From the NCBI GenBank assembly GCA_951230915.1, contig OX579641.1, positions 18,144,254 to 18,208,253 of the forward strand: DNA of 64,000 bases, in the 5' to 3' direction. Under the pieces are notes generated by a model. That model was not told the origin of the DNA and ran no database searches. It was given only the letters and a program-made list of their open reading frames with translations. Shown here piece after piece: positions 1 through 64,000 of this stretch. Made by a program: the position numbers and the translations under genes. The DNA is from Antitrichia curtipendula. Lineage: Eukaryota; Streptophyta; Bryopsida; Hypnales; Leucodontaceae. The stretch's first letter is position 1; every line of letters begins with the position of its first letter.

Positions 1-1036
1 GCCTCTGCTGCTTTCCTCAGTGGGACGCCTGCTCGCCGTGAACTCCTCCGCACAACTCCGCCGCGGTTTCCAGAAGTGGGAGTCCGCTTACTACCCTGGG
101 CCTTGGCAATCGCTTTATCCCTGCCCCGACATCCAAGAAATGTGGCATCAAATGAAAGAGATACGGCCTCGGCAGGGAAAGACACTCAGCGGTGACGACA
201 GATAGAGGGAAGATTGACACTAGCGTGCACTGACTCTGGGCAACAAGGCAGGCTTGGACAGGGATTTAGGGTTAAAGCAAGACACAATTCTCAAGGAAAG
301 AAGAAGACCATGCCGGCTCCTACGTGGCGGCCACGTCGGGAACATGGCTTCTTCAACCATGTCTCTGGAATGTGACTAGTTAATGACTCGCAAGTGACTA
401 TCATGTGACTCTGACGGAGTCACCAACAAGCTCGAAGACATAAAATTCAACTTCGAGGGTTCTCATGAACGACAGACTTATGACTTCTGGGCAAATGAAT
501 CCTTGGGACATAGCGTTGGGTGTGGGAAACCCTATGAATGCGCCGCCTCTCTGCTTCGAAAACCGTGCACGGGACAAGCTCAGAGAACAACGGTACTTTC
601 GCGAGGAGGTGGAGTCCTCTGCAAACTTCAAACTCTTGCATTTATCAGCACATGAACATGGCAAATCCGTGGAGCTCAAATTACAACGTAGGCAGGAACA
701 ACTCCAAGGTCGCGGATTCAATGCGTACTGGCTCTGTGAAATCTGATCAAGCTGCGTTGAGGGGAAGGGGTCCGGAACTTACAGCTCCGCCCTTGCTGCC
801 AAGACTGGAGCGGCCATCTGCTGCACCCGCATGACGTTCTCGTCACGCAGCAGTTCGTACACTCCCTTTTGAGGCGGTGGACTATCCGTCGGCGCTTCCA
901 TTGTGCGGTGTAAGTCTTCTGGACGCTCTCCGGTCACGATGGGGTTCACGACGAACCCTGATCTCCCGTCAAGTTGCCCGATCACCCAGTCCGCCGCTTC
1001 AGTGTCGTCCTCGTTTGCAGGCGGTTGGTCCTTCAC
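1..1036 (-). CDS. TNPA-like gene of CACTA-A copy 1, 5' exons (partial)
   Basis: This is the left-hand mirror of the TNPA-like gene that is complete in copy 2. A likely first coding exon runs from 1036 down to 782. It encodes an acidic, soluble segment beginning MKDQPPANEDDTEAADW and is followed by a good donor (GTAAGT on the - strand). A second exon lies near 1-185 and runs off the window. The start is divergent from the transposase ATG at 1633. The exon/intron structure is inferred from splice-site consensus only. Nothing here identifies the function; the assignment rests on the continuation seen in copy 2. Confidence 0.5.
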
Positions 1037-1632
1037 CTCCGCAATCGTAGCAGAGAGAGAGAGAGTGAGCCGCTGTGGTTAACTCCAATTCGAAGGAGGA
1101 AATGAGATATTGTCGCGATCGGTGATGGAGGGCTCTCTCTTGATGAGCGCCGTCGGTTACCGGCGGCTCGTCATTAAATTGAGGATTCTGACAGTAGTAA
1201 TCAACATTTTCACGATTTGAGAACGTGCGGTAGCCTTGATCCAGTCTGATTTGCATTCGAGTACAATCCACGTTCATTGAGAGAGTGGGAGTGAAAGACT
1301 TAATCACGTTTCTAATGACACCTGCATATGCAAAAAATCTGTCGACGCCAATACCTAGTTACACTGAATTCATGCTGTGAAGACATATGTGAGTCATTTA
1401 TCTGTGTCATTTTTCGACTACGCAGTGACTTCTGAAGTCATGGAAGAGTTACAGAAGACGCCAGTGAATGCTGAAGGACGCACTGCGACTCGCGTTTTTC
1501 GGAAGTACAAGGTATCAGTGATGGAGGCTAAATAAGTCCTGCTCCGAAGGTCCCTTCACAGATTCTATTCCATTACCCTCCCGATTTCGTTCCTGTGCAT
1601 GACATGGTAACAAATTTGCCAAACCGGTGAAG
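1037..1632. promoter_or_regulatory. Divergent intergenic region between the two CACTA-A genes (copy 1)
   Basis: About 0.6 kb separates the first ATG of the TNPA-like gene (- strand) from the TNP2-type transposase ATG (+ strand). It holds a GA-rich run near 1050-1067 and a cluster of AGTCA-type motifs around 1390-1445. It is a natural place for a bidirectional promoter. No TATA box was assigned with confidence. It is mirrored at 56749-57344. Confidence 0.45.
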
Positions 1633-4600
1633 ATGATTCCCGCTAGGCTTCCATTGTCCGACAGCGGCAGACAAAGACTTAGAGATGAGCGCCTCTGGTT
1701 GAGGGAATTACAACGAGCTAGAGAGTACAATGTGAAGAAGCTGCATTGTCCTTGCACAAAGTGCAGAGGTCGCAAGAGACTTCTCCTGAAGAACGTTCAA
1801 GCTCACCTTGTACGTCATGGAAGGCATCCGGATTGCCGCATTTGGAGAGGCCCGGGCGCAAGGGATTCCTCTGACGAGGAGTGGGAGCAAGAATTTTGGG
1901 GACCCCATAGACAGGCAACATCCGGCATGGCCGCCCTAGATGTTGATGTTGATACGATAGGCATGCTAAATCAGGCATTGAATATAGTGGACGCTCCAAC
2001 ATTTTCGGCCGAAAGAATTCAAGAGGAAGTGAGAAATGCCTTTTCCACGGCGGACTCTATCCACGACGAGTGCATGGAGGTGTTCCACGGTGATGTAGCG
2101 GAGGCTGAGGAATGTCGTGACGAGCATACTCCTCCCTCGAAAGGGACTGACATACTTGACACTGACGACCACCGCCCTCCAGGTGCAACCACTGATGCAG
2201 TTCACAGTGACGGAACCTTTGATGCCAGGGCATTGCAAGGGTGCCTAGAGCCTTTGTATGATGGAGCTGCTTCAAGCAAGCTCGCGGCGACGGTCTTGTT
2301 GATGAATTTGTGCACTGTGCATGGTGTAAGCAACCACTGCGCCAACGAATTGTTCAGCATTCTACATTCTCATCTCCTACCAAGGAACAATAACTTGCCT
2401 CGAAACTACTACGCAGCGCAGGCCTTGACGGGGAAATTGGGTTTGACGTACAATACCATCCATGCATGTGAACGAGGCTGTGTGCTGTTTCGGGGGCCCT
2501 ATGAGGAAGACCTACGTTGTCCCAAGTGTGGCAGTCGCAGATACCGGGACGAGGAGCGGCGTTGTTTTCCAGTGAAAGTGCTGCGCCACTTCCCCATCAT
2601 TCCCAGACTGCAGCGCATGTTCATGAGTCCAAAAATCTCGCAGCTCTTGGTTTGGCATGCAGAGAATCAGAGCAACCGTGACGGAGGTGATGGCCTTGTC
2701 AGGCATCCTTGTGACTCCAAAGCTTGGAAGCATTTCGAGGAAAATGTGGATCCCTCATTTGCACGAGATCCTAGGAATGTTCACTTTGCCTTAGCAACTG
2801 ATGGAGTGAACCCTTACAAGCAGAATAGGACATCATGGTCAACATGGCCAGTGTTGCTATTGAACTACAACTTACCACCTTGGTTGAGCACAAAGAAGTT
2901 TTTCATTTTGTTGGCACTCTTAATTCCAGGGAGGGAGTCCGTGACGGGTGACGTGTTTGACGTATATTTAGAGCCACTAGTGGAGGAGTTGTTGGAGCTT
3001 TGGGCCGGGGTCCCTGCCCATGACGTCACTAAGGATGCAGGTGAAAAGGCTTTTCAGTTGCGTGCCATGTTGCTATGGACTGTACACGACTTCCCGGGGT
3101 ATGGCACAGTTGGAGGATTCAGTCATCAAGGGTATGCAGCGTGTCCATGGTGTGGTCAAGACCTTGGTGCTGAGCATTCTATTGAACTGTCCAAGCAAAC
3201 TTACGGTGGGACTCGTCGATGGCTACCTGAAGATCATCCTTACAGATCAGAAGGTATGAAGGACCACTTTGACGGATTAATGGAAAACCGCTCGAAACCC
3301 CGGACTGTGACTGTGGAGGAGCAAATGCAACACGCACTGCAGTGTGAGGCATGGAAAGCTGCCGGAAACAGAGAGGGTGCCGCAGGGGACCCCTCCAAAA
3401 ATTTTGGCCTCAAGCGGCTGAGCATTCTATTCAGATTGTCATACTGGAGGGTAAGATTACCAATTTTTGCCTTTCTCAGCAGAAAACATTAGATGTGACT
3501 CGTACGTGACTTTCCAGTCACCCTCTAGTTCCTCCCAAGTCATTTTCAAGTTAGTGTTACATGGATACGTCAAGGTTTGACTACGAAATGACTAGTATAT
3601 GACCAGGTTGTGACTGTGGACTTGTACCTAATCTGTTGGTCATGTCTGCACTGCCAGTATCTTCTCATTCGCTACACGCTAGACCTCATGCATTGCGAAA
3701 TGAATCTAGCCAAGAACTTTCTGAAAACCATATCAGGGAAGAAGGACACAGTCAAAGTGCGGAGGGATCTACAACGCCGAAATGTAAGGAGGCACCTGTG
3801 GCTCGCTCCACACCCACGTAAGGCAGGAAAGATGGTGAAGCCACAAGCATCTTATGTTTTGTCCGAACAGGAGTTTGAGAAGTTTGTCAAGTGCATAAAA
3901 GATTTGAAAACGCCCGCGGGGTACTCATCGGACCTGAGCAAGTGTCTCCGGAAGAAGAATTTTGGTGGCCTGAAGTCGCATGATTACCATATTCTGATGC
4001 AGCAGATCATGCCACTAGCTCTTTGTGATTTGATGGAACCAGGACCTCGTATGGCTATTATGCGAATGTGTAGGGTATTTCGTCGCTTGGGCACAAAGGT
4101 ATATAATCCAGCAGACTTTCCGTCTCTAGAAGCAGATGTGGCAGAGAGCATGGCCCTTTTGGAGATCGAATTTCCACCTTCATTTTTTGACATAATGACT
4201 CATCTCCCATACCATTTGGCAAAGGAGTTGGACTTGTGTGGTCCAGTTAGTGCACGGTGGATGTATCCAGTGGAGCGCTACATGAAAGTATTGAAGAACC
4301 ACGTCCGAAACATGGCACGACCAGAGGCATGCATGGCGGAGGGGTACTTGAAAGATGAATGCATTGGATTCATTACGGAGTACCTCCACAGCTTTGAGGG
4401 CTCTCACAGGCGTGTATGGGATGAAGACGAAGAATATGGAGATGCTGAGGAAGTTCTGCAAGGGGCAAGAAGGCTGTACGTGATGAGTTCCGAGTTGAGA
4501 GATGTGGCCCACCACTATGTGCTTTCCAATGCTGCAGCCATGCAGGATTCCTTCATGTAAGTTAAGGAGTTCACTCTTCCCTGTGATACATTGATCCCTA

Positions 4601-5617
4601 ATATGGCTCAACAGTGAAGCCTTTTGTGTAAGCTAGGGACATTTAGACCTGAAATCTTGTGTAATTCTGCATTCGTTGTAGTGTAGTCATTTTCGGACAG
4701 TGCTTGCAGATGCTGAATGACTTGCAGTCGACATAGAAGTGACTGCTTCAAGTCATGGAGAAGTCATAGCCCTTCCCCTGCCTGATGAGAATTACTCCTG
4801 AAGTCTACACAGTGCGTCCTGTTGGGTCTATTTTGGAGTGGGGATCGTCTGCTTCTGGGTTTAATTGTGTTTCACTGGATTGTCCAGGATGTGGAGGACT
4901 GAATCACAAGAGAATCCGGAAACGCCATCCTTAGCTGATTGGATGCAACGCAAAGTCGGAGAGTCGGACTTGGATTTGCATAACCCAGAGCACATGGACC
5001 GCTTTCTCCTCAGCAAGAAACCGTCCCGGAGAGCTACTAGATATGCACGAGTCACAGCATTTGGGCTGCACTTTAGAGTGGAGGATGACAGTACAAGACA
5101 CTTGTTGAGTTACAACAGCGGGGTAGCGTCCGTTTTCCACGAGACTGCTGGAAATGTTGAGGAATCCTCCTTGAACTACGTGGGAGTACTTCAAGATGTC
5201 TTTGAGCTGGATTATGGTGCATTGAGTACGAAGATAATTCTGCTGCGTTGTGAGTGGGTGAAAACCATAGACAATCGAGGTAACCCTACGTATACGAAGG
5301 ATGAGGCTGGATTCCTCGTAGTGAACTTTCGGCACAAATTGCCTCGTTTGGCAGACCCGTTCATTTTTCCAAGCCAAGCTACTCAAGTTTTCTTTTCAGA
5401 CGTTACAGGAAGACCGAGGTGGAAAGTTGTGCTACGGAAAGAGGCACGAGCTCGACGAGAGGTTGTTGACACATCCGATGCATTTATGAACACAACAGTG
5501 GAGAGTGACGGGCTAAGAGCTCCCCGTAACCTGCCAATTCCAACCGAAACAGTCAATTTAATTGGGGCCATAGAATTGTCCGAGGAAGAGAACTTGTTAG
5601 CACGGGCAGGAAATTAG
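1633..5617 (+). CDS. CACTA TNP2/TNPD-type transposase, intact, three exons (1148 aa)
   Basis: This is the DDE transposase of CACTA-A. Exons 1633-3450, 3658-4556 and 4888-5617 join in consistent phase, with GT-AG introns of 207 and 331 bp. Domains in order: a Transpos_assoc-type zinc motif (LHCPCTKCRG...HLVRHG, near residues 35-70); Transposase_21 from about residue 205 (CPKCGSRRY, ATDGVNP near 389, YNLPPW, LLIPG, DVYLEPL, HDFPGYG, ACPWCG); the splice-spanning YWRYLLIRYTLDLMHCE near 605; a DUF4218 region (LKSHDYHILMQQ, HLPYHLAKE, RWMYPVERYMKVLKN near 805); and DUF4216 near 1000 (YVGVLQDVFELDYG, DPFIFPSQATQVFF, WKVVLRKEA). The first ATG is 1633; an in-frame GTG at 1627 is not needed. There is no stop or frameshift, so the element may still encode a working enzyme. 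Confidence 0.92.
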
Positions 5618-5837
5618 TGTCATTCCGATACATGAAGCGCTCATACTTGGTGCCACCTCTGCAGAGCATGTACAAGTGATTACAGCATTAGCCGTCCCTT
5701 TTAGCACACAGAATGTCGTTGAAGCCTTCTGCCTGTACAGAGAGAAATTAGAAGAAAATCCAGTTCTATGGACATTGGTACTTAGGCAACGTATGAGTAC
5801 CCTGAGCATTGATTTCAGTACCTATAAGTCATGGTCC
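5618..5837 (+). other. Downstream of TNP2-A: short coding-like segment, unit 1
   Basis: After the transposase stop, 5697-5772 encodes NVVEAFCLYREKLEENPV in an open + frame. A diverged version of the same peptide occurs at 5966-6037. I do not recognise the motif. It could be a 3' exon used in an alternative transcript, or a decayed duplicated exon. No function is assigned. Confidence 0.3.
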
Positions 5838-7039
5838 GCCAAGACTGGTTGATGACTGAAAAATGACTGTAGTAGTCATTTGTAAGACAGTTGGAAGTCA
5901 TCATGGACGGTCGTTTGTAGTAGTGAATGTGGCACTCCTTTTACAAAAAGCATACCCTATTCTGAGTCCTTCAAGAATGTAGAAGAAGCCTTGAATATTT
6001 ATAGGGATAAATTAGAAGAATATCCTGTTCACCTGGGCCATCTATCTTCATTAAATGACACCTTACTCGAGCAGACTCTCTACTGTTTGATTCGTTGCTT
6101 TTTTTGTTTTGGTAATTTCTCACATGTCTGACCCTTAGTGGCCTCCGAAGTTTCGAATGTTGAGACGAAGTTCTCGCAAGTGATCCTTCACAAGACATTT
6201 GTGGTGACTTTGGACCAAGGAGCTTGCTGTTTGATCATTTTTGATGATGTGAAACGTGATGGAATATATCCTTCTACTCTTGAAACTATATCGAACATTA
6301 GGAATCTGTTAGGAAGCCTGCATTTGAAGTCCACCAAAATAATGGCGATACGCCAGTGGTGGTCTCTATGAGGGACCTTCCTTCATTTTGAATGTGGTTT
6401 ATGTACTGGACGTGCACCGTCTAAACTACGCTCTCATGTCAGTCATTTTGAAGTCGCTCAGAAGAAACGTCGAAGTCGCATACTAGTCGCCCCGGAATGA
6501 CTGGTGTCCACATCAGCCTCTTCATCGACTCGGTGGTGGCAGCGTAAATCAATTCATTCAGCACTTTGTCAATTCCTAGTCATTTCTGAGTCTCATTGAA
6601 GTTACCGGAAGCCGCGTCTTCGAAGTCCTAGACTAGGTCCATGCTTTATTTTTTTCTGGGCTGCCCGAAGTCCGCCAGAGCGGGCAGCATGAACCACCCA
6701 AATCCCTGAAGTCATTTTGTATTCACGTTTAAGACATGCAAAGTGTATTTTCGTGACTTGAAGTGACTTTCGAATGACTAAGGCGTGCGCTGCACCGTGA
6801 TCCTCAGTTCCCGACGTTCCACTCGTTCCCAAGGACGACTGAAAGTCGTAGATGAAACTCTACTGTCATTGCACCCACGTCCGCGGTTCAGGAAAGTGAC
6901 TGCCAAATGACTGTTCCAATGCTGCTGCCCCAGCGCTGGTGCAATTATGGAATTCAAAGTCATTCTTTAGTTGTTCCGGACATATAGTCACTTTAGAGTC
7001 ATTCCCTCCAGTCATTTATTCACTGGTTTCTTTGTAGTG
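5838..7039 (+). repeat. CACTA-A 3' subterminal repeat region (copy 1)
   Basis: This is a dense set of short motifs of the type AGTCATT/AATGACT and AGTCAC/GTGACT in both orientations. It is densest at 5838-5910, 6430-6600 and 6700-7039 and runs up to the TAGTG terminus. Such arrays are the known binding sites for TNPA-type proteins in En/Spm elements; binding here is inferred. A second EAxxxYRxKLEExPV-like coding remnant (5966-6037) and an open frame at 6138-6371 lie inside. The latter encodes 77 residues including FVVTLDQGACCLIIFDDVKRDG and is unrecognised. Confidence 0.75.
6138..6371 (+). CDS. Unrecognised 77-aa open frame in the CACTA-A 3' region
   Basis: The frame is open from about 6138 to a TGA at 6371. 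It encodes a mixed hydrophobic and charged peptide (VASEVSNVETKFSQVILHK...). The preceding frame is open back to a stop near 6135. It is identical in the inverted copy (52010-52243), but so is the surrounding non-coding DNA, so identity gives no support for function. It could be a terminal exon or chance. Confidence 0.2.
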   Translation: MASEVSNVETKFSQVILHKTFVVTLDQGACCLIIFDDVKRDGIYPSTLETISNIRNLLGSLHLKSTKIMAIRQWWSL

Positions 7040-7041
7040 TT

Positions 7042-8128
7042 GTCATTTAATCGAAGCTTACCGGAGATCAATTTGATCATCTCTTTGCGTATCGCGTTGA
7101 TGATTGAGTCGTACACTGGTTTGTGAGTGAGAGTGTGTGAGAGGGAGTCCGGATTCTTGGGTTGACGGATACATATGCTGTGACGGAAGAACTTTAGATG
7201 TGTGAAAGAGGAGCTGTGCGTGGTGCCTTTAATTTGCTGGAACGGTGATCCGGTGGAAGCCTGTTACGGGTGAGGGTGCGAGTCCGGAAGTCTAGGGAGG
7301 ATTCCGTGCGGAGATAAGCAACCGCCAGAGGAATTATCCTAGCCATCGGAAGGTCTGCCAACCTTCGGAGCACTCGAGAGTTAAAAAGTCAGCACTACAA
7401 TCCGGAAAGTCTGGATCTGTCGTTGTAGTAAGGTGGATCTAACCGGGCCTTGTGTGACCAACTTTCCGGATACGTCATCCGGAAGATTGTGAGGGTACGG
7501 ATTCTCCCATTGCTATTACCGTATAATTCTTGGGTTTTTGTTTTGTTTGTTACGGATAGAGAGTGTGAACCAGGAGTGGCGAGTCCCTGCCCCTCGGAAA
7601 GATCAATAGTGGACCCCCTGAGGGTGAAACAGAGGTATCTAAAACCAGTTACTTAAGAGAGTCGGAACCGAATTCCGGAATAGGACGGATCCGGATTGGA
7701 ATCCAGAAAATACTAGTTTCCGGAAGATAGCAATAGATTGTACGGATTGCTTGGGGTGTTTTTGGAAGTGATCCGGATACCCGAAACTTGCAGCAACATA
7801 CTAGAATTCCCTGGGACGATAACTCGTGTCATCTTACCACATTTTTGTGTTAAAGATACTTACGCGCTAACTACGCGTGCGACAGCAGAGATCAGAACTT
7901 GGAGGAACCTCTTTTGGTAAGAGTTAGAGCACTGAACATTAGTTACAAAACGCTCCTGAAAGGCTTTCAGTATTGCATGATGTGAACATTTTATGGTATG
8001 ACCCAAAGTGCACATTTCAAGGCATGTTTCTATTGTAAGCATTGTCATAATTTGTCCTCTTCTTACTTCAGAGAAGTGCCACCGAGCATACGGAGGCAAC
8101 AGAGGGAGCTGAAGCATCAGAAGAGGAA
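7042..8128 (+). repeat. CACTA-B 5' subterminal region with TCCGGA repeats
   Basis: Nine TCCGGA palindromes are spread over about 640 bp (near 7147, 7285, 7400, 7467, 7479, 7670, 7689, 7720 and 7770). Far fewer would be expected by chance. This fits a 5' subterminal transposase-binding region of CACTA-B. CACTACAA at 7393-7400 and TTGTAGT at 7433-7439 form a small inverted repeat within it. There is no convincing coding sequence. The stretch 7780-8128 is leader-like, with an apparent intron before the ATG at 8129. Confidence 0.5.
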
Positions 8129-10101
8129 ATGAACGAAGAGACTAATGCTAATGCTTCTGACTTTTTTGAAGAGGCCGATGCTAATGCTTTTGAAGTTTTT
8201 GAAGAGGCAGCCCCAAATGTCCAAATCAACTTTGATGAAATGGTAGAGAATTATTTTGCACGTGTAGATGAGATACACCATCAATTCACTAAGGAGGGCG
8301 ACGTTGTTCTTGATTTCAAGGACCTTTCAGCAGAGGAAGATGAGCCTGACTATACAAATGTCAGGGAAGACATACTTCGTGAAGCAACTGAGCCTCTCTT
8401 TCAGGGTTCAAAAAGTAGCAAGTTGCAGTTCTGCATTGTCCTAATGTCCTTGTGCACCCTTTTTTTAGTGAGTCATCATTGCTTAGACGAAATCTTAACA
8501 TTTCTAAAGCATGATGTGCTCCCGGCAGACAACCAGTGTCCAAAAAACTCATATGAATTGAAGAAGTTACTATCAAAACTTGGTCTATCCCATGAAAGCA
8601 TTCATTGCTACAAGTGTGGAAAAACACTATATTGGAAGGAGAACTCTCAATTGGATTCGTGCCCGAGTTGCGGGAAGTCGAGGTACATCCAAGGATCTAG
8701 TACAGTCCCCGTTCATGTCCTCAGGGTTTTTTCTCTAATAAAGAGGCTACGGAGGATGTACAGATGCCCTGAAATCTCAAAACTTCTAAAGTGGCACTCC
8801 ACAAATCACTCCCAAGACGGAAGAATGAGATCCGTGGTTGATAGTGAACAATGGCATTTCATTGATCAAAAATACCCGCATTTCAGCAACGAGGTTAGGA
8901 ACATCAAGATGGGGCTATCACTGGATGGGGTGAATCCCCATAGTCTTCAATCAACAAAACATTCAGTGTGGCCCGTCTTGATGGTGTTCTATAACCTACC
9001 CCCTTATCTTTTGACCAAGCGTTTTTTTATTAAGTTGACTATGCTAATTCCAGGACCAAAGTCTCCTTCAGAAGACAATATTGATGTTTTCTTGCAGCCC
9101 CTTGTGCACGAGCTCAAGAAGCTATGGATTGGAGTACCTACGGTTGACATGTCTGAACTCGAAGGGTCCAATTGTGTTTTTAAAATGAGAGGCATCCTTA
9201 TGTAGACCATAAATGATTTTCCAGCGTAAACATTGATTTCAGGACAGGTTGGAAAAGGCTTAGCAGGTTGCCCTATTTGCGGAGAAGAAACTGCTGCCAA
9301 ATACTCAAAGGAGGTTGACAAAACATTATTCCTTGGTAATCGAAGGTGGCTCAAGCAAAACTACCGTTGGAGGTCCGCTCGAGCTGCATTTAACGGGCAT
9401 CCGAACCATGATGCCACACCCCCTCGCCAATCTGGGCATACAATTGTCACTTGAGGTGCATGGAGAGAATCTTTTTTGCAGTGCGGCGGGCGTCGTAATT
9501 CGGAGCATGACCCAGTGAAATGCACTGGTGTGAACTGTGAAGCGGATTAGTATTTTCTTCCAACTACCGTATTGGGAGGTATGTTCTCATGCTGGCCTTT
9601 GCTTATTACCCTTGATTGCTTGTTTATTGAAAATTGATTTTTAGTCTAGTCAATTAGAAGTTTGTACATAACGGGGAATTGGGGACGCTTTTGTTCACTG
9701 AATGTGACAAGTATTCATAATTCTACACCTTCAGATTGGAGCCTTGTATCAAAAAGTGCATGTACATTGCAACTTTCAATTGTAGTCACAAACGACAATT
9801 AGTCCATTTGCATTAGAATTGGAACTTTTTATGCAGAAAAGTGATTTGCATTGCAAGTCTTATTAAGTCATTGCCTCGGATTTTTAGAATGTAGTTTTTT
9901 ACAATTGAGTAAGACATAAGGTCATAGGTTTATAAATCGCCCACGTAAGAGCTAAAACTGAATTTTGGGGAGGTTAAACATCTAGAAATATTTTTCAGTA
10001 AATTTTCCTTGAAAGACAAGAGGAATTGGCATCTAACCTAAGTTGTTTCATATTTTTTGGAGCTATCTGTAATTAGTTATGAAAATTTGAAGTTGAAGTG
10101 G

Positions 10102-10224
10102 CATAGGGCTCAAAAATCGCCCACCCCCTCAAATGTACACTGCTTGTACACCGTTGAAGGTTATGAAATAGTTACATGTACAAGTAGTGTACATTTGAAT
10201 AGGGTGGGCAATTTTAGAGCCTAT
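10102..10224. repeat. Long foldback hairpin (about 49-bp stem, 25-nt loop)
   Basis: The left arm 10102-10150 (CATAGGGCTCAAAAATCGCC...CTTGTACA) is nearly the reverse complement of the right arm 10176-10224 (TGTACAAG...GAGCCTATG), with a handful of mismatches. It resembles a foldback MITE or a small-RNA precursor. A fragment of the same motif (AAATCGCCCAC) recurs near 9935, which favours a repeat family. Confidence 0.75.
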
Positions 10225-10880
10225 GCGATTTCAAAGCCTGTTACCTTAGAAGGCATACTTCTAACTTCCAATTTATCATAGGGAAACTCAGTCGCAAGAG
10301 TTCCTTTTTATATGACAGTGACCTTTTCCAGTGACTGTTCATGCAGTTGACTCTTGAGAATATGAAGAAAATAAATTGGATAATTTTCTTAAAAGATGTG
10401 GATGCATTCAGACAATTTGTTGTCATTGGAGGGGTGTTGTGGGTTGGTCAACTACAGTGTTGTGCAATAATGTGGATTGGTTGACTAAAGTGGTTTGCAA
10501 TAATGTAATGAATGTCTGTTTTTGTGTAGGCTTCTTATTTGGCTTCCATGTAGGGACAAGTTAGCTTCAATGTAGTGTTGATTCTTCATTGAAGTGAATG
10601 GTATTAGTTGAGTGTTTTCAGCAGGAAGTTAGGAAATCATTTGTAGAAATCTTTTAGAGGGTCCGGAATGGAGTGCTTCGTAATACACAATTGCACAAAA
10701 TCCTTTTGCACAGAATCAGATTGACTTGGTAATTGCTATCTCTGTCCAGAGACAGGTAGAGGCGCACGGTCTTAGTCTAAGTAGAGAAGATGGTGAACAA
10801 TCAAGAAGTAGGAGATATGTACTATAATTTTATTGGGATCCAATACACTTGGTTGCGGGAGTGCAATTTCATATAATTAA

Positions 10881-11815
10881 CCCCTAAAGGTTTTTGACTA
10901 TGTTTTCACCAAAACCGCTCCAGAACTGCCATTTCTAATACTAGTGCCAAATTTTAGAAAAAAAACATTTTTGGACACTTGTAGCCGTAGGGTCTTGTAG
11001 TAAACTTGTTTAAGAAGATGTGGAAAAAATTTCAGAATTTTCCACCAAGTGGATTGCAAGGTAATAGCGTTTGAATTGACAAAAATCCTTTTTTTGTCCC
11101 TGCGAAAAAACGGGCAGCTGCCCTCCACAAGGTCACATTTGTATGAAAACATGTCCAAAATGATGGTTACTCTTTGGATTTATTCTTCAAGGCAAGTTGG
11201 CTACATTCTTGAAAAATTTCAGATCATTTGGAATTGTACAACATATAGGAAAAAAATAGTAAGTAGGAAGAGGTAGAGAATGATTCAAAGCACTAAATTG
11301 TCAAGAATTTATTTATGAAATTGAAAAATGCCAATCCCAACGATTGTAATGTTGTAATAAACAATCTACACCCAATGTTTTTATTTTTTTTCAAAAATAT
11401 TGAAAATCGAGTTAAATAAAGGACTTCAAAGTTTATTTTAGAGTAGAGATTCCATAACTACCCTCAAACTAAGAATCCTCATAACTTTTGACTCATTGAT
11501 CGGAATGGAATGATTCAAAGCCTCCCATGTACATATAAATCTAAAGAACCAATTTCAAATTTTAGTTTTTTTTAAAAGTGATTTTTAAAGAAGTTTTTTT
11601 TGCTGCCCCAGCTGCCCGCCGAACAATGAAAATGACATATCATGCAATAACTTTTTAACCATGTAGTCAAAAGTTACGAAAATTGTTGGACCTTAAAGCT
11701 ACTCCTCGGGCACATCTTATGTGAAAATTTCAAAGAAAAAAAAGAAAAATTACGGTCATAGTGAGCTGCCCAAAATCGCTATGTTGTCAAAAAACGGTGT
11801 TTGGTCCTTTAGGGG
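10881..11815. mobile_element. TTAA-flanked 935-bp non-autonomous element, copy 1
   Basis: The inverted ends are CCCCTAAAGG / CCTTTAGGGG, flanked by TTAA on both sides (10877-10880 and 11816-11819). It is AT-rich with no open frame of note, and carries internal CTGCC-containing motifs near 11111, 11604 and 11766. A 4-bp TTAA target and CCC(C)TA ends recall piggyBac-type elements; that placement is inference. Related copies are at 13981-14919 and 40220-41160. Confidence 0.75.
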
Positions 11816-11976
11816 TTAATTTAGGAAGGGAAGGTATATTTGTAGTTTTTTTGTTTCAAGTGTTCATGCAGGTATAAATATTCATTATGGGTATTGTCTT
11901 TATTCCAATGAACAACTTTTTTTTAAATATTAATGTGGTTTGTGCAGAAATTGCTAGTGAGACACTTGTTGGACCC

Positions 11977-11984
11977 GATGCACT
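11977..11984. repeat. Target-site duplication of hAT1, left
   Basis: GATGCACT directly precedes the CAGGG end of hAT1 and is repeated exactly at 33221-33228. Eight base pairs is the diagnostic duplication length of the hAT superfamily. Confidence 0.96.
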
Positions 11985-11994
11985 CAGGGTTGAC

Positions 11995-12330
11995 AGGACG
12001 TCCGGTGGACGTGGACGCTGACCCCCGGACGTCTTTTGACATCCCTAGATGGGCCGTCCGATCGGTCGGATTGTCCGCGTAGTCGGGAGGCTCACAGACG
12101 GGATCTCGGAGACGGGCCCTCGGGCGAACAGGGCGTCGGGCGAACAGGGCGTCGGGGGAACAGGGCGTCGGGCTCGCGGACGAGATCGCGCGGTCGGATC
12201 TTGCGGACGGGATCGTGCGGACGTGATTGCGTGGACAGGCACGTGCGGACGGGACGTCCGCACGATCTGCCCGTCCGATTCTGGGCCGTCCGATTTGCCT
12301 GGTCCGCCTTCGGACGCCATAAATAGCGCG
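11995..12330. repeat. hAT1 left subterminal CGGAC/GTCCG island
   Basis: Starting directly inside the TIR, this CpG-rich stretch contains many GTCCG and CGGAC units in both orientations (GGACGTCCG, GGACGTGGACG, GGGCGAACAGGGCGTCG three times). By position it should hold transposase-binding sites. It differs from the hAT2 copy (38185-38580) by indels and CpG changes, although the neighbouring genes are nearly identical. Confidence 0.75.
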
Positions 12331-12600
12331 GCGGACAGCTCATTCCTCACAATCATTTCCCTTGCGGAGTGGGTGATCCAGTGCCTCTCAGTGGCTCTGT
12401 GCACCCCTTTCGTTTTGGTGCGTGAACGATTGTGCTCGGATACTGAATTGCACCAATTTATTTTGGTGATTACTTGGTTTTGAAGGCCTTGTTAACAACT
12501 TCACCTCATTTCATTGGCAAGTGTCAAACATTTTGTTAAGTTGTTCTAAAGATTCATGTGAACTTTGTCATCAAATCATTTCATTTTAATCAAGGTTATC

Positions 12601-13698
12601 ATGCCTCGCAATAGTAGTTCAAGGTCCAGTAACAAAGGCAAATCCCAGGACATGAACTGGGAAGATTGGGCAAATCCAATGTGTGTAGCTGAACCTAGAT
12701 GGGAAGAAGAGCCCAAGAAGGTTTGGGACTGCACAATGTGCAAAAAGTACGTCAAAATGACGCACCTCTCCAAAATGTGGTCACAAGAAAGAGCAGACAA
12801 ACAAGTTCGACGCTGGGAAGGACAAATTTCCACGTGCGAGAGCCAACACTTTGTGCACCGATACGAGGAAGTAACGCGGTGCGCTGAGCTGCCTGATTCC
12901 AAACCAAATGTTATGAATTATTCCAACATAGCCATGGTTTGGGCAGAGATTGTACTCCACAAAGATGTAGACTGGTGCACAATTTACGGGAAAAATGTTG
13001 ACAATATGAAGCGCACTGACGCTGTTATTTATACGAGTTGGACTCAACCGAGCGATTGTATGTGAATGTGGTCCAATCGAGGGCAGTTTGGATTTCCGCC
13101 GATTGTATTGCCGGATGCTGAGGATGAATGGTCGGACGACGATGATGTAGAAGACGATCCAGCACCCATAACATTTACAGTGGGACATGAGCGTCAAGAA
13201 GCTCGGGAAGACATCGAGTTCAATCAACAAATGCAAAAAGCTATGCGTAGAAGCATGGAGGATCGGGGTCAACAACACGGGCATGATAGGTCCTACCAAC
13301 ATGATCGTACTGCATCTGGTTCACAAGATGGTCAAAGGGTCTTACACTACGCTAACAACCCCCAAGGTACTTATTACAACCCAGAAAGAAGCCATCAAAC
13401 CACACATGATTTTGGATCTAGCCAAGGAGGCTCCCAATACTTGTCTGGATCTACTACGGGTGGTTCATATGAGTGTCACACAGGCTCTCGTCATGTTGAA
13501 CCAAGGCAAGGAAGGTTTCAACACCGTGATGTAGTTCCTCCTCCAACTTTTGGAGGTCCTTACTATGGAAATCCCAATCAAGGAGCTACGCCAAGCGACT
13601 ATGGATGCACTTGGGGCGGAGGACCATATCTTGGCACTTATGGATCCAGTTCCACACCACCAAAACGTAGAGATGACATCCATTCAGATTCCGAGTAA
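12601..13698 (+). pseudogene. hAT accessory gene A (low-complexity protein), copy 1, nonsense at 13063
   Basis: The 365-codon frame starts at ATG 12601. The N-terminal part (about residues 1-150) has a WDCTMCKKYVKMTHLSKMW motif and a later CESQHFVHR, which suggests a metal-binding fold. The same module begins the RING gene at the other end of the element. The C-terminal part is acidic (DDDDVEDD), then rich in Gly, Ser, Gln, Tyr and His, and ends in a basic PPKRRDD. A TGA at 13063-13065 interrupts it; hAT2 has CGA at the equivalent site, so this is a C-to-T change at a CpG. I do not recognise the family. A DNA-binding or assembly role is only a guess. Confidence 0.7.
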
Positions 13699-13980
13699 AG
13701 TAGGTAGAGCTATTTTAGTCGTTGTCTCACAATCGAGTGGGCCTTGGAATCATTTGTTATTGGATTATGGAGTGTGGCAATCATAGTACAAACATATCGG
13801 CATCTCGGTGAATAGCATTTACGATTTTACGTACTAAAATATTTTGATGTAAATATATTTTATTAAAATGTATTTGGTCGTTAGTACTTGGTATCATCAT
13901 AGCGATATCGTTCAAGTATCAACTGTATTGCTTTTCAATATAAAAAATATTTGCGTACAATGAAATTCTATTATCATTAT

Positions 13981-14919
13981 CCCCTAATCGTTTTTGACTA
14001 TGTTTTCACCAAAAACGCTCCCAAACTGCCATTTCTAATACTAGTGTCAAATTTCAGAAATAAAACATTCTTGGACGCATGTAACCATAGGATCTTGTAG
14101 TAAACTTGTTTAAGAAGATGTGGAAAAATTTCAGAATTTCCCACCATGTGGATTGCAAGATAATAGTGTTTGAATTGACAAAAATCCTTTTTTTGTCCCT
14201 GCGAAAAAACGGGCAGCTGCCCTTCACAAGGTCACATTCATATGAAAAAATGTCCAAAATGGTGGTTACTCTTTGGATTTATTCTTGAAGGCAAGTTGGC
14301 TACATGCTTGAAAATTTTCAGATCATTTGGAATAGTACAACATATAGGAAAAAAATAGTCAGTAGGAAGAGGTAGAGAATGATTCAAAACACTAAATTGT
14401 GAAGAATTTATTTATGGAATTGAAAAATGCCAATCCAACGGTTGTAATGTTGTAATAAACAATCTACACCCAATGTTTTTATTTTTTTATTTTTTTTCAA
14501 AAATAATGAAAATTGAGTTAAATAAAAGACTTCAAAGTTTATTTTAGAGTTGAAATTCCATAACTACCCTTAAACTAAGAATCCTCATAACTTTTGCCTC
14601 ATAGATCTAAATGAAATGATTCAAAGCTTTCCATGTACATATAAATCTAAAGAACCAATTTCAATTTTTATTTTCTTAAAAAGTGATTATTGAAGAAGTT
14701 TTTTTGCTGCCCGTACTGCCCGCCAAGGACTGAAAACGACATATCATGCAATAACTTTTTAACCATGTAGTCTAAATGTATGAAAATTGTTGGGCCTTAA
14801 AGCTACTCCTCGGGCACGTGTTGTATGAAAATTTCAAAGAAAAAAAATATAAATTTCATTTGTAGTGAGCTGCCCAAAATCGCTATGTTGTCAAAAAAAC
14901 CACTTTGGTCTTTTAGGGG
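13981..14919. mobile_element. TTAT-flanked 939-bp non-autonomous element, copy 2 (in hAT1)
   Basis: It starts CCCCTAATCG and ends CTTTTAGGGG. It is flanked by the direct repeat TTAT (13977-13980 and 14920-14923), which is not palindromic and so confirms a true 4-bp duplication. It is clearly homologous along its length to 10881-11815. The same insertion is present in hAT2, so it preceded the split of the two hAT copies. It is non-coding. The remaining intervals 13699-13976 and 14924-15015 show nothing recognisable. Confidence 0.78.
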
Positions 14920-15015
14920 TTATATGTGTTCAACATTGATTATATAATTTTGAACCCAACCAGACCAAACTAACATCCATCAACAATAATTGTTGCATTG
15001 CACTTCTCATTCAAG

Positions 15016-15498
15016 GATTTCAAGCAAAACATATGATGAATGCATAAATAGATGGTAGACATTGGACATTGGAAGTTTCAAAACACACAAACATTTCAAA
15101 ACTTGAAATGAATTATAAGGGTGCATATATATTGGCATACATTGATGGTGCATATATAAATAGAAAATCCTTGCACACAATCATGCAAATTTATATACTC
15201 GCCTCTACATTTACCTAATACTTTTATAGTTCTATCACTTCTATGTCGTCCAAGCAAAAAGATTTCAAGCAAAACATATGATGAATGCATAAATAGATGG
15301 TAGACATTGGACATTGGAAGTTTCAAAACACACAAACATTTCAAAACTTTATATGAATTATAAGGGTGCATATATATTGGCATACATTGATGGTGCATAT
15401 ATATACTAGAAAATCCTTGCACACAATCATGCAAATTTATGTACTCGCCTCTACATTTAACTAATACTTTTATAGTTCTATCACTTCTATGTCGTCCA
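15016..15498. repeat. Tandem duplication, unit about 245 bp, at the 3' end of the kinase gene
   Basis: Unit 1 begins GATTTCAAGCAAAACATATG at 15016 and unit 2 begins identically at 15261. Both end in CTATGTCGTCCA. The units differ at a few positions. The second unit abuts the stop codon of the kinase-like gene (15514, - strand), so the duplication lies in its 3' untranslated region. The same pair is present in hAT2 (41257-41739). Confidence 0.85.
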
Positions 15499-15513
15499 CT
15501 AACACCATAGACA

Positions 15514-17006
15514 CTAATATGAGTGGCGGAAGTGTTCATCCGGAATAGGCCAGTTGTAATTATTGGTAAATCGATGGATGATTTCGGACAAGCTACCGCG
15601 AGAATCAATCACCGAATCACAAAGGCGCTCCAAGTAAAGGTGAAAAATCCTTGCCAAATCCTCATGGCTAAATCTTGTATGTCCTTCATTTTCCCGATGT
15701 AAGCTCACGTAGTCCGTCGACATGCAACCATTGTTGATGGCTTGAGCTATTCGACCAACCGCATATTCCTCCGATTTACGTGATAAATCCGGTATCATTG
15801 ACACATCCGCATCTCTTCGGTGCAAGTATGCAATAGAAGGGTCCACCCACCACCTCTTTTTCAAGGTCTCAGTCCGCTCACTCTGAGAGGTGAACGTGTA
15901 CAAGGACTTCATTGGTTCATTACGTAAAGTAGTCATGCCCCAATCGCAAACTCCAATGTAAACACGTGACTCATCATTGGGAAAGTGAAACATAATGTTG
16001 TCCAGTGAAAGATCATTGTGCAAATGTCCAGCGCTGTGCACTGCATTCATGAGGTGCACCAGTGCCCATGCAAGCCCTGTGCGCTTCTTCCTCCAACGAC
16101 CAAGAAAAAAAGCTTTGGTCACCTCTTCCGGGGTTGGTTGAGAATAAGCCAACCAAATGCCAATGTTATCGGGATATTCCTTATCCAATTTTAACATTTG
16201 CTTCAATATTCCGCCATTCCACCAATATGAATACCCTTCGTTTTGCGTTGCATGAACAGCAGAAAACCAGATAACTCCATCATGTGGAATTCTCACTGCC
16301 ATTGACTCGTTTTGGTGTTCCAACCTTGCGAGCGGAAGTCGTAAGCATTGTTGATGAGATACCTTCCCTGCAAACTCCCAAAATGTGGGTATCTCACGAC
16401 ATCCTTCAATTCGGACCTTCCGAATTGTTGCGTATCCACCCCTCAGGATTTGATCATCTTGTGGATTCACCCTTACTGTTTCCGGAAGCGCTAAGAGATG
16501 TCGTCGCCCACGTTGCAACTCCACAACTCCCTCATCACTATTCCACCAACCCATTGAACCTCGCCTATTTTGATTCTTTGCAAAAGGGGCGCACTGGCGA
16601 ACAAACAAGTCTGCCCTCAAAATGACCTATTCAAAAGCGCCATCACCTACACGGTGTTGCTTCCCGTACTTCTCTAAGATCAGTAGATCACCTTTGCATT
16701 CCACAATGCATCATGGACCTTGTTCTTCAAAAATTGTTGCAAGCCCTTCTTCTCCATTTCATGAATCCAGTAGGGTACGTTTAAAGCATCCGTGAACTTC
16801 TGTGCCATATCTCCCTTGAATTTAGCTGGGCACTCATCTTCATACCTCGCATATTTGGTATACAACGATGCAGTGGTTTCCGACTCATAAAATTTGACAA
16901 TGCACTCAATGAGAAATGCTTTGCAAGCAAGAGAGGGAGCGTCCATACTCACCTCACTGTCCGGCTTCACTCGTTTGTCCTTTGCAGCCTTCTTTGATCT
17001 CGGCAT
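15514..17006 (-). CDS. Transposon-borne protein kinase-like gene (hAT1)
   Basis: Two exons are inferred: 17006-16692 (105 codons from MPRSKKAAKDKRV) and 16626-15514, joined in phase 0 over a 65-bp GT-AG intron, giving about 475 aa. The kinase fold is recognisable. There is a glycine-poor P-loop (LRGGYATIRKV), a candidate ATP lysine (FAGKV), a catalytic loop HNDLSLDN near residue 309 that keeps Asp and Asn, and CDWG in place of DFG near 330. The N-terminal region is basic and unrecognised. There is no signal peptide or membrane segment, so a nuclear or cytosolic enzyme is likely. Both hAT copies carry it unbroken and apparently identical. If the intron is not spliced, the first exon would end alone at 16680. 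Confidence 0.75.
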
Positions 17007-17209
17007 CGTGATGAAATCACGTTTAGAAGTGCACTTGCAATTTGTAATCCACAAGGCAATATACAATATGCCAAATGATCATACACGAAATGTAGAAAAA
17101 AAAGCAACAAGTATCCCCTAGAAATCACACTCTTATCTTCCCTTAGAAAGGAGCCAATGGAGGATAAACCACCAAGCTCTCCGCTCTCTCTTGCATGACA
17201 CAAGGGGGA

Positions 17210-17695
17210 AAATAAAAGTGAGGAGCGGATGGGCCGTCCGACTCTTTTATGCAAGGCGGACGCCTCGACCGTCCGCCTGATCGGACGGACCCGACGAGGT
17301 GGACGGATCATCGTCCGCCTCGTCAGGACCGTCCGATCAGGCGGACGCCACCTGTCCGACACATCGGACGGCCCCGATGAATCGGACGGCCGCCGTTCGC
17401 TCTGGGCCGTTCGACCCTAAAATCGAAGGCGGACGCCTCGCCCGTCCGCCTGATCGGGCGGACGAGACGACGCGGACGGACAGTCGTCCGCATCGTAAGG
17501 ACCGTCCGATCAGGTGGACGCCGCCCGTTCGACTCATTGGACGACCCTGATGTATCAGACAGCTGCCGTCCGCCCAGGGCCGTCTGACCTGGGCAATCCG
17601 CCTGATCGGACAGCTCCTCTCAAGTGGAGATCAAACTAAGAGATTTTTCGAGGTCGTCCGACCAGGCGGACGGCTGCATCATCTGACTCCTAAAA
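17210..17695. repeat. Internal CGGAC/GTCCG island 2 (hAT1)
   Basis: This is a CpG-rich array of GTCCG/CGGAC units in both orientations (CGTCCGCCTGATCGGACGG and variants repeated) upstream of the kinase gene. It resembles the subterminal islands. The hAT2 copy (43455-43915) differs by a missing block and many CpG transitions. It could be a promoter, a binding array, or the old end of a nested element. Confidence 0.7.
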
Positions 17696-17699
17696 CGAC

Positions 17700-19900
17700 C
17701 TCGACCAGCAAATAATGACAAGGATGGGAAAGACAAAAATCTCATCGACATTCACTTTCTTACTTAAAGAACTTGAATCATTAAATAGAACTCCAGCGTT
17801 TTTTAATGCAAAGATCTTCAATTTTATACACTAAGTCCTACATCCTAAACCCTATACCCTAAATCCTATACCCTAAACCCTATACCCTAAAACCTAAATC
17901 CTAAATTGTACTCTAAAGTTACAAATGTAAGAAATCATAACTAATTAAAAATATGAAAACAAATGCAAATTAAGTTCCTCAAGAAATATATAGACCATCT
18001 TCAATTAAGAACTTAACTTGAGGATTCTTGATTGGGTTTAGGTGTTTCTTGAATTCATAGCACGCACAAGTTCGCAAATAAAGCTTTGAAGTCAATTTTT
18101 TAATTTCTTATGTGAATATATTTTGTTAAACAAATTCAACAATAGACTTTTTATGTAACTTTATCAACACCATTGTCCCACATTAGTTGAATGAATTTAT
18201 ACCTCAAAGAATTCACCAATGTGCAATTGTGCATGGAATTTAAAAATTAAATGTTTACTTCTCTAGCTTTTCTAAATTGGGATGTTTGGTCATTCAACCC
18301 TTTGAGGAATATTCACGTACGTCTTTCACCTTGTGCATTTTAGCCAAAATTTAGGCAATTGAGTTATGAATAAATGATTAAATGTAAAATGTTTAATCCC
18401 TACTTTTTAGGCACCTTGGCACCTTGCTTAACTACATTTTTTTGCAATGAACCTTTTTAACTAAAAAAGGCTACTCTAGTGATGGTGAATGTTTAATTTT
18501 ATATGATAAACAATTGAGTTGAGAATCTAAAAATAAGATTTTAAAAAAGAAACACTTAGTTTTCACTCATTAAAAAATTGTTAGGTAGAAGTAGATTCAA
18601 GATCGAAGGAAAAATTAAATCATTAATGGCTCTAAGATAGTAAGATAGAATTGAAATATACTAATTTCCACTCTGAGATTATTCTAGCAAGGAATGTAGA
18701 CCTCATGAATTTTTTTTTTTGATTTTAACTCTTAGAATTCAATTCAAAAATGAATACTTCAAGTTATTTATTCTAAAAGATACCAAAAAAACTCAGAAAA
18801 TTACAAAAAATATTGAGGCCATAGGAGCCTGCCTAAAAATCTTACATCCATTTTGTCCCCCGATGGAACAATGGGACTTTAGAGAATTAGAGGTTAAACT
18901 CAAAAGAACTATACATTCATTTTTTAAAATTTGTGAAGTAGAAATTGATGCACTATTAAATGAAAAATAATACGCTAATAACTTTTGGAAGAATTGAAGA
19001 ATTGTTAATCCCAATGAAAAAAATATTCTAATAGACAATTAATATTCTTTGATATCAATTTTGAATAAAGAACTTTGAATTCTAGAGACATAAAACAACT
19101 CTATATGCTTTTTCTAACCTCATGATCCGCACTCCGCAAGACCGCAAGTCCGCAACATATAAGTTATATAACTCCAAATGATTTTTGACAACATTATTTG
19201 ACATTGAATGGGGCAATTTCTTATAAGTAGGTAATTACTAATTAGGTATCAATCTATACTATCATGACCAAAATGATTTTTTAATATTACATCAAAATAT
19301 TATCACACATCCATTTTCAAAATACACTTCTAATTTGGACAACATTTATATGAATGACATGAACCCGCAATCCTAAATCCTAAATCCTATATTAGAACTT
19401 TGCATACAAATATCTTAGAAGATCGTGACTTTGATGCAATAGTATTATATAAGTACATAGCAATTGTTTTTAGTTTCATGACATTAAGTCGGATTTGGCT
19501 TACTTCGACAAATTTCTTCATAAAACAATTATTTTAAAATTGAGATGTCTTACAATATATAGTAATATATGATTAAAATCCAAATAAATTTTTGAATATA
19601 ATTAAATCTACGATCTATCATCAAAAGTTTAGAAAAAAAAATTTAGAACTATAGGTAGCATTTCATTTTGATCTTTCAAGATGGTCATTTCAAAATATCA
19701 TTGAGATGTTTAATTTCAAGATTGCACCTAAAAATATGATGTGCACATTGAAGAATGAAGTTTGATGTCGGTGCCATGAGGAGTTCAATGTCTTTGAAGT
19801 ATTCACATTGGATGCTTGTTGTCATGAAGGCACACTCTTTGGAGATGACCTGGCCATTTCAAGAATCCTATGCTGCACTAAATGAGAAAAAAAACATGCA
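17700..19900. other. AT-rich non-coding spacer module of hAT1
   Basis: About 2.2 kb of strongly AT-rich DNA separates the kinase and transposase modules. It holds degenerate telomere-like units (17839-17899). A short open frame at 18719-18970 encodes 83 residues including CLKILHPFCPPMEQWDF; it has no known relative and is open in hAT2 too, but this is weak evidence. Nothing else is recognised. The equivalent is 43930-46115. Confidence 0.5.
17839..17899. repeat. Degenerate telomere-like CCCTAAA repeats
   Basis: The stretch alternates CCTAAACCCTATACCCTAAA units, close to the plant telomere repeat TTTAGGG read on the opposite strand. hAT2 has one unit fewer near 44060-44105. It is interstitial and short, so it is not a chromosome end. 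Confidence 0.65.
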
Positions 19901-19904
19901 CTGC

Positions 19905-20125
19905 CATGGTCCGATGGGTGGTCGGACCGTCCGCCCGTCGGACGGAGGTGACCAAGGCACGGACGAGCCACCAGGCGGACGGGCGGTCGGACCGTCCGCC
20001 CGTCGGACGGCGGTGACCAAGGCACGGACGGGCGGTCGGACCTTCCGCCCATCGGACGGATGTGACCAAGGCGCGGACGGGCCACGAGGCGAACGGGCGG
20101 ACGGGCGGACAGACGGTCTTCGCTA
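19905..20125. repeat. Internal CGGAC/GTCCG island 3 (hAT1)
   Basis: About three repeats of a unit like GGTCGGACCGTCCGCCCGTCGGACGG...GTGACCAAGGC, spaced roughly 55-60 bp, lie just downstream of the transposase gene. The unit contains an internal palindrome (CGGACCGTCCG). It is present with few changes in hAT2 (46118-46335). Confidence 0.7.
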
Positions 20126-20286
20126 GTTTTAAGGTATTTGAAAAAATAAAATTTTGATGGTGTGCACAACATGAATGAGCAAATTTGTATTACAAACTTA
20201 AAGTTCGAACAATGAATTGTCATAACATAATGTGTTTAGGGGAATAAACTAAACACCCAAGTTTACATCTTCTCAATCTTTATAAA

Positions 20287-23200
20287 CTATGGTTGATAGT
20301 CACTATCTCCTTTGACTTCAGCCCCGCTACTATGACCTGTTGTATCCCATCCGGAATCATCGTCACTGGATGAATTTTGCATACTATCTGATGAAGATTG
20401 TACAATCTTCCCTCCTTCTTCTTGTACTTGTTTCGATGTGCTTGATCTCACTGGTCTACCTAACTTATGATCCCTTTTGACTTTTAGTAGAGACTTTCCA
20501 ATACCTTCCTTAAGATCGTGGATTGGTTTCACCTTTCGCTTGGTTAGAGGCAGACTTGCATCAAGGGAGGTTCTACCTACATTTTGTTTTTTCAATGGAG
20601 AGATTGCAAAAGGCTCCATTATTCTTTTCCTCTTAGCTTTTTTGGACTTCTTCACCGCGGATGGACGTGCTTCCGAACCTCCTGGAATGTTGTTTTCTTT
20701 GCAGACAAAGCTTCCACTGTAGGGTTTGAAAATTTGATCGGAGAATGCTTTGCATGGCTAGAAAATCGACGAAACATAGACTCCAATGTTTGCACATCAT
20801 CGTTGTCTGATGAAACGGATGGATTGGGATTGGCTCCAGTATGCAATTCCTTCAAATTGCTCAAATGTTGTTCTTTGAACCGTGAGTCTCCAGGACCATT
20901 CAAAGTCGTGCTACCGCTTGTATATAGTACATGTCGAGGACCGCTACGTGATGGTAATTGAGGATCTCCCACGAGGTGCTTCATGTCTTTGGCGTTGCGG
21001 TGTGGCATTGGGCACACGGACTCCAATACACATGGATCTTGACTTCCCTCTATTCGAGGTGCTTAGGCATTTTGAATGCCGAAAAGTCCAATAGTTTCAC
21101 TTGTCAATGCCCTTGGTAATTCAGTATTTTGGTTGATCACATTTGTGTGGGACTTCACCCCACACTCTCTCATGTCTTCGTGTTGATCATTTTCTTCCGC
21201 TCCTACCGTTGTCATGGATGGACACTCGGGAATTCGAATCACTTCATCCATTTGGGGAGTTTCATCACCTATAACCATTTCTTTTTCTTCCTCCGCTACC
21301 TTCGCATGAGTATTTTCCCTATTTGCTAGAATGTTTTCAATATGCAACAACCCGGTTCCATCTAAGTATTTAGCTATGGAAGGTCCACCTTCGTCATATT
21401 CACAGTCGTCCTCATCCAACGGAAACTTGTAAGGGTCTTCACAATGATCTCCGATGTTTGCATCATAATGAGGTGGGCTTCGAAGCGGTTCATCATCAAA
21501 ATTGCGGATGCCGTGGTCATCTTCATCGTCCATGAGGGGATCAACTTCTTCACCGGATTCACCACCCTCGTCTTCCGATGAAGACAAGGCCGAATCCTCC
21601 GACTGGAGGTTCTCATCGTACCACTTCTTCTCGTCATTTTGCTTTGATGCACCGAGGACTTTGGAATTGGTATACACATATACCAAATCTTGTGCTCTTT
21701 GTGGCTTCAACTTGTTCCGATATTTGTTGTGAACAAAAGAATAGCTACTCCAATTTCGTTCACATGAAGACGATGATACCGGTTGGGCCAAAATTCTCTT
21801 GGCAATTGGAGCAATGAGCTTCCGCACGCGCCTTCAAAATCCCACCAAGCATGCGCCGACAATTGTTGTTCACCTGGATCCAACATGTTGTGAAACGGAG
21901 GTTCCCTATGGCGGAAGGCTACAAATTCCTTCACCACCTTTGCGTACTCTAATGGTGTACATATTTGCATCAAAACGTGCTTGCATGCAGCCATGGCATC
22001 GGTGTCGTCGGCTAATTCTTTGTCTTCAAGAAGGTAGGGATTCAAAAGTGCTCCTGCATAATGTAAATTGGTCTTCACCATATCAAGTCATTCGTAGAAC
22101 GCCTTCACCAACGGGATGGCTTTATCCAAAGCCAAACAAAAACGCTCTTTGTCTAAAGCAAGGACGTGCTTCTCTAGTTTCCTCATAATATGTAACACCT
22201 TGCCCATGCATGGTGTCTTCGCATCCAAATCACGAAGAGCATTGACAATTGGAGCTATCACATCTTCAAAATTTTGACAACGATGCCAAAAATGCCCACT
22301 TAGAATGGTCTTCTTTACCCGTTTGGATTCTAAACGAGTTTTGGATTTTCGCGAGTGTTTTCTAGCATATTCCTCCCATTGCGGGTCCGTCACAGTTTGT
22401 TGCAATTGTGCTTTCACCTTGAGCATACGTGCAACCGTGTTGTAATTCGAGGCAAATCTTGTTTCCACCGCCAACAACAAGTTGTACTGCGTCGAATATT
22501 TCCGAAATATTGCAAGCGGCATGTGCCTCTTCTTGAAGAATTTGACTATTTTTCGAGAATCTTTCACGACGTCATCAATCCATTGTTCGTTTGCCCAATC
22601 TTTTAGCAACAAATTCAAGGCATGCACCACGCAACCTTGGAAAAAAATGTGGAGATAGGTAGTAGATACCAAACTCTATGCTGCTGGATTTATAGCCGCA
22701 TTATCTGTACTCACCTGCACTACGTTTGCAGGGCCCACTTGTTCTATAAAACTCTCTAATATAGAAGCCAAATATGGAGCATCTTTAGTTTTCCCAGTTG
22801 TATCCACCGATCCTAGGAATTGCTCACCCGCGGATGACACAAGCATGGCATTTATCAATGGCCGATTCGAAACCGAGGTCCACCTATCAATAGACAATGT
22901 GGCTCTAAACTTCCTAATACTGGTTTCTGTCCGCTTACGGAGATTGACCTCTAAGTCTACCTTTGCTTGGTCAAGCAATTTATGACGTAGATCATGGTAT
23001 GATGGTGGGCTATAAGGTTGGTGAAACTCCGCCGTTTTCTTCACTGCTTCTTTGAAGGCTGGATTTCGGGCTACAGCAAATGGTATGTTTGCCGCATAAA
23101 AGAAATTGGCCCATATTGCATTCAAAATGCGTTTATTTGCTTTGTCGAATCCTTCTACTAGCCTACTCTGTCTTTGAGGCCTACTGCTTGATGTCCGCTG

Positions 23201-23602
23201 AGTTCCACGTCCACCTGATGCTTGTGTACTTGGATTTCCTTGGGAAGAACCACCAACATATTCCTCTGGTGCCGTGCATGAGTCTTCTTTGATAGAGTTC
23301 ATAGTGTCTCTCGCATTTGACATAGCACGAACAACCATAGGCATAGGTGTGTCGTTGCCATCCACATTGTGTGGAGTACCTCTTTGTGAAATCACTCCAT
23401 TGCAACGAACAAATAGACCTCGAACTTCAGATGTCATTTGAGTCCAAAGGTTGATTCCTTTGTCACGACTCCCCGATGTGCCTGCATATCCCAAATGACT
23501 AAACATACGGACCGGCTTCTTGGCAAATACCAATTTGCAAGCCTTGCATTGTACTTTTCCATTTGATAGGGTTTCGTACCAAAAAGACCAATCCTTGGTC
23601 AT
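20287..23602 (-). pseudogene. hAT transposase (BED, DUF659, hAT dimerisation), broken, hAT1
   Basis: It starts at ATG 23602. A BED-type finger (WSFWYETL...VQCKACKLVF...HLGYAG) is followed by a Ser/Gly/Gln-rich linker. DUF659 comes next (LSIDRWTSVSNRPLIN, FLGSVDTTGKTKDA, VVQVSTDNAAIN). Then comes the RNase H-like middle (CVVHALNLLLKDW, ETRFASNYN, LHYAGALLNP), then the C-terminal dimerisation motif (HAWWDFEG / KLIAPIAKRILAQPVSSSSCERNWS) and an acidic then basic tail (MKKSKKAKRKR). Lesions: in-frame TAG at 22673-22675, TGA at 22088-22090, a one-base-type frameshift near 21828, a stop at 21063, and a frame change near 20655. hAT2 shares all of these. It is not expected to make full-length transposase unless some breaks are unrecognised introns. 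Confidence 0.88.
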
Positions 23603-23879
23603 GGTGGCTGTTTTAGGCTCTGTGTATTGAAACCCTAAATTCAAAACATAATGATAACAATTGGGTAAAATTGTTCAAATGTTTATGCACAAAGCCTTGG
23701 AAAACAAGGCCCCCCTTTCCACTGAACTATGCATTACCAAGCAAGGGACACAACAAATTGCAGCGCCTAGCCCTTGGAAATCTTAACGTTCAGTTTTTTA
23801 GGAGTGTTTGCAAATGTCAATTTCAGGATTCTTATAGTCTTCATCTGTATGTGACCGTTGAATATGGAAAAATAAAAAT

Positions 23880-24136
23880 CCTCCCACAACGGTCAGGCAG
23901 ACGGCTAGCTGGGCCGTCGGAACAACGGACGGCGGACGGAAATCTGGTTCGTCCGAACAGCGGACGGGCGGATGGCGGATGGGAAACTAAGCTGTCGGAT
24001 CAGCGGACGGGCGGACGGGAATCTGGTCCGTCCGAACAGCGGAGGGGCGGACGGCGGATGGGCGGACGGGAATCTGGGCCGTCGGTTTAGCGGACGGGCG
24101 GACGAGAATCTGGGCCATCGGATCAACGGATGAGTG
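23880..24136. repeat. Internal CGGAC/GTCCG island 4 (hAT1), left part
   Basis: Repeats of about 50 bp with GGACGGGCGGACGGGAATCTGG(G/T)CCGTC lie upstream of the transposase. In hAT1 the array is interrupted by the 4.45-kb insertion and resumes at 28589. In hAT2 it is continuous (50100-50425). Confidence 0.72.
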
Positions 24137-24639
24137 GTCGGTGTGGGCGCCAGATTACCCACCCTTGGTAATCGGGCGAACACCGACCAGGTTCTATGCC
24201 TTTATCCACCTTTTGAATATATGGGGGTTTTGTGAGCGCGGTCCACTGTGCCTTCCAAGCAATGGATCTTTTTGTGCTAACGTTTTCTAAGTGTTGTGGA
24301 TGGCAACGAATACTATTAGAAATGCATGGGTAATTAACAAGCTGACTGTGATGATCAAAGGTGATGGTAATTCCTACCCCCCTCACTACCTATCTTATGT
24401 CTAGGGTTGGCTGGGTAGTTGGCGTCATTTCTAACGTCCCTAACTATGTGAGCGGGGAACCCTTACGTTCCTTCCATGAGTGTTCAAGACTATATTTGGA
24501 GATTTGACACTTCTCTCGGGAGCTTTAACCCTACGGCTAATCCTAAGCTTAGTCTTTAGTCTAGTCTCTAACTTCTAATTGTAACTCTAGATTTTTGACT
24601 CTATGGTTGAATTTGTTTACCTTTGGATTTTTTTATTCC

Positions 24640-25035
24640 TGAGTAAATTAGCTCTAAATTCTACCTCTAAATTAACTCTAGGCTTTTACTCCTAAATTTA
24701 ACCCCAAAATTTTACTCCTAAATTTAACTCTAAGATTTACTCCTAATATTGAACTCCTAAATTGAACTCCAAAATTTACCCCTAAATTTAACTCCAAAAG
24801 TTATCCCTAAATTTAACTCTAAGTTTTACTTCCCACGCTAACTCTAAATTTTAACTTCTATCTAAAATTTATTCCTAAATTTAACTCTAAAATTACTCCT
24901 AAATTTAACTCTAAAATTTACTCCTAACTTTAACTCTAAAATTACTCCTAAATTTAACTCTAAAAGTTATCCCTAAATTTAACTCTAAGTTTTACTTCCC
25001 ACGCTAACTCTAAATTTTAACTTCTATCTAATTTT
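24640..25035. repeat. Degenerate tandem array, AAATTTAACTCTAAA type
   Basis: There are about 15 loosely conserved units of 20-27 bp with the core CTCCTAAATTTAACTCTAAA. A 60-bp-plus block ending CTAACTCTAAATTTTAACTTC is itself duplicated (near 24799-24862 and 24967-25030). It is non-coding. Confidence 0.7.
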
Positions 25036-25904
25036 TATCTTTTCTTATCACGGTGTACTTTTCACGTGGAAAGGGCTAATTAAGGAGATCAATGCTAAAG
25101 AAGAAAAAACACAACACTAAGTATGGATTCAAGAACTCACCTCGTCACTTTCGGTGTCGGAAATACGCTCGTCCGCATTCGTGCGTATATTCCCATACTC
25201 GATGGTGGCCCTTGGGTGGTGGGACCTTTCCCAATTTCACCACTTATGTTTCGAAAATTAGGACCCATGCAATCTAACTTCTTTCTTTCCCTCCTCTTTT
25301 CTTCTCTCTCCTTTTCTTTCCCTTTCTCTCTTTCTACACTAACACTATTCTATCTAAGCTTTGATGGGTGTCTTACAACTATAGATTCAAACCCCAAGAA
25401 GGTTTAATGTTCCTCCTACTCTCTTACACAACCTTGTCTTCGTGTCATCCTAATCCTACCTCCTAATGGTCACTATGAATTCTCGAGATTTCCCTTCTAA
25501 CACCTATTTAGCTAAGCCTAGGGCACTATTTATTGTCTCTCTCCCCTTTCTCCTATTTAATTCTATGACTCACTAACCTCCCTCCATTGTGTGTAGGTGT
25601 GATTTTGGTGAGAGTTGAGAGTTGTTTGATGCAGGTATGGAGGTGCTACTTATCCTTTCCTCCCCCTTCCCTTTTTGATTTTAGACCCTAATCTCTACCC
25701 CAATCCCTACTTAGCAATAGGTCAACCCCCCATTCTCTTTTGTTTTATTTAGCTCGTCTTTGTTTTGTCCTAGTGTGAGAGAAACAAAAAAAAATCAGAA
25801 AAAAAAGGAGTCCAGAAATGGGGACCGAGCTGGGGCCCCAACTACCTGCCTAACCAAGCCTGGCCTCCCGGCTGGCTGGCTAGCTGCTGGGGGGTCGGTC
25901 TGTG

Positions 25905-26045
25905 ATTTCTGATGATGTGACCTGGTCTGTTTGGTTCTCGACTTGATCTGGTCTGTTCTGGCTCTCAACTTAATCTGGTCTGTTTTGGTTCTTGACTGAT
26001 CTGGTCTGTTTGGTTCTCGACTGATCTGGTCTGTTCTGGCTCTGG
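25905..26045. repeat. Tandem array, GATCTGGTCTGTT(T/C)TGG unit
   Basis: There are about five units of roughly 28-35 bp, alternating TCTGTTTGGTTCTCGACT and TCTGTTCTGGCTCTC. It is a minisatellite-like array inside the private insertion. Confidence 0.75.
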
Positions 26046-26094
26046 ACCTTGACTACTTAAGGGAAAAAACTGGGTTTTTTGGCAAACTGGATTT

Positions 26095-26295
26095 TTGGTG
26101 AACTAAAGGAAAATACTTGGGGAAAATAGGACTTGAGGGAAATAGGACTTGGGGATTATAAGACTTGGGAAAAATAGGACTTGAGGGAAATAGGACTTGA
26201 GGGAAATAGGACTTGAGGGAAATAGGACTTGAGGAACATAAGACTTGGAAAAAATAGGACTTGAGGGAAATAGGACTTGGGGAACACTAGACTCA
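26095..26295. repeat. Tandem array, GGAAATAGGACTTGAG unit
   Basis: About ten units of 16-20 bp with the core AATAGGACTTGAGGG lie in a row, with minor variation. It is non-coding. Confidence 0.8.
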
Positions 26296-26494
26296 CTAGA
26301 AACTTAGGGGACAACTAGACACACTAAAAATTGGGGAACACGGAGACTCACTAAACACTTGGGGAACAACTAAACTAAGAGAACTTTGGGATTAGCTAAA
26401 CTTCACTAAATGCACGGGAACCTACATATCTTGGAAGCTAAACTCTGGAGGTTTCCACAAAGGTTTTGGAAACTAGACTTTGGAACAAAACACG

Positions 26495-26870
26495 GGGGAA
26501 GTGCAAAGCTTTGCCGTTAAGTTGGTTTTAACACCAACTTTAGGACTCCTTGACACCTCGGGAGTTCAAAGCTCCGCCGTCTACACTTTTAACACATGCT
26601 TTAGGACTTCAACTTTGTCACTAGTTCAAAGTTTCGCCGTTTCCAAAGGGGGTCTACACATTGGGAGAGACTTTAGAAGAGGAAAAAACTAGACTTTTAA
26701 AGACGAAAACATACACAGGGTCAAAGCTTCGCCGTCCCGGAAGGGGGTCTACTCAACAAGGAGAAGATTAGAAGAGGGTTGGGATAACTTTTAGAAAACA
26801 TGCACAAAAGAAGTTCAAAGCTTCACTGTCCCGGAGGGGGGTCCACTCAACAAAGAGAAGGTTAGAAGAG
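26495..26870. repeat. Spaced repeats with GTTCAAAGCTTCGCCGT core
   Basis: Five copies of the core recur near 26500, 26566, 26624, 26719 and 26813. The last two are followed by CCCGGA(A/G)GGGGGTC and ACTCAACAA(G/A)GAGAAG. Spacing is about 60-95 bp. There is no coding signal. The rest of the insertion (26870-28588) shows nothing beyond a palindrome at 27731-27753. Confidence 0.65.
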
Positions 26871-28588
26871 GGTGTAAGAAAAAACACAAAGAGAAAACAC
26901 ACAAGTTAAGCCACGTGGCAATACAACGCTCATACGCTAAAGGACCCCCAAAGCGGCATCGCCAAGGTACGATAGGGGGTGACTTTAGGATTAGTACAAG
27001 ATACAAAGAAGACTCTTAAAACTTCACAAGTTAGACCACAACACATACAAGAGAGAGAGAGGGAAGCTCTCCACTTACAACAAGGTACCAAAAAATTCAC
27101 AAAAGAGTACACAAAGCAAGGTAAAAGGATCTCCAAGGACCTTCAAAGCTTGAAAATAAGCAACAATGGAGCCAAAAGTGCTCCAAAAACATCGTAGAGG
27201 TTTCTTAGCTAAAACGCCAAAAATCCCAACATAAGTTGGACCCACGGACCCAAAACAAGATTTGGGGGTAATACAAGTATTGGGGGTGTTCTTGAGAGAA
27301 AAATGGGGACCTTAAATAGGTTTTCAAGGCCCCACCTTCCCCTCAAGAGTTCTAAAGTAACCTTATCAACTTGGATTTTCATCCTCATCTTCAAAGATTT
27401 TCATCCTAATCCCTAAAAAACTACTTTTACCTATCTACGCTGGACCAACCTCCTAACTTTTGGGGAATTATTCCAATTGTCAAACGGATTGCGCCATTGG
27501 CTCCAGATCGCCGTGTTTAGTCTAAGACTTCCCTACCCCCCGTACCGAGGACAAAAACCATCGTAGGCTAATTTAGTTTTAAAAACTAAACCGTGGTAAA
27601 ATCCTAGATATTGGGGGTCTTCTATTTTGAGAAATGTAAATAGCTTAGGGTCTCCGGTAGGTGTGAGGGAGTCGGAAAAGACTCTTGGTTGACTTCGTTC
27701 CGCCGTCGTATGGTCCCGGAATGCCGGTCAACGTGGCGGGGACCCCGCCACGTGATTAATTCTTGAGGAATCTCGCCGGTTCGGGTACTTGCTGCTATCG
27801 GAATATCACAAAACTTCACGGAGTGCATTATTAACATAAAACAAGCTAGTCTAATTTTTAGTGAGATTTTCTGGCAACCTGGGTAATTTCCATGAAATTC
27901 CTGTTGGAGGTTACCAGAGTTGACCACCCGCAAAAGGTTCTTCTGCAGGTCGGAAGATGACGGGTTTTTTCACAGGACCTCTCATGGGGTCACATGAAAG
28001 ATGTGCAGGTGCGTTTCCGTACCTGGCACAATTGGTCAGTGGAGATGAATTGGTCATCTCCTTGAGTTTATCGATGATGCGGGAATCTTTTGCAGATAGG
28101 GGAATCTTGGCGAATCGATTTTGTCGTTGGACTCCTGGCATGGGATTTACCCTAGGACACCATCCTTGGGCTGTGGATTCCTCCACGGGCCCGGTCTTGC
28201 GTTAGTGGTTCCTACATGTTAACAATCGGGGTTTTTGTGTATTTCTAAACCTAATTCTAGGACCCGACCTAGTGGCCTCGTTGTGGATCCTTCGGACCGA
28301 CTTAGCCATGAATTGCCACATTTATGGTGGGGTTTAGCCCTTTTGGGCCTATCTGACTTGAATCCTACAAATCCACCCGTTTCGTTCTTTCTACCTATTT
28401 TTGGGCCCGGTTTGGTGGGATTCTAAGTCTAAACACAAATCTAGACCAAATACTATAATGAGTATGTTACAACCCTATTTTGGTTCTACACTCTTTTTAT
28501 GGCTTTTTGTATATTTTTCTTAACTTTAAATTGCAAATTTCCAAAAAAATAATTCTACGAGTCCTAAGTGACAAATTGAGAGCTCACA

Positions 28589-28680
28589 GTTGGCGGACGG
28601 GAATCTGGGCCGTCGGTTCAGCAGATGGCGGACGGGCGAACGGGCCGACCTAAAACCTGTCGGGCAGACAGGCCTTTTTT
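28589..28680. repeat. CGGAC/GTCCG island 4 (hAT1), right remnant
   Basis: This is the continuation of the island interrupted at 24141, with units like GGCGGACGGGAATCTGGGCCGTCGG. From about 28640 rightward it aligns with hAT2 at 50400 onward. Confidence 0.65.
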
Positions 28681-29071
28681 ACAATTTTGGTAAGATGTTT
28701 GAAGTGTGCAGACAGGCGGACAAGTGGATTAGGCGAATAGAAATGTATGTGCAAATGAAAATGGGTGATTTGTAGGCATGGGGTTATAGAAGATAACATA
28801 ACAATAACTTGAAATGATCTTGTACAAATGTACAATAGGTATGATCTTCTGCAATAGGTACGCAAAAAAAACATATTTGACAAATAAAGAAGGAAAAATT
28901 TACCATTAAGAAAAAACAAATCCAAACATATTTGTATTGCATAAATATTTATACATCAATTAAAAGCAACTCATGACATACCATGAGTGTTGTGCATTAC
29001 TAATATTGAATCCTCATGAGATTCAAATAAGTACAAAACAAATTTCATTGGTTAACCCCCTAATACAAACA

Positions 29072-32000
29072 CTATTTTACATCATCGCTACCGTTTGCGG
29101 AAATATGAGAGGCACCCTCTTGTTCCTTAAGTCTTCGACTTGCTCTACGAGTTTGAAGACCACCCGACCCGGAGCCTGTGCCCCCTCCTGATTGGACTTC
29201 CATGTCCACGGCGATGAATTGTCGTTTGGTTTCTGGAGAGTAGTCATCTTCGTCTTCCATCTTCCGTTTATTTTTCCTTGTGGGAGACAAATCTACTTCC
29301 TCTGCCTTTAACGCTCTCAAAGCCGAATAAATCTTTTCTATCATAGCATTTACCGTTTTGTCATCATCTCGAGGGGTCAACGAGATCGCTTGCCCTGTGC
29401 CATGTAGAAAAGTCCTCCACGTCGTTATAATGTCGGTGATCCTCTTATCAAATACATTTGCCACCTCCACGAGTGCATGCTCTGTGCTTGATAGCCCATC
29501 TACATTAAAAGCAGCACGAACTTGCGCAGCTTCTTCCAATTTTGATAAGAAGAGGGCCCTCCCTATTAAACTGTGATTGTATGCTCCGTACTGCTCATTG
29601 AACTCTTGGGATGGTTGCACTTCTATCCAGACGCCATCTTCTCCTGTCCGCACTTCTTTTTCAGGAAATCGGAAGAACTTTTGATGTGAGATGCTCTAGT
29701 GTCCCCCCATGCTACGACAAAACAATTCTCGAGCCTCCAAGTCATCAATACCCCTAGCCCGCAACTCCACTTCTCTATTGCGCATCATCCAGTCAAAGTC
29801 ATCCAATTCGTCATTGTAGTTCTCACAAACATCATGCATGAGTTTTTCCGCATTCCAAATTAGAGGTCGCCCCCAATGAATATAATTTTGGAATAGAAAT
29901 GGCTTTTGGTCAAGTGGAAGGGTCCATCGATTGTGTTCGTGGCTAGGAGGCATGCTCTCCTCGTGCCCAACCATTTCGTAAAACCTAGGGCTCAAAGGAG
30001 AACGACACTCGGGACAAACCGAACGAACAAGGGATGATTTCACCATGCACGTGATATGGTAAGTGTGGCGACATTGGCCCATGATTAAGGCGCCCTCGAG
30101 ACCAAAATGATTTAGACAAAGGCTGCATTTACCCTCCAATAGTTCCGTATTTGAACTTTCACCATGCACTACGATCTTGTCCGCCTCTTTGATGTGCGCT
30201 GAATGCGTGTTGTAAGGGGCCCAACCTTCTTCTACTTCCAAGGTCCAATTCATGGACTTTGACGCAATCTTCTGCGCGTCATTCAGTCGCTCAAACATTG
30301 CCGACATGTCCCCTCAATATGTGACGTCAATTGAACCCCTATGATGTACCTCAAACATCCTTCTAATAGATAGGAGGTCAGAGGAAATGGCATCGCATTG
30401 CTCCTTCGACTTCATGGCTAATTTGAGAAGCCCCTTCATTGCTCGGATTACTACAGACGGTTTGTCTTGTAGTTTTTGAACCCACGTCAACCAACGAGTG
30501 TCGGAACTGCTCTTTGGCAAGCATTTATCTAGCTCCACTACTTGCATCATTTTCTGATATTGTGCCTCCAAATAGACGTTTTGTTGAGTTACCAACTCTA
30601 GTTCATGCTTCACCTCTTCAAACTCGTGGCCTTCCGTTTGCATGGACGCGTCTTGGAATGTGGGAGGAGGATTATCCATGGCGGTTTCGGATATTACTTC
30701 CTTTTGGTTGTTTTCTTCAACCGCTTCTATACGCACGGCTCCGCCGGTCTTTGGAAGAACATATCCCCTGTCCTTCAAATTCTTTTGCTTGAGTGCTACA
30801 ATTTCGTACTCCAATTTCTCAATCAATTCCCTTTGAGCAACTAGAGTGTCATATTGGCAATCCTATGCGTTCGCAAATCTTTCATAATTAGCGCACACTC
30901 CTTTAAATGCATCCTTCAATTGCTTGTGGTCTTCTTTCAATTTCTCCTGCTCTATCTTCAAGGCCTTGTATTTCTCATTCTCTTCAGCAAAGATGAGCAG
31001 CTTGCGATTATTTTCGACCCGCTCCTCCAATAATGGTTTCATAGACGTGACGAAATTCCAAAACAACAAGGCACCTTCCACCAATTTGGGCCCGGATTTG
31101 GTAAATTCCTGAGCAACTTCCATAAGTTTGGGGGCAATGCTAGCTACAAATTGAGCTGTAATCGACAATCTTTTTGAGGTGATCACAAAATTGGGCCATT
31201 CATCACTGTATTCGGCGAAGGGATTACTCGGTCCGGCCTTGTTTGCGGTTTCAGTCAAGCCCGCCTTGTTTGCGGGGTTATTAGGACCGGCCTTATTTGT
31301 CTCAATTACTTGCTTTGATTGAAGAGAGATGTCTTGTTGATGTGCTCTAAACAAATAAGAAGCTTCCAACAAGCTTTCCAATTCACTCACCATTGGCAAA
31401 TGATAAAGATCCTCCAATTGTGCCGTATTTTGAGTTGACAAATGCAGATAGCTCTTATCCAATGGGTTGTCATCAATGGACACATTTTGCGCCATGCCAT
31501 CGAGTTGCTTTCCATTTTTTGGCAACATCTGCCCTTCAACTCTTGGGCTCGATACGGGGCCCAACATGGAGCTTGATACGGGGCCCAATATGGTGCCCAA
31601 TACGGGGCTCGATATGGGACCCAATAGGGTGTCCAATACGGGGCTCGATATGGGGCCCAATACGGGACTCAATACGGGGCTCGGTGTGGTTGGCAAGTCT
31701 TGATTGCAAGGTACTTGTGTCATAAAATTCGTAGCATCGCTCGCTATGATATTATCAATTGATGCAATGGCCCTTGCCATTTGTTCGGGACGAACCTCTT
31801 CCCGATGTTTTTGTGGTGCAGACGGGGTCACCGGTTCCTCCTTCACGGGCCGCATGCTTGAAGCACCACTTTGTTCACCCACTGATGTAAAATTGCGTGT
31901 GCATATCCAATCCGCCCGAGGAGTTGAAAACACCTCTCCGTCAACACCTTCCACCGTGGCATTTGACATTGTAGTTGGAATCTTTGTAGAATCCAAATGT

Positions 32001-32596
32001 ACTCCAATATTTCCCCCCTCCATGATCTCTTTTTTAACCTGCATTAAAGCATGTTTTTGTCGCTTCTGTGATTTTGGTGCCTCACTTGGACTTGCCTTTG
32101 GATCATACAAATCGGGAATATCTTTTTGCCCTTTTGTAAGCAAAAGCGGAGCCGTAGTTGTCGTTGGATATGTGCTCCAGTCCACCTTTCGAGCCAATAT
32201 GAGCTCAGCATACACCATAGAGGCCACGCTGTAGTTTATGAGACCCTTACTCATTGATTTGTCCCCGAAGAGGGCCCGCCAAACCTCAAGTGATCGATGG
32301 ACAAAATGTCCATCCTTGCAATTCGATGGCTTGCAACAGAACCCTTGTGTGTGAATAATGTGGAACTCACGAGGCCACAACTTGTCGATGTGATACATTT
32401 TCACATATCTTTTGCAGATTTTGGAGGTCCAATAAGTTTCTTCCTCCTTCTCCCATTCGCTCTCCGCTTTGATATTTGGATCATCTAAAATGTCCCAGTG
32501 AAGCTCGTGGGCAGTCCCCTTTGATTTTGTCTTCCCGCTCTTGCCACTTCTTGAAGTCATCGCTACAGTACCCTTGCTCGTACCTTCCGTTGTCAT
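29072..32596 (-). pseudogene. hAT accessory gene B: coiled-coil and RING-H2 protein with three in-frame stops
   Basis: This is one reading frame of about 1175 codons from ATG 32596, broken only by TAG 30863-30865, TGA 30314-30316 and TAG 29696-29698. There is no frameshift in 3.5 kb. Order of parts: a basic N-terminus; the module shared with gene A (ICKRYVKMYHIDKLWPRE ... CKDGHFVHRS); a repeat of SPVLGPISSPVLG type; an NKAGPNNPANKAG repeat; coiled coils on both sides of the first stop; a RING-H2 finger (CSLC...CRHTYHITC...CPEC, nt about 30000-30135); and a C-terminal region with DLSPTRKNKRKMEDED and a Gly-rich tail. A RING-H2 finger suggests E3 ubiquitin ligase activity; the target is unknown. 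All three stops could come from CAG or CGA by C-to-T change. Confidence 0.78.
31540..31700 (-). repeat. Coding minisatellite in accessory gene B
   Basis: Units of 15-30 bp with the core GATACGGGGCCCAA(C/T)A recur about nine times. They encode repeats such as SPVLGPIS in the gene B frame. Such an array is prone to length change. Confidence 0.75.
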
Positions 32597-32734
32597 GACT
32601 GACGACAAGTGATATCAAAAAATAATTGACCTCACTCTCCACCCGTATAGGAGCAACCAGCACAATGAAGCAACGGTTGTAACGTCCGACACGGGTTCCA
32701 CCTCTAAATGGAGAGAAGAAGTGAGGAAGAATGG

Positions 32735-33210
32735 AAGGGCCGTCCGCCTTTATACCCGTCCGCCACCAAACCTAAAGTAGGTCCGGCGGCGGACGCCCTC
32801 CCAAACCTCCCGAAGCGGACTCGGTCGTCCGATTAATCGGACGAACCTACTATCCGCTCGATCGGACGGTCTGGCCGTTCGCTGGATCGAGCGGCCAGAC
32901 CGTCCCCTGGTTCGAACGGACGGTCTGACCGTCTGATCGAGCGGACGGATGGATTGTCCACTGGATCGGGCGGGTGGATCGTCCGATCAATTGGACGATC
33001 TGACCGTCCACTTGATCGGACGGTCGGATCATCCGAGTCGAATCGTCCATCGGCCGACCGCCGTCCGCCTGTCCGCCCTGTCTGCCCGTCCGATGGTCTG
33101 CGTCCATCGGTAGGTGGCCACTACGTCCGATGCGTCCGCAACAGCGTCCGCGGACGCTGCGTCCAGACGTCCGGTTTTTGGATGTGATTTGCCCCCGGAC
33201 ATTCCAATTC
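32735..33210. repeat. hAT1 right subterminal CGGAC/GTCCG island
   Basis: This is a CpG-rich array (GATCGGACGGTC, GATCGAGCGGACGG and relatives) running up to the right TIR. It mirrors the character, though not the exact sequence, of the left subterminal island. Accessory gene B starts just inside it. Confidence 0.75.
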
Positions 33211-33220
33211 GTCAACCCTG

Positions 33221-33228
33221 GATGCACT
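33221..33228. repeat. Target-site duplication of hAT1, right
   Basis: GATGCACT, an exact match to 11977-11984, follows the GTCAACCCTG end. Confidence 0.96.
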
Positions 33229-35550
33229 GTGAGAAAAATTTGTGCGAAAATTTACTGCGAACTCTATTAGGAGAGACCGATGGAGTCACGTCAAGAGAAG
33301 ACTTGCGTGCCCGTGACATTAGAAGACACTTACATTTGCAATCGCAAGCAGATGGGGTGACTTTCTTCATGCCAGATGCGCCCTATGTCTTGCAAAGGGA
33401 AGAGAGGGAGGAGTTTCTAAAAACCCTTATGGAATTGAAATTTCCCACAAATTGTGTTGGTGCCTTGAAGCGAAGAATTAATGATGGAAAGCTGGGAGGA
33501 CTCAAGACACATGATTTTCATATCTTATTGGAGCAAGTGCTGCCAATGTATTTGAGAAATATCGGTAATCCACATATTGTAGGGGCCATTATGCGGGTAA
33601 GTAGATTGTTCCGGAAAATATGTTCCAAGGTTGTTGATTCCTAGAGCAAGGCACAAATGCTTGAAGAGGTTGCGGAAACAATTTGTTACTTAGAAAAAGA
33701 ATTTCCCCCGTCTATTTTTGTCATTATGATGCATTTGCCAATTCATCTGGTACAAGAGCTCTTCATGTGTGGACCGGTGCACACCCGATGGATGTATCCT
33801 TTCGAAAGGTATATGAAAGGATTAAAAAGTTTCGTCAAAAATAAAGCTAGACCTGAAAGCAGTATGGCATACGGTTATCTTAGAGAGGAATCTATTGGTT
33901 TCTTGAATGAATACCTAGCTCAATACACTCCCACAACAAAGAGAGCTTGGGATGCCGATGAAGAACCCGCAATGTGTGATGAAATTCTGGAAGGTGTAAG
34001 AGGAATCGCACGATGCCCTCTAAATTTATTGAACTTATCCATGCTTTTGTTTTGGACAACGCCGAGCATTTGGAAGATTACAGAAGGTGAGCTCGGTGAA
34101 TTATGGTTGAAGAATGTGAAGGTGCCTTTGTACGAAGTTGGTTAGCATCATTTGCTTTGAATTAGTGGTCCGTATTTTGGCATGCATTAATGTAACAAAA
34201 TTGAAGAAGGGTATAAAAGATATGATATTGTGAAAAGATGCATGCTTGTATTTTATAATTTTTTTCTTCAAATCACATGTTTTTCATAATAGGTGAGTAT
34301 CAATGTAAGATTGTTTTAAATTATGTTTTTGAATTTTATTTTGTAGTTGTTAATAACTACTTGGGAGCCTTATTCTTTCTACCGTGTGACTAAAAAAGAA
34401 ATTTGGTCAATTATGCAGGGCATATGAAGCAGCCGTTTTAAAACGGAACTTTGAGAGGGATGCATTTCGTCGTGAGCAACATCAACAAAGACAAGGAGCA
34501 AGATTTGTGTATCTAAGGGAGCTATCAAATTTACCCAATTTCTCTGTGTGGTTATTGGAAAAAGTCAGACGGTAGCAACAGTCTAGCGTCGTCGTCGATT
34601 CCACAGTGGTTGACACAGCAAGGGGTCCACTGGAAGTAGCTGCTTCATACAAATCAATGTATGCTTTTGGAAACCATTTTCGAGTAATTAGTGCAGAGGA
34701 CTCGCTACAAACAGCTGACATTGGTGTTGCCGTTACATTTAGGCAAATGTGTAGAAACAGGATGCATGATGTTCAACAAGTGCAAGCAGATGTGGAATAC
34801 GTTGCGCACATTGAGGAGATTTTGGAGCTTAATTACAGACGCCACTGTGTAGTTGTATTAGTTTGTGATTTTGTCAAGGCAAATTATGTGGGACCTAATG
34901 CTACAATTGTGAGAGATAAGTGGGGCTTTACTGTAGCTAACTATGACAGAAGACTAGATAAAATTTGTAGGGATAGCTTTGCTTTCCCTAAACACTGTGA
35001 GCAAGTTTTTTATTGTGATGCAAAGGAGGCGCCGGGCTGAAAAGTGGTGCTACGGAAGCAAGTCAGAGGAAGGCGGGTGTTGCCTAAGAACTTGTTAGAG
35101 ACTGAAACTGGAATGTTTCAGATGCATGAGGATGAGGAATTTGAAGGCTTGCGGCCAGAGAGGGACATCGGAGAGACTCCGCAAGATGCCGTTGCCACTA
35201 GTCAAAATGTTGTCCTTGAGAAGGTTCTTGTTCGAGGACGTCAAAGAGGAATCTAGAGAAATCAAGGTCGCAGAAGTCATTCGAGCAGGGGAAGAGCGAC
35301 TGCAAGTCGATTACATCGTGGACGTCAGTCACATGCACAGCAGCTAGCTGGAAGAGGTGCTACAGCTGCTGTTCCACAACAGCAACCAAGAGAAAGCAGA
35401 AGAGCCTTAGGCACCGAAGACGAGGACCTACAGGAAGCAAAAATGTTGTATTCAGAAAATCTAGGAGGAGGTAGTGCAGCTTTAAGAAGAGGCAGAGAAG
35501 AGGACCGATCTCCAAGAAGAAGACGGAACCGACGTCGAACAAATTCATAG
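33221..35550 (+). pseudogene. CACTA-B transposase pseudogene, 3' part (after hAT1)
   Basis: Coding resumes in the conserved MHCEKN motif directly after the duplicated GATGCACT. The DUF4218 region follows (LKTHDFHILLEQVLP, MHLPIHLVQELFMCGP, RWMYPFERYMKGLK). After an intron (about 34090-34417) comes DUF4216 (ILELNYRRHCVVVL, DSFAFPKHCEQVFY). A C-terminal Arg/Ser/Gly-rich tail runs to TAG 35548-35550. In-frame stops are at 33642-33644 (TAG), 34573-34575 (TAG), 35038-35040 (TGA where Trp is expected) and 35254-35256 (TAG). A frame change lies near 34010. It is non-functional. Confidence 0.85.
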
Positions 35551-35932
35551 AAGAACAATCTGATGATTCAAATATGGACAGCGTTGAGGGTAGCAGTTCT
35601 AGGGCTTCGGGGGAGTTTTTATAAAATTATGGAAGCTGATGGGAATCTTTGTCAACAAGGATTTGTTAGAAGATATTAAATTGCTGCGAGGCGATGCTAA
35701 ATTTTTGATTGCAGCTATCAGGTCACTTGTCACCCATGGAAGTATTGTGCATTCATGAAGACATCTCTAGGTTAGGATTGCAGTGCTATGATGCATTGTT
35801 GATGAGTTGTTGATACGTCTCTTACCAACTGCTTTGGACTTGTAAAAATTTTTCTCCGTTCTATTGTTTGGATTGTTTTTAAACAATTTTTCTTAAATGT
35901 TGAGATTATGTCAAATACGCGTGAGATATGTA
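35551..35932. other. CACTA-B 3' flank
   Basis: This is AT-rich and non-coding. No TAGTG terminus and no TCCGGA repeats are visible, so the 3' end of CACTA-B is either displaced beyond CACTA-C or deleted. Confidence 0.5.
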
Positions 35933-35950
35933 CACTATAAGAAACTCGTG

Positions 35951-37570
35951 TTTTTTTTTATCCTGGAATTCTGCATGCTGATGTCTGAATTGATGTCTGG
36001 TTATGTCTGATCAGACATCCATTTTTTTGCGTTGCGGTTGACATGCAAAAAACATCGAAAATCTGGACGGACATGCCATGTCAACTTCGTGATGTCCAGA
36101 AAAACATTAGTCAACGGGGTTCTGAAAATCCGCCATCTGTCATACCACGTGAGTGCGGGAAGCCGTGTCGGATTTTTTTTCATCCATTTTCCGTCACCAA
36201 CGTGGCATGTCGACGTGGCATGTTTTTGGGATGTGACGTGGCACTGTTTTTGGGCCTGAAAATGGCTACTTTGTTTAGGCTTTCAGGTCCGTCATGACAT
36301 CCACTCCGACGTTAAACCGTCCTGAACAATGTCAGCATGGACAGAGCTGTAGACATTCCATGCTTCCAAAGACGTGCTCGTATTACTCTGGATGTTTTTA
36401 ATGCCACGTTCAGTGGAAAGACAGATGTCCAGTTTCTTTCATCCGTTTCCAATGCGACATGCCATGACATTCATGGCGTCACTACAGACGTTGTTCGTGA
36501 CAGGGGGGGTGCTTCTGAAAACACGAACGTGCAACGGTTTTAACATCTACGGTGGATGGCCACATCACAGTTTGCTTTGCATGCTGCCGAGGAGTCACGA
36601 GTGTGTTAGACAACACAGGTTGCACTGTTCTGTCGACGTCTGGAGCAGCATACAGATGTAAGCAGTAACGTCTACGACAATGGTGTGAACATCCGAGTTA
36701 ATATGCTCATGGACGGCACATGCGATGTTTGAGGACGTCATACTTGACGAGATCGTGAATTACATGATGTTGGCGCGGATGCGTACTTGGTCTGGCATGT
36801 GACAATGTAATGTCACAAATGACATCTTCCACTACGGAGATGTTCGGATGTGAATTGAAACTTGTTGAACGCGACGTCATTCACAACGCAGAATTGCATA
36901 TTTTTCAACACCGGCTAAGACGCACGCGCTGTACGTGTGCATTCAGAACGTCCATCACAACACTGGCTTAGACATACCACAAGACATGACAAAGACAAGG
37001 CAGAATGTGACGCTGCATGGACACAATTGAGGGGATTGCCATTGCATCTGCTCCATTATTAAGATCTGTGTCATGAGGAAATCCATGTGTATGTGCTTAG
37101 AGATGCGCACTCAAACATAGGCCAATGACGATCACATTAACTCCAAATTGCCATTGACACTGACATACGGCAAAGTATAAATGCTACTTTTCCTACAACA
37201 ACAGCCCAATGTTTGCAACAAATGAAGCTGAAGCCACTATAACAATTATGATTACTCACTTCTAATCATATATACTTGACCCTCAGCCCCGAAACTCTGC
37301 TAGAGAAGACAACTACTTCCACGTCGGCTATGATGGTGCGCTCACTAAGGTCGACGAGTACGTGTCCACAATGGTGCTATATAAGACTGAAGCCGTCCTG
37401 AAAGACACTGTCGACGGCATCTGCATGTCCACAATGGTGTCAAAGGATTGAAAGTTGTCGTGCAGAAACACAATGTATGTCACCAACGGGATTGCAGACA
37501 TAACTCTCAACACTTGTAAGTTACATCAGCGTCTCTAGAACGCAAAGATGGTACAAACTAACCTGTGCCT
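35951..37570. repeat. CACTA-C subterminal GACAT/ATGTC region
   Basis: Dozens of GACAT, ATGTC, GACGT and ACGTC pentamers occur in both orientations, densest at 35975-36500. No open frame looks coding. Only the repeats can be described. Confidence 0.55.
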
Positions 37571-38174
37571 TCACTTTTTCCGTGGTAAAGCATCCTTTTT
37601 GGGTGGATCAGCTGCTTTAGGAGGGCTGGGCTTTGAAGACTTTGGTGCCGCTCCTTTGTTGGTCTTGGTGGGAGCAACAAACCTTGTAGCCTTCGCTGGC
37701 ACCGTGTTCCTTGTCACCCGATTAGATCGAGAAGAAGACACCGATGTCGGCAATGCTTGAACCTACAAAACCGTCATAACGCCACTCCACTTACGAAGAT
37801 ATACCATGTCATGAGGAAACCAAAACTGAAATACAGGAGTGTACTTCTAGACGTCTATGTGAACATCAACTGCAACGGAACGTGTTCAACGCCAAAGCTT
37901 CTGCAAATGCCAAAAATGCCATGTATACCTCAGTTGCCGTTGTTTCAGCGTCCGTGCTTCCTGCGGCGGACTTCACCCCTATGCTGTAGGGATCAGACAG
38001 TACCTGCAACGCCATGCTACCATAAGGTACGGATTCATTTGCTACTGCCGTAGGCGCACCATTGGACTTGTCTGTTGCTGCAGGTTGCTCAACGTCCTCC
38101 GCGACTGCAGCATGATCTTCCTTGTCGACATCGTCCACAATGTTGTCCACCAAGTAGTCCACATCTGCTTCTAT
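37571..38174 (-). pseudogene. CACTA-C gene fragment, interrupted by hAT2
   Basis: The - strand frame from 38174 to about 37866 encodes an acidic, Ala/Val/Asp-rich segment (EADVDYLVDNIVDDVDKED...). After a probable intron, with its acceptor at about 37763, a basic Lys/Pro/Ser-rich tail follows (RVTRNTVPAKATRF... to a stop at 37571). hAT2 inserted inside the first exon, so the 5' part is displaced beyond hAT2. Its position and direction toward the element end resemble the TNPA-like gene of CACTA-A, but no TNPA motif is seen. The identity is unproven. Confidence 0.4.
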
Positions 38175-38184
38175 CAGGGTTGAC

Positions 38185-38580
38185 AGGACGTCCGCGTCCA
38201 CGTCTGGCGGACGTGGACGCTGACCCCCGGACGTCTTTTGACATCCCTAGACGGGCCGTTCGAACGTCAGTGGACGATCGGTCGGCCCGTCCGCGCGCTC
38301 GGATCGACCCCGCGGTCGGGCCGTCCGATCGGTCGGATCGTCCGCGCGGTCGGGAGGCTCGCGGACGGCCCTTGGGCGGACAGGGCGGACGGCGGACGGA
38401 CGCGATCGAGCGGACGGATCTTGCGGACGGGATCGTGCGGACGGGATTGCGTGGACAGGCACGTGCGGACGGGACGTCCGCACGATCTGCCCGTCCGATT
38501 CTGGGCCGTCCGATTCGCACGTCCGCGTTCGCATTGCCTGGTCCGCCTTCGGACGCCATAAATAGCGCGGCGGACGGCTC
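38185..38580. repeat. hAT2 left subterminal CGGAC/GTCCG island
   Basis: This is the same kind of island as 11995-12330 but longer. It has a different arrangement of GTCCGCGCGGTCGG-like units and extra blocks such as GCGTCCACGTCTGGC next to the TIR. Confidence 0.75.
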
Positions 38581-38839
38581 ATTCCTCACAGTCGTTTCCC
38601 TTGCAGAGTGGGTGATCCAGTGCCTCTCAGTGGCTCTGCGCGCCCCTTTCGTTTTGGTGCGTGAACGATTGTGCTCGGATATTGAATTGCACCAATTTAT
38701 TTTGGTGATTACTTGGTTTTGAAGGCCTTGTTAACAACTTCACCTCATTTCATTGGCAAGTGTCAAACATTTTGTTAAGTTGTTCTAAAGATTCATGTGA
38801 ACTTTGTCATCAAATCATTTCATTTTAATCAAGGTTATC

Positions 38840-39937
38840 ATGCCTCGCAATAGTAGTTCAAGGTCCAGTAACAAAGGCAAATCCCAGGACATGAACTGGG
38901 GAGATTGGGCAAATCCAATGTGTGTAGCTGAATCTGGATGGGAAGAAGAGCCCAAGAAGGTTTGGGACTGCACAATGTGCAAAAAGTACGTCAAAATGAC
39001 GCACCTCTCCAAAATGTGGTCACAAGAAAGAGCGGACAAACAAGTTCGACACTGGGAAGGACAAATTTCCACGTGTGAGAGCCAACACTTTGTGCACCGA
39101 TACGAGGAAGTAACGCGGTGCGCTGAGCTGCCTGACTCCAAACCAAATGTTATGAATTATTCTAACATGGCCATGGTTTGGGCAGAGATTGTACTCCACA
39201 AAGATGTAGATTGGCGCACAATTTACGGGAAAAATGTTGACAATATGAAGCGCACTGACGTTGTTATTTATACGAGTTGGAATCAACCAAGCGATTGTAT
39301 GCGAATGTGGTCCAATCGAGGGCAGTTTGGATTTCCGCCGGTTGTATTGCCGGATGCTGAGGATGAATGGTCGGACGACGATGATGTAGAAGACGATCCA
39401 GCACCCATAACATTTACAGTGGGACATGAGCGTCAAGAAGCTCGGGAAGACATCGAGTTCAATCAACAAATGCAAAAAGCTATGCGTAGAAGCATGGAGG
39501 ATCGGGGTCAACAACACGGGCATGATAGGTCCTACCAACATGATCGTACTGCATCTGGTTCACAAGATGGTCAAAGGGTCTTACACTACGCTAACAACCC
39601 CCAAGGTACTTATTACAACCCAGAAAGAAGCCATCAAACCACACATGATTTTGGATCTAGCCAAGGAGGCTCCCAATACTTGTCCGGATCTACTACGGGT
39701 GGTTCATATGAGTGTCACACAAGCTCTCGTCATGTTGAACCAAGGCAAGGAAGGTCTCAACACCATGATGTAGTTCCTCCTCCAACTTTTGGAGGTCCTT
39801 ACTATGGAAATCCCAATCAAGGAGCTACGCCAAGCGACTGTGGATGCACTTGGGGCGGAGGACCATATCTTGGCACTTACGGATCCAGTTCCACACCACC
39901 AAAACGTAGAGATGACATCCATTCAGATTCCGAGTAA
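38840..39937 (+). CDS. hAT accessory gene A (low-complexity protein), intact copy in hAT2
   Basis: The frame is 365 aa from ATG 38840 (MPRNSSSRSSNKGKS), which is the first ATG in frame. The N-terminal module has CTMCKKYVKMTHLSKMW and a distal CESQHFVHR, then YSNMAMVWAEIVLHKDVDW. The same pattern (YSVASMVYAELILARKVDW) occurs in accessory gene B, so the module is about 150 residues. An acidic patch (DDDDVEDD) follows, then a long Gly/Ser/Gln/Tyr/His-rich region of likely disorder and a basic end. The upstream sequence contains the subterminal island and probably the promoter. Known family: none recognised. Conservation of the open frame here, against the CpG nonsense in copy 1, suggests it was coding until recently. 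Confidence 0.72.
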   Translation: MPRNSSSRSSNKGKSQDMNWGDWANPMCVAESGWEEEPKKVWDCTMCKKYVKMTHLSKMWSQERADKQVRHWEGQISTCESQHFVHRYEEVTRCAELPDSKPNVMNYSNMAMVWAEIVLHKDVDWRTIYGKNVDNMKRTDVVIYTSWNQPSDCMRMWSNRGQFGFPPVVLPDAEDEWSDDDDVEDDPAPITFTVGHERQEAREDIEFNQQMQKAMRRSMEDRGQQHGHDRSYQHDRTASGSQDGQRVLHYANNPQGTYYNPERSHQTTHDFGSSQGGSQYLSGSTTGGSYECHTSSRHVEPRQGRSQHHDVVPPPTFGGPYYGNPNQGATPSDCGCTWGGGPYLGTYGSSSTPPKRRDDIHSDSE

Positions 39938-40219
39938 AGTAGGTAGAGCTATTTTAGTCGTTGTCTCACAATCGAGTGGGCCTTGGAATCATTTGTTATT
40001 GGATTATGGAGTGTGGCAATCATAGTACAAACATATCGGCATCTCGGTGAATAGCATTTACGATTTTACGTACTAAAATATTTTGATGTAAATATATTGT
40101 ATTAAAATGTATTTGGAGGTTGGTACTTGGTATCATCATAGCGGTATTGTTCAAGTATCAACTATATTGCTTTTCAATATTAAAAATATTTGCGCATGAC
40201 CAAATTCTATTATCATTAT

Positions 40220-41160
40220 CCCCTAATCGTTTTTGACTATGTTTTCACCAAAAACGTTCCAAAACTGCCATTTCTAATACTAGTGTCAAATTTTAGAAAA
40301 AAAAACATTCTTGGACACATGTAACCATAGGATCTTGTAGTAAACTTGTTTAAGAAGATGTGGAAAAAATTTCAGAATTTCCCACCATGTGGATTGCAAG
40401 ATAATAGTGTTTGAATTGACAAAAATCCTTTTTTTGTCCCTGCGAAAAAACGGGCAGCTGCCCTTCACAAGGTCACATTCATATGAAAAAATGTCCAAAA
40501 TGGTGGTTACTCTTTGGATTTATTCTTGAAGGCAAGTTGGCTACATGCTTGAAAATTTTCAGATCATTTGGAATTGTACAACATATAGGAAAAAAATAGT
40601 CAGTAGGAAGAGGTAGAGAATGATTCAAAACACTAAATTGTGAAGAATTTATTTATGGAATTGAAAAATGCCAATCCAACGGTTGTAATGTTGTAATAAA
40701 CAATCTACACCCAATGTTTTTATTTTTTTATTTTTTTTCAAAAATAATGAAAATTGAGTTAAATAAAAGACTTCAAAGTTTATTTTAGAGTTGAAATTCC
40801 ATAACTACCCTTAAACTAAGAATCCTCATAACTTTTGCCTCATAGATCTAAATGAAATGATTCAAAGCTTTCCATGTACATATAAATCTAAAGAACCAAT
40901 TTCAATTTTTATTTTCTTAAAAAGTGATTATTGAAGAAGTTTTTTTGCTGCCCGTACTGCCCGCCAAGGACTGAAAACGACATATCATGCAATAACTTTT
41001 TAACCATGTAGTCTAAATGTATGAAAATTGTTGGGCCTTAAAGCTACTCCTCGGGCACGTGTTGTATGAAAATTTCAAAGAAAAAAAATATAAATTTCAT
41101 TTGTAGTGAGCTGCCCAAAATCGCTATGTTGTCAAAAAAACCACTTTGGTCTTTTAGGGG
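40220..41160. mobile_element. TTAT-flanked 941-bp non-autonomous element, copy 3 (in hAT2)
   Basis: It is orthologous in position to 13981-14919, flanked by TTAT at 40216-40219 and 41161-41164, and nearly identical. The interval 39938-40215 between gene A and this element shows nothing recognisable. Confidence 0.78.
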
Positions 41161-41256
41161 TTATATGTGTTCAACATTGATTATATAATTTTGAACCCAA
41201 CCAGACCAAACTAACATCCATCAACAATAATTGTTGCATTGCACTTCTCATTCAAG

Positions 41257-41739
41257 GATTTCAAGCAAAACATATGATGAATGCATAAATAGATGGTAGA
41301 CATTGGACATTGGAAGTTTCAAAACACACAAACATTTCAAAACTTGAAATGAATTATAAGGGTGCATATATATTGGCATACATTGATGGTGCATATATAA
41401 ATAGAAAATCCTTGCACACAATCATGCAAATTTATATACTCGCCTCTACATTTACCTAATACTTTTATAGTTCTATCACTTCTATGTCGTCCAAGCAAAA
41501 AGATTTCAAGCAAAACATATGATGAATGCATAAATAGATGGTAGACATTGGACATTGGAAGTTTCAAAACACACAAACATTTCAAAACTTTATATGAATT
41601 ATAAGGGTGCATATATATTGGCATACATTGATGGTGCATATATATACTAGAAAATCCTTGCACACAATCATGCAAATTTATGTACTCGCCTCTACATTTA
41701 ACTAATACTTTTATAGTTCTATCACTTCTATGTCGTCCA
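41257..41739. repeat. Tandem duplication, about 245-bp unit (hAT2)
   Basis: This is the counterpart of 15016-15498, with units starting at 41257 and 41502. It lies directly downstream of the kinase-like gene. Confidence 0.83.
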
Positions 41740-41754
41740 CTAACACCATAGACA

Positions 41755-43247
41755 CTAATATGAGTGGCGGAAGTGTTCATCCGGAATAGGCCAGTTGTAA
41801 TTATTGGTAAATCGATGGATGATTTCGGACAAGCTACCGCGAGAATCAATCACCGAATCACAAAGGCGCTCCAAGTAAAGGTGAAAAATCCTTGCCAAAT
41901 CCTCATGGCTAAATCTTGTATGTCCTTCATTTTCCCGATGTAAGCTCACGTAGTCCGTCGACATGCAACCATTGTTGATGGCTTGAGCTATTCGACCAAC
42001 CGCATATTCCTCCGATTTACGTGATAAATCCGGTATCATTGACACATCCGCATCTCTTCGGTGCAAGTATGCAATAGAAGGGTCCACCCACCACCTCTTT
42101 TTCAAGGTCTCAGTCCGCTCACTCTGAGAGGTGAACGTGTACAAGGACTTCATTGGTTCATTACGTAAAGTAGTCATGCCCCAATCGCAAACTCCAATGT
42201 AAACACGTGACTCATCATTGGGAAAGTGAAACATAATGTTGTCCAGTGAAAGATCATTGTGCAAATGTCCAGCGCTGTGCACTGCATTCATGAGGTGCAC
42301 CAGTGCCCATGCAAGCCCTGTGCGCTTCTTCCTCCAACGACCAAGAAAAAAAGCTTTGGTCACCTCTTCCGGGGTTGGTTGAGAATAAGCCAACCAAATG
42401 CCAATGTTATCGGGATATTCCTTATCCAATTTTAACATTTGCTTCAATATTCCGCCATTCCACCAATATGAATACCCTTCGTTTTGCGTTGCATGAACAG
42501 CAGAAAACCAGATAACTCCATCATGTGGAATTCTCACTGCCATTGACTCGTTTTGGTGTTCCAACCTTGCGAGCGGAAGTCGTAAGCATTGTTGATGAGA
42601 TACCTTCCCTGCAAACTCCCAAAATGTGGGTATCTCACGACATCCTTCAATTCGGACCTTCCGAATTGTTGCGTATCCACCCCTCAGGATTTGATCATCT
42701 TGTGGATTCACCCTTACTGTTTCCGGAAGCGCTAAGAGATGTCGTCGCCCACGTTGCAACTCCACAACTCCCTCATCACTATTCCACCAACCCATTGAAC
42801 CTCGCCTATTTTGATTCTTTGCAAAAGGGGCGCACTGGCGAACAAACAAGTCTGCCCTCAAAATGACCTATTCAAAAGCGCCATCACCTACACGGTGTTG
42901 CTTCCCGTACTTCTCTAAGATCAGTAGATCACCTTTGCATTCCACAATGCATCATGGACCTTGTTCTTCAAAAATTGTTGCAAGCCCTTCTTCTCCATTT
43001 CATGAATCCAGTAGGGTACGTTTAAAGCATCCGTGAACTTCTGTGCCATATCTCCCTTGAATTTAGCTGGGCACTCATCTTCATACCTCGCATATTTGGT
43101 ATACAACGATGCAGTGGTTTCCGACTCATAAAATTTGACAATGCACTCAATGAGAAATGCTTTGCAAGCAAGAGAGGGAGCGTCCATACTCACCTCACTG
43201 TCCGGCTTCACTCGTTTGTCCTTCGCAGCCTTCTTTGATCTCGGCAT
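41755..43247 (-). CDS. Transposon-borne protein kinase-like gene (hAT2)
   Basis: This is the counterpart of the hAT1 kinase at an offset of exactly 26241. Exons 43247-42933 and 42867-41755 flank a 65-bp intron (42868-42932). The encoded kinase region reads the same as in hAT1, including LRGGYATIRKV, HNDLSLDN and CDWG. In contrast, the adjacent CpG islands differ markedly between the copies. With the catalytic Asp, Asn and the metal-binding Asp of CDWG kept, activity is possible. It is unlike typical plant receptor kinases: there is no signal peptide, transmembrane or leucine-rich region. Confidence 0.75.
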
Positions 43248-43454
43248 CGTGATGAAATCACGTTTAGAAGTGCACTTGCAATTTGTAATCCACAAGGCAA
43301 TATACAATATGCCAAATGATCATACACGAAATGTAGAAAAAAAAGCAACAAGTATCCCCTAGAAATCACACTCTTATCTTCCCTTAGAAAGGAGCCAATG
43401 GAGGATAAACCACCAAGCTCTCCGCTCTCTCTTGCATGACACAAGGGGGAAGAT

Positions 43455-43915
43455 AAAAGTGAGGAGCGGACGGCCCGTCCGACTCTTTTATGCAAGGCGG
43501 ACGCCTCGACCGTCCGCCTGATCGGACGGACCCGATGTGTCGGACGGATCATCGTCTGCCTCGTCAGGACTGTCCGATCAGGCGGACGCCACCTGTCCGA
43601 CACATCGGACGGCCGCCGTCCGCTCTGGGCCGTTCGACCCTAAAATCGAAGGCGGACGCCTCGCCCGTCCGCTCGGATCGGGCGGACGAGACGACGCGGA
43701 CGGACAGTCGTCCGCATCGTAAGGACCGTCCGATCAGGTGGACGCCACCCATCCGACTCATCGGACGGCCCCGATGTGTCAGACGGCTGCCGTCCGTCCA
43801 GGGCCGTCTGACCTGGGCAATCCGCCTGATCGGACAGCTCCTCTCAAGTGGAGATCAAACTAAGAGATTTTTCGAGGTCGTCCGACCAGGCGGACGGCTG
43901 CATCATCTGACTCCT
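43455..43915. repeat. Internal CGGAC/GTCCG island 2 (hAT2)
   Basis: This is the counterpart of 17210-17695. It lacks a block present in hAT1 and carries many CpG-type differences. Confidence 0.7.
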
Positions 43916-43929
43916 AAAACGACCTCGAC

Positions 43930-46115
43930 CAGCAAATAATGACAAGGATGGGAAAGACAAAAATCTCATCGACATTCACTTTCTTACTTAAAGAACTTGA
44001 ATCATTAAATAGAACTCCAGCGTTTTTTAATGCAAAGATCTTCAATTTTATACACTAAGTCCTACATCCTAAATCCTATACCCTAAACCCTATACCCTAA
44101 AACCTAAATCCTAAATTGTACTCTAAAGTTACAAATGTAAGAAATCATAACTAATTAAAAATATGAAAACAAATGCAAATTAAGTTCCTCAAGAAATATA
44201 TAGACCATCTTCAATTAAGAACTTAACTTGAGGATTCTTGATTGGGTTTAGGTGTTTCTTGAATTCATAGCACGCACAAGTTCGCAAATAAAGCTTTGAA
44301 GTCAATTTTTTAATTTCTTATGTGAATATATTTTGTTAAACAAATTCAACAATAGACTTTTTATGTAACTTTATCAACACCATTGTCCCACATTAGTTGA
44401 ATGAATTTATACCTCAAAGAATTCACCAATGTGCAATTGTGCATGGAATTTAAAAATTAAATGTTTACTTCTCTAGCTTTTCTAAATTGGGATGTTTGGT
44501 CATTCAACCCTTTGAGGAATATTCACGTACGTCTTTCACCTTGTGCATTTTAGCCAAAATTTAGGCAATTGAGTTATGAATAAATGATTAAATGTAAAAT
44601 GTTTAATCCCTACTTTTTAGGCACCTTGGCACCTTGCTTAACTACATTTTTTTGCAATGAACCTTTTTAACTAAAAAAAGGCTACTCTAGTGATGGTGAA
44701 TGTTTAATTTTATATGATAAACAATTGAGTTGAGAATCTAAAAATAAGATTTTAAAAAAGAAACACTTAGTTTTCACTCATTAAAAAATTGTTAGGTAGA
44801 AGTAGATTCAAGATCGAAGGAAAAATTAAATCATTAATGGCTCTAAGATAGTAAGATAGAATTGAAATATACTAATTTCCACTCTGAGATTATTCTAGCA
44901 AGGAATGTAGACCTCATGAATTTTTTTTTTTTGATTTTAACTCTTAGAATTCAATTCAAAAATGAATACTTCAAGTTATTTATTCTAAAAGATACCAAAA
45001 AAACTCAGAAAATTACAAAAAATATTGAGGCCATAGGAGCCTGCCTAAAAATCTTACATCCATTTTGTCCCCCGATGGAACAATGGGACTTTAGAGAATT
45101 AGAGGTTAAACTCAAAAGAACTATACATTCATTTTTTAAAATTTGTGAAGTAGAAATTGATGCACTATTAAATGAAAAATAATACGCTAATAACTTTTGG
45201 AAGAATTGAAGAATTGTTAATCCCAATGAAAAAAATATTCTAATAGACAATTAATATTCTTTGATATCAATTTTGAATAAAGAACTTTGAATTCTAGAGA
45301 CATAAAACAACTCTATATGCTTTTTCTAACCTCATGATCCGCACTCCGCAAGACCGCAAGTCCGCAACATATAAGTTATATAACTCCAAATGATTTTTGA
45401 CAACATTATTTGACATTGAATGGGGCAATTTCTTATAAGTAGGTAATTACTAATTAGGTATCAATCTATACTATCATGACCAAAATGATTTTTTAATATT
45501 ACATCAAAATATTATCACACATCCATTTTCAAAATACACTTCTAATTTGGACAACATTTATATGAATGACATGAACCCGCAATCCTAAATCCTAAATCCT
45601 ATATTAGAACTTTGCATACAAATATCTTAGAAGATCGTGACTTTGATGCAATAGTATTATATAAGTACATAGCAATTGTTTTTAGTTTCATGACATTAAG
45701 TCGGATTTGGCTTACTTCGACAAATTTCTTCATAAAAACAATTATTTTAAAATTGAGATGTCTTACAATATATAGTAATATATGATTAAAATCCAAATAA
45801 ATTTTTGAATATAATTAAATCTACGATCTATCATCAAAAGTTTAGAAAAAAAAATTTAGAACTATAGGTAGCATTTCATTTTGATCTTTCAAGATGGTCA
45901 TTTCAAAATATCATTGAGATGTTTAATTTCAAGATTGCACCTAAAAATATGATGTGCACATTGAAGAATGAAGTTTGATGTCGGTGCCATGAGGAGTTCA
46001 ATGTCTTTGAAGTATTCACATTGGATGCTTGTTGTCATGAAGGCACACTCTTTGGAGATGACCTGGCCATTTCAAGAATCCTATGCTGCACTAAATGAGA
46101 AAAAAAACATGCACT
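43930..46115. other. AT-rich spacer module of hAT2
   Basis: This is the counterpart of 17700-19900, including short telomere-like CCCTAAA units (about 44060-44105) and the same 83-residue open frame near 44931-45182. No gene is supported. Confidence 0.5.
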
Positions 46116-46117
46116 GC

Positions 46118-46335
46118 CATGGTCCGATGGGTGGTCGGACCGTCCGCCCGTCGGACGGAGGTGACCAAGGCACGGACGAGCCACCAGGCGGACGGGCGGT
46201 CGGACCGTCCGCCCGTCGGACGGCGGTGACCAAGGCGCGGACGGGCGGTCGGACCTTCCGCCCATCGGACGGATGTGACCAAGGCGCGGACGGGCCACGA
46301 GGCGAACGGGCGGACGGGCGGACAGACGGTCTTCG
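46118..46335. repeat. Internal CGGAC/GTCCG island 3 (hAT2)
   Basis: This is the counterpart of 19905-20125, with the same three-unit structure and single-base differences. Confidence 0.7.
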
Positions 46336-46499
46336 CTAGTTTTAAGGTATTTGAAAAAATAAAATTTTGATGGTGTGCACAACATGAATGAGCAAATTTG
46401 TATTACAAACTTAAAGTTCGAACAATGAATTGTCATAACATAATGTGTTTAGGGGAATAAACTAAACACCCAAGTTTACATCTTCTCAATCTTTATAAA

Positions 46500-49400
46500 C
46501 TATGGTTGATAGTCACTATCTCCTTTGACTTCAGCCCCGCTACTATGACCTGTTGTATCCCATCCGGAATCATCGTCACTGGATGAATTTTGCATACTAT
46601 CTGATGAAGATTGTACAATCTTCCCTCCTTCTTCTTGTACTTGTTTCGATGTGCTTGATCTCACTGGTCTACCTAACTTATGATCCCTTTTGACTTTTAG
46701 TAGAGACTTTCCAATACCTTCCTTAAGATCGTGGATTGGTTTCACCTTTCGCTTGGTTAGAGGCAGACTTGCATCAAGGGAGGTTCTACCTACATTTTGT
46801 TTTTTCAATGGAGAGATTGCAAAAGGCTCCATTATTCTTTTCCTCTTAGCTTTTTTGGACTTCTTCACCGCGGATGGACGTGCTTCCGAACCTCCTGGAA
46901 TGTTGTTTTCTTTGCAGACAAAGCTTCCACTGTAGGGTTTGAAAATTTGATCGGAGAATGCTTTGCATGGCTAGAAAATCGACGAAACATAGACTCCAAT
47001 GTTTGCACATCATCGTTGTCTGATGAAACGGATGGATTGGGATTGGCTCCAGTATGCAATTCCTTCAAATTGCTCAAATGTTGTTCTTTGAACCGTGAGT
47101 CTCCAGGACCATTCAAAGTCGTGCTACCGCTTGTATATAGTACATGTCGAGGACCGCTACGTGATGGTAATTGAGGATCTCCCACGAGGTGCTTCATGTC
47201 TTTGGCGTTGCGGTGTGGCATTGGGCACACGGACTCCAATACACATGGATCTTGACTTCCCTCTATTCGAGGTGCTTAGGCATTTTGAATGCCGAAAAGT
47301 CCAATAGTTTCACTTGTCAATGCCCTTGGTAATTCAGTATTTTGGTTGATCACATTTGTGTGGGACTTCACCCCACACTCTCTCATGTCTTCGTGTTGAT
47401 CATTTTCTTCCGCTCCTACCGTTGTCATGGATGGACACTCGGGAATTCGAATCACTTCATCCATTTGGGGAGTTTCATCACCTATAACCATTTCTTTTTC
47501 TTCCTCCGCTACCTTCGCATGAGTATTTTCCCTATTTGCTAGAATGTTTTCAATATGCAACAACCCGGTTCCATCTAAGTATTTAGCTATGGAAGGTCCA
47601 CCTTCGTCATATTCACAGTCGTCCTCATCCAACGGAAACTTGTAAGGGTCTTCACAATGATCTCCGATGTTTGCATCATAATGAGGTGGGCTTCGAAGCG
47701 GTTCATCATCAAAATTGCGGATGCCGTGGTCATCTTCATCGTCCATGAGGGGATCAACTTCTTCACCGGATTCACCACCCTCGTCTTCCGATGAAGACAA
47801 GGCCGAATCCTCCGACTGGAGGTTCTCATCGTACCACTTCTTCTCGTCATTTTGCTTTGATGCACCGAGGACTTTGGAATTGGTATACACATATACCAAA
47901 TCTTGTGCTCTTTGTGGCTTCAACTTGTTCCGATATTTGTTGTGAACAAAAGAATAGCTACTCCAATTTCGTTCACATGAAGACGATGATACCGGTTGGG
48001 CCAAAATTCTCTTGGCAATTGGAGCAATGAGCTTCCGCACGCGCCTTCAAAATCCCACCAAGCATGCGCCGACAATTGTTGTTCACCTGGATCCAACATG
48101 TTGTGAAACGGAGGTTCCCTATGGCGGAAGGCTACAAATTCCTTCACCACCTTTGCGTACTCTAATGGTGTACATATTTGCATCAAAACGTGCTTGCATG
48201 CAGCCATGGCATCGGTGTCGTCGGCTAATTCTTTGTCTTCAAGAAGGTAGGGATTCAAAAGTGCTCCTGCATAATGTAAATTGGTCTTCACCATATCAAG
48301 TCATTCGTAGAACGCCTTCACCAACGGGATGGCTTTATCCAAAGCCAAACAAAAACGCTCTTTGTCTAAAGCAAGGACGTGCTTCTCTAGTTTCCTCATA
48401 ATATGTAACACCTTGCCCATGCATGGTGTCTTCGCATCCAAATCACGAAGAGCATTGACAATTGGAGCTATCACATCTTCAAAATTTTGACAACGATGCC
48501 AAAAATGCCCACTTAGAATGGTCTTCTTTACCCGTTTGGATTCTAAACGAGTTTTGGATTTTCGCGAGTGTTTTCTAGCATATTCCTCCCATTGCGGGTC
48601 CGTCACAGTTTGTTGCAATTGTGCTTTCACCTTGAGCATACGTGCAACCGTGTTGTAATTCGAGGCAAATCTTGTTTCCACCGCCAACAACAAGTTGTAC
48701 TGCGTCGAATATTTCCGAAATATTGCAAGCGGCATGTGCCTCTTCTTGAAGAATTTGACTATTTTTCGAGAATCTTTCACGACGTCATCAATCCATTGTT
48801 CGTTTGCCCAATCTTTTAGCAACAAATTCAAGGCATGCACCACGCAACCTTGGAAAAAAATGTGGAGATAGGTAGTAGATACCAAACTCTATGCTGCTGG
48901 ATTTATAGCCGCATTATCTGTACTCACCTGCACTACGTTTGCAGGGCCCACTTGTTCTATAAAACTCTCTAATATAGAAGCCAAATATGGAGCATCTTTA
49001 GTTTTCCCAGTTGTATCCACCGATCCTAGGAATTGCTCACCCGCGGATGACACAAGCATGGCATTTATCAATGGCCGATTCGAAACCGAGGTCCACCTAT
49101 CAATAGACAATGTGGCTCTAAACTTCCTAATACTGGTTTCTGTCCGCTTACGGAGATTGACCTCTAAGTCTACCTTTGCTTGGTCAAGCAATTTATGACG
49201 TAGATCATGGTATGATGGTGGGCTATAAGGTTGGTGAAACTCCGCCGTTTTCTTCACTGCTTCTTTGAAGGCTGGATTTCGGGCTACAGCAAATGGTATG
49301 TTTGCCGCATAAAAGAAATTGGCCCATATTGCATTCAAAATGCGTTTATTTGCTTTGTCGAATCCTTCTACTAGCCTACTCTGTCTTTGAGGCCTACTGC

Positions 49401-49815
49401 TTGATGTCCGCTGAGTTCCACGTCCACCTGATGCTTGTGTACTTGGATTTCCTTGGGAAGAACCACCAACATATTCCTCTGGTGCCGTGCATGAGTCTTC
49501 TTTGATAGAGTTCATAGTGTCTCTCGCATTTGACATAGCACGAACAACCATAGGCATAGGTGTGTCGTTGCCATCCACATTGTGTGGAGTACCTCTTTGT
49601 GAAATCACTCCATTGCAACGAACAAATAGACCTCGAACTTCAGATGTCATTTGAGTCCAAAGGTTGATTCCTTTGTCACGACTCCCCGATGTGCCTGCAT
49701 ATCCCAAATGACTAAACATACGGACCGGCTTCTTGGCAAATACCAATTTGCAAGCCTTGCATTGTACTTTTCCATTTGATAGGGTTTCGTACCAAAAAGA
49801 CCAATCCTTGGTCAT
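46500..49815 (-). pseudogene. hAT transposase, broken, hAT2
   Basis: It has the same domain order as in hAT1: a BED-type finger near 49710-49815, DUF659 near 48900-49140, the RNase H-like core, the dimerisation motif CERNWS near 47965-47975, and the acidic and basic tails. It carries the same lesions at the equivalent sites: TAG 48886-48888, TGA 48301-48303, the frameshift near 48041, the stop at 47276 and the frame change near 46868. The shared lesions mean they predate the second copy, or that the breaks mark unrecognised introns. Confidence 0.88.
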
Positions 49816-50099
49816 GGTGGCTGTTTTAGGCTCTGTGTATTGAAACCCTAAATTCAAAACATAATGATAACAATTGGGTAAAATTGTTCAAATGTTTATG
49901 CACAAAGCCTTGGAAAACAAGGCCCCCCTTTCCACTGAACTATGCATTACCAAGCAAGGGACACAACAAATTGCAGCGCCTAGCCCTTGGAAATCTTAAC
50001 GTTCAGTTTTTTAGGAGTGTTTGCAAATGTCAATTTCAGGATTCTTATAGTCTTCATCTGTATGTGACCGTTGAATATGGAAAAAAAAAAATCCTCCCA

Positions 50100-50425
50100 C
50101 AACGGTCACGCGGACGGCGGACGGCCAGTTGGGCCGGCGGAACAGCGGACGGCGGACAGCCAACTGGGCCGTCCGAACAACGGACGGGGGACGGCGGATG
50201 TGAATCTGGTCCGTCCGAGTAGCGGACGGGCGGACGTGGACGGGAATGTGGTCCGCCCGAACAGCGGACTTCGGACTGAAGCCGTTGGATCAGCGGACGG
50301 GAATCTAAGCCGTCGGATCAGCCGACGAGCCGACGGAAATCTGGACCGTCGATTCAGCGGACGGGCGGACGGGCGGACGGCGGACCGCTGACGGGCAGAC
50401 CTAAAACCTGTCGGGCGGACAGGTG
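50100..50425. repeat. Internal CGGAC/GTCCG island 4 (hAT2), uninterrupted
   Basis: Units of about 45-55 bp (CGGACGGGCGGACG...GAATCTGG(T/A)CCGTC) form a continuous array. It is the empty-site version of the location where hAT1 carries the 4.45-kb insertion. Confidence 0.72.
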
Positions 50426-50859
50426 GTTCTTACAATTTCGATAAGATGTTTGAAGTCTGCAGACAGGCAGACAAGTGGATTACGCGAATAGAAATGTATG
50501 TGCAAATGAAAATGGGTGATTTGTAGGCATGGGGTTATAGAAGATAACATAACAATAACTTGAAATGATTTTGTACAAATGTACAATAGGTATGATCTTC
50601 TGCAATAGGTACGCGAAAAAAATATATTTGACAAATAAAGAAGGAAAAATTTATCATGATGGAAAAACAAATCCAAACATATTTGTACTGCATAAATATT
50701 TATACATTAATTAAAAGCAAATCATGACATACCATGAGTGTTGTGCATTACTAATATTGAATCCTCATGAGATTCAAATAAGTACAAAACAAATTTCATT
50801 GGTTAACCCCCTAATACAAATACTATTTTGTATCATCGCTACCGTTTGCGGAAATATGA

Positions 50860-51341
50860 GAGGTACCCTCTAACCCTCTTGTTCCTTAAGTCTTCGACTT
50901 GCTCTACGAGTTTGAGGACCACCCGACCCGGAGCCTGTGCCCCCTCCTGATCGGACTTCCATGTCCACGGCGATGAATTGTCGTTTGGTTTCTGGAGAGT
51001 AGTCATCTTCGTCTTCCATCTTCCGTTTATTTTTCCTTGTGGGAGACAAATCTACTTCCTTTGCCTTTAACGCTCTCAAAACCGAATAAATCTTTTCTAT
51101 CATAGCATTAACCGCTTTGTCATCATCTCGAGGGGTAAACGAGATCGCTTGCCCTGTGCCATGTAGAAAAGTCCTCCACGTCGTTATAATGTCGGTGATC
51201 CTCTTATCAAATGCACTTGCCACCTCCACGAGTGCATGCTCTGTGCTTGATAGCCCATCTACATTAAAAGCAGCACGAACTTGCGCAGCTTCTTCCAATT
51301 TTGATAAGAAGAGGGCCCTCCCTATTAAGCTGTGATTGTAT
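50860..51341 (-). pseudogene. hAT accessory gene B, C-terminal fragment, truncated by CACTA-A copy 2
   Basis: It matches the last part of the hAT1 RING gene (EEAAQVRAAFNVDGLSSTEH, DLSPTRKNKRKMEDEDD, Gly-rich tail). An 8-bp insertion near 50871 adds an earlier stop and removes the original C-terminal residues. The N-terminal coiled-coil and RING parts are displaced beyond CACTA-A copy 2. The break falls in the codons for the AYNHS peptide seen in hAT1 (after 29582). Confidence 0.8.
51339..51341. repeat. Candidate 3-bp target duplication of CACTA-A copy 2
   Basis: TAT precedes CACTACAAAG. The empty site in hAT1 reads GATTGTATGCTCC (29575-29587), which places the insertion after TAT. The second TAT should follow the other terminus, outside the window. 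Confidence 0.6.
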
Positions 51342-52560
51342 CACTACAAAGAAACTATTGAATAAATGACTGGAGGGAATGACTCTAAAGTGACTATATG
51401 TCCGGAACAATTAAAGAATGACTTTGAATTCCATAATTGCACCAGCGCTGGGGCAGCAGCATTGGAACAGTCATTTGGCAGTCACTTTCCTGAACCGCGG
51501 ACGTGGGTGCAATGACAGTAGAGTTTCATCTACGACTTTCAGTCGTCCTTGGGAACGAGTGGAACGTCGGGAACTGAGGATCACGGTGTAGTGCACGCCT
51601 TAGTCATTCGAAAGTCACTTCAAGTCACGAAAATACACTTTGCATGTCTTAAACGTGAATACAAAATGACTTCAGGGATTTGGGTGGTTCATGCTGCCCG
51701 CTTTGGCGGACTTCGGGCAGCCCAGAAAAAAATAAAGCATGGACCTAGTCTAGGACTTCGAAGACGCGGCTTCCGGTAACTTCAATGAGACTCAGAAATG
51801 ACTAGGAATTGACAAAGTGCTGAATGAATTGATTTACGCTGCCACCACCGGGCCGATGAAGAGGCTGATGTGGACACCAGTCATTCCGGGGCGACTAGTA
51901 TGCGACTTCGACGTTTCTTCTGAGCGACTTCAAAATGACTGACATGAGAGCGTAGTTTAGACGGTGCACGTCCAGTACATAAACCACATTCAAAATGAAG
52001 GAAGGTCCCTCATAGAGACCACCACTGGCGTATCGCCATTATTTTGGTGGACTTCAAATGCAGGCTTCCTAACAGATTCCTAATGTTCGATATAGTTTCA
52101 AGAGTAGAAGGATATATTCCATCACGTTTCACATCATCAAAAATGATCAAACAGCAAGCTCCTTGGTCCAAAGTCACCACAAATGTCTTGTGAAGGATCA
52201 CTTGCGAGAACTTCGTCTCAACATTCGAAACTTCGGAGGCCACTAAGGGTCAGACATGTGAGAAATTACCAAAACAAAAAAAGCAACGAATCAAACAGTA
52301 GAGAGTCTGCTCGAGTAAGGTGTCATTTAATGAAGATAGATGGCCCAGGTGAACAGGATATTCTTCTAATTTATCCCTATAAATATTCAAGGCTTCTTCT
52401 ACATTCTTGAAGGACTCAGAATAGGGTATGCTTTTTGTAAAAGGAGTGCCACATTCACTACTACAAACGACCGTCCATGATGACTTCCAACTGTCTTACA
52501 AATGACTACTACAGTCATTTTTCAGTCATCAACCAGTCTTGGCGGACCATGACTTATAGG
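51342..52560 (-). repeat. CACTA-A 3' subterminal repeat region (copy 2)
   Basis: This is a mirror of 5838-7039: AATGACT/AGTCATT and GTGACT/AGTCAC motifs in both orientations from the terminus inward. The first 30 bases differ slightly between the two copies (AAACTATTGAATAAATG against AAACCAGTGAATAAATG). Confidence 0.75.
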
Positions 52561-52763
52561 TACTGAAATCAATGCTCAGGGTACTCATACGTTGCCTAAG
52601 TACCAATGTCCATAGAACTGGATTTTCTTCTAATTTCTCTCTGTACAGGCAGAAGGCTTCAACGACATTCTGTGTGCTAAAAGGGACGGCTAATGCTGTA
52701 ATCACTTGTACATGCTCTGCAGAGGTGGCACCAAGTATGAGCGCTTCATGTATCGGAATGACA

Positions 52764-55700
52764 CTAATTTCCTGCCCGTGCTAACAAGTTCTCTTCCTCG
52801 GACAATTCTATGGCCCCAATTAAATTGACTGTTTCGGTTGGAATTGGCAGGTTACGGGGAGCTCTTAGCCCGTCACTCTCCACTGTTGTGTTCATAAATG
52901 CATCGGATGTGTCAACAACCTCTCGTCGAGCTCGTGCCTCTTTCCGTAGTACAACTTTCCACCTCGGTCTTCCTGTAACGTCTGAAAAGAAAACTTGAGT
53001 AGCTTGGCTTGGAAAAATGAACGGGTCTGCCAAACGAGGCAATTTGTGCCGAAAGTTCACTACGAGGAATCCAGCCTCATCCTTCGTATACGTAGGGTTA
53101 CCTCGATTGTCTATGGTTTTCACCCACTCACAACGCAGCAGAATTATCTTCGTACTCAATGCACCATAATCCAGCTCAAAGACATCTTGAAGTACTCCCA
53201 CGTAGTTCAAGGAGGATTCCTCAACATTTCCAGCAGTCTCGTGGAAAACGGACGCTACCCCGCTGTTGTAACTCAACAAGTGTCTTGTACTGTCATCCTC
53301 CACTCTAAAGTGCAGCCCAAATGCTGTGACTCGTGCATATCTAGTAGCTCTCCGGGACGGTTTCTTGCTGAGGAGAAAGCGGTCCATGTGCTCTGGGTTA
53401 TGCAAATCCAAGTCCGACTCTCCGACTTTGCGTTGCATCCAATCAGCTAAGGATGGCGTTTCCGGATTCTCTTGTGATTCAGTCCTCCACATCCTGGACA
53501 ATCCAGTGAAACACAATTAAACCCAGAAGCAGACGATCCCCACTCCAAAATAGACCCAACAGGACGCACTGTGTAGACTTCAGGAGTAATTCTCATCAGG
53601 CAGGGGAAGGGCTATGACTTCTCCATGACTTGAAGCAGTCACTTCTATGTCGACTGCAAGTCATTCAGCATCTGCAAGCACTGTCCGAAAATGACTACAC
53701 TACAACGAATGCAGAATTACACAAGATTTCAGGTCTAAATGTCCCTAGCTTACACAAAAGGCTTCACTGTTGAGCCATATTAGGGATCAATGTATCACAG
53801 GGAAGAGTGAACTCCTTAACTTACATGAAGGAATCCTGCATGGCTGCAGCATTGGAAAGCACATAGTGGTGGGCCACATCTCTCAACTCGGAACTCATCA
53901 CGTACAGCCTTCTTGCCCCTTGCAGAACTTCCTCAGCATCTCCATATTCTTCGTCTTCATCCCATACACGCCTGTGAGAGCCCTCAAAGCTGTGGAGGTA
54001 CTCCGTAATGAATCCAATGCATTCATCTTTCAAGTACCCCTCCGCCATGCATGCCTCTGGTCGTGCCATGTTTCGGACGTGGTTCTTCAATACTTTCATG
54101 TAGCGCTCCACTGGATACATCCACCGTGCACTAACTGGACCACACAAGTCCAACTCCTTTGCCAAATGGTATGGGAGATGAGTCATTATGTCAAAAAATG
54201 AAGGTGGAAATTCGATCTCCAAAAGGGCCATGCTCTCTGCCACATCTGCTTCTAGAGACGGAAAGTCTGCTGGATTATATACCTTTGTGCCCAAGCGACG
54301 AAATACCCTACACATTCGCATAATAGCCATACGAGGTCCTGGTTCCATCAAATCACAAAGAGCTAGTGGCATGATCTGCTGCATCAGAATATGGTAATCA
54401 TGCGACTTCAGGCCACCAAAATTCTTCTTCCGGAGACACTTGCTCAGGTCCGATGAGTACCCCGCGGGCGTTTTCAAATCTTTTATGCACTTGACAAACT
54501 TCTCAAACTCCTGTTCGGACAAAACATAAGATGCTTGTGGCTTCACCATCTTTCCTGCCTTACGTGGGTGTGGAGCGAGCCACAGGTGCCTCCTTACATT
54601 TCGGCGTTGTAGATCCCTCCGCACTTTGACTGTGTCCTTCTTCCCTGATATGGTTTTCAGAAAGTTCTTGGCTAGATTCATTTCGCAATGCATGAGGTCT
54701 AGCGTGTAGCGAATGAGAAGATACTGGCAGTGCAGACATGACCAACAGATTAGGTACAAGTCCACAGTCACAACCTGGTCATATACTAGTCATTTCGTAG
54801 TCAAACCTTGACGTATCCATGTAACACTAACTTGAAAATGACTTGGGAGGAACTAGAGGGTGACTGGAAAGTCACGTACGAGTCACATCTAATGTTTTCT
54901 GCTGAGAAAGGCAAAAATTGGTAATCTTACCCTCCAGTATGACAATCTGAATAGAATGCTCAGCCGCTTGAGGCCAAAATTTTTGGAGGGGTCCCCTGCG
55001 GCACCCTCTCTGTTTCCGGCAGCTTTCCATGCCTCACACTGCAGTGCGTGTTGCATTTGCTCCTCCACAGTCACAGTCCGGGGTTTCGAGCGGTTTTCCA
55101 TTAATCCGTCAAAGTGGTCCTTCATACCTTCTGATCTGTAAGGATGATCTTCAGGTAGCCATCGACGAGTCCCACCGTAAGTTTGCTTGGACAGTTCAAT
55201 AGAATGCTCAGCACCAAGGTCTTGACCACACCATGGACACGCTGCATACCCTTGATGACTGAATCCTCCAACTGTGCCATACCCCGGGAAGTCGTGTACA
55301 GTCCATAGCAACATGGCACGCAACTGAAAAGCCTTTTCACCTGCATCCTTAGTGACGTCATGGGCAGGGACCCCGGCCCAAAGCTCCAACAACTCCTCCA
55401 CTAGTGGCTCTAAATATACGTCAAACACGTCACCCGTCACGGACTCCCTCCCTGGAATTAAGAGTGCCAACAAAATGAAAAACTTCTTTGTGCTCAACCA
55501 AGGTGGTAAGTTGTAGTTCAATAGCAACACTGGCCATGTTGACCATGATGTCCTATTCTGCTTGTAAGGGTTCACTCCATCAGTTGCTAAGGCAAAGTGA
55601 ACATTCCTAGGATCTCGTGCAAATGAGGGATCCACATTTTCCTCGAAATGCTTCCAAGCTTTGGAGTCACAAGGATGCCTGACAAGGCCATCACCTCCGT

Positions 55701-56748
55701 CACGGTTGCTCTGATTCTCTGCATGCCAAACCAAGAGCTGCGAGATTTTTGGACTCATGAACATGCGCTGCAGTCTGGGAATGATGGGGAAGTGGCGCAG
55801 CACTTTCACTGGAAAACAACGCCGCTCCTCGTCCCGGTATCTGCGACTGCCACACTTGGGACAACGTAGGTCTTCCTCATAGGGCCCCCGAAACAGCACA
55901 CAGCCTCGTTCACATGCATGGATGGTATTGTATGTCAAACCCAATTTCCCCGTCAAGGCCTGCGCTGCGTAGTAGTTTCGAGGCAAGTTATTATTCCTTG
56001 GTAGGAGATGAGAATGTAGAATGCTGAACAATTCGTTGGCGCAGTGGTTGCTTACACCATGCACAGTGCACAAATTCATCAACAAGACCGTCGCCGCGAG
56101 CTTGCTTGAAGCAGCTCCATCATACAAAGGCTCTAGGCACCCTTGCAATGCCCTGGCATCAAAGGTTCCGTCACTGTGAACTGCATCAGTGGTTGCACCT
56201 GGAGGGCGGTGGTCGTCAGTGTCAAGTATGTCAGTCCCTTTCAAGGGAGGAGTATGCTCGTCACGACATTCCTCAGCCTCCGCTACATCACCGTGGAACA
56301 CCTCCATGCACTCGTCGTGGATAGAGTCCGCCGTGGAAAAGGCATTTCTCACTTCCTCTTGAATTCTTTCGGCCGAAAATGTTGGAGCGTCCACTATATT
56401 CAATGCCTGATTTAGCATGCCTATCGTATCAACATCAACATCTAGGGCGGCCATGCCGGATGTTGCCTGTCTATGGGGTCCCCAAAATTCTTGCTCCCAC
56501 TCCTCGTCAGAGGAATCCCTTGCGCCCGGGCCTCTCCAAATGCGGCAATCCGGATGCCTTCCATGACGTACAAGGTGAGCTTGAACGTTCTTCAGGAGAA
56601 GTCTCTTGCGACCTCTGCACTTTGTGCAAGGACAATGCAGCTTCTTCACATTGTACTCTCTAGCTCGTTGTAATTCCCTCAACCAGAGGCGCTCATCTCT
56701 AAGTCTTTGTCTGCCGCTGTCGGACAATGGAAGCCTAGCGGGAATCAT
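52764..56748 (-). CDS. CACTA TNP2/TNPD-type transposase, intact (copy 2)
   Basis: Exons 56748-54931, 54723-53825 and 53493-52764 mirror copy 1 and give the same 1148-aa protein apart from isolated substitutions (for example Leu for Ser in the linker PP(S/L)KGTD). All landmark motifs are kept: CPCTKC, ATDGVNP, DVYLEPL, RWMYPVERY and the DUF4216 motif. Two intact copies in one window suggest recent activity. In the cell it should act in the nucleus, cutting at the CACTA ends together with the TNPA-like partner encoded divergently. Confidence 0.92.
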
Positions 56749-57344
56749 CTTCACCGGTTTGGCAAATTTGTTACCATGTCATGCACAGGAACGAAATCGG
56801 GAGGGTAATGGAATAGAACCTGTGAAGGGACCTTCGGAGCAGGACTTATTTAGCCTCCATCACTGATACCTTGTACTTCCGAAAAACGCGAGTCGCAGTG
56901 CGTCCTTCAGCATTCACTGGCGTCTTCTGTAACTCTTCCATGACTTCAGAAGTCACTGCGTAGTCGAAAAATGACACAGATAAATGACTCACATATGTCT
57001 TCACAGCATGAATTCAGTGTAACTAGGTATTGGCGTCGACAGATTTTTTGCATATGCAGGTGTCATTAGAAACGTGATTAAGTCTTTCACTCCCACTCTC
57101 TCAATGAACGTGGATTGTACTCGAATGCAAATCAGACTGGATCAAGGCTACCGCACGTTCTCAAATCGTGAAAATGTTGATTACTACTGTCAGAATCCTC
57201 AATTTAATGACGAGCCGCCGGTAACCGACGGCGCTCATCAAGAGAGAGCCCTCCATCACCGATCGCGACAATATCTCATTTCCTCCTTCGAATTGGAGTT
57301 AACCACAGCGGCTCACTCTCTCTCTCTCTGCTACGATTGCGGAG
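56749..57344. promoter_or_regulatory. Divergent intergenic region between the two CACTA-A genes (copy 2)
   Basis: This is the mirror of 1037-1632: a candidate bidirectional promoter of about 0.6 kb with a GA/CT-rich run near 57314-57331 and AGTCA-type motifs near 56936-56990. Confidence 0.45.
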
Positions 57345-58541
57345 GTGAAGGACCAACCGCCTGCAAACGAGGACGACACTGAAGCGGCGGACTGGGTGAT
57401 CGGGCAACTTGACGGGAGATCAGGGTTCGTCGTGAACCCCATCGTGACCGGAGAGCGTCCAGAAGACTTACACCGCACAATGGAAGCGCCGACGGATAGT
57501 CCACCGCCTCAAAAGGGAGTGTACGAACTGCTGCGTGACGAGAACGTCATGCGGGTGCAGCAGATGGCCGCTCCAGTCTTGGCAGCAAGGGCGGAGCTGT
57601 AAGTTCCGGACCCCTTCCCCTCAACGCAGCTTGATCAGATTTCACAGAGCCAGTACGCATTGAATCCGCGACCTTGGAGTTGTTCCTGCCTACGTTGTAA
57701 TTTGAGCTCCACGGATTTGCCATGTTCATGTGCTGATAAATGCAAGAGTTCGAAGTTTGCAGAGGACTCCACCTCCTCGCGAAAGTACCGTTGTTCTCTG
57801 AGCTTGTCCCGTGCACGGTTTTCGAAGCAGAGAGGCGGCGCATTCATAGGGTTTCCCACACCCAACGCTATGTCCCAAGGATTCATTTGCCCAGAAGTCA
57901 TAAGTCTGTCGTTCATGAGAACCCTCGAAGTTGAATTTTATGTCTTCGAGCTTGTTGGTGACTCCGTCAGAGTCACATGATAGTCACTTGCGAGTCATTA
58001 ACTAGTCACATTCCAGAGACATGGTTGAAGAAGCCATGTTCCCGACGTGGCCGCCACGTAGGAGCCGGCATGGTCTTCTTCTTTCCTTGAGAATTGTGTC
58101 TTGCTTTAACCCTAAATCCCTGTCCAAGCCTGCCTTGTTGCCCAGAGTCAGTGCACGCTAGTGTCAATCTTCCCTCTATCTGTCGTCACCGCTGAGTGTC
58201 TTTCCCTGCCGAGGCCGTATCTCTTTCATTTGATGCCACATTTCTTGGATGTCGGGGCAGGGATAAAGCGATTGCCAAGGCCCAGGGTAGTAAGCGGACT
58301 CCCACTTCTGGAAACCGCGGCGGAGTTGTGCGGAGGAGTTCACGGCGAGCAGGCGTCCCACTGAGGAAAGCAGCAGAGGCAGAGGGAGGCAAGCGGAGCC
58401 CGCAGATGAGGTCCGCGTTCTACTCGTCGTCGGAGGCGACAAAATCTGATGGCGATGCCATCGCGACAGGTATGATGCACCTCGCAATTGCTTGTACACA
58501 TGTTGAGCGGCAATCCGACGAGGAGAAAAAGTCTGCAGGTA
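57345..58541 (+). CDS. TNPA-like gene of CACTA-A copy 2, 5' exons
   Basis: The likely coding exon 57345-57599 (MKDQPPANEDDTEAADW...) is followed by GTAAGT. A later exon ends at 58469 before GTATGA and encodes a basic stretch (RRSSRRAGVPLRKAAEAEGG) and FYSSSEATKSDGD. A short exon before the GTAATG at 58542 encodes RQSDEEKKS. The exon links are inferred from splice consensus and not proven. The products are low-complexity and charged, as expected for the start of a DNA-binding TNPA-type protein. Confidence 0.45.
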
Positions 58542-58720
58542 ATGCTTGTTCTCTTATCGTTTCTCTAGGATCAGTTTCGCAGTTTGGGAGATTCCTGTGT
58601 CATTCAGGGTTCACTGTTTTAGGGTTCTTCTTCGGAAATCTCGCGATTGGTCTTCCTGTGATGCTTGTAGCTTTACCATTGGGATTAGGGTAGTGAATTT
58701 ATGAATTGTTTTGAAAAATA

Positions 58721-59720
58721 ATGGCGTCTTTGGTAGGATCGGAGGAAGAGTTTATGGACTCTTCTGAAGACAACCTAGAGCTGGAGGACGAAGAACCTCT
58801 GGTTGACAAGAGGACGAGGACGAAGAGGAAGAAGACAACATCGTCGGGCCAATGTGCGCCAATGCACATTGCACCACCACCGCGTCCTCCTCCAACAATA
58901 GAATCCAGCCAACCGAACCTCGCATGGGTGCCAAGGCACTACATGCCAGTGCAGCCGCAATCCCAAACTGCATGGAATTCGGGAGCAGCAGCAGTGATCC
59001 CAGATGTGGGGTGGACAGAATGGACTTGCCCTTGCAGAAGACGGCGAAGATCGCAGTGGTCGAAGGAAGCAAAAATGTGATTACGACTTGTCCACTCGCC
59101 AACGTGCCCTTGCGGGAGTGAAGCCCAATCGAATGTTTGTATTACCAGGCGGCGAAGTGGATACCACATGCGAAGGGAAGAACGCTTGGGATGAAACTTT
59201 GCGCGACCTGGTCCCGAAATGTCTGGACGTAAGTGTGGTGAGCTGGTCCAAGCATGAGCCACACACGCTGCAAAAGCTTCGAGCCGCCTTGGACAACGAG
59301 TTCGAGTACTTGGGGAATCCGCTGAGTATGGTGGGATTTAGGTTGGCCATGTCGAGGTACCTGAAGGCAAAAAGATGTCGCCTCAAGAATCGCTATTTGA
59401 AGGGAATTGACACTTCTCCTCTTCATGTCGACAAACCGGAGTGGGACCGCCTGAAGGAGTACTGGAACACGGACAAGCAGAAAGACAAGGCACAAAAGAT
59501 GACTGTTGCACGAAAGAGTGTGAAGAATCTGACGTCGGTGGGGAGGAGAGGAAAATCCGGTCGCCCGTCCTCCACAGTAAGTGTCCAATATACTTCTTCA
59601 GTTTTGTTATGCAATAGTGAAATGCAAGCATGTGTAGGTTTGAAGGTCCACACAGTGGGTTCTTTTCTTGTGCTTAGAGGACAAAGATGAAGTACTGGTT
59701 TCTGTAATGTTGACAGGGAG
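58721..59720 (+). CDS. TNPA-like gene, Ptta/En/Spm (Transposase_24-type) core exons
   Basis: An acidic exon (SEEEFMDSSEDNLELEDEE) with a basic RTKRKK patch and Pro-rich linker starts near 58721. The core follows in another frame after a probable intron near 59000-59110: GVKPNRMFVLPGGEVD, then WDETLRDLVPKCLDV, then MSRYLKAKRCRLKNRYLKG, and the diagnostic DKPEWDRLKEYWNTDKQKDK followed by RKSVKNLTSVGRRGKSGR. This is the pattern of plant En/Spm TNPA-type proteins, which bind subterminal repeats. A donor GTAAGT follows at about 59579. The next exon starts near 59717 (GGAGGAGGTCCCGAGAC). Confidence 0.75.
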
Positions 59721-60576
59721 GAGGTCCCGAGACAAGCAGTGCGATGATGGACAATGGCGAGGGGAGTCTTTCAAGTGCACGGCCAAGACTACCTTCCAAC
59801 GTGAGTTCCCCTTCCGGTTCAGCGGTAAACTGTTTTGTTTGCGTGTGTGAGGATTTGGGCTCTTTGGTAAGTGGATTCAGTTGCCCGGTCGGGTATGTGG
59901 TAGGGGACTTCTACCTATGTGGATGTGGCAAGCAGTCGCCCATTCGGATGTGTCAAGTCAGTGCATGCACTATGTTGCCGAATGCATGAGAACTGGCATC
60001 ATCCCATGATCATTTGAAGCACGACATGCCCATGTCTTGTGTTAGCAGCCTAGGGTGCAGTAAAACGCCGCTGCAATTATTCAGTCGCGTTGAAGTCATA
60101 GCGAAGTTGTGTTGAGTCATATTTGAGTCCCACAGTCATGCGTGAGTCATTTAAAAGTCATGGTTATTTGAAGCGCATTACCTTCGAGCACGCGGTCGGG
60201 GTTTCATTTCCATTGAATATTTTTTTGGGCTTCTGTTTTCCTTCCAATTCTTCCAGAGCATAATGTAGTTTTCCTTCCTCGTCTCTTCTGGGTACAGCAG
60301 TAGTTCTCATAGTCAAAGTCACTTGGAACAACCCTCCCTTGTTTGCAGTTGTAGCTAAGTCATTTCGTAGTCACTATGCAGTACCAATCATATTTTGTGT
60401 CTTCAGCGTAACTCGGGGTCTTCTAATCTCATTCACCTGTACGTGTCTATGAGTAGGCGGGGGGAACAAGTGACTCAAGTCGTTGGGAGTCCCTGGAGTT
60501 ATGGAAGAAGGACGTCGACGTGAAGCTCTAGGAATTCGCAACAAATTCCAGAAGCACTTCTACGGCCATAGGTGAA

Positions 60577-61429
60577 TTGCGTTCAATGTTCTCCACCTTC
60601 ATGAGGAATTTTGCACATGGGGATGAATGGAGTCCCTCCGGAAGTGGTGCAGCAGAAAAGAGAAGAGGCCCTTTTGCCAAACCATGGAAGAGATCGGGAA
60701 ATCGGGTGACTGCCGCGGCTGCGGACATCACGTTGTCTGAAGATGAATTCGAATTGGACCCTCGTGAAGCCACAGTGGGGATCCCACCTGAAGCCCATGT
60801 GGTTGACCTTGAACGCATGCCCAAAGAGTGGAAGGTGGCAGAACGAGTTGTCAACGAGCCAGTGATTGAGGAAGTTATGGTCTCTGAAACGCAGGTAGAC
60901 CCGCAGCCAGTGACAAAGTCGATGTTGGAGTCCGTTGTGGAGGTTGACGCTCCACTGTTGCATCCCCCGTCAGCTCCGGTGGCACCAGTACTCTTGCAGT
61001 CGCGACCTGGTCCCGAAATTGTAACCCACTCTCTCGAAGGACGTGAAGAGATCTCAGGAAGCTTAGAGCCACCGGTGGTGGGTGTGGATCCTGCCGTCTA
61101 AGAGCGCGAGCCGGGTACGCCCGATAGTGGTGGACCTTCGCCTGCAAACAGCACCGGCGTGGCAGGGGAAGCAGAGGAAGACGACGGTGATGCCGAAATG
61201 CACACACGTCAAGCAGACCCCAACACAGCAAATGTGGTGGAGGTTACTGGGGAGAGGACGAAGTCAGTGGGAGCAGCCTCCGGAGCCCCATCGCCCTCAC
61301 AGAGAAGGTCTAGGAAACCACGGCAATCGCCGTTGAAGGTATTTACCCCGCCCGGCGTTTGTCCAGTGACGTCGAGTGAGGTGAGACCTGCCGTTCCTTC
61401 CGTTATGCCTCAATTTAGAGACTGTGGTC
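60577..61429 (+). CDS. TNPA-like gene, acidic/Pro-rich linker segment with one in-frame stop
   Basis: The open frame from about 60577 encodes a charged linker (SEDEFELDPREATVG..., PPSAPVAPVLLQ...). TAA at 61099-61101 interrupts it, and the same frame then continues (EREPGTPDSGGP... SQRRSRKPRQSPLKVFTPPG) straight into the phosphatase-like domain. The stop is either a nonsense mutation or lies in an intron I cannot place. AGTCA-type motifs occupy the preceding intron (60080-60490). Confidence 0.5.
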
Positions 61430-62088
61430 ACCCAAAACTAATAATTTTCAATGTACATGGTACATTGTTAGATTCTAGCCTGTTGTCTAGACAATCCCCA
61501 AACCCTGCAATTCGAAGTACCATTCGAATTGCGCTTCGGAGAGTAGTATTTCGACCATGGTTGAAGCCCTTTCTTTCTCGATGCTTAGCAATTACTGTGT
61601 GGGCTTCTGGGGTAGCGGCAGTAAGCTCCATATGGAGGACGTGTTGTCCACAGTCTTAGCTAATATGAAAGCTGTAGGGTCCGGAACCCCCTTGTTTGCT
61701 TGGTCAGGTAAAGTTCTTGAGGGTGAGGACATCGGAGAAGGCTGTCCAATCGAGTGGGGTAAGCAATTGGAGGCAGTGTATGCAACATGGCCTCGTTTTT
61801 GTGCAGCTAATACAGTGATAGTAGACAGTAAACACAGTAGGGTCCACTGCAATCCAGAGGCTAATGTAATCATTAGTACCCCATTCTATGTGAAGTGGAT
61901 GTGCTCATTGGCAGATGACAAGGAATACCTGAAACGGTACCTATGGCCATTGTTGGAGGCTCTGCACTCAAGCGCAGACGTTGCTGATTTTCGATCCAAA
62001 TTTCCTGAAATTGTCAACCAATCAATGCCACAAATGCTGCGCAGACGCCGTATTGGACATGCATATGAGTTTCTGGACATTCTGGAAG
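61430..62088 (+). pseudogene. FCP1/NIF-type (HAD) phosphatase-like domain inside CACTA-A
   Basis: The pattern is that of plant FCP1-like phosphatases: PKLIIFNVHGTLLD, RPWLKPFLSRC, AITVWASG, MEDVLSTVL, PLFAWSGKV, then NTVIVDSKHSRVHCNPE and KEYLKRYLWPLLEALHSSADVADF. The catalytic DxDGT is NVHGT here, and the usual DDSP-type motif reads VDSKHS, so phosphatase activity is not expected. A one-base-type frame change lies near 61615-61630, between VWASG and MEDVLS. The exon ends at 62088 before GTGAGG. It sits between the Ptta core and the C-terminal TNPA-like domain on the same strand, so it is either fused into that protein or a captured host fragment. Confidence 0.72.
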
Positions 62089-62184
62089 GTGAGGGGATTA
62101 GCTACCCACGCGCTTGCACATGTGAAAGCGCCCCCTCACCTTCCTGTGATCTTCTTTTCTGATGACAAACTTGTACGTGTGCAG

Positions 62185-62978
62185 GTAAAGGAACAGAAGC
62201 GGGAGGTCCGACCAAGGACTGCATCGGCGATAGCCAAGAAAGCTCCCCTTCCGTCCTCAAAATCAGTAAGTTCAACCTTGTAATTGTAGTTCCACGGTAG
62301 ACAACGATGTATTGTAGATTTTGATTCTTCTGTCATGATTTAGAAGCGGTTTGCAAATTTGCTCTACGTCCATGGTAGTAGAATGGAATTGTTGGGGCAG
62401 CCTTTCATGAAGTTCAATTGAATGTGAGAGTGGGTCATTTTGCTGTAGTTGGTTGAAAGAGCTTCATATTAATTATTGTCCGTGAAGGGTATCCGTGGCA
62501 TTTTCACCTATCTACCTGAAGTGGCTTTGTCCAGTATGCTGTGGTGTCGTAGTCACAAGGAAGTCATGAAGAAGTCATTTTCCAGTCACGTCACAGTCAT
62601 GAGGACGACAGCTGCTCGTCAGCCTATAGTAGGTTTGTATGTGGATCAACTTCGATGCATTATTTGTGCTGGGCCTTCATGTATGTTTGCTAATCAGTGG
62701 CCTGCTTGCAGTATCGCTGCAGAGACGAAGTGTTTCTTCTAAATCCGCGAGCGCACAAGCAAAAAGTGGCGGTGGGTAAGATCAGTGGATTACCGGGGAA
62801 ACATAAATACCACGGTGACGACATTCCTGAAACGTGTTTCAAGGTGGACGTCCATGAAATTCACTAGGGCAAGGTGGCACTCATGTTTCCTAATCCCCAA
62901 GGTGACCAGGAAGTTATGAAAGATGTGAAAGGGTCATGTACCATATGGAGCCAGAAGTACCTGAAGATTACAATGTGA
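62185..62978 (+). CDS. TNPA-like gene, C-terminal exons (one in-frame stop)
   Basis: Exon 62185-62265 encodes VKEQKREVRPRTASAIAKK, bounded by TGTGCAG and GTAAGT. After an intron, the exon from 62712 encodes YRCRDEVFLLNP...KVAVGKISGLPG, HGDDIPETCFKVDV, and KVALMFPNP...GSCTIWSQKYL, ending at TGA 62976-62978. This is the typical C-terminal block of Ptta/En/Spm proteins (EV.L, VA.G, P, W...L). TAG at 62865-62867 is in frame inside it, so the full-length product may not be made from this copy. Confidence 0.65.
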
Positions 62979-64000
62979 GGTGGCCTTTCCCACTCTATTG
63001 TTTGACATTGTCTCCAGACATTAAGGCTTCCATTTTTATGTACAGTCTTCCGTGATGAACGGAGTATTCTGAATGCACCTCTTTTTGGCACTGAAAGCCT
63101 TTGTTTTTATATTGGGCCCCTTCCCTATTGCATTAGAAAAGGATTGTGGAATGCATGAGGTCTACTTTCTTAAACCCATCATGTCGCCGGTCGTTGCTTT
63201 CTTTGCATTCACTGTAGGAGAGTGCTAGTGTGTTAGGGGCTACATAAACGTGCTAAGGGCAGAAATAGATGACAAAGCAGAGACAGCCTTACATTGAGAA
63301 CGTAATTGCATCGCATATGTACGTTTGTAATGACTAACAATAGCTTTGTCAGTAATAGAGGAGAGAGAAAATGACATGCAAATAACTAGGAAATGACTAC
63401 TCCCGAGATCGAGTCGACGCTTCCATAAATTTCCTAACCTGAGTCTGACTCTCAGGTGACTGGAAGCGAGCACAGCAGAAAATGTAAAAATGTGCTGTGC
63501 ATCTACCTCATGCAAATGACGACCTACAAATAACTCTGGTGTGACTCACAAATGACTCGTTAATCAACTATGTGTGAACAAGGATGTTTGTCACCCCCCT
63601 AATCCGACTGCAAAATAACTCTACAGTGACTCGCAAATAAATCATCACATCGCCACGTGTCAGCAATCCCAAACATTCCATACCAACAGAATGACTCTAA
63701 AATAACTTACCCTCGACTTCCAAATGACTTCAGAAAATTACCATTCAAACCATGCGGAGCACTTTTCGTGACTGTAGAGTGACTTGTAAATAACTACAGA
63801 GTGTGCTGACGTGTCAATCCATCTCCACGTGTCAATGACTCCATGGTAACTTCAGAGTGACTCCGAAATTGCTGACGTCATGCCGCATCTCAAAAATTCC
63901 GGACTGAAATGGGCAGCTGCCCACACTTTTTGACAGCACTGTCCGAAAATCACAAGTGCCACGTAGACCCTGTCATCCCCTTTTCATCCAAGACGATGAT
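62979..64000. repeat. CACTA-A 5' subterminal repeat region (copy 2), incomplete
   Basis: Bases 62979-63290 are featureless 3' flank of the TNPA-like gene. From 63290 there are many AATGACT, GTGACT, AAATAACT and ACGTGTCA motifs, often 15-30 bp apart. The terminal CACTA/TAGTG is not reached by 64000. Confidence 0.65.

Follow-up and report, generated by a model that had tools for sequence, protein, structure and literature searches.

The window, a 64,000-bp stretch of DNA, contains two copies of a multicopy transposon of the hAT superfamily. The element is about 16 kb long and carries four genes as one unit: gene A, a kinase gene, the transposase gene and gene B, which encodes a RING protein. 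We regard this description as practically certain. A reading made from the sequence alone had proposed a family of accessory-gene hAT elements, and the proposal is strongly supported, as dispersed copies combine the ends, the transposase and the cargo in a single order.

The first copy (E1, positions 11985–33220 of the window, forward strand) is delimited by perfect 10-bp terminal inverted repeats, CAGGGTTGAC at 11985–11994 on the forward strand and again at 33211–33220 on the opposite strand. It is flanked by a perfect 8-bp target duplication, GATGCACT, at 11977–11984 and 33221–33228. Both features had been claimed from the sequence alone, and both are there. When E1 is excised in silico and one GATGCACT is kept, the joined flanks restore the open frame of a CACTA transposase (Tnp2), ...LLDPMHCEKNLCENLLRTLLG. 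The 10-bp end by itself is not significant (5 matches with at most one mismatch versus 4.4 expected); the case for E1 rests on the combination of the ends with the duplications, the empty site and the copies elsewhere in the genome. The length of E1, 21.2 kb, had earned it the label "giant", which overstates the usual size of the element: the four other complete copies are 15.9–16.8 kb long, and E1 has 4.45 kb extra (24142–28592). This segment is missing from the second copy, and the longest stop-to-stop frame wholly within it is 115 aa.

The second copy (E2, 38175–51341, forward strand) begins at 38175 with the same end as E1 in a different flank, and the two copies match at 97.7% from the left end onward. 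A CACTA element, the end of which (CACTACAAAGAAAC) lies at 51342, interrupts E2 and forms a 99.8% inverted repeat with positions 1–7039 of the window. Since the CACTA element cuts E2 at 51341, only a fragment of gene B (50870–51341, reverse strand) is retained inside the window. The claim that the gene order is the same in both window copies holds for A, the kinase and the transposase, and for B it extends to this fragment.

Gene A lies on the forward strand, followed by the kinase, transposase and B genes, all on the reverse strand. Gene A of E1 (12601–13698) has a TGA at 13063, which is open in E2, where the gene (38840–39937) is an open frame of 365 aa. The kinase gene (15514–17006 in E1, 41755–43247 in E2) is of a 491-aa type and carries identical lesions in the two copies: in E1, the reading frame shifts near 16685 and a TAG precedes VILRADLF. 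A sequence search of the PDB was unproductive for the kinase; the protein has a kinase fold, and its catalytic-type residues do not vary among all 32 aligned proteins. The transposase gene (20287–23602 and 46500–49815) contains the DUF659 (PF04937, 6.3e-22) and hAT dimerisation (Dimer_Tnp_hAT, PF05699, 2.8e-08) domains, a zinc-finger-like N-terminal part and a long C-terminal tail. In the window, the same stops and frameshifts interrupt the gene in both copies, in keeping with the transposase remnant described earlier, and one other genomic copy has an uninterrupted frame of 1104 codons. This frame contains SIDGWTS, STDNAA and CERNWS at the hAT D, D and E positions, which we take to be the catalytic motifs of the hAT core.

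Gene B of E1 (29072–32596) shares its N-terminal domain with A and also encodes a RING-H2 domain. It is one frame with three stops (TAG at 30865, TGA at 30316 and TAG at 29698). We considered the RING as a gene of its own and rejected this, as there is one frame and four relatives of 1120–1249 aa read across. The kinase, the RING-H2 domain and the shared-domain pair of the sequence-only reading are all present, but the RING is part of B and the cargo genes number three. An altered genetic code behind the in-frame stops was likewise rejected, since ordinary codons occupy the compared stop positions in relatives or in other copies.

Five of the eight left-end loci read across the genome are complete copies. 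As far as this check was run, cargo and ends travel together: the order A, kinase, transposase, B and perfect 8-bp target duplications were found in all five, and the inverted repeats of the four copies other than E1 have at most one change per end. Such dispersed insertions with duplications are a sign of past movement only. In addition, we scored the best whole-genome matches: 40 for each end (out of 285 left-end and 396 right-end candidates), 87 out of 1384 for the kinase, 128 out of 1306 for the transposase and 41 out of 2526 for B. All copy numbers are thus lower bounds, and absence from one of these sets carries no weight. The left-end set originally had 41 entries, from which one 36-base piece was dropped to give the 40 used in pairings, and the B set had 68, from which 27 pieces were dropped; manual sorting assigned 12 of the remaining 41 to this type and 29 to a sister type.

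A scored transposase was found on the expected side and strand of 58 of the 87 scored kinases (the best 87 of 1384), at a spacing of 5.3–7.5 kb in 51 of the 58 pairs. With the same 87 kinases, the control counts were 1 for the wrong side and 4 for the opposite strand. A listed kinase lies at +3186 to +3544 bp from 18 of the 40 listed left ends (the best 40 of 285). For the first 20 ranked kinases with no left end on the list, we read the 901 bp in which one was predicted: 16 have it there, one of the 16 being doubtful; in the other four the left end is not at the predicted place, and one of these has no A and no end within 6 kb. The right end was found upstream of B in seven of the nine B genes read.

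The usual picture of a plant DNA transposon is of an element that needs the transposase alone. Ac, the inverted ends of which start with CAGGG, is not known to encode anything besides its transposase. The present element has the features of the hAT superfamily (the DUF659 and dimerisation domains, D/D/E motifs, 8-bp duplications and short inverted repeats) and resembles Ac/Ds and other single-gene hATs in its hAT domains, short CAGGG-starting ends, 8-bp duplications and subterminal repeats. However, Ac is 4.6 kb long (PMC3260210), whereas this element has four genes in about 16 kb.

The exceptions in print, through which transposon counter-defence came under study, are VANDAL and the fungal TET elements. 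According to PMC12730594, hAT7 elements of Puccinia carry a TET/JBP dioxygenase gene that is thought to counter silencing. They are, like the element described here, members of the hAT superfamily with an accessory gene, but have a dioxygenase and 7-bp duplications, whereas here we find a kinase, a RING protein and its paralogue, and 8-bp duplications in a plant-like genome. VANDALs are described in PMC5735166 and PMC13317346 as plant multigene DNA transposons with VANC/VANB and KIU/ULP genes. They share with the present element the accessory genes and the short motifs that form tandem-repeat arrays in noncoding parts; they belong, however, to the Mutator superfamily and their anti-silencing has been demonstrated, whereas our element is a hAT, for which we infer it. 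Its dense noncoding array of CGGACG is a VANC-type feature, but its transposase is of the hAT type and not that of a Mutator-superfamily VANA/VANB/VANC element. No Pfam match to VANA, VANB, VANC or ULP was found in the scanned parts of A, the kinase and B, where for B the scan covered two pieces out of four.

Two further kinds of cargo-bearing elements were compared. ToxhAT/ToxTA is also a cargo-carrying class II element, 14 kb long, but its authors judge it to be likely Tc1/mariner with a TA duplication, single-copy and non-autonomous (PMC12506042). Pack-MULEs, as outlined in PMC6431247, contain gene fragments and have their transposase supplied in trans. Host-like genes between transposon ends are common to these and to the present element, in which, however, a transposase is joined to long genes in a single conserved unit; we therefore rejected its classification as a Pack-type gene-capture element. 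A family of hAT elements that carry a kinase, an E3-like RING protein and a paralogue as a unit is observed here, and its function we infer.

The hexamer CGGACG occurs 72 times in E1 versus 4.4 expected, and only 7 times in 29.6 kb outside. It is clustered in five arrays: at the left end and 5' of A (11999–12316, 11 hexamers), 5' of the kinase (17235–17672, 18), 3' (19928–20103, 10) and 5' (23926–24104, 11) of the transposase, and at the right end and 5' of B (32683–33173, 18). Our best explanation of the whole, which we offer tentatively, is a four-gene accessory hAT whose cargo would serve the element's own control in a VANC-like manner. That the cargo is directed at the control of the element and not at the host seems fairly probable; that it provides anti-silencing in particular is possible but falls short of probable.

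The element would be cut and pasted by its transposase, while A and B would bind the arrays, or the chromatin there, through their shared N-terminal domain. The RING of B could then place a ubiquitylation mark on bound repressors or on the transposase, and the kinase could tune these targets. As a result, the element would stay expressed and mobile, much as VANC counters silencing in VANDALs. A role for phosphorylation or ubiquitylation, also raised in the sequence-only reading, is proposed from the domain content and the motif arrays, and DNA binding by the shared domain is a guess, since fold searches gave no solved relative of it. A more specific version, which we consider doubtful, is a self-encoded ubiquitin and phosphorylation module for anti-silencing or timing, unrelated to VANC or TET. 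The paralogues A and B would recognise the arrays both at the ends and in gene promoters; together with a dedicated kinase, they would either clear or disable the silencing factors of the host or set the timing of transposition. A multicopy hAT of this gene content, with one motif common to promoters and ends, would open a second, unrelated solution to transposon counter-defence to direct testing, and provides a new protein domain to study.

The arrays could also be plain transposase-binding subterminal repeats, with A, B and the kinase acting as transpososome or target-site factors. It is unlikely that the cargo aids transposition in this way, as other hAT elements move without kinase, RING or paralogue genes, an interior array is also found 5' of the kinase, and a broken kinase is common to three copies. 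On the other hand, the arrays are located at both ends and flank the transposase gene on both sides, and work on Kat1 reports that subterminal repeats are important to a hAT transposase. Even less likely is an action of the cargo on the host (e.g. in immunity, growth or transmission): many host proteins are conceivable targets of a kinase and a RING protein, and stop-free kinases exist, but the arrays link the cargo genes to sequence common to the ends and the transposase upstream region.

None of the copies read has all four genes intact. One kinase stop is common to E1, E2 and a third copy, C2_51.9m; hence a kinase-dead lineage has spread nonetheless, unless it was helped in trans. The ratio of amino-acid-changing to silent substitutions among the genome copies (E2 being left out for the kinase and the transposase) is 0.52–0.70, with no clear difference from the shifted-frame controls (0.52–0.89). 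These ratios thus give no evidence of cargo selection within this genome, and we rejected them as proof. All three observations agree with a passenger cargo, in which an ancestral hAT took host genes once and the composite was amplified, the cargo having no role in the element's life. However, 30 of the 87 scored kinases (the best 87 of 1384) have no stop, and relatives of A, the kinase and B from other sequence sources keep long frames at 34–69% identity over most of their length; one A relative and one B relative are each listed on a 17,649-bp contig. Furthermore, in the sister family, the transposase of which is 57% identical to that of this element, B still adjoins the transposase and an array (one copy read). 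At such divergence, the frames of neutral passengers should no longer be open, and we consider this explanation rather improbable.

In the sister family, CGGACG arrays were found 5' of B in all five copies read and 5' of the single transposase read. Two results on this family count against our best explanation: none of its 29 B matches has a listed kinase in place (kinases being the best 87 of 1384), and in the one copy read neither a kinase nor A was found over 4.9 kb past the transposase.

Of the relatives, just one is assigned to a named plant, the moss Ceratodon purpureus (a kinase, 50%), and the host genome is probably that of a plant. Descent of the cargo from viruses or bacteria is not supported: four scans of viral contigs gave no cargo relatives, and the GTDB genomes gave only one stretch, in Tritonibacter, with 31% over 46 residues and a similarity general to kinases. 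Against this stands a kinase relative of 64% (P0004) on a 2.9-kb contig labelled as a Bacilli metagenome bin, which is probably misbinned plant DNA. Separately, a related but diverged cargo pair was also found outside this element.

The element at 11985-33220 (copy 1) carries CAGGGTTGAC at both ends and is flanked on either side by GATGCACT, so the inverted ends and target duplication of the sequence-only reading are confirmed. When its flanks are joined over a single GATGCACT, giving ...LLDPMHCEKNLCENLLRTLLG, a continuous Tnp2-type frame runs through the site. Hence, 11985-33220 is a single insertion into a CACTA transposase gene. The second copy (copy 2, 38175-51341) has a left end identical to that of copy 1 and different flanking DNA. 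It stops at 51341, where a CACTA (EnSpm) element with the end CACTACAAAGAAAC starts; the stretches of this element at 51342-64000 and 1-7039 are inverted repeats with 99.8% identity. The two hAT copies match at 97.7% across 12.2 kb, and 4.45 kb of copy 1 (24142-28592) is missing from copy 2. They differ at 24 sites in the first 500 bp, show zero substitutions in 14335-16982 and one substitution plus single-base gaps in 17858-23872, and are identical across 20025-23872. This patchwork divergence looks like gene conversion. Also present are an element of about 940 bp with CCCCTAA...TTAGGGG ends and TTAA/TTAT duplications, once just outside the hAT element (10872-11818) and once inside it (13972-14922), and degenerate telomere-like CCCTAAA repeats within copy 1 at 17840-17900.

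In the 400-Mb genome, where the window is G000:C9:18144254-18208253, we read eight left-end loci: copies 1 and 2 of the window, plus the six matches to the left end that ranked next. Five of these are complete elements of 21236, 16825, 15937, 16233 and 16298 bp. The 8-bp duplications expected of full-length copies are perfect in all five (GATGCACT, GTTATATT, CCCTTAGG, TCTGTAAT and TACTTGAT), and the order and orientation of A (+), kinase (-), transposase (-) and B (-) are constant. The ends have been moved by a transposition process that makes 8-bp duplications; the mover would be the element's own hAT transposase. The other three loci are copy 2, interrupted by the CACTA element and with no right end within the 45.9 kb covered; C8_11.99p, where the element is lost beyond a kinase remnant; and C7_1.7p, which is broken inside the transposase and whose right end was not reached in 30 kb.

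The transposase remnant reported from sequence alone does contain DUF659 and hAT dimerisation domains (Pfam), and both window copies are disrupted by the same three stops and frameshifts. Its counterpart at C2_51.9m, an element locus elsewhere in the genome, is a single uninterrupted, intron-free frame of 1104 codons. It has a long C-terminal tail equivalent to window 20287-20757, a piece without a Pfam match at E <= 0.01. A database search returned 66 relatives of the kinase, the full-length ones being about 490 aa long, and the N-terminal part of the window kinase lies in a different frame from the remainder. The Pfam kinase model is weak on the window protein (E 0.0013), yet 11 of 12 members of the family match it. 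In all 32 aligned proteins, the residues of K, E, HND, N and DWG type, which we take to be catalytic, are invariant. With the predicted structure (pLDDT 84), Foldseek retrieved 1774 PDB chains at E <= 0.001, and the 50 listed of these 1774 are kinases with modest TM-scores. Among the scored matches listed, 30 of 87 kinases are stop-free.

Gene B spans about 1175 codons in one frame, interrupted by three stops in the window; four of its five relatives are 1120-1249 aa long and the fifth, with a later start, is 653 aa. The single frame and the long relatives rule out two separate genes. Thus, the RING and the pair of genes sharing a domain described earlier are present, but the RING gene and the second shared-domain gene are one. 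Gene A has 55 database relatives, and its N-terminal domain is 37% identical to that of B (E = 1e-19; profile probability 99.75%). A model of the shared domain (pLDDT 87) gave zero PDB matches at E <= 0.001 in a fold search. For P0071, a relative of A, and P0123, a relative of B, the source is the same and the longest contig is given as 17,649 bp in both cases; we take them to lie on one and the same contig.

Counting both strands, copy 1 has 72 CGGACG hexamers against 4.4 expected (maximum of 200 simulations, 11), copy 2 has 62, and the other 29.6 kb of the window has 7. Five clusters take up 68 of the 72 in copy 1. The two outer ones lie at the left end, 5' of A, and at the right end, 5' of B; another lies 5' of the kinase, and the transposase has one on its 5' side and one on its 3' side. 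Clusters with varying counts are found at matching places in the other four complete copies; C5_32.8m, another element locus, is without the one 3' of the transposase. The CpG observed/expected ratio of the arrays is 1.25-1.43 versus 0.84 for the whole element, partly because of their own repeat unit. B, CGGACG arrays and a transposase also occur in the same order in a sister family (G000:C4:30997856-31006322, with L055 and L069), whose B, a 1104-codon frame, is 54% identical to the database relative P0122. Five near-identical copies were read from the 29 sister-type rows; each has 14-18 hexamers upstream of B, and the 1.2 kb covered there shows no CAGGGTTGAC, allowing one mismatch. In one copy read further, B is followed by 11 arrayed hexamers and then by a transposase of 57% identity, with neither kinase nor A found in the next 4.9 kb.

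Genome-wide counts rest on the matches listed, so that positives are lower bounds and missing partners are uninformative. A kinase on the opposite strand is listed +3186 to +3544 bp from at least 18 of 40 listed left ends. From the 69 kinases with no listed left end, the first 20 in rank order were fetched, and the predicted 901 bp held the end (at most one mismatch) in 16, perfectly in 12; one of the 16, L044, is oddly placed and doubtful. The adjoining 6 kb was then read for L044, where gene A and an end with one mismatch are present, and for the four misses: one has a perfect end 2.9 kb off together with A, two have A and no end, and one has neither. Twelve B genes were sorted to this element's type, and the right end (at most one mismatch) lies about 0.5-0.7 kb upstream in seven of the nine for which 1.2 kb was read. 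For at least 6 of the 12, a kinase in the same orientation is listed 3.7-9.0 kb downstream; among the matches listed, this is so for 0 of 29 sister-type rows. For at least 58 of 87 kinases, a transposase is listed within 25 kb on the side and strand expected, and 51 of the 58 pairs among the matches listed are spaced by 5.3-7.5 kb; the controls, likewise among the matches listed, gave 1 on the wrong side and 4 on the opposite strand within 25 kb. At least 79 of 128 transposases have one or more other listed parts in place. Listed right ends are accompanied by a listed kinase in at least 14 of 40 cases and by a listed left end in at least 9 of 40, within 60 kb, and among the matches listed 0 of 40 have a left end within 5 kb.

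The proposed joint travel of ends and cargo holds for the five complete copies, which have all four genes. Beyond the right end of C5_32.8m (L016, L017), a kinase (42% to the database relative P0047) and an A/B-type domain, both diverged, are found within 6 kb of each other, and no transposase of this hAT family was seen near them. A related cargo pair thus exists outside this element, perhaps a second, older module.

Substitution ratios among the genome copies are 0.70 for A, 0.68 for the kinase, 0.60 for the transposase and 0.52 for B; shifted-frame controls give 0.52-0.89, which leaves no clear reduction, and therefore these copies mainly reflect decay after insertion. Copy 2 was excluded from the comparisons of kinase and transposase, since its sequence there equals that of copy 1; C7_1.7p lifts the mean for the kinase, with misalignment as the probable cause. 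The arrays may be recognised by the transposase, by A/B or by both, and the RING of B and the kinase could modify proteins there, keeping the element active or limiting it. One kinase stop common to three copies counts against such a control role. The nearest demonstrated parallel (PMC5735166) is VANC, which binds short motifs in tandem-repeat arrays of noncoding parts of VANDAL elements, leading to methylation loss and derepression.

The main texts of a 2026 review of plant gene capture (PMC13317346) and a 2019 review on giant transposons of eukaryotes (PMC6431247) contain neither 'hAT' nor 'kinase', and none of the titles and abstract openings listed for open-licence literature on hAT accessory genes describes this element. 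Such genes are already on record in hAT elements: Puccinia hAT7 likewise carries one, TET (PMC12730594). The statement that no equivalent is described hence stands for the cargo set in the literature searched, but not for accessory-gene hAT elements as such. We file the element as an accessory-gene hAT transposon whose cargo set was not found in print in the literature searched. CACTA elements of this genome may carry an accessory gene too: a frame at 61491-62162 in the CACTA stretch weakly matches the Pfam model of a NIF-type phosphatase, short of its cut-off (E 0.0026), and a frame resembling it by eye lies near C5_32.8m.
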